A DNA stretch of 64,000 bases from Dichomitus squalens LYAD-421 SS1 (lineage: Eukaryota > Basidiomycota > Agaricomycetes > Polyporales > Polyporaceae), in the NCBI RefSeq assembly GCF_000275845.1, contig NW_006766899.1, positions 497,263-561,262 on the forward strand, given 5' to 3'. Within the stretch, counting starts at the first letter, position 1. Each line of letters starts with the position of its first letter. The notes beneath the pieces are model-generated. The model was not told the DNA's origin and searched no databases. It saw only the letters and a list, made by a program, of their open reading frames with translations. A program made the translations under genes and the position numbers. Positions 1 to 64,000 of the stretch are shown piece after piece.

Positions 1-2044
1 GACCAGCGATGCAACGAGACCTTTGACCTTCGCGCGATCGAAGTTCTGATGTGGCGACGTGTATTCAAAGTCCAAGTTACGCATGCGCGACTTCACGGCA
101 TCACGGACCTGATGAATGCGCTCAGTACTGCAAGGCCATAGGCGGCAACAGATATCGCACCTCGCTGAGTCGCCTGACCTCGTTCTTCGCGTCGCGGAGG
201 TTGCTCTCATGCTCATGTTCCTTCTCGGCGCTCCATCCGGTTTCAGCGAGTTTCCGCTTGAACCCTTCGACGTTCGCACGCATGGCGTCAAGGTTCCGCT
301 TAGCATCACTCGCTTCTCGCTCCACTTTCTTCCACTGCGCTTCTAGGTCCTTGAGCTCGCTCTCGCTGCGTTCGAGATTGCTGCTGGCCGACTTTTCATC
401 TGTCTGCGCGACTGCGAGGCGTGCTTGTGCTTCACCAATCATGCCCATGTACCCTCCGCCGGTGTTGCCGGTGTTGCTCGAAGAAAGACCGGTAAGTAGG
501 GTTTGTAGAAGCTCCTCGGAGCTGTTCAGGGACGCTTGAAGAGCCGCCTGCTTGTCTTTGACCTCAGCATGCGCCGCATTCAGCTGCTCAACCTGCTTCC
601 GCTTGTTCTCCACACTCGCGCGAAGCTGTCAGAATGATGAGCACGAAGTATGAGGTACAGAATGCACGTATCAACTGACCTCTTCCAGCTCTTTCTCTGA
701 CGACGCGATCTTCCCCTCTTCGTCAGCGATGGTGCTCTCCTTGATTTCTACTTGCGTCTTGACCTTCGCAACCGTCTTCCCGAGTTCACTGACCTTCTCC
801 TCCAGCTGCTTGAACTTCCCACCCTTCTTCAACTCTTGGTCCCGCTGCGCGTTCACTTCCGCCACGCTCTTCTCCGCCGCCTTTATTTCCTTACTGAACT
901 GCGTCTTCTCATTCTCTAGCACCTCCTTCGCACTTTTTGCCTGCTCGATCTCCTTGTCCTTCGCGGCCGCGCGCTGTGTCGCGTCTGTCCACTCGAATGC
1001 ACGGAGTGTCCGCCCGATGCGCTCGAGTTCCGTGCACGTCTTCTGCCACGCGAGATACGCCCGCTTTTCCTCACGGAGCTTGTCAAGCTTGGGCTTGATC
1101 TCCTCCTCGAGGAGGGCTGTGAGCTCCTGTACTTTCTTATCCTTTTTCGTGATAGTGCGGAGCGCCTTCTCCTTCTTCTCCTCGAACATGCGCGTGCCGG
1201 CCGCTTCTTCGACCATACCGAGGATCTCAGCAGGACGCATATTCAAGACCTGCGCACGCGTAGCGAGTCAATACCTCTGTATTCATCGGAACCGCACTCG
1301 TTGCTGAGGACTCGGCGCCCACAGACGAGGCGCATACGCGCATACAACGTGTCGTATCTGAACGTCAGAGGATCACGACGCACCTTCGTGATACGACCCT
1401 GCATGATGAGGAAGTTTGGGTTGTTGATGTTGAGCTGTACGCTCTGGAAGAGGGTCTGGATATTCTGCTGCGTCGACTTGTGTCCATTGACTAGGTATTT
1501 CGAGAGATTTGGGATGGCAATCTGTTGACGGGATATGGAGCAGAAGCTACAAGTCACTCAGGAAAAACGCACCTGTCTGGTGACCGTGATCTGCGCGTGG
1601 TCCTCGAAGCCGACAGGACTTGTTGAGCGGTCGGAGTTGTCGAAGACGATGGTAACACTAGCTTTGGTGACGCCCGCCTGGCCCCGCTTGTAAATTAGGT
1701 CCTGCTGGTTTTGTGCGCGCATCTACGGCACATACGCGGGGCGAAAAGATCAGTTTCTGGTACTTCGCCCTTCGAGGCCCTACCACCACCGCGTCCCCCT
1801 TCCGTCCCAGTCTTCCCCCGGATCACCTATGCCCGCCGACCACCGCGTAGGTCATAGAAAGAGGTTCGTCACTCACCGATGACATGTTCGTCAAACCCAA
1901 AACGAAACATATTGCATCGAGGATGTTGGACTTGCCAGAGCCGTTGAGACCAGTGATGGCGTTGAACGAAGGGTCCCATCCTGTGATGGGCGTCCGTACA
2001 GGGTAGGACTTGAATCCGTCTAAAATGAGCTCCAGGATGTGCAT
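1..2044 (-). CDS. SMC2: SMC2 (Cut14-like) condensin subunit, 5' part, truncated by the window edge
   Basis: This is the ATPase core subunit of condensin, which compacts mitotic chromosomes in the nucleus as a heterodimer with SMC4. Six exons close in frame: 1877..2044, 1573..1722, 1384..1521, 680..1249, 161..625 and 1..108, giving about 533 residues. The N-terminus begins [14 protein letters not shown], and Walker A (GLNGSGKS) lies at residues 32-39. Further on come the [20 protein letters not shown] segment at the head/coil border and a long Lys/Glu-rich coiled coil. The last readable exon ends at the coil/hinge border (VKGLVASLV), so the hinge, return coil and C-terminal head lie outside the window. 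The N-terminal sequence, rather than that of SMC1, 3 or 4, points to SMC2. It is divergent from the DUF262 gene starting at 2352. Confidence 0.95.
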
Positions 2045-2351
2045 GACGGCCTTGCTTCCCGAATGCCGAGAGTGAGGAAGGGGAGGACGCCTTGGACGCA
2101 GGGGTCGCGGTGGAGGACGACGTTGGACGCGTTGGTGGCGCGACGCGACGCGTCGTACAAACTCCGCACGTGTTTGTAAACTCCGACCTGAATCCCGTTA
2201 ATCCTGTGCCTCACCTGGACGGTGCACAAAGAATGCCTCTTCATTTAGTACTCCGCGCCGGTTTCACGTTCGTTTACAGTCCATCTTGACCCCCTACCAC
2301 CACCATCTCGCCTGGAGCCGCTGATTCTGCCCTCGTTCTGTTTCTTTACAG
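2045..2351. promoter_or_regulatory. Shared divergent promoter region, SMC2 / DUF262 gene A
   Basis: These 307 bases separate the start codons of SMC2 (-) and the DUF262 gene (+), so both promoters must lie here or in the 5' leaders. The half before 2352 is pyrimidine-rich, as is common upstream of fungal starts. I see no clear TATA box. Confidence 0.5.
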
Positions 2352-5300
2352 ATGCTGTCTGATTGGGAATCCAGTCTCACCGAGTTTTCCTCGGAGTCTG
2401 ACGACGAGTATGTCCCCCGCGCCGCGCCTAAAAAGAAGCCCAAACAGACAGCTGAATACAAAGTGAGTGGCAATCCGTTTTACAGCCCTTTACGGCATCA
2501 ACCCACGGTTTTAACTAACCATTTTGACCACGCAGGTTACGAAGTCCTTGCAACCTTACCGTACAACGACCTATACTGCACAAAGTTTGTACGGTATGTA
2601 CTACTAGCTTGGAGTGGCACAAGTATGTTGTGGGTTTGACGTCTTATCTCTCACTAGATCAGATAATCGACAATACCATCGACCTTGATCCAGAGTACCA
2701 GCGAGGTACATATATGCGCACTTTTCATGCCATCTATGGCTTAATTGATTCTGTCTACCTGCAGATATCGTGTGGGGGGAAGCTAAGCAGTCGGGTCTGA
2801 TTGATTCAATCCTGAGAAATTTCTACATACCTCCTGTTATTTTCGGTGAGTATACAGTCCGTTTGCGGATTTCGAAAGCACCAAACCCAGCTTCGTTGCA
2901 GCCGTAACTCACAACGAGGACGGCACACAACGCCGGACCTGTATCGACGGAAAGCAAAGGCTGACCTCTATCCAACGGTAAGCTTTCCTTACCTTTTGGC
3001 GCCCACGTGTGGCCGCGAGCTTTCCTCTATCGTCCTTGGCGTCACATATGCTCGGGCGACAGAGGCAAGTGAGCGAGCTTGATATGTATGCAATTTGCTC
3101 GACGACCTCGCGTACCTGCGGGTTTAGAGTGCGGAGGTGCTCACAGCTCTTGCCAGTAGCTTCCCACAAAGACAAGGGGAGGTTCATAATACGTGCTCAC
3201 CGACACATCACGGCGGTGTCGAACAAACCGAGGCATCCTAGGGACGCGTTCAACTGGGGCCGTTTCGCGCTTCAATCCCATCTGCTTTCAGCCACTGTAT
3301 CCCCGACATTTTCCGCATCATGCCGCCATTGGAGACCTTCACTACGCCTACCACCCACCTCAGGAAAGTATCCTTGCTGCAGGATCAGAGAGCTTGTCCA
3401 GCGGTCCGGGTCGTTGCACCAGGTGTTAACATCCTTGGTGGTCACGTCCAAGTTTCAGCTGATGCAACACTTGGAGTGATACGGCTACCAAGAGGCGGAA
3501 ACATCTTTGGCGTGGGTACTCAGCATGAGCATTCTATACCGATATCATGCTGCGTATCGTGCCCAATACTTGCCTGTTGCTTGGAAATCATCTCCAGCGC
3601 ACTCGCCAATGCAGGGAGCCAGACAGCAGGAGACACAGATGCACCCTTCTTCTTTCTTCAAGAGTGAATGCGCACATCTGTAACTCAGGACTATTCACGA
3701 TTATGATTCAATGGCAGGTTCATGGATGGGAAGGTAGGTGACCACAATTGGATAACGTGGTCAAGTGATTCTTTCTGAAGGCGTTGCTGCACATGGCATA
3801 GGTTGCTCGTGAGTGTTGGTCGTCATGATTACTGTACCATTGCTTAACCATCGGCTGCAGATAAGGACATGTGAGTGCAATTGCGCGCGGCAGCCTGCCG
3901 ACTGTGCCTCCGACTAATTGGCGTGCAGCGACAACGGCAAGAAATACTGGTACAAGAAGATCGATAATGAATCACGCGCCCTGATCTCGAAGCCTTTACG
4001 CCAAACGTTTGCGAACAAGCAAATTACTTGCATTGAATATGACGGCCTTACCGAAGATCAAGAGCGGGAGATATTCCAGGTTAGGCTGACTACTAGGGTG
4101 CCTGAGATTGTTTTATTCATTGTCATTTCAGCGAGTGCAACTTGGGGTGGCCTTGACCACAGCCGGTAAGCTGGCACTCCGCATTCACCATAGATTGCTT
4201 CTTACCCTACTTTCAGAGCGCTTGCAGGCAATCCCCGGACCACGGCCGGCTCTGATTCGGGAAGTACAGTCCATCGTGCTAGGCGAGGACGGATTTGGCT
4301 CAGACCTGGACTGGGGTCATGATCGCGGCCGGGATTTCCAGTGTCTCGCAACGATCATATGCCTCATCGAGAGCCACCCAAACATCACGTTTCCCGGATC
4401 CCCCAAGCTCGAGAAATGGTTGTCGAACGCGAAACTTGTGGACGACAAGACGCGCAAAGATGTGTTCGAGACGTTTCAGATCTTCATCACGCTCGTAAAG
4501 GACAAGAAATACAACGCCGCGTTCAAGAAACCATCTCGCGTCTCTCCCGTGGAGTTCACGATGACGGGCGTCCTCATCTACCTCTACAAGAAGACGTATT
4601 CGCTCATGCAGCTGTCGAGCGCCATCTGGCAGATGCGCGCGGACGTTCGCAAGCAGTTCGCGGACGTCCGCGCGAATGCGAAGGTCACGAAGGCCATGTT
4701 CCAATTCCTGGACAAGGGCGTTAAGGGCGTCGAGCTCGCGAGCGACGGAAAAGGCGATATTCCTGCTGCAACCGCGATCAAGACGATGGACTCCCCTGCT
4801 CGAGCTGCAGAGACTGACGAAGATACGCCTGAGCCAGCACCCAAGAAGAAGAAGCAGAAGAGGCGCAGAGTTCAGGAGCCACCCTCTAGCGATGACTCAG
4901 ATTACGAGGCCGTCCGTCCAAAGAGGAGAGCTTCGATGCCAGAGCCTCAGGCGTCTACATCTAGCAGTGTAGTCCCGAAGGCGGCCGCTTCGAGGCCCAC
5001 CGCCGCAAGGAAAGTTTCTGCGCCCGTCGCCACGAAGATCAAAGCCGCCTCGAAAGCAGCGCCAAAGGCCTCCACCAGGTCTTCCACAGTGTCACAGCCC
5101 CGAGATGGACCTTCGTCTTCTCAGAGTTCTATTCCTCTAGGAGGATTCGCGACGGCAATGAACAACTTCACCTCCAGGAAAACGAGGACAGCAATGTCTG
5201 CTGCTGCGGACTCTCTCCTTGCGCAAGCGCCTGTTGCAGAAATCGGAACCACTTCTGCAGTAGGGTCTGGTAAGCAAGCTGTAGAGCCACCTATGAGCGC

Positions 5301-6149
5301 TGTGAAGATGGAAATTGATCCTCCACGGCTGAGAACCCCGGATGCTAATGATGATAATGCCATGTCAGTCGGTCTGTCACCGCTTCCTTCAGGGCGTTCA
5401 GCTCACTGGCATTGTGGCGTTAGGGCTATTGACGACGCGTCGAATACGGCACAGGTGCGCCAAAGCTGTGGTCACTTACCATACAGTGTAGCGCTCCTCA
5501 CACCAACTAACAGATGGATTCTACTCCCACACCCCGAAGCCTGCCGCGATCTGGCAAGCGACAGTTGACAGCCAATGTCGCTATCTCGTGGATGGAACCA
5601 CATCCCGACTTAGGAGACATTGATACAGGCGCGATCGAGCAGATGTTGAAGCTCAACATGAAGAGTGCTCAAGCGACGCCTATTGGCTCGCCTGTAGTGC
5701 CTGCGCCTCCGCCGCCTCCCTCAATATCTGCACCGCCCATGCTGGGAGCGTTAGGCCAGTCCGCCAGCACCATCCTACCACGTCGGACAGCCGTGGACAC
5801 GTCTTCAAGTGCTCAGGCCACACACATGCCTCCTCCCCAGTCTCCGATCCTTCCCCGGACCGACCATGTCCGTGGGCGCTCCTCAGACCGCTCGAGGGAT
5901 GGAGACCGGGACAGGAGAGAAAGGAGCCGCGATCGCGATCGCGAACGGAGCAGAGACAGAGGCCAGCATGATTTCCGCGGATCTACGCGGACTGCTGCCG
6001 ACAGGAACCGGAGTCGCGACAGAGATCATGATCGATGGAGGGAACCGCCCACGAGAGAGTGGCAGCTGTCTGAAGCGGAGCGGAGGCGTCGAGATAGGAG
6101 CAGGGAGAGAGACCGCTATCGTTATACGGGACGGCAAAGAGGCTATTAG
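2352..6149 (+). CDS. DUF262 (GmrSD N-terminal / ParB-like) domain protein, paralog A
   Basis: The biochemical role in fungi is unknown. DUF262 is the N-terminal domain of bacterial GmrSD-type restriction enzymes and has a ParB/sulfiredoxin-like fold. Twelve exons close to 821 residues: 2352..2462, 2536..2593, 2658..2705, 2765..2845, 2902..2977, 3718..3733, 3802..3808, 3861..3870, 3929..4079, 4132..4165, 4217..5454 and 5514..6149. Hallmarks are PEYQR...W (residues 68-76), the GLIDSILRNFYIPPVIF helix and DGKQRLTSI (115-123, the DGQQR-type motif). NKQITC and EREIFQRVQLG follow. No HNH (DUF1524) nuclease part is present. The C-terminal half is low-complexity: acidic/basic, Ser/Pro-rich, ending in an Arg/Asp/Ser-rich tail from about residue 690. 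The 16, 7 and 10 nt microexons are supported by the same trio in paralog B (41195..43437). Intron 2978..3717 is unusually long. Confidence 0.88.
2978..3717 (+). other. Oversized 740-nt intron, probable insertion
   Basis: This intron of DUF262 gene A runs from GTAAGC to GGCAG and is about ten times longer than its neighbours. The equivalent intron of paralog B (41782..41845) is 64 nt, so roughly 680 bases look inserted. It contains unrecognised ORF fragments on both strands, such as a minus-strand stretch at 2909..3187. I see no terminal inverted repeats or recognisable transposase. Confidence 0.6.
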
Positions 6150-6913
6150 CGAGGGTACAGGTTGGTAGTATGTTGCATCGGTCCGCTATGCTTGTCATGT
6201 CTCGAGATTGACGCCTCAACCTGCGCTCTCCCATCAGGAAGGGCGGACGTGTTCTACGCCATACCGTAGTATCCAGGACAGCCAACTATATCGCCTCGTC
6301 ATGATCCATCAGTTATGCTTATTGTATCCCCTTGTGTGGTTTCAGAGCTACTGTGCATCAGTTCTATACCCGCGCGTATCTACCACTGGTACGCTGCACT
6401 CCACAGCCAGAACATCTTCACTTAGCAGAATCTGAGCTGTTGAGTATCTCGCCTCAATCCCGCGAATGCCTCGGCAGCTGCCAAGTCATATGACACGTCG
6501 GCCTGATCCTTGGTCCGATTGCATGAAGTACTTATAGAACTGACCTTTCCATAGACATCACTCAGAACAGCAAGCGTGAGTCTCAACCGGCGCTTAGAAT
6601 GGGTATCGAATTGTATCACGCACGTTCGACCTACCTTGCGTACCTGGCATTGCAACAGCAGCAGTGCGCGCGCAGAAATCAGCTCAGCACCGATTCGCAT
6701 CGCAATCACGGCTCTCGGGCCCCTTCTCGCGGTGAACGAGTATTCTTTGCCTTTCCGGACAGTGATGCACTATAGATCTGTTCGACAGGACGGCCGGACG
6801 CCCTCACGTCGTCGCAGCACCTCACGGGCATCCCCACTTCTCCACCGGTCATCCACATTGTCTCGTCCCACACACTCGAGTTTGGTTAAGTCAACACGCC
6901 TCCCGCGTTAGCC
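6150..6913. other. Intergenic, no gene recognised
   Basis: These 764 bases lie between DUF262 gene A and the DUF6535 gene. Short open frames on both strands (for example 6576..6911 +) have no recognisable family. The region probably holds the 3' end of the first gene and the promoter of the second. Confidence 0.5.
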
Positions 6914-9304
6914 ATGCAACCAAGGTCACGAAGGGAAAGTCTAAAGTCTCAGCGGACGCGCTCGGCGCGTTGGACACGGTCTCAACCAGAAAGAAGGCAG
7001 TCACACGAGTTAGAGGTGAGTCTTGTTCAATGGCAGTCGTCGAGAGACATGTCGTTGACGCATTGTTGGATCTCAGCCACTACCGAAGCTTGGGGACGTG
7101 GTCGTGGACATAGAGGTTTGGGCCCTTGTCATATTGTTTTGAAGGTCTCTTATGTTTTCCCGCATACAGGAAGTTGAGGCGGAGTCACCCAGTGCCAATG
7201 CTCTCGCTACTCGTGGCGCTTTGGCTGCAGATGCATGGATGAAATGTGCCGCCGCTTTGAAGGAGTATGATGAAGACAAGATTCAAGGATGGAAAGAAGA
7301 GATAGACACCCACCTCGTTTTCGTGAGTCAGCGCTTGGTTCTTTTCGTTGCTCAATGTGATAAGGAATGCTTGTGGGAGGGCAGGCGGGTTTGTTCTCTG
7401 CTATCTTGACGGCCTTCAACATCGAGGCATACAAACTGCTCGGGGGGAATAATCCCAACTCAAACTCGTCAGCGGACACAACGAACCAGCTTCTGGCGCT
7501 TCTCGTTCAACAGGCGGCTCCCACAAATTCGAACATCACTACATTTGCTACCAACGCTTTCAACGCTGCTCACCAAGACATCAGTTCCACTCCGCCTCGA
7601 ACGGCGAAATCTTCATTGGCCATCAACGCGCTCTGGTTCTCTAGCCTCATCTGCAGTCTCGCGGCAGCATCGATCAGCCTCTTGGTCAAACAGTGGATGA
7701 ACGAGTACAAATATGGCATGGCGAGTGCTTCACCCGAAGTCGCTCGTATACGGCAATTTCGATACGATGGGTTGAAGAAGTGGCGTGTCGAGGCCATCAT
7801 GATGCTGATCCCCATCCTCCTTCAGGGCGCCCTCGTTCTCTTTCTCCTTGGGCTCATTCTGTTCCTCGCGCCGCTCGATAACTCTGGCGCTGTCACTAAG
7901 GCTGCGGGAATACTCATCTCGAGTCTGCTCTTCTTCCTCGCTTTGACTACATTGCTACCTACATTCGTCCCCGATTGCTCGTACCAATCTCCGCAGGCAT
8001 GGGGCGTCTTCGTCGTCATTCAAGCACTGAAGAAGCCTATTCGCTTTGCTGTCCGCCGCTTATACTCCATCGCGAAAATTAGGGCCGCCCGACATGCCGA
8101 CGGGACGATAAGCCGACTGCGCGTTCGGATGGCGAGAAACTTCGTCCAACGATTCAAGCGCTTCGCGAACAAGCCCAATACGTACAGTTGGAAGGCACGG
8201 GAACGTTTGTTGGTGGAGGAGCAAGGCCCACTCCTGGATCAGCATTGCCTCGTCGGCGCAGACGTCACGTTCTTGGACGACTCTTTCCTGCGTAACGTCA
8301 TCCAGCCTTGTCTCAACGACATGGCCCCTATTCCTGCCGTTGAGTGCTACTATACCATCATGGCGCACCGCGCAGACCGTATGGAAAACGGGATCTCGTA
8401 TTTCGAGACCCAAAGCGCAGGATCGAAGGCCGAATCGCTCGCGATACTCGCGGATATCACGCTTGATACACTTCGGAAGACCCGGACGGAACCCGGTGTC
8501 TCGATCGAACATGCCAGGCGCATTATGGATACACTGGAGCCTCTGCTCGTCCGCACGTTGCCTCATATATACCCCCACTTCTGCGAAATTATGTTTGGGT
8601 TGCTAGGAGACCAGGACACGACTGTGCGCAAGCAGGCCTTTGCGATTCTCTACCAACATCTGTCGAGGAACCCAGAGCTGGCGGAGCAGTGCTCTGCTAT
8701 TGGTTGTAACGGTATGTCTCCCTGCCCTAGGTCATAGGCCAATCATGAGCTGAGATAGCACGTACTATCAATAGATCTCAGTGCTCTCGTAGCCTTCGTG
8801 AGCAACGCACGCACAGACGGGAATTACAAGCAATTCCTCGACGGGTGCGACCTCGTTATATGCCTCGCCACCCTCCGCACTGCGCTCGCCTCGCCGGAGA
8901 CTCAGAGCGCGGTCCCGGGGATACGCGACCACCTGCGCGACACCCTCTCTCACCTCCAGACGTTCTTCGAGACCCCGCTCTGGAAGAACGAACCCCGCCT
9001 GCTCTACCCGATCTCGCGCATCCCCCCACATCTCGTAGCGCTGGAGCGGCGCTACCCAGGCATACTCGAGGACGAGCTCGTCGGCGTGCTCGAGCAGGTC
9101 ACCCAGCATGCGAAGGGGAGGCTGAACCATGATGGAAATTGGGAGGATAAGATTATCATCTTGGAGACGACCCTCCAGGACCTGCAGATGGTGAGACTGG
9201 GTGGGTCGCAAGCATCGATCATGACGCTGAATGAGGACGGGATACCGCACGTTCGGCGACCGTCGCTTATGCGCAACGCGATCAGCCCTACTTTGGACGT
9301 TTAG
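6914..9304 (+). CDS. DUF6535 domain membrane protein
   Basis: This belongs to a membrane-protein family common in agaricomycetes whose function is unknown. Five exons give 716 residues: 6914..7015, 7077..7115, 7170..7322, 7385..8711 and 8775..9304. The N-terminus is Arg/Ser-rich. The conserved domain starts near AWMKCAAALKEYDEDKIQGW and continues into AGLFSAILTAFNIEAYKLL, the first membrane segment. A second hydrophobic stretch (ALWFSSLICSLAAASISLL) precedes VKQWMNEY. A close pair of membrane helices follows (LIPILLQGALVLFLLGLILF and ISSLLFFLALTTLLPTF). The remaining ~430 residues are soluble and probably helical. The first two exons are supported only by frame closure, so the start is less certain than the body. 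Confidence 0.82.
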
Positions 9305-9957
9305 GGGATCAGCTGGCCTGGGGTTCTAACGCATGGGTGACGCTCATGAACTTGTACTTGGACAGACTCACAGGCTGACTGGGAATAGTTACCAATCATT
9401 GATGTAGATCGCCATATAATTCTGCTAGTTGGTATCGCATATGTACGTTCTTCTCAGTGGCGTCGTAGTTCCAGGGAGGTTGCGATTGGGCTTAACTGGT
9501 TGCGTAGGCACACAGGAGCGCGCTCACTTCTACGGTTCCAACTCTGGTATGCAGGCATGTAATCGCGGAGTCTGGTGAACGACACTCAGTATGATATTCT
9601 TCATCACGCTGTTCGGCGCGCACGGAATAAGTCTCCTCAAGGGCTCTGCATGGTGCATAACCTCGAGGCTAGCTCCTCGCCACCTAGCACCAATGCCTGA
9701 AGATGCTTCATCTATGACATACAATTGACGCGCAGTTACACCACTACGTGAATGCCTGCGGGTGGAGATGGTGAGAGGCATCACTCGACTACGTGATTAC
9801 GTGCTACGCAGCCTGTTACGCTTCGTCGCAAGGGGGAATGCGTAGTTCATTGTCAAGTAACTTCTAGTATAATCGTAATGTACGTGACCGGGTCATCATG
9901 CTCGGATTCCAACGTACCATATCACCCAATATCTACTTCATGCGATCATAACGCGTT
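9305..9957. other. Convergent intergenic region
   Basis: These 650 bases lie between the 3' ends of the DUF6535 gene (+) and the MFS gene (-). I see no coding sequence; both terminators and poly(A) sites are expected here. Confidence 0.5.
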
Positions 9958-11802
9958 TTACAGGTAATACCTGAAGCTCGGATGCCTGTGCGGGCCGATT
10001 CGCGGTCAGTACGGGATGGATTTCCAGCGATTGGGACGAGACACGCACCTATCACCCAGGTCGCCCAAGTCCTCTCCTAGTAGGTCATGCTCCTTCGACC
10101 GTGTCACCGTCTCGTTCGCAGAGCGATCGCGGCTCTCGTTGTCCGTCTTGTAGCTCCACCACAGTGCAGTGCCTGCGACGAGCGCGATCGCGTAGCACGC
10201 GATGTTGATCGCGTGTCCTTGGACGTACCGCGGCGCCCACTCCGCGCGGTAGATCTGCCCGGAGACCGTGCCGCCGATGTTCCCGAGGGAGAAAACAATG
10301 CCGAGGGCTGCGGCGCGCTTGTTCGAACTCGCGACGTTGCTGCCGAGCCACGTCCAGCAGACCGAGACGGGGATGAACCTGGAGGTCGCTCGTGGTCAGC
10401 AGAGCACGCGAAGGGGATGCGAAGGAGACGCGTCGACGTACATGAACATGACGAGGAAGAACATGATATAGCGCACGACGAGGCTCTCGACCGTCATGAG
10501 CACGATCAGCGCGACGATGACGACGACGATCGCGGCGACGTAGTGGTAGAACAGCCTGCCGTACCGGTCCGCCGTCCACCCCGCGAGCAGCACGATGATG
10601 AAGCCCAGGCCGTACGGCGGGCACGCCATGAGCGTCGCCTGCGTGCCCTTGTAGCCCAGGCCGGTCACGACCGACGGCAGCGACAGGATGACGCTGTACA
10701 CGGGGATGTAGATCGTGATGTACACGAGCCCCCATAGCCAGGTGCGCCAGTCGGTGAACGCGGAGCGGATCTGCCTGCCGCTGAAGTGCTCCCCGGCCTT
10801 CTGGGCGCGGTCCGCCTCGTTCGCGAGCAGGACGACGCGCTTCTCCTCTTCGGTCAGGAAGTGCGCGGTCTCAGGGTATGCGGACATGACGAAGAACGCG
10901 ATGAGACCGAAGCCGCCTGTGATGCATCCTTCGACGATGAAGATCCACCTGGGGCGCGGTCGTCAGTGGCGACGCGGTTCGTCAAGTCGCAGGGTACGTA
11001 CTTCCACCCGGCGATACCATAAGTGCCATCAAGAGCGTGAATCGCGGTCGCGAGAAGACCTCCGAACGCTCCGGTGAGGGATACGCTCGAGTACAGGATG
11101 GCGAAACGTCTTCCGAGGACGGTTCGCGGGTACCAGCAGCTGACTGTTTAGTGAGATTTCGGTTAGAGGGCACACAGACGCAGACGATCTCATCAGTGAC
11201 TACTTACGCCAGTAAACGATACCAGGCAGGAAACCTGCCTCGGCCATGCCCAGGAAGAATCTGATGGCCAGGAGACCTGCCGCATTCCTCACCGTGGCGA
11301 ACAGAGCACAGACCAAACCCCAAAGCACCTTCCAAGTCTCGTTCGCATCGGATAATTGCCACGCAAAGACAGACACACTTACAGTCAGAGTAGGGATGTA
11401 CCATGTGGGGCTAATTTTCCGCAGAACGATGTTCGAAGGTGTCTCGAAGACGACATAGCCGATGAAGAAAATGGAAAGCGCCCAGTTGTACTGACTACTC
11501 GTGAGCTTGAGCGAGGTCGCCAAGCCAAGCACTTTGGCATTTCCAATGTTGGCTCTGCAAGAGCAACGGACATTTGAACATGCGAAGATAGGCATACGCG
11601 GATATATCGGAACGCACCTGTCGATGTAGGCAGCCAGGTATAGGAGCACCGCGAGAGGCATGATCGCCAAATCTACCTTCCTCCAAGTCCTCCTGACCAG
11701 TTCGGGATCGTAATGATGGAGGTCTACCCGTGCTTCTTCGAGTGCGGTCGACTTCACCGAAGACGGATAGCTTGCGGCTGTTAGTTCCGCCTTGACGGAC
11801 AT
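9958..11802 (-). CDS. MFS transporter, anion:cation symporter (Dal5/Tna1-like) family
   Basis: This is a predicted plasma-membrane permease with 12 transmembrane helices. The family imports organic anions such as allantoate, nicotinate, pantothenate or biotin precursors; the substrate cannot be read from the sequence. Six exons give 512 residues: 11618..11802, 11208..11554, 11002..11143, 10442..10948, 10049..10378 and 9958..9985. The family pattern is clear. RRTWRKVDLAIMPL...YLAAYIDRANIGNAK covers TM1, and NWALSIFFIGYVVFETPSNI covers TM2. RFFLGMAEAGFLPGIVYW is the TM4 signature, AGWTADRYGRL follows TM8, and IPVSVCWTWLGSNVA...GNIGGTVSGQIY covers the C-terminal half. The short last exon supplies the typical HPSFRYYL ending. 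Confidence 0.92.
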
Positions 11803-14800
11803 GTTGCTCGGGGCCGACGCTTGTGTACGAAGCGAGGATCCGGTGGGAGAAGAGACTCGAGAACATGACTTATGTCAAGAGCGGTTTTTGTGGTCTCTTG
11901 GATGTCTCCGAGAAAATCGCCGCCGGCCTAACTTTTTGAGCTCCAAGCGATAAGAGACTTCAGAGAGCGTAGGGAGTGGTGCAATATTGCGCAGACGACG
12001 GGGTCCGATGTTGTGATTGAGTTCGCCAAGCGAGCCACGTGCCCACCCAGGTACGCTAACGTGCACTCGACATCCTTGCTATTGCTCCATACCTGCTCAT
12101 CTGCAGTTTTTGCCGTTCTGTACCTTTCTAAACCACGCGAAACGCCACTTACTCTACCAGAGTAGCAGCTTCAGATGTGCCATTCGATCAGAAAAATAGC
12201 CTCTACCTCCTTCGAAACCATGGTCTTACCACTAGAGCGCGTCATCTGATACAGACGCAAGGACATAGACATTGTTTACTGGTCACTTCGGTGGTTCAAA
12301 CACCAAAAAACAGGTGAGTCTACTCTACCAACGGTCCCGCCTACTTAGGGCGACACTCGATGCGTCGTCTTGCACAGGCTAGTATGTGAACCATGCGATC
12401 TTGCTACCTGCCCCTTTACGTTGCGAAATCCCGGAGTCGTCAGTCACCTGGAATTCTCAAAACTGACAATTTCGTTCTCTCTCACAAGCTGGGACACACA
12501 TATTGAACAAGACTGCCATTAGACTCTTTTGGTAAACGGTTTAAAACGGGCTTCCCATTGGTGGGGAACGGGCGAAGCGCTGATTCAAAACCGCTTGCGA
12601 AAAAACTATTATCTTCAGTCAGCGGACATCCACAGTCTGCACGACTGTCTTGACCCCGTATGCGTTGGCATGCTCTCAGAACGTGGTGCAAAGAGATACG
12701 TTGCTCAGTGTGCACCGCAGGGCTATGCCGGCGTCGGGAGACGCTCCGGGGGACAGCCAACTTGCTGGGCTACCAAAGGCGACGCAATGCTGTCTTCGTG
12801 GGCTGCGATCTCCGGGCTGCCAGGCATGGAATGTGGAACCTGACAGGATGGACAGGCGTCGGAAGGGGACTGCGGCAGGAAGAGAACTGCATGCACATAG
12901 TACTGTTTCAGTAGAAGCTACGCCGAGGGGGCTGTAGCAGAGATGGGAGACCGCACGCAAGCCTAGAAGGGGACTGACAAAGTCCAGACTGCAATGACTG
13001 GATCCGAGAGTCGGTGCGCGCTGCGTGCTATTAGTCAAGCGTTTGAGAGCCTCGCGGCAGGAACTTCGGATTCCGCCGATGGCCGTAGCCATGGGTTGCA
13101 AAGCATCGCACAAAGTCCGTCTGCAGCTTCGTGGCGGAGATGTCGCTGGGTCTGATGCTAGATCGACGAGATCACATAGTGCACTACCGTGAATGTCCCG
13201 TTCTTCTCACCTCGAGCGACGCAAACGCGAGATATATATTGACCGGGAGCGCTTCGATTGCTATCTATGGACACGAGAGGTTAGGGAAGTACGACGGTTG
13301 TAGTACGTCCCTCAGGTACCAGGAGTAGAGGGGTCCAGCACTGGTCTCGCCTTGGAGTAGGCGGTCCCCATTCTCACGATTCGTCGGGACCGCGAACGCC
13401 GAGAAGTATGTCTCCCCGTTATCACCGAGGCGTCGCCACCGTCTCTTGAAACGAGAAGCAATGCAGTCCGAATCGCAAGGACAGGGATTGGATTGCCGGC
13501 CTAGATCGAAGAGAAAGTATCAGTGGGCATAAGGTAAGGGATGATCTAGATGCTGAAACCCTCAGCTCAAACGTTAAGGTAGCCAGCTAATTGCATAGAC
13601 ACGCGATCGGGAGGAAATTTGTTTTCGAGGTTCTAACCGGAGTCGCTGCGCTAATTCGCTCTTCCCATTGGGCTCGACTCAGGCCAGGAGAGGCTTGATG
13701 AGCTGAGCTCGACATCGGGGCTACCACCACACAACCTGCAATCTCACATCATAGACGGTGTGTCGGAATGGATGCTGAACGTATGAGACGTCGCTCGCAT
13801 CCGACATGATAGTACATCAGCAAAAGGCGCATCCTATGGCCGAGCATGGCCATACCGGCGAATCCCGGCAAGCAGTGGCCGGCGCTCGTTTATCGGATGT
13901 CAAAGTCCTAACAGGTTGTTGCTTGCCAGAAGGAACCTGGCAAGCCATGGCATCAGCCACGCCGTCTCCTGGCCTACAATGTTGTCTCGAATAAGGCGCC
14001 TGCAGCTTACATGCCGACGCCACTTGGTCGCGATGACATGTCCGAGTCCTTGCTCGGCATAAATAGCTTGGTCCCAGGACGTGGATTGCCCCAACTCATC
14101 TTCCTCCCACTCTCATCTTGCCTATGTCTATCTCCCTCTTCCCTCCTCCGAGTCCTCTCTCTATGTAGCTAGCCTAAGAAAGTCACAGTAGGTCATTGAC
14201 GTGCATGTATGCATCGGTATTCACTTGGTATAGGTAAGTCAACCACTAGAACTCTTCTCCTATAAGGTAGGTGGGCATCCGAGTTTTCGGTCGCCTCACT
14301 GGCTGGGCTCACAGACAGATAGGAAGTCTTTAAGCCATCTGTTACTCACCCGGGTCTGTTATCTCCCGCTGTGGGGCACGGACAACCTCTCATGATGTTT
14401 GTGTCATAATAGGGTTCTCATCCAGATCCGAGCTCGGCTTGCGGCCTCGTGTAATGCGTGTGACAGTGGCGTTGTGATTCATTATGATGACCATGTCCGC
14501 ATACTATCCCACGCACGAACTTGCAAAGGATTTGGATGTTACACCCCCCTATATGAAGCTCTCTTGCCCCGTGGGCATTCAAAATTTCTGAGCAGGTGAG
14601 AATATGTCTCATTTACCTTGCTGCCAAATCTCAAAAGGTTTGAGTGAGGGGATGGAGGTATGGCATGCTTCCGGTGAGCAAAACTCGTCGAACCCGCGAG
14701 TTCGCAATGTAATGCAAAAGCATCAGTAACGTGCAGTCACAGTGGCAAAGTCGAGCTCCGCTCGGCATCAGGAGCTGTGTCAGTCAACCTCCGCGTGCAT

Positions 14801-17800
14801 CCTCTGCTCGCTTATTACCAGAGTCTGAACCCGTCACCTCCTCATCGCTCCCTTTGTCACGCTCTTCTACTGTATCGTACAGTTGTACTCCTCGTCGCCA
14901 CTGAATCAAGAATCGGGCAACCTTTTTCAGTATTGTGGTTGTCTTACAGCTTATCTTTGTATTTTTTGGACGGTTTGAAGGCATACATCAAGAGAGATCT
15001 ACATAGTAAGGACCAGAAGCGCTCTTACACATGAGCCTGGTAGACACCATTTCTCGAGTGTGCTCCCTTTCGCCCATCCCTTGGCCACCAAAATTTGCAC
15101 AATGTGATAATTAGATGTCATATACACATGTACCGAAAATGAAGCCAAACGGACAGGAGGTTGTACTGGAAACTGTGTTTTGCACTACTGTGCAACATTT
15201 GCAAGTTCGTGCATGGGATAGTACCTTGTAACCTGTACATACTACGTACTTGGCAGAAGAAATAATAAAATAAGGCCATCTCTGTTATCGTTCTAACTGC
15301 GAGAATGGTATAGCATATCTAATTCACAGCAGATGAACAGATGCGAACAGATGCCGGTGCGCTATGGCCAGACTCCACGTGAAGTAAGGTAAGCCCCGGT
15401 CATACTTTGAGGGAGATACGGCAAGGCCCACCAGAATTCACCATCCCTTTGCCATATCTAACGAATGCTACCATTGCAGACGAATCCTGTCCTCGCATTG
15501 CCTTCCTATGTGCTGATTTGCTGATGTAATACTCGTGTCCGAGTCGGATCCGGAATCAACGTTCAGGTGGCTGTGCTGGTGTCAACGAACCAGGATCGGA
15601 CGCGGCACTGACGTTGGCACATCATAGGGATTCGATTACGATGTTACGGTACCTGTGGTGCTTCAAACCTGTGCCAATGTTCATACGGTCGGACAGAAAC
15701 CACAAGTCGTCTTGTCAAGCATACAGAAGAGTTGGGCTGGGAGCGTTTCTGATCATGTCCTTCAAGTTTACCTAGTGGCGACTCCGAGTCGGCATCGACG
15801 AAGCGCCCCTTGAGGAAAATTTGCACCTTATCGCGTTTATCGTGATGAGAGCAGAAGTGAACCGATATAGCACCGTCACTAGAAACGCTGCTGCCGCTAA
15901 GAGAATCGAAGCGATCCGGTGAACAAGCTCAAGCGACGACCTTCGACTTCGTATACGTGCTTGAAGTCGGAGCATGGGAGCATTCATGCCGCTTGGAACC
16001 ACCTTGAAACGCACGAAGTCAAGAAGGTGGCCTATCCTAGCTTGCCAGACTGCCCGCCCTCTGTCGTGGAGGATGGAATCGGGCATGGAAGTCCGGTAGA
16101 ACGAGGCTGCGTGTAGGATGAAGGCGTGTCACATAGCCTATTTTGTAGTATGGTCCGACCGCATGCTGAGCTCTGAGTGATCATTTGTATGGTCAGCTGT
16201 AAGATCGGCCTCTTACCTAGCGTTACGACGTCATTCAAGAAACCATATGCCGTACAAGGGAAGCGGTCCTGGATGAGATATGACCGCATTGACCAAAGAA
16301 TGGCAGCTTTACGTCCTCGTCTCCGGTGGAGGCGCGTTGGCACGCCACGTGAGTCTGCTCAAGGATCGCGGATGTGTTACGTTGCAATATGACCATACAC
16401 CAGCAATCGTCTCCCTGCGTGGGACCTCCAGTCTTGGACTTCCTGCTATCAGTCATTTTAGCTCTACGAAGTGCGGCACGATGATGCACCGCAGCGCGCC
16501 TGTTGAACAATCAAGGCACAGCATGGTATCTGAGCCGCAATGAGACTTCCTCTCGGTATTCTTCACAGCCGTTCGAGCCCATACTGGCCGCCATCGCATG
16601 AGTGCTCTGATCTCGAGGTGGGAGTATCGAAGATGTCACATATCGTGTCATCGCTTTACGAGGTTAAGGAACGCACCATGGACGCACCTGAGCCGCGATG
16701 AGACCGTCTAAGAGTTCACAAGCTTGTAGTTTTCTAACTGGTAGACTGACATTCACAGCCTTACTGATGCCATAGTCCGTCTCGACAGATTTCGACAGAG
16801 ATCCTGAAATTGTGCTCTTCTTTTTTCGGGCACGTCGGCTGGAGCGAAGGTCGGCTAACGCACCAGGTTACGACTATCACCATATGCCCGAGAGGCGCAC
16901 AAAACCGATGGCAAGTAAGATCTGTACTAAGCGTAAGTCGACAAACCATCACCCGGGTACGTCAAACATGAATTGAGCTTCGGCTCCAAGTCCCTGTCCA
17001 AGGGGTGAGAACATGGAGGTACGAGCACACGTAAGGCACGTTGAAGTGGAAACAGCCGAAGCCAAACGTGGACGCACGCTGAGCATACGAAGGCAGTGGT
17101 CGAATCAATGGTCTCGGAGGCTATTCTGACCTTCGCGCAGTTCTGGCCGGCTCGACCAGAAGGAGTCCCGCTAACAGAAATAGCACTGGAGATCGGCATT
17201 TCTACAGCCAGCATTCAAGAAGCTCTGGTCAGCAGGACTTTCCACATTGGCTGCGGCGCATCCCGCAGCACAATCGCGCACGAACCTGTCATCCGTATGC
17301 CCGTCGTTACGGCATCTTGCGACGTTGTGACCCTCGAATCTCCAAAGCCGTGAACACGTTTATTTCGCATTGCGTCCCGGTCAAAACCGGATGTCACGAA
17401 GAGCCGACCGTCGACTTCCATGCGAACAGCTTGAGATGCCCATTAGCCTCTCGCAGGTAGATCACGTTGCAAAATGCCACACAGGGTGACTACAATGCTC
17501 CGCACAGTAGCAACGATTTTCTGCTCCAGCAATTTGAAGTGTGGAGTGCCTTGGGTGTCATTGGATGGGGGTGGTAACGAACGTACTGGACAGAGCATCG
17601 ATGCCGCCGTATGGCTATGAGAATCCGCCAGCGCACGAGCAAGCTGAGTGGGACCGAGACTCACGTCGAGCCAAGATATAACTCGGCATGAGATTGGGAA
17701 GAGTTGAACATCCCGAACCTTTTCCCTCAGGTCGCTGTTCCCAGATCTAGGCACAAGGACCCAACGCAGCCCGAAGTTGCATCTGAGAGAATGCTGAATA

Positions 17801-18660
17801 TCCTGTAGCGGTGGTCGGAGATAGGGCGAGGGTCAGATGAGTAAACAAGTCTCGTTTGGGACGGTGAGAAAATACGTTCCTGATATGGCTCGACACCACG
17901 ACAAAGGCACCGTGTGAACGCTGCTACCCGGGACTGCGATTTCTACCTGCCAAGGATATCGCTGACGCATTCTCATACTTTACGGGAGCATATGTTCTGC
18001 ACAGGTCACTGTCAACGTAGCTCATTCATGCCCCGGCGATCATACGTGTCAAAGAGAGCCGAGTACTAATGGCTGCAGTTCATCAAAGGAGAGTGTGTCT
18101 TTTCGACGCGCTAGCCACTCTATGTCGCTGACTCTACTCACGACATTTCTACCATATATCACTATTATAGGGCATCTGAGTCGCATTCCGCAAGCAACGG
18201 AGGCCGAACTCGACCCATACTTCCGCCGATGGGAGCAATTCGGCAACTGCATGGTCGGCAAAAGGGGACGACTTCTGTCTATGCAGCCCGAGCGTCGGGC
18301 TACGAACTTTCTTCGCCGCTACTCGCCGCGATGATACGCTTGCTCAGTCAGAATTTCTCGCGCGAGTGTGGATCAGACACTCGGGCCCTTTACGCCTCCC
18401 ACTCCCCGAGTTTGGCTTCTGGCTCTCCCGGGGCCTAGCAACTTACACGGGCCGGGTATGCCTCGTATGGGTCTCGAGAGGAACCCGGCTGCCATTGTCA
18501 ATCCCCTATGCTCGCATTCGTGTCACAGCGCTCAGACCTAGGCCGACCCGTGCTGTCGTCCTATAAAACGATGACTGCCCACGCCCAATAACGCTGCACC
18601 AGCACTCTGGACCCCTTCGACCACTCGCCCAGTCGCACAGCGCCCCTGTCCAGCGCCGTG
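11803..18660. other. Gene-poor 6.9-kb region, no confident gene
   Basis: I find no family-level protein match, splice-linked exon chain, tRNA or rRNA in this stretch. Open frames of 60-145 codons occur on both strands (12676..13113 -, 15772..16086 -, 16032..16343 -), but they have no recognisable domains and no consistent exon joining. Composition is somewhat more AT-rich than the flanking genes in places (about 15.0-15.3 kb). It could contain old transposon debris, non-coding RNA genes or a fast-evolving small gene. A short hairpin of complementary 8-mers (CTTGCCAG / CTGGCAAG) lies near 13920-13945. Confidence 0.45.
18562..18568 (+). promoter_or_regulatory. TATA box upstream of the ICMT-like gene
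   Basis: TATAAAA lies 93 bases before the start codon at 18661, a position typical for a fungal RNA polymerase II core promoter with a short 5' leader. Confidence 0.5.
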
Positions 18661-19422
18661 ATGCTTCATCTATACCTCAAGACCTTCCTCCTCGTCAGCT
18701 CGGCCACCTTATCCTTCGCTGCCCTGATTCCCCCAAAGCGTGCACCGGACCGGACACAGAAGTTATACACCGGACAGCTGTTCGAATATCTGGTCCGCTC
18801 TTTGGCGTATATAGCATGCGTACGTTTGTTCCTGCATAATGACGGAAGACTAGCTGATACGTACGTAACCCGCCTCTAGTTCGTGATCGTCTCGCCCTCC
18901 TTTAGCCAGTCCATCATACTACTTGTCCATGACAAGTATCCTCTAGTTGGACCGTTACTCTGCCCTGCCAACCCCGCGAGGCTCCACCCGCTCTTCGATA
19001 TCCCGCCACGGTTTCTCGTGGGAACCGCTTTTGTTTACGCCGGGTCTCTCTTCCGGTTATGGTCATACCGTGCGCTCGGATCCCTCTTCACCTACGAGGT
19101 CACTATCAAGAACGACCACGCACTCGTCACCTGGGGTCCGTACGCCTACGTACGACACCCTGCGTACACCGGTGTTCTCTTCATCCTCCTTGGCGAGCAA
19201 TTGATGCAGTTCGGCATGGAAGGCTACGTCCCCCACTGCGGGATTGCTCACACGCCCTTCGTCGTATTCATCTACATATGGCGATATGGCTCCCTGTTCA
19301 CTGCATACTCGCTGTACAAGCGTTGTCGCGTGGAAGACGGACAATTGGTGGAGCGGTTCGGGGCCGTATGGGAGGACTACGCTGCGAAAGTGAGGTGCAA
19401 GCTGCTCCCGTACTTGCTCTAG
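18661..19422 (+). CDS. Isoprenylcysteine carboxyl methyltransferase (ICMT/Ste14-like)
   Basis: Family members methylate the prenylated C-terminal cysteine of Ras-like proteins and fungal mating pheromones, using S-adenosylmethionine at the ER membrane. Two exons (18661..18819 and 18880..19422) give 233 residues. There is an N-terminal hydrophobic anchor, several membrane segments, and the conserved C-terminal catalytic region WGPYAYVRHPAYTGVLF. This is followed by the Y...EDGQLVERFGAVWEDY segment that contributes to SAM and substrate binding. Agaricomycetes often carry several ICMT-like paralogs, so this may be one of the expanded set rather than the single housekeeping Ste14. The ATG at 18661 is chosen over an in-frame GTG one codon upstream. 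Confidence 0.85.
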
Positions 19423-20090
19423 AAGCCTGCTCGCAATCTATACAGGATCGTTTGGGCACGTTGGCTCCCCACTACGCACTATCTGCGCCTACTGACAGCC
19501 CTCCTATAGGCATATGAGTTTCTTGCATTCGTAGTATTGCATATCCTTCATCTGAATAGTTGAACTCCGCATCAGGTCGTTCATCAGCTACTAATGTCGG
19601 CCCCGCTTATAGACTTCGAGAGTAGTAATCGACCTCGTACGCACGTCCCCTGTAATCCTAAGCGAGACTTTGAGTTACTATTGTTTCCTACTACTGTGGT
19701 GCGCATTGGGCGCGTCTCCCTCAGCTGACATTGATTGGCTTTTCTCTGACCTCCTGACGGGTGGCGATCACGCTGATCTAAGTAGTCGCCGGTCTTCATC
19801 TGTCGCGGTGTCAACTATTCGGTGATTACTCGCGACTTGAGAGTGAGAGACTGCTTCAGAACGGAAGCCTGCCCTTTCGACACTTATGCTAAATGACAGG
19901 TTGGCAGAAGGCTACTGCAAGAGTTCTCACGACACGACAGACAAAGATCAGGTTGATAGACTCTGGGTTATGAGACAGGTATGGCATGTCTTATAACGTA
20001 GAGGCGCTAGAGAAAGCAGCGTACCTAGATATAGTACGCTTTGAAAGCTTCGCTATCAAGCTATTCCTCAGGCGGGTTCAATGTCCTTTT
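19423..20090. other. Intergenic, nothing recognised
   Basis: This AT-richer spacer follows the ICMT-like gene and leads into the inverted-repeat element. No protein family match or splice-linked ORF is visible. Confidence 0.45.
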
Positions 20091-20445
20091 ACAGTGCTTC
20101 GCAAAAATGATTGCAGTGCGAAGCGCGCAAATCTTGTTTGCTCCTGTTTGGTCACTCGTCGGCTACGGCAAGGATTTCTGTTTCGGGTTGAACTGGAGAC
20201 TCATAAGGACTCCGTCCGTAAAAGCCGTGCTTGAGTCCGTGTCCGCTTTCCTACTGCAAAAATGCACGAGGATATTCTTTGCCTCCGAATGACGACCTTT
20301 TGAATATATCCGGTAGATTTGTGGCTGGAAATTCGACCATGCTGCAAAGAGGCTTCCGGCATTGCAGGCGTTTCCCCGGGTGGGCAAGCAGGGGCAAACA
20401 GGATTTTGCGCGCTTCGCACTGCAATCTTTTTTGCAAAGCACTGT
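20091..20445. mobile_element. MITE-like element with ~62-bp terminal inverted repeats
   Basis: Two near-identical arms face each other. The left arm (20091..20152) begins ACAGTGCTTCGC and contains TTGCAGTGCGAAGCGCGC. The right arm (20384..20445), read on the minus strand, begins ACAGTGCTTTGC and contains the same 18-base core. Most differences are C/T transitions, plus one single-base indel. The interior of about 230 bases has no coding capacity I recognise. Size, arm length and lack of a transposase fit a non-autonomous DNA transposon or a solo fold-back element. I could not find a convincing target-site duplication, so the exact ends are uncertain. Confidence 0.6.
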
Positions 20446-20975
20446 AGATGCTCCGAGTCCCATGGTCTATTCAGCACTACTATGTCCGTTCGCAGAACTC
20501 TAACCTATCAGACTTATTTCGATGCTGTTCCCCTGCTCTAGAAACAGGCGGATTTCCCCTCGTGTGTACCGGCCACACGCGGATCGCCTTCATTCTCCTT
20601 CGCCCATAAATCCCTACAGAAGAGTTCGATAACTCCAGCGCTCACCGTCACGTGCGAGTGGCATGTTTACAATTGTGATGAGGTGAAGAGGGCTGGGAGG
20701 TGAGTGGCCGAACGAGTCAAATGCTGCACAAAATATTGCCCTGGGACGAGCCATCCAGTGCAATTAAGAGACAAGGTACGCACTACAATATGGAACAAAA
20801 CGAGTGCCGGCGGTTGCCGTTGGGACCCAAGCGCGACCACGTGAGGACATTAATATTGTGGCAACGCGTAGATCGCGCGACTTTGTCTCTTGTCACTCAC
20901 CACAATCCGCCCACAAGACAAGGTCAACATCTTCTGCCACCCTCTCTGCAGCCCCTACCGGGCATCAAATCATCA
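20446..20975. promoter_or_regulatory. Upstream region of the TPR-CCCH gene
   Basis: These 530 bases separate the inverted-repeat element from the start at 20976. The reading frame stays open upstream to about 20700 but has no conserved features, so I treat it as promoter and 5' leader. If the element carries regulatory sequence it sits within promoter range of this gene. Confidence 0.4.
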
Positions 20976-23909
20976 ATGGTGTCTAAACCTCTCATCGTCG
21001 TAATTTGCCTTGATGAAGAAGGCGTCTCGGAAATCATCAACGACCGCCTGTACACGGTGCTCGCGAGAAAGGATGAGGTCCTCAAGGCGACATCCCTTTC
21101 CGAGGCACGCCGTCACCTCACGAGTACCATACGACCCCATGCAGTCATTGTCGCTGATGACGCCGTGACGTATCCTAGAAATCGCGAGGTGCTCTTGCGA
21201 CTTGTCGAGTATGCCAAGGCGGGTGGCACTGTCGTCTATGCCGGGACTTTCAGCTCCTCGGTTCGTCACCAGGATCTCGACTCCATGTTCAAGGATGTAT
21301 GGGGCTTGCCATGGCGGGCATTCTCTTTTGCCACCACGACTCACACCGTCAATCCTCGCGTCCAAGGTCTCAATCCGAACGGCCTCGTCAAGCGGTATGT
21401 GGTCGATGCGAACCACATCGATCACGTTGCGCTTGAGGACGCCGTTTACCTCCCTTCCTCTGTTGTCAAGAAGCTCCGGAAGGGGGGCCACCAGTCAGCT
21501 GGCCAGACATATCGGACCCCTGCGGCGTTTGCCACTGTCGGCCGCGGTCGCGTCGGATACATAGGAGACATCGATGGGGACGATGATACAACGAGGCTCG
21601 TGATCGCCATGTGCTTCTGGCCTGGCTCTCGCGCGCCAGTTCCTCCAGGTGACGGCGTCGCTGAAGTGGTGAGTATCCTAATGTCCGTGCAGGGCCTATA
21701 ATTCATTCAGGCCTAGTTCTTGACAGGGCTAGCATTCACGGACGAGGACATGCCGCCCAGATCTTCAGCACCTCACAGGCGCCACATTCTCATCATTTCC
21801 TTGGAAAAGGAGCCATATACGGACAAAATCTACGCCCAGCTCTACAGCGTGCTCCGCAAGAGAGCGAACGTCACCGAAGTCGAAGAACCCAACGCCGCTC
21901 TCGCCGCACTCTCCGCCACCCCCCGTCCACACGCCGTCATCGTCTCAGACCCCGCCATCGCCAACGCCATGTCCAAGCACAAGAAGCTCCTCACGGGACT
22001 CTTAGAATACGCCCGCTCGGGCGGAACGGTCGTCCTCGGCATGCAGTACAGCAACCGCATCAAGCCCGTGCACTTCCGCCCGTTCCTCGCGCGCTGGGGC
22101 GTCCCGTGGGACCACGGCTCCTATTTCCGCACGACGACCGCGCTCAACCCCGCCGGCATCCCTGCGCCGCTCGAAGAGCATGCGCTGCTGCCTTCGGTCA
22201 GCATGAAGTCCCTGCACGTGAAGGGCGCCCCGCGCGCGCACGCGGTGTACCTCCCGACGGCGGGGTCGCACATAGAGTCCCACGTATTTGCCCCTGACCG
22301 CCTCTCCGGCGAGGAGGCGGAGGAGAGCCCCGCGGTGCTAGCATCGGTCGGGCAGGGATACCTGGGGTACGTCGGAGATGTGAACGGGGAGCAGGGCTCG
22401 ACGCGCCTCATCCTGGAGATGTGCGGGGTGAAGATCCAGCCTGGTGACTTGGGTGAGAGGACGCACTCGACGGGGCTCAACGTGAACCCGGATGGGACGA
22501 TGGTGCCGATCGTTGAGACAGAGACAGAGATTCCTGTGCCGCCGCCTCCGCCGCCGCGCGCTCCCCGTCCCCGCGATACTGAGGTTGCGACGCGTGCTGA
22601 GGCCCGCGAGAAAGTCCGCAAAGACAAGTGTACGCGTGCAGACGCACTCAAGAACGAAGTCTGTATCCATCTCATACCTCTCATGGCGTAGGCGGACTAA
22701 CAGCAGCGCATAGGGAAACGACTTGTTCAAGAAAGAGAAGTGGGCCGAGGCTGCGGAGAAGTATCGCGCGGCCGCCCTGCTCGCAGGACCACAACCCGTC
22801 TATCTGTCCAATCTGGCTGCCTGCTTCCTGAAGATGGAACTATGGGAGCTAGCGGATAGCGCGGCGACGCGCGCCCTCGTACACGACCCGAAGCATATCA
22901 AGGCTCTCTATCGCAGGGCCCTCGCACGGAAGGGCTCCGGACATGCGGAGGAAGCCTTCGCGGGTGAGTATTCTCCCCCCTCATTAAGGTCTCATCACGC
23001 TCAAGGCGGCGTCACGCATGTAGACTTGCAGCGTCTGCTTTCAATCGACAGGTCCAACGTTCCTGCACGCAAAGAGGCCGAGAATTTACGCGAGATTCAT
23101 GGCATCTCGCCAACCAAGACGCCTGCTACGAACGACCAAGACAGTGCCTTGGAGATCGAGGACGAGTCGGATTCGGAGGACTTTGCGCACCCAGGAACGG
23201 GCATCGCATGCAGATACTACAACACCCGTGACACCGGTTGTCGCAACGGCAAAAAGTGTCGCTTCAGACATTCCCCGGATTCGAAGAGCATCCGTGACGA
23301 ACTGTGCGTAGTCTTTTAGCACCTCATCGCACAAAGACTGATGTGGCCGTCCGCAGCGGAAGGAACGTCTGCGTGTACTGGCTCCTTGGCCACTGTCGCT
23401 TTGCAGCGGAGGGCAAGTGCGTGTACGCACACGACGCCACGTACCTCCCCGCCCGAGGATGGTGGACGGACACCGCCCGCCTTGAGCGCATGCGCGCGGA
23501 ATTCGACGACGCCATCAAGGCGCAGCCTCTGAACCTCGGGGCTAGAAACGTCTTAGAGAGCATTCTTGCGGAGGCGTTCGTCCCGCTCCCGTGGCGGAAG
23601 GACTTCTGGGCCGTCGCCTCGTACGAGGATGCCATGCGTGAGCGTGAAGAGGACAGCGAGAATTACGAGGACAGTGATGGGTATGACTCGGAGGAGGGAC
23701 GTTGGGACACCGGGTTCGGCCTCACGGATGCTGAAGTCGAGGAGCTATGGACGCAGGGTATCAAGCCCTGGGAGATCGAATCTTACGTGAGTATAGTTCT
23801 CTACGGCTGTCTTCTGTCTGATGGGGTACTGAAGGATCCTGTAATGCATGTGCAGGACGAGTTGATGAGGATCCGAAGTGTTCTGTATAATAACAGTAGC
23901 TACTACTGA
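20976..23909 (+). CDS. TPR and twin CCCH zinc-finger protein with duplicated N-terminal GATase-like domain
   Basis: I infer an RNA-associated scaffold; the true role is unknown. Six exons close to 882 residues: 20976..21668, 21717..22658, 22714..22963, 23024..23303, 23357..23786 and 23856..23909. Residues 1-231 and about 245-430 are two diverged copies of one domain. Each has RPHAVIV, L(V/L)EYA(K/R)(A/S)GGTVV, a G(L/V)PW step and an (R/Q)G..GY(I/V)GD(I/V)(D/N)G end. This pattern resembles a class I glutamine-amidotransferase/ThuA-like fold. A Pro-rich linker leads to TPRs starting at ADALKNEGNDLFKKEKW, then to two CCCH fingers (CRYYNTRDTGC..C...H and CVYWLLGHC..C...H). The acidic C-terminus ends in ELWTQGIKPWEIESY. 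The 48-nt intron joining the two N-terminal copies keeps frame; two separate genes would be only 48 bases apart. Confidence 0.8.
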
Positions 23910-24321
23910 CCCAGTTCATCTCGGTTGGAACCGTTGAATCCTGTGCTATTTCACGCTCTGGAGATAAAGGGATCGTTTATGTTACCACATTGCTGAACGA
24001 GGGGTGATTTAATACGGACCGAAGGCAAGCTGCGCAATTCCACGTGCGTTGCGGTGAACCCCCTATACGAACCCGCTAGAGCCAAACGCACCCGACCGGA
24101 AACGAACTGATACAGACACTTGACCAATGTAGTCGCCAGTTAGTAGCAACGTTTGCGAACCCGAGTCTCAGCACGCATAGGCGCAATCCGATTGGTATAG
24201 CAATTCACTAACGGAACAGCAAAGCTAATGTGTGCAAACAGCGAAAGCAGAAATACATTCATCCCAAGCGCAAACGCACCAAAAGAGCCAAAACCGAACC
24301 CGAGGCCAGCCCTTGTGCCGT
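23910..24321. other. Convergent intergenic region
   Basis: These 412 bases lie between the TPR-CCCH gene (+) and the F-box gene (-). No gene is recognised; both 3' ends are expected here. Confidence 0.5.
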
Positions 24322-26736
24322 TCAACCGACTTTCCAAGCCCAGCACGGACCTGCCAATACAAGCGTCAGCGAACAACCCTCCCGCGAAGCGCGCATGCAA
24401 GGACGTACCGAGGGGGTCCATGCGCTCATGCTGCGCCCCAGTCCACATCCCGAGGACGCCCATCGCAGAGGCGACGCCGCCGACCTGGATGCCCTCCGAC
24501 ACCCACTCGTCCATGTCGCCGCCCTCGACCGTCGAGTACTGCAGAAAGCCAGCGTCAAACGCCCGTAGTCAGCAGCGCGATCGAGCAGAGAGAGAACAAG
24601 ATGCCTTTGAGCTGACCAGCGTCCAGCGCACGCTCCCGTCCGCGATGACGGAGACCGTGCCGCGCATCCTGCGGGGCTGCCCGTGCAGCGACGCGCCCGT
24701 CGTCTCGCCGACGACGTGGATCGTCGGGAGGTGGGCGTACTCGCGGACCTCGGACTTGGAGTAGGACTTGATGCGGAGGCGCATCGAGATGATCCGCACG
24801 GCCTCTTGCAGGTGCGGGTCCTCGAACTCGCCCGAGAGCTGTGGTTCGGGTCAGTGGGCGCTCTGCTCGCTCCTGATGACCAGGCGTGCTTACGTTGTGC
24901 ACTGTGGATGGCTCAGGTCAGGAGGGGGTATTCGGGGTAGAAAGGGCGGAAGCAGGACTTACGAATGAGATCGCGATAGTCCATCCAACACACACAACGC
25001 CTGAAAAGTTTGACGGGTGAGCACGACGACTCAGGCGTACGAGGCACGCGAGGCACCCACTTCCAAACCCCGGTTACCCCTGCCCAGTCCCACCCCTCGA
25101 CTTCCCCATAATCCCTCCCCTTCCCCTTCCCGTCCTTGCTCTCTACAGGCGACGGCGGCCGGTACGCCGTCCAGTCATACGGCGCGCTCGCGCTCCTCAG
25201 TCCGTCCAGCGAAAACAACCCACGGAGATCCTGTGCCTGGAACGACTCCCTCAGGTTCGCCTCGACGACGACGCGCACACCCGCAAGGTACGCCCAGTCC
25301 GTGCGCAGCTGCGCCGACGATGGTGGGCCCTCCGGCAGGTCCGCCTTGCCCGCTGGCGGCTCCGACCCACCGCCCGACACGGATCCCTCGTCCCCCATGG
25401 ATCCCTCGTCCCCCTCCGCGTCTTCGTCCTCCGCTGCGAGCTCGTCCTCGGCGGCGTCCGCGGGCTCTTCCATATCCGCGCCCTCGTCTTCGTCCTCGCC
25501 TTCAAATTCGGATTCGTTGTCTTCCTCCTCCTCGTCCTCGTCCTCGTGGTCATGAGCATGGCCATGATGCGCGTGCGCATAAATCGGCGTGACCCGGAAC
25601 ATCGCCAATATCGGCTGTAGCAGCTCGTCGTCGTCCGCCGTCGCGCGCGGCGCACGCGGCTCCCTGCCCTTCGCGCGCGCCTGCGCGGGCTCCGACGCGG
25701 GGAGGTAGGGGCCCCAATGGCGGTCGCGCGCGAGGTAGCGCATATTGTAGACGCGCATGCGCGCAAGACGGCGCGCGCGCTTGAGCTGGTTCTCCACGCT
25801 CATGTACGGCCCCGCGCTGTCCGGGCCCGCATGGCGCGTGGGCGGGGAGAACGCGCGCTCGCTCGCGACCTGGGCCGAAAGGTCGATCGTCGGCTCCTGC
25901 TGCGCGGGTGGGGAGCCCGAGGAGGGGGAGCCCGCGGCAGAGGAGGAGGAGGGGGGCTGGGGGATGGGGAGGAAGCCGGTGCAGGCGATGATGTGCCCCG
26001 CGGCCTGCAGCTCGCGGAACTCGGGCTCGTCGAGGAACTGGCCGGCGAGGCCGCCGTACCACTTGTCGCCTGAAAAGGTCGCGGTGATTTCGGGGGGCAG
26101 GCCCTTGGAGAGGACGGACTCGAGCCAGGCGGTGTTGTTCGCGCGGAGCGAGTGGCCGAAGGTGCGCCCGCGCGTGTCCGTCGAGTTGGGCGCGCCGATG
26201 GCGTGCGGGAGGGGCGGGAAGGTGGGGTAGCTCGCGCTGGGGGTCGTCGGCGCGCCCGCGTGCGCCTCTGCGCAGTCAAGGAAGGAGAAGACGAGCGTCG
26301 GGGGACAGGGCAGGGCGGAGGAGACGACGGAGAGGATCGTCTCGAGCGCGCGCGTGTTCTGCAGCGTCTGCTCGAGTTCCGTGAGAGGCTCCGCGGCAGA
26401 CTTGATCGCTGGGTCCGTCTGTCGTCTGATGCAGTCGGCCGCCCACAGGCGACGCCTGAACTCTCCGCCCCAGTCATACGCTTCTTCCTTGCGGTGCGCC
26501 TGGGATGTGCACTGTGTCCAGCCGGGCCCTCCGCCAGACGCGCGCGGGTCGTCGAATGTGGTCAGGAATATCTCGCGCCAGAGGTGGTTGTCGTTCGCGT
26601 TGTACACGAGGGCGTGATGTGCTTTGCATGTCTGTGCGAATGCGGCTATTGCTTGGGGGAACCCGCCTGCTGCTGCAGAGATGAGGACGCTCTCGATGAG
26701 CTCTGCCGGCAGCGAGTGCATCGACGGAGAGGTCAT
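24322..26736 (-). CDS. F-box domain protein with acidic insert
   Basis: This is probably a substrate receptor of an SCF ubiquitin ligase. Five exons give 720 residues: 24963..26736, 24894..24901 (8 nt), 24617..24838, 24409..24538 and 24322..24350. The F-box is at the N-terminus: HSLPAELIESVLISAAAG, then IAAFAQTCKAHHALVY and NHLWREIFLTTF (residues 6-62). A long insert holds Ser/Pro-rich parts and an extremely acidic run of Glu/Asp with a His-rich flank (about residues 385-475). The C-terminal half carries the conserved core WAYLAGVRVVVEANLRESF, W.WAGVTG.WKW, CWMDYRDLILHN and RMRGTVSVIADGSVRWTL. It ends in MDPLGPCWAWKVG. The 8-nt exon is needed to keep the frame and restores DLILHNLSGEFEDP. Long open frames on the opposite strand here are shadows of its GC-rich codons. 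Confidence 0.87.
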
Positions 26737-27379
26737 GTAGAAGGACGGGCGGGTACGACGCCCAGGACAGGGTGCAAGAGGTGGTGGTGGATGAGTAAGT
26801 CAGCGACGCCGACCGGGGGAACACTTGAGTGGTGGCTGATGGCTTCCGTTGGTGTGAGCACAAGCACAGAATGGATAAGATTAGATGCGGGTGCTCGGCG
26901 CGCCGCTAGCAAGCCTTGCTGTCTTCGGCGTTCCAACAGACGAGACGGATGTCGCTCAGCGTTGTGGAAAAGTACGAGTCGGATGGACGAGGAAGACTGG
27001 AAGCACAGAGAGAGGGATCAGAGGATGAGTCGAGGAGCACGCAGTGAATACGGCCTGCATCAATGTGGTCTCCGAAACGCCGGCAGCCGGACCTCTGTAT
27101 ATAAGCAACACAAATCGTACTCCGAGGACCGAACATGCGCCGGCATCCACTTGCAGTAGTGATCCACCACTCGTTCCGACGAACTTCGTAGGTGGGTCCT
27201 GGTCCCACTTGTTTTTCCGCGCTTCCCGCCATTCCGAAAGCCAAGGGGGCTGAATCGTCACGGCCTGCTATGTACGAGCACTTGATGTGAAAGGCGACAA
27301 GCAAGAAATCATAGGACAGATCTTCAGACTGCAAATACATTCTAGGTTACCGCTACACGACAGATCCCCTGTGCCTGTA
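26737..27379. other. Intergenic between the F-box and terpene synthase genes
   Basis: These 643 bases hold the promoter of the F-box gene and the 3' flank of the sesquiterpene synthase, both on the minus strand. Open frames here (such as 26906..27340 -) show no family signature. Confidence 0.45.
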
Positions 27380-28728
27380 TCAATCATCCCCTTCCATTGC
27401 AGCGATCGCCGCCAACCGCTCCAGGTCCTCTACCAGAGGCACATCTACATCGCCAGCGGACGTACTGGCATCCCGCTGCTGCACTCGCTTCGGAAGAAGA
27501 GGCACTCTGCGCGTCCTCTGATACTCAGCCCCATGGCTGCCGAAGTACCGTCCGGACTCGAAGTTCCAACAATAATTGCCTTGGGGCCAGATAGCGATCT
27601 GGGTCATATAGCTCTGCAAATCCGCGTCGACCGCGGGTCCAAAGGATGGCACGCGCTTCAAGGTGTCAAGGAAGCGCCTCTGGACTTGCTTGTGGTAGTC
27701 TGCTGCCCAATCCACTGTCGCGTCTAGGTCCAGCTTGAGATGATGCATCACAATCGTCACGATGTTGTGCTGATCGTTCCCTGTCGCCTGCTCCTTGTTG
27801 TAAGAAGCAAGGTCCTATTGATACGTGACCCGGTGTCAACTCAGCGTGAAAACCAACATTGCATCCTAGCACCCACATTGTCGATCGCGATCAACTCTGC
27901 AGCGAGGTATTCCAGCTCTCTGATCGCGGGATGGTAGAGTGCCTCATCTGGGATGGAGAGACGCAGCTCGCCAATGACATATGCAGGACGGGCACCGATG
28001 GTCTCCCTGCGCAACAGGAAGTAGTCATGTACGGAACGGATGGTGGTATTGTTCCTGTCTTCCGCTTGGGAGACAAGGGTGTCCATGAATGCCTGAATGG
28101 TCTCCAAGAAATGTGCTCTCGCCTGAGCAGTCGCTGTGCGTCCCACTCGAGCCCAGAATCTGGAATATCATTCAAAAAGTGTACGTAAGGTAGGAGTTCA
28201 AGCTGAACATGTACTCACTGTCGCATCATTTCCCCAAGGATGACCTCTCCAGCAGGACGAGGTTTGTCGGGGTTGCGTATTGCATCCAATACAATTTGCC
28301 CATACTCTCTGACAACAGGGGGTCTCCCGACGTCGGAAAACTCGTCTATGACAAATAAAATGTGCATCAAATCTATGCCAGCTCGCAGATCCTCTGTATG
28401 TTGAAAGTCAGTGAGCCAGTCCGAGTCTATTGAAAAGTTAGGTGGTTGATGATCTACCTGGAAGGGCGTGCGGATATGCTAATCCCCCAAGTATGCCAAA
28501 ATGGCCTTGCTCGTGCGCATGCTGTGACTTCTGAGAGAAGATCGGAAGGGACCTGAACCATTTGTCTGATTCCAGCGTTTTCTCATCGGTACAGGGGTGA
28601 AATTCTCGTTGCCACGGCCAGTCCGCCATGGTGTCCGGGATAATCATATACCTCTCGGCCTTCCAAGGGGGGTTAGCCGTCGTAGATTGGCGTACTACGA
28701 CATCCTTCCCGGGAATACGTGAGGACAT
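27380..28728 (-). CDS. Sesquiterpene synthase (class I terpene cyclase)
   Basis: It is predicted to cyclise farnesyl diphosphate to a sesquiterpene hydrocarbon in the cytosol, with Mg2+ bound by two motifs. Four exons give 387 residues: 28458..28728, 28219..28393, 27877..28159 and 27380..27814. The Asp-rich motif is DEFSD (D-E-x-x-D variant) after LMHILFVI. The second metal motif is NDLASYNKE (NDxxSxxxE), formed across the last splice junction. W.FESGRYFG supplies the diphosphate-sensing RY pair near the C-terminus. The layout and length match basidiomycete (Cop/Omp-type) cyclases. The exact product cannot be called. No P450, oxidoreductase or other tailoring gene adjoins it; the neighbours are an F-box gene and a small ORF. 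Confidence 0.93.
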
Positions 28729-28817
28729 GATACACCAATGACTTGAGAGAGGAAAGAACAGAACGGTAAGAGGGAAGAGAGAGTGCCAATGACCATGTAG
28801 ACATCTGAGACTGGAGA

Positions 28818-28825
28818 TATTTATA
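28818..28825 (-). promoter_or_regulatory. TATA box of the sesquiterpene synthase gene
   Basis: On the minus strand this reads TATAAATA, about 90 bases upstream of the start codon at 28728. It is a good match in sequence and spacing to a fungal core promoter. Confidence 0.55.
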
Positions 28826-29357
28826 CAGACTGGGGAGGACGGCTCCTGCGCTGTTATGAGAGATCGATTCCTTGTTATGCAGCCATGACATAATCCTTCT
28901 TCTGTGGCGTCAACCATGACCCGGAGACGTCGATAGATTGCTTGCTCGCACATGCACCTAGAGCGTGCTGTCATGCAACAGCACTGTATACGGAGTAGCA
29001 GCCTTCCCGTCCATAGTGTATATCAACCATAGTACTACGTATAGAGTTCATGGACACACAGTTCATCAGCAGAAGCGCATCTTGTTCGGCTATGATCCTG
29101 CTCAAAACCGACACTTATTGCCACGACGTCCGATGTAGTGTCTACATACCCTTTTGCAAGGGGGCGGTTTATCGCGCCGCCGCCAGTTGCAGGTGGGCCG
29201 GCCAGCGCACATTTCCTAAGTACGGTGCGGAGTAGGGGTTGTCTCCACTCGCTACAAACGTTCTAGCCTTTCCATGCACAGATTTTGCATCTACGTACTC
29301 GGAAACTCTTGCAAACGGGTGTGTAGACTCAGGGCACCTACGCCCTTGCCTCCGAAT

Positions 29358-29612
29358 ATGCCAAAGCGAACTCTACGGGATCGTAACTCCATCGAAAATC
29401 TTGGGCACTATGCCCAGAAGAGGTTTAGAGTACCGTCACGGCAACCTGCAAGGAGCCGAGGAACCGGAGACAAGGAGAATGTGCTGCCATTGGCATCGGA
29501 GGTGCGCTTCCCGGCCCAGCTGGGCATCGCGAAGAAATATCGTAGCCACCGCGTCCTTCCAAACGACATTCTTGAGGAGCTCGATCGGGAAGGCATCACT
29601 CCGGACAACTAA
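29358..29612 (+). CDS. Small hypothetical basic protein, 84 aa
   Basis: This single-exon frame of 84 codons is not a family I recognise. It is basic (MPKRTLRDRNSIENL...KRFRVPSR) and contains a GDKENVLP segment and an acidic C-terminal helix (ILEELDREGITPDN). It stands alone between the divergently placed terpene synthase promoter and EF-G. Amino-acid use looks protein-like and the minus-strand complement carries no family. It could be a real small gene or chance. Confidence 0.35.
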   Translation: MPKRTLRDRNSIENLGHYAQKRFRVPSRQPARSRGTGDKENVLPLASEVRFPAQLGIAKKYRSHRVLPNDILEELDREGITPDN

Positions 29613-30065
29613 TGATCCCTACTCCATTATCTTTATTCGTGTTTATAACTATACTATGTGTGCTCCGCTATTGCTACATATTCCCCTCTACTTGTATACC
29701 TGTCCAGTCATGCCATTGACCACTCTCTCCTCTGCGCGACACTCCCACCTACTTATCGGCTTTAATCAACAAGTTAATATGTTTGGCGCCCTGCTTCACG
29801 TGCTTCGTAACGCCGTGACATAGCAGTAGATTGTGCACCGGGCCAATCTTAGTACCGAGTGTATACGTATGTATACGAGGAGCACGGGAAGTCGACGTCT
29901 GATATCTCACGATATCCTTCTGAGGTTCGTCCTGCCACTGAAGACAAACAAAGGCCAATAACAAGATGTCAGACCTAAGGCGCCTAAATTTCCGAGAAAG
30001 TGGCTGCTGGCTGGACGCCGCTTAGCAGACAACTTGCTCATCGTCCGCGACGTTGAGCTGCGAGG
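29613..30065. promoter_or_regulatory. Upstream region of mitochondrial EF-G
   Basis: These 450 bases hold no recognised gene and must contain the MEF1 promoter and leader. The stretch just after 29613 is AT-rich. Confidence 0.4.
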
Positions 30066-33000
30066 ATGTGGGGCTCGAACATCTTCCAGGCGTGTCTCCG
30101 TACACGGCCATATCCTCGGCCTACACTCTCTCTTCCGGCTCGCTTGTGGTCTCTGCCAGCTCGGAATGCTGCTACTGCTGCCGCGGTCAAGCCAACGGAG
30201 TCTTCGGAGGAGCCTGTAACAAAGGTGTATCCGACTTATGACCTCACCCAGGAGGACATAAGGAGGCTTCGATTCCAGCGCAACATTGGTGTCTCGGCGC
30301 ATATCGACTCTGGTAAGACCACGCTAACGGAACGAATTCTGTACTATACCGGTCGTATACGTGAGATCCATGAGGTGTGTGATCTACTCATGCGCATCCT
30401 CTTCAACTCCATTTTGAACAACTTTCGACTCTTCTGTGTCACATAGGTTCGTGGACGCGACAACGTCGGTGCCAAGATGGACAGCATGGAACTGGAGCGC
30501 GAGAAAGGTATCACTATCCAGAGCGCGGCTACCTTCTGCGACTGGGAGGCTACCATGCCGGCAACTGGAGAGAGGGAGAAGTACGCGATCAATATTATTG
30601 ATACTCCAGGTACGCATATATATCACTCAACTCAGAACGCGACTTTTTGGGCGCAGTTGTCCGCTCCCAGTTGCCGCAAAACAACCATACTCTCCGGCCA
30701 CAGTTGCGATGGCAGGTCAAAATCAGACATTTAGCTAGAAGTCCATCTGTTCCGTCCGCTCATGAGGACGTAGCTCTGTTTTTGTGTTGCGAGTGGTCGT
30801 TTGCGTCTCTTGGGTCTCCTGGGGCCCTCGGAAGTCTCGCAGGAACTCGCGCATCATGAAATCGGGCATTGCAGGCAGTCGGGAGGTCTTCCGCTCTCAT
30901 GCCCGGTCGTGCCGTGGCAGAGACGGACACTGGCGACGGGACCGTGGCTTACGCTTGCGGATTTCTCTGCTATGTTGCCGGAGGGCGCGGGCTATAGGGC
31001 CCAGAATCTTGCATTTCCCTTCGATTTTCCGCTGTCTGAACTTATGGGAATCCTGTTTGGCAGGTCACGTCGATTTCACCATTGAGGTAGAGCGCGCCCT
31101 TCGTGTCCTGGACGGTGCTATTCTCGTTCTCTGCGCGGTGGCAGGCGTGCAGAGTCAGACCACCACGGTCGATCGGCAAATGCGACGGTACAACGTTCCT
31201 CGGATATCCTTCATCAACAAGATGGACCGGCCTGGTGCCAACCCGTGGCGCGTCATTGGTCAAATCCGCCAGAAGCTCAAGATTGCTGCCGCCGCCGTCC
31301 AGGTCCCCATCGGCGTTGAGGACAACCTGCGTGGCGTCGTCGACTTGGTCCGCTGGAAAGCTATCTACAATGAGGGCGAGAAAGGCAACAAGGTCGTTGA
31401 GTCAGACGACATCCCTGCGGAGGCCCTGGAGCTCGCCAAGGAGAAGCGCCGCGAGCTCATCGAACAGCTCGCGGAAGTTGACGAGGAGATGGGTGACCTC
31501 CTGATCATGGAAGAGGAGCCGACCACCGCCCAGCTCGCTCACGCTATCCGCCGCGCGACCATCAGTCTCAAGTTCTCTCCCGTCTTCCTTGGCTCGGCGA
31601 TCAAGAACACCGCGGTTCAGCCCATGCTCGACGGCGTTTGTGCGTACCTGCCCACGCCAGCCGAGTCTAAGGTCACGGCGCACGATACCTCGCTCCCGGT
31701 CTCCGCTCCCCAAGTCGAGCTTACGCCTGCGTCTGCCGCCCCTCTTGTCGCGCTCGCGTTCAAGCTCGAGGAGGGGCGCTTCGGCCAGCTGACGTACATG
31801 CGTGTCTACCAGGGTACGATGCGCAAGGGTCAATTCATCTACCACGCACGCACCGGCAAGAAGGTGAAGGTGCCGCGTCTCGTCCGGATGCACAGTAACG
31901 AGATGGAGGACATCCAAGAGATTGGTCCTGGCGAGATCTGCGCTATCTTCGGTATCGATTGCGCGTCGGGCGATACGTTCACTGACGGTACTTCGAGCTT
32001 CTCCATGGTATGTACGCTCCTTTTCGATTGAGGATGGCCAAGATTGAAGAGGTTCGTAGACGTCGATGTTCGTCCCGGAGCCGGTCATCTCGCTTGCGTT
32101 GAAACCTGTCGGCCAAGAAACACCGAACTTCTCTCGTGCCCTCAATCGCTTCCAGAAGGAGGACCCCACGTTCCGAGTTCATATCGACAAGGAGAGCAAG
32201 GAGGTGAGGTCTTCTCGTATGCTGTCCTCCACACCGGTGTCTCACGCCCTCCCCTCCAGACCATCATCTCCGGTATGGGCGAGCTACACCTTGAGATCTA
32301 CGTCGAGCGCATGAAGCGCGAGTACAACGTCGAGTGCACCACCGGAAAGCCGCGCGTCGCATTCCGCGAGACGATCACTCAGCGCGCAGACTTCTACTAC
32401 ACGCACAAGAAGCAGTCCGGTGGTGCTGGCCAATATGCGCGTGTCATTGGGTTTGTCGAGCCGATGGAGAAGAACGAGGAGACCGGCAAGGACATCGAGT
32501 TCGTCAACCAGGTCATGGGCGGCAACATCCCGTCCAACTACATCCCTGCTTGCGAGAAGGTGCGCTTTTTCAGATACTTCTACGAGACGAGTTGTTCACA
32601 TGGTATGTACCCAGGGCTTCTACGAGGCGCTTGAGAAGGGTTCGCTCTCCGGTAACCCCGTCTGTGGTGCCCGCCTGGTCCTCAACGACGGTCTCGCGCA
32701 CTCGGTCGACTCCTCTGAACTGGCGTTCAGGCTCGCGACGATCGGCGCATTCCGCGAGGTCTACAGCGCAGCGAAGCCGATCATCCTCGAGCCGATCATG
32801 ACCGTCGAGGTCGTCGCCCCGAGCGAGTTCCAGAGCGCGGTCATCGGCGGGCTGAACCAGCGCCGAGGCACGATCGTCGACAGCGAGGTGCGCGAGGACG
32901 AGTTCACGGCGATCGCGGAGGTCGCGCTGAACGACATGTTCGGGTATTCGAGCCACCTGCGGGGTATCACGCAGGGCAAGGGCGAGTTCAGCATGGAGTA

Positions 33001-33085
33001 CAAGACGCACCAGCCGGTGCTGCCGCAGGTGCAGGCTGAGCTTGAGGCCGCGTACAAGAAGAGCATCGGGCAGGTCAAAAAGTAA
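30066..33085 (+). CDS. MEF1: Mitochondrial translation elongation factor G (EF-G1)
   Basis: This GTPase translocates tRNA and mRNA on the mitochondrial ribosome. Six exons give 776 residues: 30066..30374, 30447..30609, 31064..32007, 32060..32203, 32260..32559 and 32615..33085. An Arg/Ala/Ser-rich, acid-poor N-terminus (about residues 1-40) fits a mitochondrial presequence. G1 is AHIDSGKTT (78-86). The switch I region shows [11 protein letters not shown]3 is DTPGHVDFT (interrupted by an intron) and G4 is NKMDRPGA. Domain IV/V markers include [21 protein letters not shown] and RRGTI. Intron 30610..31063 is 454 nt against 52-72 nt for the others. The C-terminus ends in the expected [16 protein letters not shown] region. 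It converges on SEC13. Confidence 0.95.
30610..31063 (+). other. Oversized 454-nt intron inside the G3 motif of EF-G
   Basis: It runs from GTACGC to GGCAG and splits the codon after DTP in DTPGH. All other introns of the gene are 52-72 nt. Both edges are fixed by the conserved protein. The interior carries open frames but no known domain, so an insertion into a short ancestral intron is likely. Confidence 0.55.
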
Positions 33086-33382
33086 TCTGGGTAATTTATG
33101 CTATACGGGACACACTCCCATAGATGGTCATTCGCGCATACCTCCGGTACTCACCACTCACGTTTTACGTAGCATCTCACGTAGTCGTATCACAACATTA
33201 CGATCTTGTATAATCCCCCATTTACTTAGATTGACTGTATGGGTTAAAGGCGCACGCCATAGCAATATAAAAGCCTCAAAAAAGGGTAAAGACTACAACA
33301 ATCCGCGCGTTCGTCATGGTCCGCAATACAAGGCAGTAAGAGGAAACACTCGCTCATGATATTCGTCCAACCGTAATGTAGT
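33086..33382. other. Convergent 3' region of MEF1 and SEC13
   Basis: This AT-rich spacer of 297 bases carries the 3' ends of both genes. Nothing else is recognised. Confidence 0.5.
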
Positions 33383-34684
33383 CTAACTGGTCAGGTCGCT
33401 CACGCATTCCCATGTGCCCTTCAAGTTCTCCTTCCAAAGCGTAACCTTGCCGTCTCCACAGCTGACTGCCAGAATGTTTCCTGCGAGCGACCACGACACG
33501 CGCCACACAACGTCCGGGAACTTGCCCGCGGGCGCTGCAGCCGCCCCAGGCGCCGAGGGCGCGCTCGTCGACGAGGGGTCGAGCGCGGTCTTAACCCACG
33601 GCGCGGTCGGCGAGTCTTTTGTCCAGATCAGCACGGTCTTGTCCTGGGACGCGGTCGCGATGTACGAGCGGGGCAGGCCGATGTTGGGCGCCCAGGCGAC
33701 GTCGCGGACCCAGTCCTGGTGGCCCTCGAGCACCTCCTCCTCGACCCACGCCTGCGTGTCGTCGCGGAAGCCCCAGATCTTGACGAGGTTGTCGCAGCCG
33801 GCGGACGCGAAGCGCTTCACGGACTGCACCGCGGCCGGGGCCTGGCCGGGGACGGTGTTGGACGGCTGCGGGACGAGGAGCGAGCCGGGCTGGACGGCGG
33901 GCGCCCAGGAGACGGCGTTGCAGCCGATGGCGTGGCCCTCGAAGACGTCGGCGCCCCAGGTGCCGTCGTCTGGGGCGTTGGTGAGGATGTGTGGTGTGAC
34001 GTGCAAGGGCAGGGGAGACTTACTTTTAAATGTGAGGACGGAGATGGTGCCGTCCGAGGACGCGCACGCGAGGATGGCACCGAGTTCGTGTGGGGCCCAT
34101 GATACCGAATTGACTGCTGTACGTCAGAGGTGATGTATAGGTATAGAACGAGGGTAGACTCACCTGAAGCTTTGTGCAGTGTGTGCTCCTTGATCTTCGT
34201 CCACCCGCCCGCACCTGGTCCCTGACCCTGCTGTTCCTTCCAGATGATGACCTTCCCATCATATGAACACGACGCGAGGATCTGGCCAAACTTCGGGTGT
34301 GCCCAAGCAACTTGCCACACGGGGCCGGTGTGCCTTGAGGAGGAAGCGTTCGCGCGCGCAGTTCATGTGCTCGTGAAGTACGCGTACTCACCCTTTTAGC
34401 GTATGTCCATTCGCCCGCTGCGTCTCTCCGTCCACTACGTCAAACACCTTCACCGTCCGGTCTGAGGAGCATGTTGCGAGGCGTTTCCCGTAGTAGTCTA
34501 GTTGTGCATCGTGCTATTGGGTGTATTAGGTCGCGTCTCGGAACGGCTCAATGTGCCCGACACATACGATCATGTCCTCATGGGACGTCTCGATAGGGAC
34601 GGGTTCCCCCGTTGTCGTGGACGGCTGTAATGATCACTTTCATTGGCATCAATGTGTAACTTCAATTCACACAAGACTCACCAT
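33383..34684 (-). CDS. SEC13: SEC13 WD-repeat protein (COPII coat / nuclear pore)
   Basis: SEC13 is a six-bladed beta-propeller that forms the COPII outer cage with SEC31 and is also part of the Nup84/107 nuclear pore complex and SEACAT. Six exons give 343 residues: 34682..34684 (only the ATG), 34568..34624, 34392..34513, 34164..34333, 34024..34116 and 33383..33969. The family signature is unmistakable: [99 protein letters not shown], and [19 protein letters not shown] near the end. The protein is somewhat longer than the usual ~300 residues because of Pro/Ala-rich loops between blades. The initiator ATG is followed immediately by an intron. Confidence 0.95.
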
Positions 34685-35177
34685 GGCTGGAGTAGATAGA
34701 AGGAGTAGAGGCGTAAGGTAAGTACTGGTGGCGTGTTACGGTAGCGGCGACGTGGAAGCCTGGTTCAGTGATCTCACTCAACCGAACCGGTTCGCTTTCC
34801 CACGTCTCTGCGAGTCCAGGGAGTTTTGACTGTGCTCATCATCCATTCCATTGCCTTTCAGCCGGAGTACACTCGCCTCTATCATCGCTGGTATGGCCCA
34901 TGTTCGAAATAGCTCCATACGAAACACTTTGGGATCAGAAGGTTGAAGCAGGACCCATGAGGCGGCGGTGAACTGTCGATCAACGACGGCAGGTAACTTT
35001 GGAAGAGTGGTCTCAGCTCATATTCGTATGAGCTCCTCAGGAGCTCCACATATCAGTCGTATGTTGTGAACGAGATGCTGCAAGCCGTCTTCATTGACAT
35101 AGTATGTCTCTAGGTCTTCTGTTGCGTGCTAATGCAGACGGAATCTACATGCATGTTACTGTCTTGGACTCGTCTCC
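34685..35177. other. Upstream region of SEC13
   Basis: No gene is recognised. It holds the SEC13 promoter (minus strand) and the 3' flank of the ABM-like gene. A perfect 17-base palindrome (GAGCTCCTCAGGAGCTC) lies near 35030. Confidence 0.45.
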
Positions 35178-35952
35178 TCAGATCTTCACTGCCAAAACCT
35201 CCGTCGTTATCACCTCGGGTGCCTCGACCAGGAGCTTGTCGACGTTTGCAAACAACGCCTCGGCAACCTTCCCCTTCAGGTGCGCGTCCAGTCCTCCCTG
35301 TGTCGCGAAGAAGTCGACGATACCGAACACGTTCGTCCCCGGAAACTCGATGGCGTACCAAACAGGTGTATCTGGCTCCGCTTCCACGAGGGGGAGTGCG
35401 CCCTATTGCAGCGTCGTCAGGCTGTCCCTCTGGTGGACGCGTTCGACTCAGACTCACCTGCAGGAACTCTCGGACTGCATCGATCTGCTCTGGCTTCGCC
35501 TTGACTAGCACCCTGAGCCCAACCGTCAGCCCCTTCTTAAAATCGCTCTCCACTCCAGCAAGCGGTTTGATCTTGCTCGCGAGCAGGTTGAAGTTGGTGG
35601 AAGGGAGGTCAGGAAGTGCCGCGAGAAGGGTGTCAGCATTGGCGAATAGTGCTTTCGCGACCTCGCCGCTGATGTGCGCCTGCCGTCCGCTCTCCGCCGC
35701 GTAGGTGTCAAAGATGGCGTAGTTCGGCTCGGGAGTGTTGTACTTGAGTGCGAACCACTGCAGGGTCTCCGGTTCCTGGTCGCCGGCGAGCAGGCCGTAG
35801 CCGGTGATGAGGAACTGGCTCAATGCATCCCCTTGGTCAGGCTTCGCCTTCAGGGGTACGAGCTGGCCAATCTTCGCTGTTCAGAGCCCGGCAGCTCAGC
35901 GTTCTTTACACAATACGCGCCTCCTTCGTGCATACTTACGTTGAACGGACAT
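35178..35952 (-). CDS. Tandem ABM-like (dimeric alpha-beta barrel) domain protein
   Basis: This small soluble protein, probably of the antibiotic-biosynthesis-monooxygenase-like superfamily, has unknown substrate. Three exons give 218 residues: 35940..35952 (13 nt), 35458..35876 and 35178..35402. Two copies of the ~100-residue domain lie in one chain. Copy 1 has KIGQLVPLKAKPDQGDALSQFL, then ETLQWFALKYNTPEPNYAIF and SGEVAKALFANADTLLA. Copy 2 has GLRVLVKAKPEQIDAVREFLQ, then DTPVWYAIEFPGTNVFGIVD and KGKVAEALFANVDKLLV. An internal duplication in place of a homodimer is the likely origin. The first exon is short but closes the frame with canonical sites and gives MSVQ. In bacteria similar domains act on aromatic polyketides or heme; no such context is seen here. 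Confidence 0.8.
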
Positions 35953-36992
35953 GTTAGGCTTGGGAGGCGTAGGGTAGGTGTAATGCTTGGTCCCCCGGCC
36001 CCGTATATGTACCCAGCGTCGTTTCCCATCCCATTCCGGGGACATGGAATCTCCTACACCCTCTACCCGAGCAAGCTCTCGCGCTCACCAACGCCACAGC
36101 GGCACAGCGTGAGTGTGCTCATCTGTCATCCACACTTGCGTACTATCCTGACCACCAAGGAATCTGATATATTATAAGATCAGTGGCTATCGTCCGCCCT
36201 ACAGCGCGATGCAACCTCAAGTCGGTTCACCGCAGCCGGCTTTCGTGTCAAGATGCGTCAGCTCCTCCCCCCGTGTCAAGATGCGTCAGCTCGTCCCCCC
36301 GACTGTTCGTCCTGTTCCCCTGCTCTCATCCTTAGTCAGTCCAGGACGCATGCCTCTCCGACCGGATGCTTCTTAGAATGTGCGCAAGTTTCCTCGTGCG
36401 CAGCCCCAAGCCTTTCTAGGCGCTGTCTAGTCCGGAAACGGGGCTCGAATTCTCACTATCGCCGTCCAAGACCACAGGACAAGAGAGACGTTGACACCCT
36501 GAGAAATCTCCGGTAGGCGGCCATCCCACACTTCGGCGCCTTCGTGGGGATTTAGCCACGAAGCCATAGCGTTACGGCACGCGTAATGGTTCCGAGCTGT
36601 CGTCGAGCCGCTTCGACGATCCACAGGGCGTTTATGGATTCGAGTCAATCTCAACGACGATGTATGGAACACATGGCCTTATATCTCTACTAGGTTTTAC
36701 CCGGGGCCTTCTGCACGCAACGCTCCCTATGTACCACCTTGGCGACACACTGGAGTTTGTGAATGCATACGTGGAATATAATGAAGACGCTCCAGCCTGT
36801 GACGCGGCCGGCCAGATGATTTCAGGCGCGCAGACGAAGTCATGGATCTCATTCGGTTCAGCACCGCTTGCATACCGCAACCACGCTTGTAGAGCATAAA
36901 CCGATTGGCAACACACAGTGATGGCGTCTGTTCCACGGGAAGTCCACCCTTGCAATCGTGAGGCATAGGCGAATATCGGTGCATAGTGTGTT
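35953..36992. other. Intergenic, with a 28-bp tandem duplication
   Basis: This 1.04-kb region has no recognised gene. At 36245..36300 a 28-base unit beginning GTGTCAAGATGCGTCAGCTC is repeated twice in tandem with one mismatch. Open frames at 36632..36955 (-) and 36660..36899 (+) overlap each other and match no family I know. Confidence 0.4.
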
Positions 36993-38084
36993 CTAGATAT
37001 TCAGATCAGCTAATCGGTCCGCTAGATCGCCCACTCTATCGGACGTTGTCACATTAGACAACAGGACATGGGTAGTGTCCTTCTGCCTATCCATCTCGTC
37101 TCCCGCTAGGTCTTCCTCGTCATCGTTATCCAGCACGACCCGACCACCCCGCTGCTCAAGTGTAGCAGATATCCTTTGCACGGCATCGCTATCCAGATCG
37201 TCGTTGGCAGCCAAACTGAGGGGTATGAAGTGCAGGAAGGTGGGCGAGCACAGCATCGGACAGAGCGCCATAGGGCTCCTCCTCGATATCATTGTTCTCG
37301 AGGAGCAGTGTCCGTAAACGCGGGACCTTTCCTGCGGCCAGCACCCCAGTCAGCGCCGCCACTGCAGGCTGTGGCAAGACGCAGTCGGAGAGATCCAGAA
37401 ATTCGAGCTCTGGTGTACTCTCGAGCACGTCGATAAGGTACTCCCAGCCGCGTCTTGCAGGAGGCGCCTCGTTCTTCTTTGGCAGATTCGTGGAGCAGGT
37501 GTCGCGGAGGCTGAGGTATCGCAGGTGCAAAGCCCTCATTAAGTCCGCCAGGCGCAGCCGGGAGGAGGGCACCCCCTCCTCCCGGCTGCGCCTGGCGGAC
37601 TTAATGAGGGCTTTGGCAACAGTTGCGCCGGCTTCTGGGCCGAAGCCATTGTCATATATCTTGATGATCTGGAGAGATCGGTGGTGCGTGAGGAGGGGGA
37701 CAAGCGGCTGAACCACACGGGCACCGAAGGCGTTCCCGCTCAAGTTCAACTCGACGAGCTGTGGGCAGCTGCGAAGGCCAGTACAGATGGACGTGAGGGC
37801 TTGTGGGATCTCTTCGATCGTCCTGGTGCCGAAGATGTCTGACAGACCGGCGACCTGCGGCACGTTGTGAGAAGAGAACGACAGGTAAGATGATTGTGCA
37901 TTATACCTTGAGCGACTTCATCTTGGACAGGTTTGTCCCCAAAGCTTCTGCCGCGCCGACACCGAAAGTGTTGTACGCGAGGTATATTTCCTCGATAGCT
38001 TCCAAGTCAACGCCGTCAAAGTGAGGGCTGACATCGGATTGCGTTTCGAGCCTAACGATTGCGAAGATCGAAGATTGTGGTCAT
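36993..38084 (-). pseudogene. RanGAP (Rna1-like) gene, disrupted: two frameshifts and a hairpin-associated internal deletion
   Basis: RanGAP is the LRR protein that activates Ran GTPase on the cytosolic side of the nuclear envelope. Readable parts are exon 1 (37907..38084, MTTIFDLRNR.., then DGVDLEAIEEIYLAYNTFG) and a main exon from 37854 downward. The latter has AGLSDIFGTRTIEEIPQAL, LVELNLSGNAFG, NGFGPEAGATVAKALIKS, later LEFLDLSDCVLPQPAVAAL and LRTLLLENNDIEEE, and an acidic tail to 36993. Three defects are visible. One is a frame change near 38053 (after FDLRNR). One is a frame change in a run of four C at about 37220..37223 (plus-strand G run). The third is loss of about 60 residues, including the ICGRNRLENGS-type loop, exactly at a perfect palindrome (37528..37615). 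A pseudogene or damaged assembly are both possible, since RanGAP is essential in yeasts. Confidence 0.75.
37528..37615. repeat. Perfect 42-bp inverted repeat with a 4-base loop
   Basis: Bases 37528..37569 are the exact reverse complement of 37574..37615, with only four bases (37570..37573) between. The arms are 60-65% GC and would form a very stable hairpin or cruciform. On the minus strand one arm is true RanGAP coding sequence (VAKALIKSARRSREEG) and the other arm is its antisense, read as SSRLRLADLMRAL. Confidence 0.95.
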
Positions 38085-38547
38085 AACGCCGCGGGTTCAA
38101 TGCGAGATGGAGTGTCTGACCAGGGTCGTCTAGACTCTAGAGCTGTTATGTGGCCGCTGGCGAACCGGTGACCCACTGGCGCTGGACAACAAATCGATAA
38201 GCTGTTACTCCGACCATCAACCGCATATGTTGTCGAGGGCGAGCGCTGGCGTGGGCTCCGCCCACGATACTACAGGGCGATATTGAATGCTCGCCGCAAC
38301 TGGGGACGTTCCCTGGGTCAAATATATCTGTTCGTAGTACGCAGCGGGTCCTGAAGAATTGCATACACCAAAATCACTCGGACGTACCTCCATGGCACAT
38401 CTTCAATGTACTTGCAATCGAAACCGCGATGGAAGATCGAGAACATGAGTATATACCCGTACACGTACAACAAAGCCAACGTCCACCCGTTCCCCAGCAC
38501 CACGTCCGAAGTCCGTCAAAGCCATAGGCATCAGTATCGCAGGGCGC
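38085..38547. other. Intergenic between MAD1 and the RanGAP gene
   Basis: These 463 bases should hold the RanGAP promoter and the MAD1 3' flank, both on the minus strand. A minus-strand frame at 38318..38503 is hydrophobic (LALLYVYGYILMFSIF) but has no recognised family or splice partner. Confidence 0.4.
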
Positions 38548-41039
38548 TCACCGCTGGAGCTCCTGTTCTCGCTTGCGCTTGTCATAGCATTCCAGCGTGA
38601 TGCTCGCCAAGAACCCAGGAATGCACTGCTCTTCTTCGATCCAGTACCGCATGAGCTGCGGCAGGTCCTCGGGGCCGCCGCCGCCCTGACCGATAAGCTG
38701 CATCTTCATACCTTCGCCCGCGCCCGTCGGCTGGAATACGAACACAGCGTTGAGGTCGTAGTGCGACGTCACGCGCACCTGGCCGTTCGGACAGAACGTC
38801 AACTTCACACCAAGGATGGACGCGGTCGCTTCCCTGAACTCTGCACTTTTCGCGTTGAAGATCTGCAAGATGCTTTGAGTCAGATCCTGCTCAGCGAAGA
38901 GACATACAGGATATAAAGCGCACCTGCTTCAGGCGAAGCAGCCGTTTCTCCTTCTGCCTGAGCTCCTCTTCTAATTCTTCCTTCTCTTTGTTCACTGCCT
39001 CGTAGCTCTCGCGGGGCACGAGTTCCACGTTGGCATCCTGGCCCGAACCGCGCACACCATTCTCCTCGAGATCCTTCAGCCTCTTCAGCAGTGCCTCGTT
39101 CTCGTTCTTGAGGCGGTCCATCGCGGCCTTACTCAGATCCTCCCACTGCTGCGCAGGGTTGTCGTGAAGGGAGAGAACGCGAACGCCGGGGGGAAGGTGT
39201 CGCCCTGCGCCGATCTCGCCCCGGAGCTCGAAGAGCGTCTGCTCGAGCTCCTCAATCTGCTCGAGTTGTTTCTCGCTTTCCGTTTCAGCCTCCCTTAAGG
39301 CTGTGAGACTCAATTATGAGACATGCCAAACGTTGAACGAGGGGTAGCGTCCGAAACGAACCTTTCTCGGCCTCCTCTTTCAGAGCGCGCTCCTGCTCGA
39401 GCAGCGCCAGGAGCCGCTGCTTTGCTTCAACGTCCTCCGCGATGACGGGGTTCGCGCGCGCGTCTTTCAGCTCCCTCTCCAACACGAATATTGTCTCCTT
39501 GTAGTCCTTGATCAACGCTCCCAGCTCTTGGATGGGCATCGAGGTATCGTTCTCCGATTTGACTTCCCCATTCGCGGCGTCCTCCGCGTTAAAACTCGCC
39601 TGTATACCCGTTAATAAGGGAGTGGCGTATCCTATGTTTCATGAGGACTTACCACCATGGCCTGCAAGAAGCTGACTTCGCGCTCGACAAGTGATGCTTT
39701 GTGCTCGCTTCGTAATGCCCGGTCCTTCAACTCACGAACTTCGGCACGGAGCTCCTTGACTGTCTCTTGTGCTCGAGCCTCGCGCTCCTGCAATCCAGAG
39801 AGTTCTTGCTCACGATGCCGGAGGAGAGCAACGTTCGACCCATGCTCTTCCATCAAGCGCACATGCGCTAATCGTAGGTTCGACAGGCTTTGTGTGACCG
39901 AGACGGGTGTCTTCGACGGGGTGGCAGGTTCGGCAGATGATGAAGCCCTGGGGAATAGGAGGACATTCAGTCGCAATGCCAGAGTCGGACAAAACCATGC
40001 AACGCACCATTCTTGCCTCTCCTTCCTCGCAGCATCCAGCTCAGCTTCCAATTTCACGACCTGCTCGCGCAACTCGTCCGCGCCGCGCAGCCTGCGTTCC
40101 AGGTCGCGCTTCTGCTCCTTCAGCACCTCTACGCTCGTCTGCCTTTCGTGCAGGATGTTGAGTTCCGCGCCCATCTTCGCGTTCGCGCTCTCTAGCTGGC
40201 GCACATACGTGGCCTGGCGGTGAAGCTCCTCCCGAACAACTGCCCAGTCCTCGTTCTGGCCAGCACCGAGAGTTACGCTGTCCTGCGCTGCGTTCAAGTC
40301 GTCGAATTGCGCCTGGAGTTCGTCGAACGCGCGTGCGCGCTCTTCCGCAAGCCGCTGGAACGCCTGCATCTGATTCTCAAGCAGACTGACTTGGCGGGTG
40401 AGTGTCGCTATTTGCGCCTTCTGGCCGGCGATGGTCTGGGACGTGCTTCGGGAGAGGTTTGAATGTTCCTCCTCCAAGTCGACATGTTGCTCTCGAAGAG
40501 TCATGAGCTGGCTGCGAAGGGAGCGAAGCTCGCCATCCGCTTTCCTCTGTGGGTGTGAACACCTTCAACATGACGCCCCAACGTGAACTGGGTGGTGCGT
40601 ACCTTGTCCTCGAGGTGTTCCTCGCGTTCGCGCTCCTTCTCCTCGCGCTCTTCCTTCTCGCGTTCCGCGAGCCATCTCCGATCTCCTTCAAGCCTCTCTA
40701 TTAGCAGGTCCTTTTCCCTCAGTTTGGACTCGAGCTCGAGCTTTGTAGTCTGCGCGGCGGCGAGCTGCCTCTCCAGAGATGCGTGGGTCACATGGGACGA
40801 GAAAGCCTGGGTACGCTGCTGTCGTTTCGAAGTGGAGAGTTGAGGGTCTGGCATGGTCGACAACAAACGTGATCAGCGTCGCCGTCCGGATCCTTGTGTT
40901 CGCCGGGTCACCACAAAGAGCACTCACCGCGCTCGAGTTCCGCAGCGAGCGAGTCGCGCTTGACGGCATTGCTCCGCGGTATGGAAGAGATGAATCGACT
41001 GGCGTTGACGGGCGTGGTGAACCTGTCAGCGTTGTTCAT
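38548..41039 (-). CDS. MAD1: Spindle-assembly-checkpoint protein Mad1
   Basis: Mad1 recruits and converts Mad2 at unattached kinetochores to block anaphase, and resides at nuclear pores in interphase. Seven exons close to 706 residues: 40928..41039, 40603..40847, 40008..40546, 39653..39947, 39362..39599, 38924..39300 and 38548..38862. Nearly the whole length is predicted coiled coil rich in Glu, Arg, Leu and Gln. The C-terminal RWD-like head is diagnostic: IFNAKSAEFREATASILGVK, then LTFCPNGQVRVTSHYD, IGQGGGGPEDLP and IPGFLASITLECYDK. I could not place the Mad2-binding motif with confidence; it should fall before the last coil. The gene is divergent from DUF262 paralog B with only 155 bases between start codons. 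Confidence 0.92.
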
Positions 41040-41194
41040 CGTGGCGGTCGGGGTCGGGGACGAGGAGACGCGTGCGGTCGTCGCGTGAGGTCAGAGGAAA
41101 GGCGCGTCGCCGGCGCCAACGACGCCAACGGCTCTAGATCTTGTACCGCATTGCTCTCCAACCAGCAACGCTCCGTGGCGACTTCTTACTGAAC
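41040..41194. promoter_or_regulatory. Compact divergent promoter, MAD1 / DUF262 gene B
   Basis: Only 155 bases separate the start codons of MAD1 (-) and DUF262 paralog B (+), so the two genes are likely to share regulatory sequence. I see no TATA box. Confidence 0.55.
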
Positions 41195-43437
41195 ATGAGC
41201 GACGTTTCTGACCTGACGGACTTCGACGACGAGGAGGATGTCCCGCTTTCCAGCCAAAAGACCATGAAGTCGAAGGCGAAGGGCAAAAGCAACGCCCAGT
41301 CGGCCTACAGGATTCGCGGGGCGCTGCGGGCCCCTCGGGCGACCACCTATACCTGCCAGGCGTTGTATGGTGCGTATATACGCTGTATCACTCTGCCTGT
41401 ACTTATGGCGCCACTGTTGCAGATCAGATCCATGCGCAAGACATAGACTTGCAGCCAGAATATCAGCGCGGTAGCGTATCCCTTGGTTAGGAGATAAGCC
41501 TCATCCTTACACCTCGTGCTCTAGATGTCGTATGGCCAGAGAGCAAGCAAATAGGTGTGTGGGATCGACCGTCATGCAGATATGCCGTGCTCAGCCTCTT
41601 CTAGGTCTCATAGATTCTATCTTCCGTAATTTCTATGTGCCACCAGTCATATTCGGTATGTGTCAGCATGTCTGCCTTGGCTTTCACTTGAACTTCCTGT
41701 CGCAGTCGTGAATACCATGGATGACGGAGGAGAGCGCCGTGTGTGTGTGGACGGGAAACAGCGCTTGACTTCGATCTATAGGTACGCCACACCCGTATTT
41801 CTTCGCGCGTACAGTCTGTTTACGTGTCGTGTATTCGTCGGTTAGGTTCATTGCAGGCGAAGTAAGCTCGTGCTGGTTTCCTCAGCGAAGGCAATGCTGA
41901 CTTCGAGATTCGTGGCAGATACCTTGTGAGTGGTGTATTGACATACACTTATGCGCAGAGCTGATGCGCAGCTCTGAGGCGAATAGTTAAAGATGCGTGA
42001 GTATAGACTGCATGTGTCACTTGGCGTCTTCGATTCATAAGGTCCCGTGGACAGATTTTCGGGAGAGAAGTTCGTCTTCAAGGATACCGGCAAGATCAAA
42101 GCCCAAGTTTTACCGGACCACTACAAGAAAATTTTCCTCAACAAGCAGATCGTGTGTGACACGAACAGAAAGAACTATAGACAATGGCTAATGCACTCGT
42201 TGCCAGGTCTGTATGGAATATACGGATATAACACCAGACAACGAACGAGAAATTTTCCAGGTAATCATGCGCCACCACTACCCGCAGATCATCGCTAACG
42301 TGTCGTACAGAGAGTGCAGCTGGGTATGGCTCTGACGCCGGCAGGTATGCCCGATCGCTCTCATATTTGTGCGCTGTCATGCTGAAACGACTGTACAGAG
42401 AAACTTCAGGCCATCACTGGACCTCAGGCAGACTTCATTCGGTCCCTTCTCGACAAATATGTTTCGGATGAGCTCGCCAATAACCTTCCATGGGACACTA
42501 GTCGCGCCAACGACTTCAGGGGGCTTTCAATGGCTGTATACACCATGTCGAAGTGGCCTAAAGTGACGACCCTCCCTTCCCTGTCGGTGATTGAGGCGTG
42601 GCTTCAAGAGCCCGATGAGCTCGATGACGATTTCCGCGAGGACCTACATAATACTTATCGCATATTCTGCGCCATGGCCAAGGACCCAGTACTGAACAAG
42701 CCTTTCTGGCTCCCTGGAATCAAGAAGGTGGCGCCGATGGAGGTCATCGCTATCACAGTCCTCATCCACGCGAACAAGCTCAAGATGACTATGGCGCAAC
42801 TCTCCGAAGCCATAGGCCTGATGCGGAAGGAGATCAGAAAAACGGAGAAGGATATCCGGCAGAATACGCGGACAATGAAACTCGTCCTGACTTTCTTGAA
42901 GGAGTTGAAGCCTAGCAGGCTGAAACCTGACCCCAATTCGCCAAAAGCTGTCGATTACCCTTCAGTATCTTCGAAACCGAAGTCGAAGCGAAAGCGACCT
43001 GCTGCCTCTGATGCTGAAGATGGTGAGTAGCTCTATGTATGCCTCGCAGTCTAAGTCTGACTGGCTCTATTGCGTTTGTACTCAACACAGAACCTCGACC
43101 CTCGCCCACTGTGCGCCTTCCCAAGACTTCGTCCCAACCTCCTCCCTCCACCACCAACACTCCAACAATACCTCCTCCATCTTTCTCCCCTTATCCGCCG
43201 CCGCCGACCGCGCCCGCTGTTCTTCGCACGAACGGTTCTGGACATCCGCTTCCATCGCGCCCACACGTCCCAATCCCTCCACAGATATCGGCACAACGGC
43301 AACATACGCTAAGCGAAAATTACACTCCGCGCGCAATGGCCGGTCCAAGTACGCAAGCCTATGATGCGAGTCGAGATCCTCGAAATCCTGCGTATCAGCT
43401 TCCACCGGGCGCGGGGCAGACATGGCCTCGAAGATGA
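41195..43437 (+). CDS. DUF262 (GmrSD N-terminal / ParB-like) domain protein, paralog B
   Basis: This is a paralog of the gene at 2352..6149, with unknown function. Thirteen exons close to 522 residues: 41195..41369, 41423..41470, 41525..41554, 41605..41655, 41706..41781, 41846..41861, 41919..41925, 41987..41996, 42055..42151, 42207..42260, 42311..42344, 42399..43022 and 43091..43437. Motifs are PEYQRDVVW (70-78), GLIDSIFRNFYVPPVIF and DGKQRLTSI (117-125). NKQIVCMEYTDITPDNE and REIFQRVQLGMALTPAEKLQ follow. The body of conserved sequence runs to about residue 405. The tail is Pro/Ser/Thr-rich and shorter than in paralog A, without the Arg/Asp/Ser end. No HNH nuclease domain is present. Exons of 16, 7 and 10 nt occur in the same places as in paralog A. 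Confidence 0.88.
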
Positions 43438-43710
43438 TCGGTCCATGATAACGCATCTACCTCTCTCTCGATTGCGTCGCTTCCTTCTCTTCGATTTCCA
43501 TCGTCTTGTCGACCAACCTTGGTTCTGTATTTATACCGTGTTGCTGCAAATCATTACAGACCGTTATGGCAGAGATTATTTTGCGCACTCCAAGGCGTAA
43601 ATACACAATTAAGGTACGAATGGGTATCGGTACGAACAACTGAAACAAATTTTGCATTTGCAAGTCCTCGTGCAATTCGGTTATCGACCTGAGGTTGCGC
43701 TCTCCTGCCA

Positions 43711-45237
43711 TCAACTCCCTTGGAATTGCAGATGCAGTCCCGTGACATCTCGAATCCGCCTCAAGATCGTCGTGAGGGGTGTGACGAGCCCGTACGGCCC
43801 TCTTTCTGGCGCCGCATATAACATAGCCAGTGGTACCGCCATCGCGCCCCCGTCTCGCGCCGACGTTATAAGTGCACCCGCGTCCCCCCTTGCGGCGAAC
43901 TTGAGGCTCTTCGTATCATGCGCAGGGAATACTGTCCACTCCCGCGCGATGTACCCCCCAATGATCACGCTTGCGGGCGCCCCGTTGACGACTCCGTCTC
44001 TGTATGGACCAAGCGGCCGCTCGACATTCGGGTCGCGAACGTGCATAGAGACCGACGCGCCGCGCTCGAGCGTGTCTGGCAGAGCATGCAGCGTGGCGGG
44101 GTTGTCGCCCGCCTTTCGCGCTATGCGCATCAGCGTCCAGGAGAGCAGGTGCGTGTGCTCGTCTGCCGTGGTTTTTGGGCGGTGCGAATGTCCTTGTGAG
44201 GAAGAGAGGTGGAGCTGAGATCGCGAGGCGTGTCGTTGATGCTCTGCGCCTGCGCTTCGTCAGCTGCGAGGACATGGGATTCAGAACGACGGGACTTACT
44301 GCTGCAGGGACGGATGAGCGCCTCCGCGGCGCATGCGTGCCCGACGTCGTATTCTTGGGGACGCGCAAGAGAGTCGACCAGTCGTTGGTACTCTGCTTCT
44401 TGCTGCTGCACTCGTCGCTGGATGGCTATCGCGGCGTCCCCTGGGATGGTCCTGCGCAGCTCCGCGTACATCCTTTCCCTTTCCAATCGAGATGCTCTGA
44501 TCGCCTGCTCGACGATCCTCACAGCGGGGTTCGATAGCGGGCGACCTAGACACTGGATCGCAGCTTGTGAACTTCGGACGCGCTTTTGATGCCTCTCGCG
44601 CGGCTTCAATCGCGAGTGAAGCGCGAAGCCGGCGTGTGGCACGACTGCCTGTCCAGCGGTCAATCCGAACAGCGCCGTATCGTCGTCCGTTGAATGCAAA
44701 TACCCCCCGAACGTTAACGCGCGTTGAGTGCTTTGACTGAAAAGCGGATCTCCAGGCTCGAGACGCTCGGGAACGGTCACCTTATCTGGGCTATACATGT
44801 CGAAGCTCGTCGCCGTCGTGAGGGGCTCCCCAATGTAGAGGTGGACGGGCACGGCGCTCTGCATCATGTGGACCATCTCGAGCACCTCAACGTTGAGCAT
44901 CGTCGCGTGGAGCACGATCCCGACCGTCTTCCCCGCCTGGAGCTCCTCGCGGTGCAGACAGGGCACGATCGTCGCCCGGCAGCCGTTGATCTGCAGGAGC
45001 GAGTGGGCGATCTTTTTCAGCGCCGTCTCCGCCGCGGGGAGCGCGGGATGATTGGGGCCAATCGCCTCGTATCGCACCCGCACAGCGCGGTGGTTCGGGT
45101 TGTGGATGAACCTGAGGAAGCGGGGAAGCTGTACAGGGCATGTCAAACGCGAATGTGAGAAGGAGGACGCACCAATTGTAGCCGAGTTCTATGAGCTCAT
45201 CCTCGACGCTGTTCGAGCGCGCACGGGTAGGGGGCAT
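43711..45237 (-). CDS. Agaricomycete protein with degenerate trypsin-like C-terminal region
   Basis: No function is known to me. Three exons close to 471 residues: 45173..45237, 44300..45111 and 43711..44249. The N-terminal part has WFIHNPNHRAVRVRYEAIG and a beta-alpha stretch ending AGKTVGIVLHATMLNVEV. The middle is an Arg/Glu/Gln-rich helix (VRIVEQAIRASRLERERMY). The C-terminal part resembles the second barrel of a chymotrypsin-like protease: SVIIGGYIAREWTVFPA, then KFAARGDAGALI where active enzymes have GDSG, then PYGLVTPLTTILRRI. Asn/Ala in place of the catalytic Ser context suggests a binding rather than a catalytic domain. Similar proteins are frequent in mushroom genomes as uncharacterised families. 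The first splice acceptor was chosen because it alone keeps frame. Confidence 0.65.
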
Positions 45238-46405
45238 CGCTTGGGGATGTGCCGACGGACTCGTGCTCGAGATAGGTCAAAGGTGGGGGGCGACGAGAGT
45301 GATCAGATGGAAGGGGTGCCAGCTGGCCCTCTTCGAGTCTTTAGTATCAGCCTATCCATCCATGGGAGGACGAAATGAGCGCAGCGTGCGCTACCGGGAA
45401 GATGGATCGTGGGTCCGGCGTGCCTCCAGTTTAGCTTGCACGTCATCATTAACCCAGAGCATTGTCTGGCCAAGACCGGACTAGTCCGTTTTCGCGAAGC
45501 ACGGGTGTCGGGCGATCTGTGCGCATCAGGCGTTCAGTATTCCCTCACCTCTATCCGGTCAACAAGATCGTACTTCTCGAACCCCTAGCCGAGGCTGTTT
45601 TCGCGTTCCCCTCCCCGTTTGCGGACGCGATCAGCTATGTAGCGGTCGCTGGTATTGTCTTCAGAAACCGACCACATCGTCGGGTGGCGGAGTCAGCGGT
45701 ACGGAAGCTCCGTCGGGGAGGTTCCTCTATCACGGGGGAGTGCACTGCCACCAAATCCTTATTGTCTTTCGCTGCCACTTGACCGCCTCTAGAGTTCGGG
45801 TTCCCTCGCTCCTTCGCATGGGTCCCCGGACTCGGTCGCCAGAAAGCATTCGTCATTGACGTGCTCTCGACTTCCGATGAGTCTAGTATCAGATCAAGCT
45901 AGGCACAGATCACCAAATGCATCACCGAGCCTGACTCGCCGCTCGCCTGAGCAGGACTCCTTTCTCTAGCTCGCTCTGCACAAGACCCCTCTCTTGCCTT
46001 AAGATGATATGACATGATTACCGAGGTATTTAGTCGGCACCGCGGCGTCCGGAGCGGTTTGCTGTGCGGAATGCAGGTCGGACTTGAGCGACCTATTCAT
46101 TTTCTTTGTAGATCTCTGGCTAGGAGCACATGCGACGGTGCCTAAGAGCTCACAAACCTCCTTCTCGGTGTATTATACGGCGCTGTAATTGGCAGAGTTC
46201 GTAGGGCATCGTGCTACTGGAGCCGCCGGCACAAGTCGAGAAGCTCGCCAAGGCCGAGGGTCACGTGCGCGCACGGCTGCCATTCAGGGATCGGGAGAAA
46301 GGCATGGTAGACTCGCCTCGCCCGGAGGAAATTGTATACGTATGCACAGGGGAATATTTACAAGATTGCAGCTTCATTGTACAAATACTTTCTGAATCCG
46401 AGATT
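45238..46405. other. Intergenic, no gene recognised
   Basis: This 1.17-kb region lies upstream of the trypsin-like gene and downstream of the S1 nuclease. Open frames on both strands (e.g. 45462..45782 +) show no family features. The plus-strand frame at 46211..46513 is a shadow of the nuclease 3' exons. Confidence 0.45.
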
Positions 46406-47904
46406 TTAGGGGAGGTTGGTATCGCCGTCGAATATGACGTTGAGCCAGGCAGCGAGGCGGTAGCCCTGCTTCGCGAGCTGAAGGTCTATCTGAAGACGCG
46501 AAGCAACCGCTGAGTACTCTTTTTGCACCACGAGCGACATTTACGGCGACTCACGACTGGCACAGCCTTGGTGTAGTAGCTGCTCGTGCACAGATCCTCC
46601 CCAGACGTGTACGAAAACACAACAGACTATACGAAGGCCATCATTCCCTCGTCAGAACAGACATTCGATCGATGACAGGAAATTCCGAAGATGACACGCA
46701 CGCAGCAGTTCGCGTTGGACTCCTGCGCCCAGACCAGCGGGCACTCGAGTGGGGTGATGGTCGCGCGCCGCTCCAAGTACACGTCCGCCTCCTCAGCCTC
46801 GGCGCGGGCTAGGAGGGCCTTGACGTCGTCCTCCAGCGTGTGCGACTTCTGGTAGAGGAAGCGCTTCTCGACGGGCTCCGTTGTCGACGTGCAGCTCAGC
46901 CATTTGGACGTGAGCGACTTGTACGAGCCAGTCTGCCGGGCAACGATGGGCATCCGAGTCGGTCAGCATCCCAATTGGCGCACGAACGGCAGGAAACGAC
47001 GAGCGTGGGACATCGGCTGACCTTGATCTTAGCGACGAGGTCGGCGGCGTAGGTCTGGACGTCGCCGTCGTGGTTGTCGTCGATGTTCTTCGTAACTATG
47101 CCGGTATCTGCAACAGACTATGAGAGCTTCCAATCGTCAAAGGCTGTCTGGTAGCATACCCCATGCCTGGCGGAAAGTCACAGATGAGCTAGGATACGAC
47201 TCTAATCGAAGCCCTAGCACGTACAGCATGCAAGTTGGTGTCTTTGCCAGAGCACTTGGCAGAGATGTCGTTACCGCCTACTTCGTAGGCCTCGACGTGG
47301 AGGGGCTGACCGATGTCGCCCAGGAACTGGATGGACGGCGAATGAGCTAACGATCGATGACGCGCGCTGTCCAAGTCTTACATGATCTGTGGAACATTTC
47401 CGATCAGCAATGCATGACCAATGGACAGGCGGGAGATGAGCATACCAAGGAACTTGAGCGCTTCCTGCCGCTGGGCCTTGCTGAGGCTCGTCTTCGCGAC
47501 GCGAGTGGTGTAGTTTGCGATAGCAGTGAGGATGCAGTCTGAGTCACCACAGTCACGCGTCTCCTCGACAGAGCACGAGCCATTGAGGGGAGAGTCTTCA
47601 GCATCCACGAAGTGGAGGGGTGCAGACCAGGTGTACCCGGAGGTGTACTTGATGCTATCGGCCCACGTAGCTGCCGCGCCAAGGGTCTCGTTGTAGGTGG
47701 ATCCAAGAGAGGACTGCACGAACGCCAGGGCCTTGGGAGCGAGGAACTCCTGGGCGACGTAACTGCATGGGCGGTCAATCGGATGAGACGATGCAATCTT
47801 GTTTGTTGAACCACTCACCCGACAGTCTCGTGGCCCAGATTTCCCCAGGCAAGGACACCTTGGGCAAAGGCGACGACGGAGAAACCAGCCAAGAGGGTGA
47901 GCAT
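46406..47904 (-). CDS. Secreted S1/P1-type zinc-dependent nuclease
   Basis: It is predicted to degrade single-stranded DNA and RNA outside the cell or in the vacuole with three Zn2+ ions, and it also removes 3'-phosphate. Nine exons close to 329 residues: 47819..47904, 47446..47762, 47382..47386 (5 nt), 47225..47326, 47160..47166 (7 nt), 47022..47107, 46702..46932, 46555..46626 and 46406..46489. A signal peptide MLTLLAGFSVVAFAQGVLA precedes the mature Trp (WGNLGHETVG), whose N-terminus is a Zn ligand in this family. Other ligand regions are WADSIKY, LHFVD, FLDHFLGDIGQPLHVEA and NLHAAWDTGI. Conserved cysteines include CSVEETRDCGDSDC and LCTSSYYTKA. The C-terminus is GYRLAAWLNVIFDG. Without the two microexons the metal-ligand motifs would be broken. 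Confidence 0.93.
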
Positions 47905-49589
47905 CTTGAGTGCAGTCCGACTTGTCAGGGCTTGATAGATCTGCTGCTGGGATATTTGGGGCGTCGAGGTAACGACGAGCTTCCGCAGCATCTATCTCAC
48001 CTTTTATCTGTAGCGGCTACTTACAGGGTAGGCAGGCATGTACCACGGACGCACGTAGCACATGGTACCGCATGGTCAATGGCAGGCTCAACATTCAAGT
48101 GGAAAACGGCCATGCAACAGGCTGCTTCTTAAAGGCTTCGCATCACGACGTCCGTAAGCACACGTGCAAGACGGTAGCACAGCGGCCCCACGTTCGATAA
48201 GGGTGTTTCACGCGTTCATTCAAACGTTGACTGCATGGAATGTGTGGCGCTGCACCTCCATGATATAGGACGATCTTGCCGCATGATATACCGCTGCTAA
48301 TGACGTCGCAAAGCTGGTCTGGAGGCAACGAGGGTGATATTGATACACCGGCGAGTGCTAGCCCGACCAGTATATGTAGTCAGATACCGGGACGAAGCAC
48401 GCACCGGGCCATCGAATTGAACCGCAGATTATCTAGCGTTCATGCAGTCATGTTTCGGTGGGGTCCAAACGATGGAAGGTCATAGATAGAACACCGCTGG
48501 GTGAACGTCGGTGCCCGGGGACGATTTGCGACGGCTCGCCTGCACACGCTTACATAAGCGCCATGATCAAAGACAAACAGATGCAAAGGCGCTACCGCTC
48601 GGGCTCGGAGGAGCGCCTCTTTGAACTTGGACTGCTGAACTAGTACAGGCTCGCCCCTTCGCCGTTCCACTCGCAGGTATCTCAAATGGAATCATGATTC
48701 CAAGGGAAGGCGCACGCAAGGCGATTTTGTATGGAAGACATCTATTCCCTAGAGCATGCTCCGGGCAATTCAAGATGCCTCGGGACTTCGACCCTACCCC
48801 TCCACTTCTGCTGCCGTAGCCTCGTATTGCTCGATACTTCTGGATATCGATTGCTGGAAATCACGCACTACTCTGACCATGACCCTTCGGACGGTTGTGA
48901 CGGCCTGGAGCTAGACAGGACGTCTTCGCTCTCGCGATTAGCCCAGTGCCTGCAAAGACCTTTTCCTGCTCGCGATTCCCATGTTATGGCGAAGGCAGCG
49001 TTCTATCGCGCCCCTTCTTCGTCTCGCTTGAGACACTCCAAGATTGACGAGTCAGGCTACTACTGTGAGTTCAAGCCTTTATCTACCTCACACATACCTC
49101 ACACCCCTAAGGGCTTCGTTAGGGAGACCCTTGCATACAGCTGGTGCCGTCTCCGAGCATATGCGACATACATACTGAAGCTCGACGCACTCGATGTATA
49201 AGGTAATGACGAACCAACACTGTGGTATGTCGTGCTGTGTTCTACCCCCGCTTCCCAATCTTCATGAACTCCAATGGCGTAAAAGGACGACGCAGTGCAT
49301 TGCGCCCGAAAGCCTGATTTCTCCATTCTCTACAAAGTTGACGTATATCTGCACACGTCCGCCTAACCAACATTAGATTGGAGAGCACTCCAGATGTGGA
49401 TCTGACTCTGGATGCCTCTCTCCGCCGCACTTGTAATCGCTCCCCGGCTCTCTCATACTTCAGTGCCACACTCAGATCCATGCCCTACAGGGCTATCCCT
49501 CGTCCCTGGCCTGCGATATTTGTAATCTTTCTAGCTGCGTTTCAGCGATGCTCCGCACACTCCCATCTCACGAGCGCATGACCTTTCCC
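47905..49589. other. Intergenic, no gene recognised
   Basis: This is 1.7 kb upstream of the S1 nuclease. The open frames (e.g. 48731..49201 +) have no family signature or consistent splicing. It should hold the nuclease promoter at its left end and possibly lost 5' parts of the LRR relic at its right end. Confidence 0.4.
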
Positions 49590-50520
49590 TCTTCAGTCAT
49601 GCCGAGATTCTAGTGCATCTTGACATCGACCGCGAAGTTATCTACACACGTTTCGGCCACCCTTGCAGCAGCTTCAGGGCCCTCCAGTATCTATCGCTGT
49701 GCCATGGCTCCTCAGCGATGAGTGCTACGTCCTCTTCGCTTCTCCCGCTTTCGCGGACGCTATCGCGTCCCTGCTCTGTCTCCGAAACATGCGCGACCTC
49801 AAGCTCATCTTCATCATGGATGCCCAAGTGATCGGGACCTATGCTCAAGCGCCTACCGTTGTTGTCTTCACGGCTTGGGAAGCCGACGGCCCGGGCGCCC
49901 CGGTGCTCGAAGCGTCTGTGCGTCGCGCGCCTGTGTCTTCCACACCTACAAGTCTCCGCGGCTTGGAAACGCGAGAGTGGTCGTTGGGAAATATTAGATT
50001 GCGGGAACTCGTGGTGAGGTGAGTCGACGCGGACGACTACTTGGTCGCGGCTGCACTTGTTGATCGGATCTGGAGAGTCGCGAGGACTTGTGGGGAAGTT
50101 CACTCTTGCATACCCTGGAGCAGACTACGCAGAGATCGCAGTGTTCGAAGTGATCGTGTTCCTTAGAGAAAAATCCAATGCGTTCGGTGAGTTGTTTTAC
50201 TGGCATTTTGGAACTAGCATCCGTTCACTTTGTCATTCACCCGCAGTCGTCGTGCTCTCGAAAAGCAGGGAAGAACGCTGTCTTCTAATGTGATATATTG
50301 TCTCTGTTCGAAGTCTGACGTCTGTGGTAGATATACCGGCGTGTGGCTGCCGGTCAAGTCGGGATATTATACACGACACTCAGCAGCGGTCATCTCGGGT
50401 TGTTATCTGAGTGCGGGTGCCTCGAACCTGATTGTCTTGATCGCATTGCGGTGGCTCAATGACTGTTCGGTGGCTGTTTTAAGCGATCTGAGAAGTCGTC
50501 CTGGATTTAGGTGCGTCTCA
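49590..50520 (+). pseudogene. Decayed LRR / F-box-like gene relic
   Basis: Fragments read like the leucine-rich part of agaricomycete F-box proteins. They are ILVHLDIDREVIYTRFG and FRALQYLSLC (frame 1), SPAFADAIASLLCLRNMRDL and LRELVV (frame 2 after a frameshift near 49703), ADYAEIAVFEVIVFLREKSN (about 50120-50180), and RWLNDCSVAVLSDLRSRPGF to about 50510. The pieces are in the right order but in different frames, and I found no intron set that joins them. No F-box itself is visible upstream. The family assignment is weak. Confidence 0.4.
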
Positions 50521-50959
50521 CCTCAGTTGTTGAGGTGACAAAGTGGAGAACTGACAATGCAGACATGCTGCCGTCATGGAAGAGAATGTTGTGGTGCCAG
50601 AATCCATCATGATCGATGATCCCTGTTTCTGTGCCTCGGCAGCCAAGGTTTTGCTCGACAGCCAATTGCCGCAGAGGTTGTAGCGGCGATCCAAATGCTG
50701 TGCCTTCAACGTCGATGTGCTTCGCGAACTGTCCACCATACGACAGACTCAGGGGGCGCTGCTCGAAGGGAGGAAGGGCCTTCTCTATCTGAACGACAGA
50801 TGAATACGTCTGTGGACGTTCTTGTGTCATTGTTCGTAAACGACGACTTATGTATCGTAGGAGCTTGATTCCATGGCACTTTGCGTGTCTTGCTCATTCA
50901 CTGCTTCCTCATCGCTTGTTCATTCGTTCCACGAAGACTACAGCTCAACTCAACCTGGT

Positions 50960-52857
50960 ATGGATGAAGATGACACCCTCGAAGCGCTCCGTCCCAGGCT
51001 CGACAATACCCTTGGGGCGACGTTCGTTGGGTTTGCCTGCACTTGCATGTACGTACCCCATCTTCCAGTTTTTGAACCTTTCTGAGAACTTCATATTGTA
51101 GCGTGTATGGCGTGACGTCGCTACAGACGTGGATGTATTTCTCATACCGTTTCCGTGACGGACCTTTCCTCCGTACCACTGTGGCCATCTTGTGGCAGGG
51201 ATTTTTATGAACTCACATATGGGGAACCAGTGCGCTCATCCACTTATCCCTAATGTTACCAGGGTGCTGGATACGTTGCATGTCACTTTCTTGGCCACTG
51301 CAATGTACCACTATGCTGTTACCGAGTTCGGCGACTACCAAGGGGTCACAAAGCCATACTGGTGAGTCTGGGTATCGAGGTAACGGCTTAGCCTGCTGAT
51401 GTTACGCCTTGAATGACTTTCTACTCAAGGGCACTCCTGGTATGCGATTTCCAGTGTGGCGGTCTACGTTGCTCATCGTTTGTCTTTGGACCTGGTCAGG
51501 CAATCGTCATAGTTGGTGTAAGCACACGGCCTACCCCTGAAAACGAATGCAAGACCATCTCTGATCCAACCTTGACTCCTTCGAATACAGGCATTGAGCA
51601 ATGCTATCGTCCGCTGGTACGACCATGTTGCCTCTGTGGGCTACGGTTAACACGCTTGTGGCTTTCAGTGTCTACAGTATGCGTGTCTTTAAGCTGAAGA
51701 GTGAGTCTCCTGAAATGTGCATCTCTATCTTCATAACGCTATTGCTTGCGCAGGTTCTTGTCGCTGGCTTGTGCCTGTGATACTTGTGGTAAGTATTGGC
51801 ACGATTCAGGGTCCATTGCTCCGACTCTATATTCATAGTCTCCTTTAGAACGTACTCTCATTTGTCGCGTTCGGTATGTATTCTTTTGTCCCTCTACCCT
51901 GTCGAATGTCTGTCAATGCTGATTCTATATGTAGCTATTGGGACGTGTGAGTGCACTTCCCAAGTTCGAAGCAACCACCTTCACCATTAAGCTATCATTG
52001 CCGTCTAGACTTCGTCAGCCAATGGTGCGTCGTGCCACGTTCAGACATACATCGTCTCAGCTGACAAGCATTTATCTCTGAAAGTATCGAATTGCCTACC
52101 TTGTTCGAGATACACAGTCTCGCCGTGCGTCTCCACCTGCTCGTATTGCCACCGCCGTAGCTCATCTTCCATCGCTTCACTTGAAGTCAAGCTTCCGTGC
52201 TGGTTTGGTAACAGACATAGCTGCAGATGTCGTTGTCACCGCTTCGCAGCTCGTGCTCTTCCGAGGGATTCGTATGGGGCTGCACAGGTAGGCCCCTCTG
52301 GAACAACTCAGTGCGAAGTCATGAGGGCTCAATTGGTCTCTCCAGGTGGGATTCCGTGATTACGATCCTCATGAAGTACACCGTCAACACCGGCCTGTTG
52401 ACAACGTAAGCCTTGTGCCGTCTTTCTTCAGCTTATGGCACCTAAGCCATGTTGGACATCCGAAGCTTCTCGGCGGTTATGGCCTTGATAACTGTAAGCT
52501 AGATATCCTACCGGGAGTCTACCTGCGTTGCTGATACGTGGTTGCACAGTTTGCAGAGCTCCCTAGTAATTCGTTTGTGTATATGGCATTCTACTTCATT
52601 CACAGTAAACGTGAGCGGTGATGCTTTTTCTTCTAATGATTCTAGGCGCTGATGGCGCGGAAGTATATGTCAACTCACTCCTTGCCACGCTAAATGCGCG
52701 AGCAATCGCTATCAAGCATGTATTGGAAGATCAAGAGATCTCGACGGAACAACTGCTTACAACCGGTTTGGAACTCGCCATGTCGAACACGACTACGACC
52801 GCGCCCCCTGGTCAGGTGCATCACGAAGGCCACTGGGACACCGGAGACCGCCCGTAA
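50960..52857 (+). CDS. DUF6534-type seven-transmembrane protein (17 exons)
   Basis: This belongs to an agaricomycete-specific 7-TM family of unknown function. Seventeen exons close to 311 residues: 50960..51048, 51102..51191, 51263..51361, 51430..51439, 51500..51517, 51592..51617, 51669..51700, 51754..51788, 51849..51873, 51935..51946, 52009..52024, 52085..52124, 52187..52287, 52346..52405, 52466..52493, 52550..52610 and 52664..52857. Family marks are LDNTLGATFVGF (TM1), YGVTSLQTWMYFSYR, VLDTLHVTFLATAMYHY, FRAGLVTDIAADVVVTASQL, ILMKYTVNTGLLTT, and FYFIHSKLYVNSLLATLNAR near the end. Eleven exons are 40 nt or shorter. The second donor is ambiguous: GT after 51191, or a GC donor after 51194 that adds Trp before VLDTLH. 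The C-terminal tail is soluble and His/Thr-rich. Confidence 0.82.
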
Positions 52858-53290
52858 TATCGCGAACAGACCTTGAGATGAGGCCTCGAACAATGACACC
52901 ATAGACACCTCAGGCTCGGATGGACGGTGAGAGCAGTTGCTTTTTGCATAGGCATGTGATGCGCTAGCAGCCTTAGCGAGAAGGCTTGCATGTATGCGAT
53001 CTATTATATAAGCGGAAGACGCATTCCATTGGCCGAGGGCGGGGACACAGACCGCGAGGCAGGACCGAAAGCGAGCTTGAGGATCTCAGGCGCCTACTTG
53101 GGTCATAGCCGCAGCGCACGTGAATATAGCAAACGATGTGGTAAGCGCCTGCGAGCAGAGCTCATTGCGCCTTCCCTTCGTAACCATCGACTACGTTGAT
53201 ACCCGCTGCAGTTCGTCTCCTCCTTCTGCTTAACACTGCCTCCCAATATTATTGCAGCATACTCTACCTCCCCAATATCTGGAACACCTT
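52858..53290. other. Intergenic
   Basis: These 433 bases lie between the DUF6534 gene and the first FunK1 copy. No gene is recognised. Confidence 0.45.
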
Positions 53291-55887
53291 ATGCCTGGCT
53301 CAGCTCTAGAAATAGATATCGACGGGTTCTGCCGCGCATTCCAAGCGTCCAAAGAATCTCCTTCCTACAGGCGAAGTGTCCACCCACAGCCGTTTCTAAC
53401 TCTAAGGAACGCAGATGATATGCCTGAGGATGTTATCTCTGAGAGTCTCCTGAGTCTGTCTCCCTGTTCCAGAGGCGTGGTCTGACTTCATGAGTAGGTC
53501 CGGGCAATCAACGACTGCTGCGTCACTCCCGGCTCGGTTTGCTCGACTTACGACCCTCGTCTATCACCAAACAGGAATGAAGCGATGAAAGACGCAGCGA
53601 TCTTGCGCAGCGAGCATCTCTCTGCTGCACCTTCATGGTTTGACCGAACAGTGCCGATCGTGATAACTCGCCACTATACCGGTGGCGATCCATTCGACAA
53701 CGGTGAATACAAAGACAAATATGGCGAGATACACGAGGAGAGGACAGCGGTTCTGAATCGCCTCACTGGAATCGCAGAGCACCTTTTTGCTGCCCAACAC
53801 CGCGTCTTCCTCTTCATGCTCCTTCTCATCGGCCGCAGGTTCCGTCTAGTCCGGTGGGATCTCGCGAGAGTCATCACCACTTCTTCCGTCGATTATTTCG
53901 ATAGCTCATCCACAATTTGCGATATCTTATGGCGCCTGTCCCTCCTTGACGCCACTGCGGTACGCTTCGATCAAAGCGCTACCCGTGTTCAGCTTGGAGA
54001 CGTCGACTACCTGCGAATGGATCTCGCTGCTGCCAAGAGCCCCGCCGAAATAGATCATGAGGAGTAAACTCTCATTGCACGCGAAGCGTACAGACCCATC
54101 ATTTTGGATATCCCCGCACCCTCTTCCGCTCTACACTATCTCCCGATTGGCCTCGCTATAGACTCGACGTCACTGATCGCGACACTACCCGTAGCTTCCT
54201 CGTCGGCAAGCCTATGTTCCGGGCTGGCGGAACAACGGGGCGTAATACTCGCGGATATGTCGCCTTGGACTGCGAAACCTGTCGGTTTGTGTGGCTGAGA
54301 GACACGTGGCGGGATGCTTATGCGATTTCTGAGCGTGAAGGGGACGCGCTCCGGAGGCTAAACGAGGCAGGGATAGAGAACGTACCTACACTTATCTGCC
54401 CCGGGAATGTCTGTGGTCAAACCACTGTGACGACCGAGTGGTGGGAGCGCAAGAATCTTCCGTCTAACCAGTCGTCATACCCGTGGTCCGACCCTGCGTC
54501 CCATCCGTCATCTCTGACTTTGGCTGGCTCAGCATCTATTAGCAAACGGAAGAGACCTGAGGACGTCGCAAATGTCGCGGCACCGTCACAGCCTGGTGGG
54601 CGACGCGCCCCAAATACCCCGACGCACTCCAATTTCCCGCTCAGGCAGGATAAGCACTACCGGAAAGTGGTGGAGGAAGTTGCACTTCCGCTTAAGAACA
54701 TTCGGAACTGGCCTCCGTTGTCTTGGACGCTATTCGAGGTGAGACTTTTGGGACGTGTCTCTCTTCCTATGCTGATGTATCACTGCGTAGCCCATCACCA
54801 AGCGGCTACGAATCCCAAGACTCGACTTCTACATCGTGACATCAGCGGCAGAAACATCCTCATATATCCCAAGGTGAAGCGCGACAGTGACGGAACAAAT
54901 CCTGCGATCGTCTGGACTGGTCTTCTTGTCGACTGGGAGCTGTCGAAATCCATTGACGATGACCAGGCGCCATCGAAAGCGAGTCAGGCGGAGCGCATGG
55001 TGAGTACCTCTCATAGCAATCTCTTGGGAAGTGCTGACGGAAACCTATAGGGAACATACCAGTTCATGTCGGTCAACATCTTGACGAATCCTTTGACGCC
55101 TGTCCAAGTCTCGGATGAGCTCGAGTCGTTCTTCCATGTCCTCCTCTACTATTCCCTCCGCTATCTTCGCTCCAATTGCAAATGCCCGACATCGTACATC
55201 GAGAAATATTTCGAGAACTACGCCGGCCCCGGGCGCTTGCATACGTGCGGGTGGAAGTCGTGGGCTATCGAAGTCGACTACTTCCTGAGCAACCAATACC
55301 CCGCGTGTCCGCTCCTATTCGACAGTACGATGTACGAGATACTTGGCACTATTATGAAGTGCTTCCAGGTACTCTACAAAGTCAGGAAGGCCAATGGTCG
55401 GAAGACAAGACCTCCGCCGCTGCCGCCGAAGCTTCCGCCACCCAAGCCTCCAGCTCGGATTCCTGTGATTCGCTTCTTCGGCGACGACGCCAAGCTAGCA
55501 AGAGCCAAGATGCCGGCTCCTCCACCAGTAGATGACACTCCAACCTCGGAGGATCGGGAACGAGCGAAGAAGGTTACGGACCACCAGTTCATGATCGAGC
55601 ACATCACGAAGACGCTCAGTAGCTCTGAGTGGCCAGACGACGATTGCGCACCCCCACCTGCTGTCAAGACGCAGACTTCTGTCTCTGGATCTCATGGCCA
55701 GAGTGCGAGTACCCGGACCTCCCGACCTACGTACGTGAGCAACAAGCGACGGCGGATCGCTGGACCGGAAAGACACGTCTCCCTTCCTGCGCGCCTCCAT
55801 GCGTCAACACGGCGCACGCGTGTCAAGCCGTGCACCCTCCCCGTGAGCGCTGCGTCATACGATTCCTATTCCCTTGGTTACGCTTGA
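53291..55887 (+). pseudogene. FunK1 fungal protein kinase, copy A, inactivated
   Basis: It is homologous along its length to copy C (61165..63782). Exon 1 (from 53291, MPGSALEIDIDGFCRAFQ) should be spliced to 53498, but the expected donor reads CTGAGT where copy C has GTGAGT. Exon 2 keeps FDRTVPIVITRHYTGGDPFD and HRVFLFMLLLIGRRFRLVRW, then hits an in-frame stop at 54065..54067. Frame changes follow near 54103 and near 54712. The 3' part is open: GYVALDCETCRFVWLRDTW, LLHRDISGRNILIY (HRD intact), LVDWELSK, GTYQFMSVNILTNP and DELESFFHVLLYYSLRYLRS. It ends at 55887 in a basic tail with KRRRIAGPERH. At least four independent lesions make a functional product unlikely, though the C-terminal half could still be transcribed. 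Confidence 0.8.
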
Positions 55888-56848
55888 GTGATGTCTTATC
55901 ATCTTTCCCTTCTCACTCTCTCCCGTGTTGCCGCTCGCGCTCTTTCGGCGTCCCCACCCCTTCGTCGAATGTATTACGTCTTCATTTCCTTCCTATCTCT
56001 TGTCCTCTTGTGCACTGTGCCGTATTGAGAGACACAGCACCGTGTAATATCAGCGACGTCGCAACTTGAAGAGAACCAGATTTGGCACTTGGCGTCTGTC
56101 AGGACATATGCAGTAATGTAGACGCTGATCGGAGGGGCCCTTCGCCACGTCATGAAGAATTCTTCCTGTGCTGTCGAGATCCGCTGCTTGCCTTGCTCTC
56201 AATGGCTTACATACTAGGCATCTACGGTACACTGTAACACGAAGGAAGCTCAAGAACCCATCCCATTTCGCAATTGGGCAGCTGGGAGAAGCGATTGTTT
56301 ACCATGTCGCGCCGGTGCGACCCTCATCTGTTGCCGCACTTCGAAGCCGATGTTCATTCCGTCACTGATCGCTATATGACTTCTGAAAGGCAAGTCATCA
56401 AAATACTCGCGATTAGGCGTATCCTGCATATCGGTTCCAATCGACCTACTCCTTCAGGGACTACCTCAAGTCTCAGTGCCACAAGCGACTCCTGAGCTAC
56501 CCGGGTAGGTCCGGCTCTCTCACATCGACGCGCTCTATTTCGTCGCGATGCGCCCGACGATTCATCTGTGCCTCCAACATCTTCCATATGGAACAAATCG
56601 CTGCTAACCTTGGCAGCCGGCACGCGCATTCTGCTACAACAGTCGTCCTATGGGAACGAAATATTCTTGACACTGAATATATAAGTCCGTACATCATTCT
56701 GAGATGTTTTCAGCTCGAATTTAATCAAGGACGCGGGCTCCGAGAGGGGGACCTGCGGCACCACCAGAGGTGTGCGGGCTCAGCCTCTTCTGCTTGACCC
56801 CAGGGTCAGACCTTTTCGAGGAGGAACGTGAACATCCTCTCGCGCTGA
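55888..56848. other. Spacer within the FunK1 array
   Basis: This spacer has no intact gene. It may include further eroded FunK1 sequence, but I could not align any piece by eye before 56849. Confidence 0.4.
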
Positions 56849-57092
56849 GTGGTCACCAGCCCTTTTGTTATCGAACACCCCCGTACCCTCTTGCACTCTA
56901 TACTGTCTCCCGAATGGCCTCGATGTGGACTCCGGATATCTGATCGCGACGCTACCCGCAGCTTCCTTCGTTGGACAAGCTATGTTTCGCATTGGCGGAA
57001 CAACAGGGCGGGGTACTTGCCAATACGTCACCTTCGATTGCGTGCCGTATGCTGATTCCTCCTCGCTGAACCACTCTCAGCTCAGATCTTGA
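56849..57092 (+). pseudogene. FunK1 kinase remnant
   Basis: This short fragment is homologous to the middle of the FunK1 copies. In one frame it reads ASFVGQAMFRIGGTTGRGT then CQYVTFDC, matching SFLVGKPMFRAGGTTGRNTR then GYVALDC of copy A. Upstream, in another frame, RTPPYPLALYTVSRMA matches the copy A region at 54110-54160. Several frameshifts and no flanking exons remain, so it is a relic. Confidence 0.65.
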
Positions 57093-57780
57093 AGAACGGT
57101 GTACCTTACTGCTCATAGGTTTCGGGGATCACTGTTATACGGACCGCCGCAGCGCTACTAGCCTTACATGTGAGTAAGAGGCAATATTATGTCCACACCA
57201 TCCCTGAGTTGTCATCACATCCGAAGAAATATGCTATAGACATAGTAGCCACTAGGTGCATGTCGTCGCGAAATAATCATCCATAAGAATGGCATCTCAG
57301 CTCCCAATATGGCCTCTCACGCAACCTACACAGAACTGTGGTATCCCGCTTGTCAAGAATCGAGATCATGGGTCGGTGAGTGATTGAAGGTGCATGTGCT
57401 ACAAATATTGGCTGCCAGGTTGCTGCACGTGCCCGTCTCTGCGCCCAGGACCAAATGATTTGTGCAACTATGGGGCAAAAAAGGCCAGTTCTACCTTTAT
57501 CATTCTGACTATATCTACTGTATGAGACTTATTGCGAGGATGAGGGTAGACACTCAACTTGCCGAGAAAGGAAAGTCAGCGATTATGCCTATGAGCACTG
57601 ACCGTACGCAGTAGTATTGTTCCCCATCGACACATAATAATCAGCACTCGCTTAGTGCACTCGCTTAGTGGAATCTGGGATTATCAGAATCACGTTGCAG
57701 ATGCCCACCATTCTTCAACTTACGGAGCTTTAAAGAGCGATCACGGGCCGCTACGCAGGTGAGCCTCCTACTCTCCACCC
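57093..57780. other. Upstream region of FunK1 copy B
   Basis: These 688 bases have no gene recognised. A 13-base unit (CACTCGCTTAGTG) is directly repeated near 57644-57670. Confidence 0.4.
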
Positions 57781-60529
57781 ATGCCATCCCCCATGGCTTC
57801 GTCGGCCAGCATTGCGGTCTCTCCCCGCAAAATGGACACTAGCGCTCTCTCCATCGGCAGACTCTCCGACCTCAAACAACGTCGTCTCCAATACACCGAA
57901 GAAATGGCCAAACATACGGTCCAGTTGGAGTCAGTCACGGAATACCTTGACATCCTGCTTCCTCGTACCAAAGACATCCCGGAGCTTCCTAAGTTGTCCC
58001 GAAACCCGTTCAAATCTCTGAAAAGAGCTGATGCAATGGTGGAGAAAGACGTTACGGATCTTTTCGTAAGTTCTCTGTATCGTAACCACCGTGCATCAAT
58101 TGACGCCTGGAGCAGCTCGAAGCCGTTGAAACTCACCATCTCTCTCCAAATCTGGCCATGCGTCGCTCTGAATCCAGACCTGATTCCATATCACTCGACG
58201 TGACCAGACAGAAGGTGGACGCCGCTTTTTTCAAACCCGAAGACGCGCCAAACGATGGACGCCCCCATTGGATCGACCAGTATCTCCCTGTGGAATTCAA
58301 GAATCGTAAGCAGGGTAACAAGTTTGATCCCTTTGATGATCGCACGCATGGCATCGTTGAGGCCGATGCGATTCTACGCAAGCAGAGTAGAGGCCAGGTC
58401 ATTTCGTACGCTGAGCTCCTCCTTGCTCTGCAGCATCGCACCTTCCTCTTCATGCTCCTCATTGTCGGTCGCCGTTTCCGCCTCTTGCGCTGGGACCGCT
58501 CTGGAGTCATCATCACTAGGTCCACCGACTATTACAAGAAGCCGGAACTCCTGCGCGAGTTTCTGTGGCGGGTCTCCTACGCGTCGCCGGATGCACTTGG
58601 GTTGGATCCCACCGCTGTTCGCCTTCCACGGACACCTCGTAACATAAGCGAGCTGCAAGGCATACTCGCGGATCTCGAGAAGCGTGCAGTGGACCACACT
58701 CCTCGCCAGCTGGAAAGCCCGTTCCCGAAGAATCACGTCTTCCGCTATGTCTTAGATCTCTTCAAGGGATCTATCGCGGTCGAGGAGTGGCCACTTTACC
58801 ACCTATGGATCTCAGAGCGTTGCTTCCTTGTCGGAAAGCCTGTATCCCCTTCCCATGGGGTCGCTGGTCCCGGTACCCGTGGTTATGTCGCTTACGACGT
58901 CAAAGAGAAGCGCCTCGTGTGGCTCAAAGACACATGGCGTACGTGGTACGATGGAGTCGAGGCGGAGGGTCAGGTTTTGGGCCGATTGAACGACGCTGGA
59001 GTTAGAGGCGTTCCTACCGTCATATGTCACAGTGATATTGGAAACCAGGTGACGACCACGGGAAGGCTGTGGGAGAAGAAACACCCTCTCCCAGATGCTC
59101 ATCCACACACGGATCCACCGCCTTTGTTCTCCTCCTCCACAACTCCCCCTTTCCCCGTGGCATCTGGCTCGGTAAACCGGAGATCCGAGACCGGGAAGTC
59201 GCGCGGGAAAGACAACAAGAAGCGGAAGCGCGAGAGCCTCGATACCCACTACACTACTCCTACGCCACTTGAGCCCCAGGATGGTTACGTTCCGAGGTTC
59301 CGTGTTGATTGCCCTATTGAACATCGCAAACATTGTCGTATCGCTTTCGGAGAGGTCTGCTTCCCGCTCAAGGAATTTCTGAACGCCCAGCAACTGGTAC
59401 ACATCATCTTACAATGCATCTACGGTGAGTGGCGCCTTACATTGTTCTAAGGGAAGTTTGTGGCTGACTTGTCTCTCTGCTAAGCGCATTACGCAGCAGC
59501 AGCGTCACACAAGCTGCAAGTTCACGTTCTTCATCGTAACATCACAGATCGCAATATCATGATCTATCCTAGACTGAAGAACACGAAGCCGGGCGTCGCT
59601 CCGGCAGTGGAATGGACCGGAGTTCTCATCGATTGGGCCTCTTCCAAGCCTATCGTTGGAGACAATGAGCTGCACTACGCTCGTCAGCCAGTATTCATAG
59701 TATGTGAAGCCTTTCTCTGTCTCGAATTATTTTGATCAGTGTATTTTAGGGGTGTTGGCAGTTCGCATCCGCCAATCTCCTCACGAACAGCTTACAGCCA
59801 GTGAAGAATGCGGACGAGCTGGAATCTTTTCTCTACGTCCTCATATACTATGCGGTACGATACCTCGAGTCCAATTTATGCGACTACGACGTAGCTTCGT
59901 TCATCGACCAGGCTTTCGATTGCTACAGCGTCTATCAGGAGAAGATCATCGTGGGCCAGCACAAGGCGATACTCCTTCGTTTGGGCAAGCTCGTGTACAG
60001 CTCCTTCGACGTCATTGATATATCCTTCGACAACCCTCCCTTGGATTCATTGATATCTGAGCTCCTTTCATGGTTCCAGGTCTACTACTCCGAGGCGAAA
60101 TTGTTACCCACGACTCCCTCGATACACAAAGCTACTGCTCGCGAATGTCCCGGATCTCCTACTCCCCCACCCAAGAAAGTCGCCAAGCGCTTGGAGCCGG
60201 CAAGCAGCTCGATCCGTAGCCATATCACACACGGCAACAACAGGTCGAGAGCAGCTACGGCGGGCGGCGACCAGCCGCCTCAGTCGAGATCCGATGAATC
60301 GCCATTGGAACGGCCGCCACCACGGAAGATCACCATACCATCGCACAGAGGCATGATTTGGCGATTCCTTCAAGTGAACGATGATCCGTCATGGGTGTCT
60401 CAGCCGCCCGTGGGAGATCGCGTCCAATCGGCTAACTATACATCCAACGTCACTCTCTTGGATACTATTGAGGCAGCAACTGTGAGACCTGGTGCTAAGC
60501 TTCCTCTTACCGTGCGGAAGAAGCTCTAG
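57781..60529 (+). CDS. FunK1 fungal protein kinase, copy B, probable pseudokinase (HRN)
   Basis: FunK1 kinases are a family expanded in mushroom-forming fungi; substrates are unknown. Four exons close to 862 residues: 57781..58065, 58116..59424, 59485..59699 and 59750..60529. Shared family blocks are HRTFLFMLLIVGRRFRLLRW, CFLVGKPV...GPGTRGYVAYD (glycine-loop-like), KEKRLVWLKDTWR (the Lys-containing strand) and GVRGVPTVICHSDIGNQVTT. The catalytic loop is VLHRNITDRNIMIY, with Asn550 where active kinases have the Asp of HRD. The metal-binding motif is IDWASSK (Asp581 kept). GCWQFASANLL and DELESFLYVLIYYAVRYLES follow. The C-terminal tail is basic and Pro/Ser-rich. All frames and splice sites are intact, so this copy is not an ordinary pseudogene. 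It is more diverged from A and C than those are from each other. Confidence 0.85.
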
Positions 60530-61164
60530 AAGCCCGGAGGGTAAGCCGCAAAATCGGACCTCGTCGGCGGTAGCCCTCTGTCATTTGTAGTAACGAGTAT
60601 ATGACTCTCTATCTCTTGCCATGACTCCGTCCACCACTCGAACGTTGTAATGAGTACCATATGCCTCGATGTTGTCGAATGTCTACTTGTGTTATGAACC
60701 CACAGTCAAGTTCTTTAGCTATGATCACTGTATTGTAATTACTCTACTACAATCTCGTGATCAACGAATTAAGTTCTCTGATGTACAGTCCTGGACGAGT
60801 CTCGAGTCATAGTCTTATGAGGGCGATCAAGGTCCAAAAGAGGCAAGTCTCAGAATTATGCACCTTGACGGAGCTCCCCGTCTTTGCTGCCCATTGCCAG
60901 TGCCCATAACTTGAATCGAGCTAGAGGCTGAGCCAGAAGCGCCTACACCAGTTGGGCGCTTCTTGGAGCTTTTTTGGCGCTTATTCATCCCTAGGGATGA
61001 GTTTGGCGCGCGTCCGTATGTTCGACTTGGACCAGAACCACCATTGTGCGCCGCTTTTGGCTCCATTACGACTACTTCCTCTCGTCTTGAGTCCACCGCC
61101 CACATCACATCTCCTCTACCACTACCACGTCTCTGTCCCAAGTTTCCGCCTATCGTTATCCTCG
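60530..61164. other. Spacer between FunK1 copies B and C
   Basis: These 635 bases hold the promoter of copy C. A minus-strand frame at 60827..61399 overlaps exon 1 of copy C and has no family match. Confidence 0.45.
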
Positions 61165-63782
61165 ATGGCGAAATCGGCTGCCGAACTTGGCCTCGACCAA
61201 TTCTGCCAGGCATTCCTTCCGTGCAGAGAATTCGCATCTTGTATGAAACCCTTGACACAAGTACCTCTCGGAGCACTCCAAAAAGCCGATTCTCTATCTG
61301 AAGCGAAGCTTTCCAAGCTTTTCGTGAGTCATTCTCTCGCTTCTTTCCCATATGCAGCTGACGATTACAATAGATCGAAACTGTCAATACCACCCACATC
61401 CTGTCTCATGCGACCGTGTCGCGCTTTCCGTCTCCGGAAGAGAACAGAAAGGAGGCCGTAAGAACGGACGCCGCGATCTTCCGTCACAATTCAACGTCTG
61501 TGGTTACGACGCCATCTTGGACCGACCAGATCGTCCCAGTGGCGTTCAGCCCCTACTTTCCTGGTGGCGATCCGTTTGATCGCGCCGTCTATGACGATCC
61601 GTATGGCGCGATTGAGGCAGAACGCAAGCGAGTCTTCGATCGCATATCGACCATAGTGGATGTCCTCTTCGCCGCACAACAACGCGTTTTCGTTTTCGTC
61701 CTTCTCGTCATCGGACGTAGTTTCCGACTAATTCGATGGGACCGCGCCGGAGCTATCGTCACCTCATCCGTCGACTACTACACCAACCCAACGGCGCTTT
61801 TGGACTGCCTGCAGCGCATCTCTGCCCTCGACGACTCCACACTCGGGTTTGATCCAAGCGCTAGTCGCGTCCTCCCCGGCGACGTTGACTTCCTGCGGAT
61901 GGACATAGCCGCTCTTGAGCACTCCACCGACGAGGATCATTCCGAGCGCGACCTCGACCGCGAGGTATCCGGGGACCGCATGGTCTTCCGATATGCACGC
62001 ACGCTGTTCCGCAGTTCTCTGGCCACTGACTGGCCACGCCACAAACTCCGAGTACCCTGTGGTTCGTCTTGGCGCTACTACCTGGTCGGAAAACCAACAT
62101 TTCGAGCCGATGGGGCCATAGGGCGCGGAACCCGTGGTTACGTCGCTCTCAACTGCGAGACGCGTCGCTTCGTGTGGCTGAAAGACGCCTGGCGCGCAGC
62201 ATACATGATATCCTGCAGGGAGGGAGATGTCCTAGAGAAGCTGAATGAGGCGGGCGTGGAGAACGTGCCGACCCTCGTATGCCATGGGGATATCGATGAT
62301 CAGGTGACTGTCACCGCGGACTGGTGGGGACGCGACTCGGAACGGCCATCCTCTGCTGCACCCTCGACGTCTTCTAGCCAGGGTTCTCCAACATCGTCAG
62401 CCACCCTTGTGGAGTCGGCCTCGTCTGGCAGTAGGAAGCGGAAGAGAGGGGCGGCGGACGAGGCTACACTTCCGCCACCCGGAGATGAACGAATGCGCAA
62501 CCTCGTCACGCGCTCTGATCACCCCTTGCGACAACACCAACACTACCGCATCGTGGTAAAAGAGGTTGCATTTTCGCTCAGGAATGTCCAGAACGGACGG
62601 CAGCTGGCATCCGTCGTTCTCGATACTGTTCAAGGTAAGCGGCGTCTATCGACATTTGGGATCGCTGACTTACCCTGCGCTCGCAGCACATTGTCAGGCA
62701 GCCACAAACCCCAAGACGCTCCTTTTACACCGTGATATCAGCGCTGGAAATATCCTCATTTATCCACGAGTTAGGCACGGGAAAGATGGCACGAAACGTG
62801 CGATTGTTTGGACAGGCATCTTGTGTGATTGGGAGCTTGCGAAGCCTGTGGACGACCAACGTGCCCCATCAAACGCTCCGCGCACGTCCCAGATGGTCAG
62901 TGTTTGTTCGTTTTCCCCTCAGTCGCTCGACCATGATGGCTTATTGCTTGAATTTAGGGCACGTACCAGTTCATGTCGGTCAACCTCCTATCGAACCCTT
63001 CAAGTCCAAGTGTGACGATCGCGGACGAGCTGGAGTCGTTCTTCCATGTCCTATTCTACTATTCTCTCCGCTATCTCCGCTCCAACTGCGAGTCCCCGGA
63101 TTCGTACATCACCAACTACTTCAACAGTTACGCAGGCCCCGGCGGCCTACACTCGTGCGGATGGAAATCGCTCACGTTCCAAGTAGATGACTTCCTCAGC
63201 CTCCAGTTCCCTCATAGTCCTCTGCTCTTCAACAGCCCAATGGACGACCTCCTTGAAGCGATCTTGAAGTGTTTTAGGTCGCACTACAAGCTTATACGAG
63301 ACGATTTGCGAAAAGCGATGCCTCCACCTCGTCGTCGCACACCGCCCCCTCCTGAGTCCCCCGGCAAGAGAATGACGTTCTCTGTTTCCGATATTGTCTT
63401 CTTCGGGGATGACGCGAACGAGGTCGACGAGGACGATGCATTCGACAAGTATCGTCCGGCTGACAACACTCCGTCGGAAGAGGACCGGGCACTCGCAAGG
63501 AAGATCATGGACCACAAGTTCATGCTCGAGTACATGACGCAGACGCTCCGGGATACGTGTTGGCCAGAGGATGACCGGATACCCGAACGTCAAAATCGGC
63601 CTTCGACTGCTGTTAAGCCGGTCGCACCCGCCGATACTTCTCGACCGCAACATGGGAGCCATAAGAAGCGGCGCATAGCTGGTCCCGAACGTACACATGC
63701 CACCCTTCCAATCCGTCTTCATGGATCGACACGCCGGCTGCGGAGTAGCGCGCGTACCGCTCCCGTCTCTGCGAGGTCATGA
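61165..63782 (+). CDS. FunK1 fungal protein kinase, copy C, catalytic motifs intact
   Basis: Four exons close to 817 residues: 61165..61323, 61374..62634, 62687..62895 and 62958..63782. Blocks in order are WTDQIVPVAFSPYFPGGDPF, QQRVFVFVLLVIGRSFRLIR, YLVGKPTFRADGAIGRGTRG, RRFVWLKDAWRAAYMIS and GVENVPTLVCHGDIDDQVT. A Ser-rich insert with KRKRG precedes HYRIVVKEVAFSLRNVQNG. The catalytic loop is LLHRDISAGNILIY (His488-Arg489-Asp490, Asn495), and the metal motif is CDWELAK (Asp521, replacing DFG as usual in this family). GTYQFMSVNLLSNP and DELESFFHVLFYYSLRYLRS follow. The C-terminal tail has an acidic patch (DEDDAFDKY) and a basic end (KKRRIAGPERTH). It is the only copy in the array with both intact frame and complete catalytic residues. 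Confidence 0.9.
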
Positions 63783-64000
63783 TGTGCTCGCGCTGTGGCT
63801 CAAAACATGCGCCGTTCGTGTGCAATCCTCGGGAGACTCCTCTCCGTGCTTGCCTGGTTTCCCCGTCTCTGCTCGTCTCCCCGCGATCCAACCCGATTCC
63901 GCACGTAGTACCCCATCCATTGATCATAAAGTCGGGACTCACCTCTACGGTGAAGCCTTCCCGTTCGTCACCAATCTCATAGTAGTGCATGAAAAATCAG
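63783..64000. other. Right window edge
   Basis: This lies downstream of FunK1 copy C. On the minus strand a short ATG-led frame (63943..63990, MHYYEIGDEREGFTVE) is followed by a GTGAGT donor and could be the first exon of a minus-strand gene, but I found no second exon. Confidence 0.3.

What the first reader, a model, noticed from the sequence alone, without database searches (positions are those of the whole stretch)
2902..42151. Conserved trio of microexons (16, 7, 10 nt) in two DUF262 paralogs
In both genes, right after the DGKQRLTSI motif, the message must pass through exons of exactly 16, 7 and 10 nt. They are 3718..3733, 3802..3808 and 3861..3870 in gene A, and 41846..41861, 41919..41925 and 41987..41996 in gene B. 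Only these choices restore the conserved protein (RFMDGKVAHKD and RFIAGEIPFKD). The same sizes in two diverged copies show the trio predates their duplication and is kept. Standard predictors would miss or misjoin exons this small.
Basis: seen in the sequence. Interest (0 to 1): 0.75.

Follow-up and report, generated by a model that had tools for sequence, protein, structure and literature searches.

The report
Three tiny exons in fungal gene
Two related genes of a wood-decay fungus each carry three consecutive exons of only 16, 7 and 10 bases that encode a conserved piece of the protein; related proteins from other mushrooms suggest that this splitting is old and is often missed in their annotation.

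Summary
Genes A (2352-6149) and B (from 41195) carry GT-AG exons of 16, 7 and 10 nt at the stated coordinates, in the same phases. Among open GT-AG paths scored against independent transcript-like relatives, the trio ranks first in A, and the four best paths in B all use it. The database holds Dichomitus squalens proteins matching A, B and a third copy, so the window is that species or very near it; both annotated proteins contain the 11 microexon residues. The third copy (C, another contig) has only the 7-nt exon. The tree puts A and B together, with C outside. Relatives show the footprint of the trio: exactly 11 residues (33 nt) are missing from 30 of 138 annotated A+B proteins, 0 of 71 annotated C proteins and 0 of 14 transcript-like A+B proteins. 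These residues lie in the confidently modelled domain core. Best reading: an old, probably constitutive microexon cluster made by four introns within 33 coding bases; skipping in relatives is mostly annotation error. Conserved microexons are known in plants; this is a fungal member of that kind. Nothing here shows regulation, and no RNA of the species was seen.

The parts
2352..6149 (+). Gene A, modelled here with 12 exons (821 aa), GmrSD_N/DUF262 protein
   Evidence: Spliced model open throughout; Pfam PF03235 77.5 bits. P0121 (D. squalens, 801 aa) is 100% identical over the searched domain but lacks 20 residues of the model, which fits one more intron at 5364-5423 (read by eye).
2902..2977 (+). 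Gene A exon 5, ends in DGKQRLTSIQ plus two bases of the next codon
2978..3717 (+). Gene A intron of 740 nt in front of the trio; the other ten introns of the model are 51-73 nt
   Evidence: one match, to itself, in the genome search; no repeat found
3718..3733 (+). Gene A microexon, 16 nt
3802..3808 (+). Gene A microexon, 7 nt, followed by donor GTGAGT
3861..3870 (+). Gene A microexon, 10 nt, followed by donor GTGAGT
3929..4079 (+). Gene A exon 9, begins in phase 2
41195..43022 (+). Gene B, first 12 exons as modelled (407 codons, no stop reached); the gene goes on beyond 43022
   Evidence: GmrSD_N matched; P0002 is 100% identical over 295 domain columns
41706..41781 (+). Gene B exon 5, ends in DGKQRLTSIY plus two bases of the next codon
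41846..41861 (+). Gene B microexon, 16 nt
41919..41925 (+). Gene B microexon, 7 nt, followed by donor GTGAGT
41987..41996 (+). Gene B microexon, 10 nt, followed by donor GTGAGT
42055..42151 (+). Gene B exon 9, begins in phase 2
   Evidence: acceptor chosen by B relatives, second best by score

Best explanation
The trio is a real set of coding microexons, most likely constitutive. Four short introns sit within 33 coding bases of the GmrSD_N domain, so the codons for the end of the DGKQR helix and the following loop are cut into pieces of 16, 7 and 10 nt. The peptide appears older than the cuts: the same residue pattern occurs in chytrid, Glomeromycotina, Basidiobolus, Mucorales and Cryptococcus relatives, so introns probably came into continuous code (inferred; the gene structure of those relatives was not seen). 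The introns round the 7-nt exon are shared by all three copies of this genome and so probably predate them; the outer two phase-2 introns are shared by A and B, either gained on their stem or lost in C (inferred). Splicing most likely works by intron definition: each short intron is recognised as a unit and exon size is free; because a 7-nt exon leaves little room for two splicing complexes, the introns are probably removed one after the other (inferred). The donors behind the 7- and 10-nt exons are all GTGAGT, which may make up for the weak exon side (noticed afterwards). The 33-nt skip in annotated relatives is most likely a gene-prediction error that stays in frame because both outer introns are phase 2.
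For: Shown: exon coordinates, phases and splice sites; first of 24,409 open paths in A, the four best of 1,793 in B; residues present in the annotated D. squalens proteins. All 27 transcript-like relatives of the first two listings (ORFs of 400-1075 aa on contigs of 1.3-5.4 kb from jgi, lgn or ena) keep the segment, against 69 of 210 other proteins with a break or no readable motif (Fisher 6.6e-5; rows are related, so the p-values are too good). Exact 11-residue gap in 30 of 138 annotated A+B proteins and 0 of 71 annotated C proteins (1.4e-6). Where a break could be placed, it lies at or before the 16-nt exon in 41 of 53 A+B proteins and in 0 of 11 C proteins (counted; the five proteins without a readable motif left out), as expected if C lacks the first intron. 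In 24 of 30 gapped proteins the residue at the join fits two phase-2 junctions, against 11% for random residues. Clades. Residue pattern in 41 of 42 non-Agaricomycete relatives picked by hand. GTGAGT behind the 7- and 10-nt exons in 5 of 5 cases and in 4 of the other 24 introns of the three models (p 0.001).
Against: No RNA of this species was seen. No genomic DNA of other mushrooms was read, so exon sizes elsewhere are inferred from annotated proteins. Within A+B alone the contrast of annotated and transcript-like proteins is weak (30 of 138 against 0 of 14, p 0.07). 18 of the 24 fitting join residues are simply the same residue as in the nearest intact relative; 6 of 30 do not fit, one of them (P0200) compared with a damaged relative. 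In B the acceptor used here is only second by score. A YTRAY branch-site motif within 45 nt of the acceptor is absent from 15 of 29 introns, among them A 2978-3717 and 3734-3801. Deep forks of the tree are only moderately supported (A+B 87, root 66).
Confidence: 0.9

Rival explanations
1. The trio is a regulated in-frame cassette: all three microexons are skipped together in some conditions, giving a protein that lacks 11 residues and probably activity.
For: Skipping keeps the frame because both outer introns are phase 2; 30 annotated relatives have exactly this form. A switch-like 20-nt microexon is reported in Trichoderma Xlr2 (PMC11121469, abstract and passages).
Against: None of 14 transcript-like A+B proteins has the skip. 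The lost residues lie in the modelled core (residues 127-137 of P0002, pLDDT blocks 97 and 96). Three exons would have to be skipped together. Caution: each search lists only its 120 best rows, which favours intact proteins.
Confidence: 0.08
2. The match with the conserved peptide is a chance find: the segment is read through another set of exons, and the trio is an artefact of free choice of tiny exons.
For: Tiny exons give many combinations; in the third copy C, rival paths come close (108.1 and 103.7 against 110.7).
Against: In A the gap to the next path is wide (107.5 against 90.5 among 24,409 open paths); the same sizes and phases recur in B; annotated proteins of the species have the same residues.
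Confidence: 0.02

Closest known systems
Conserved coding microexons of land plants (PMC8831610; abstract, section list and passages seen)
   Same: Exons of 1-15 nt, kept in position and phase over long times, coding for protein motifs, and often missing from annotation; two adjacent microexons (5 and 12 nt) in rice are shown there.
   Different: Here a fungus, three in a row (16, 7, 10 nt), in a DUF262 gene; the word 'fungi' has 0 occurrences in that main text.
Trichoderma virens Xlr2 20-nt microexon (PMC11121469; abstract and passages seen)
   Same: A coding fungal microexon missing from a gene model and conserved in a genus.
   Different: That one is single and regulated by glucose; no regulation is shown here.
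Phanerochaete chrysosporium P450 genes (PMC1184071; passages seen)
   Same: A white-rot basidiomycete with exons down to 6 bp and small introns.
   Different: Spread over many P450 families; a conserved trio is not described in the passages seen.
Tuber melanosporum nank genes (one sentence in PMC4986451 citing Iotti et al. 2012; the original was not read)
   Same: Several microexons in a fungal gene family.
   Different: Codon-sized and alternatively spliced, creating diversity; here the sizes are not multiples of three and inclusion appears constitutive.
GmrSD/BrxU type IV restriction enzymes (PDB 7p9k)
   Same: The protein family: GmrSD_N domain; BrxU is the best fold match (E 1.4e-4).
   Different: The overall match is loose (TM 0.26, rmsd 13.3, 14% identity); no nuclease half was looked for; the role in fungi is unknown.

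Membership tests
Conserved coding microexon cluster | Exons of about 30 nt or less with standard splice sites | tested here: met
   16, 7, 10 nt, GT-AG
Conserved coding microexon cluster | Inclusion in mature mRNA | tested here: inconclusive
   27 of 27 transcript-like relatives keep the residues and annotated proteins of the species have them; no RNA of the species seen
Conserved coding microexon cluster | Same size and phase in homologs | tested here: met
   A and B identical in size and phase; C shares only the 7-nt exon. Other species only by the 33-nt footprint
Switch-like microexon | Inclusion changes with condition or tissue | not testable with these tools
   No expression data; 0 of 14 transcript-like A+B proteins lack the segment
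GmrSD_N / DUF262 (PF03235) | Match above the Pfam cut-off | tested here: met
   77.5 bits for A, cut-off 33.2; 3 of 3 own copies match at E 0.1 or better
GmrSD restriction enzyme | DNA cleavage, DUF1524 nuclease half | not tested
   Only PF03235 was reported for the 321-324 aa cores; the rest of the proteins was not scanned

The most novel reading that the evidence does not exclude
The trio is kept as a unit because its joint skipping, or slow and ordered splicing, controls the amount of active DUF262 protein in Agaricomycetes: an in-frame 11-residue switch, or a set of detained introns, right behind the conserved DGKQR motif.
Probability: 0.08. Interest if true: 0.65.

Novelty: new member of a known kind. 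Interest (0 to 1): 0.4.

Why it matters
It is a clean test case for how fungi splice very small exons and for how they are lost from annotation: about a fifth of the annotated A+B relatives examined lack the same 11 core residues (30 of 138), so many public sequences of this family are probably wrong at one place. The family could be re-annotated from this rule, and the outer two introns may mark the A+B branch of the family tree.

Tried and rejected
Chance combination of tiny exons: not favoured after path enumeration. Transposon or repeat in the 740-nt intron of A: only itself found in the genome and no repeats; the ORFs there look like noise (by eye). Relatives in viral contigs: 17 stretches matched a pattern, none encodes a relative. 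Twin introns (stwintrons, recalled): not favoured, since the pieces are kept in the protein. The first tree was rooted on P0237 alone; a second used 11 outgroup rows. A first sorting of the proteins used too strict a motif and put intact proteins into a 'no motif' class; it was replaced, whose 'intact' class is lenient and still holds a few damaged ones (for example P0148 and P0099). That class was chosen by similarity, so conservation counts within it are conditional. Of the 101 new rows of the third search, 15 had no readable motif; from the others 41 non-Agaricomycete rows, with P0237, were picked by hand. Literature: searches (listings capped); no title on DUF262 microexons was seen there (DUF262 with Agaricomycetes 0 papers; DUF262 with fungal and intron 2 papers, not read). 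PMC3990503, PMC8022950 and PMC4014442 mention microexons once each, as a read-mapping option.

Full report
What was checked. The start phases of the three microexons are 2, 0 and 1, and the next exon starts in phase 2, in both genes. Models: A has 12 exons from 2352 to 6149 (821 aa); P0121 suggests one more intron at 5364-5423. B was modelled for 12 exons from 41195 to 43022 (407 codons) and goes on. The three introns behind the microexons are 52-68 nt in A and 57-61 nt in B. The intron before the trio is 740 nt in A and 64 nt in B.

Is it more than chance? GT-AG paths with up to three microexons of at most 45 nt were listed and scored against 13 transcript-like relatives of the C type, which did not include A or B. 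The trio is first of 24,409 open paths in A (107.5; next 90.5; best with no microexon 47.1). In B the four best of 1,793 open paths use the trio and differ only in the last acceptor. The top one (42095, 79.4) is slightly above the one used here (42055, 77.2); B relatives support 42055. Hopeless partial paths were pruned, so the counts are of paths left after pruning.

Which organism and which proteins. The database proteins P0121, P0002 and P0001, all named Dichomitus squalens, match A, B and C at 100% over 298, 295 and 294 domain columns (microexon columns left out there). P0121 differs from A at some tail residues and by 20 residues in length, so the window is that species, perhaps another strain. 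Both P0121 and P0002 contain the microexon residues. So the trio is already, silently, in public annotation.

A third copy. A Pfam search of the whole genome and two protein searches found one more family member, on contig 42; these searches give lower bounds. It reads DGKQRLTSIQRFFDGQ without an intron, then a 258-nt intron, a 7-nt exon, a 48-nt intron, and an exon that holds the bases of the 10-nt exon fused to the next. Here the lead over rival paths is small (110.7 against 108.1 and 103.7), but the annotated protein P0001 has the same residues.

History. In a tree of 240 rows C lies in a clade of 85 rows, A in one of 104 and B in one of 50. A tree of 60 rows with 11 non-Agaricomycete rows as outgroup puts A and B together (support 87) with C outside; B and C are single groups (99), A is single but for one row (P0036); the root support is weak (66). 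The columns of the microexon segment were left out of both trees. So the two introns round the 7-nt exon are shared by all three own copies, and the two outer ones by A and B only.

Footprints in other species. No genomic DNA of other mushrooms was read, so proteins were used. Two searches returned 846 and 438 proteins, of which 120 each were listed; the 237 different ones were sorted. 27 were called transcript-like because their sources are jgi, lgn or ena alone and they are long continuous ORFs on short contigs; that they are cDNA is an inference. Of the other 210, 69 have a break at the segment or no readable motif; of the 27, none. Exactly 11 residues are missing in 28 of 91 annotated A-clade, 2 of 47 B-clade and 0 of 71 C-clade proteins (P0237 lies in none of the three). 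Where a break could be placed (five proteins without the motif left out), it lies at or before the 16-nt exon in 41 of 53 A+B proteins and in 0 of 11 C proteins, which all break after it. This is what the gene structures predict. At the joins, 24 of 30 hybrid residues fit two phase-2 junctions (random 11%); 6 do not, and 18 of the 24 fits are unchanged residues. Within A+B alone, the gap is in 30 of 138 annotated against 0 of 14 transcript-like proteins (p 0.07). All these p-values treat related rows as independent. The gapped species include Polyporales, Russulales, Hymenochaetales and Boletales (names, orders recalled).

Age of the peptide. A third search, from a Glomeromycotina relative, gave 146 proteins, 120 listed. 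In 41 of 42 non-Agaricomycete rows with a readable motif, picked by hand, the pattern F/Y..(G/N).(I/L/V/F) is present. So the peptide is probably older than these introns, if those relatives lack them, which was not tested.

Function of the segment. A model of P0002 (mean pLDDT 87.3, pTM 0.61) puts the DGKQR motif at the start of a helix (119-129); the microexon residues 127-137 form its end and the next loop and bridge, in blocks with pLDDT 97 and 96. Loss of these 11 residues would probably harm the fold (inferred). The best fold match is BrxU, a GmrSD-family type IV restriction enzyme, followed by ParB-like and sulfiredoxin structures, all loose.

Mechanism. Most likely the short introns are each recognised as units, so exon size does not matter; the 7-nt exon makes removal one by one likely (inference from general knowledge of intron definition). 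Donors behind the 7- and 10-nt exons are GTGAGT in 5 of 5 cases against 4 of the other 24 introns (p 0.001, noticed afterwards). In plants, microexons have more detained introns (PMC8831610, abstract); this predicts partly spliced intermediates here.

Verdict. A real, old, probably constitutive cluster of three microexons, ordinary in mechanism but unusual in density, with a measurable annotation problem in relatives. It is a fungal member of the known kind 'conserved coding microexon'. Interest 0.4.

Noticed in passing
window 2978-3717: A 740-nt intron among introns of 51-73 nt in gene A; single copy, no repeats; the intron before the 7-nt exon of C is also long (258 nt).
   Followed up: partly
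window 3809-3814, 3871-3876, 41926-41931, 41997-42002; L001 1940-1945: All five donors behind the 7- and 10-nt exons are GTGAGT, while only 4 of the other 24 introns of the three models have it.
   Followed up: partly
window 5364-5423: P0121 lacks 20 residues that the present model of gene A reads here, which fits one more intron of 60 nt (read by eye).
   Followed up: no
window about 1860-2050, minus strand: The DNA next to gene A reads as the start of an SMC2-like protein (GLNGSGKSN motif, name recalled, read by eye).
   Followed up: no
P0237 (Entrophospora): Holds two near-identical copies of the domain in tandem, perhaps an assembly or annotation fault.
   Followed up: no
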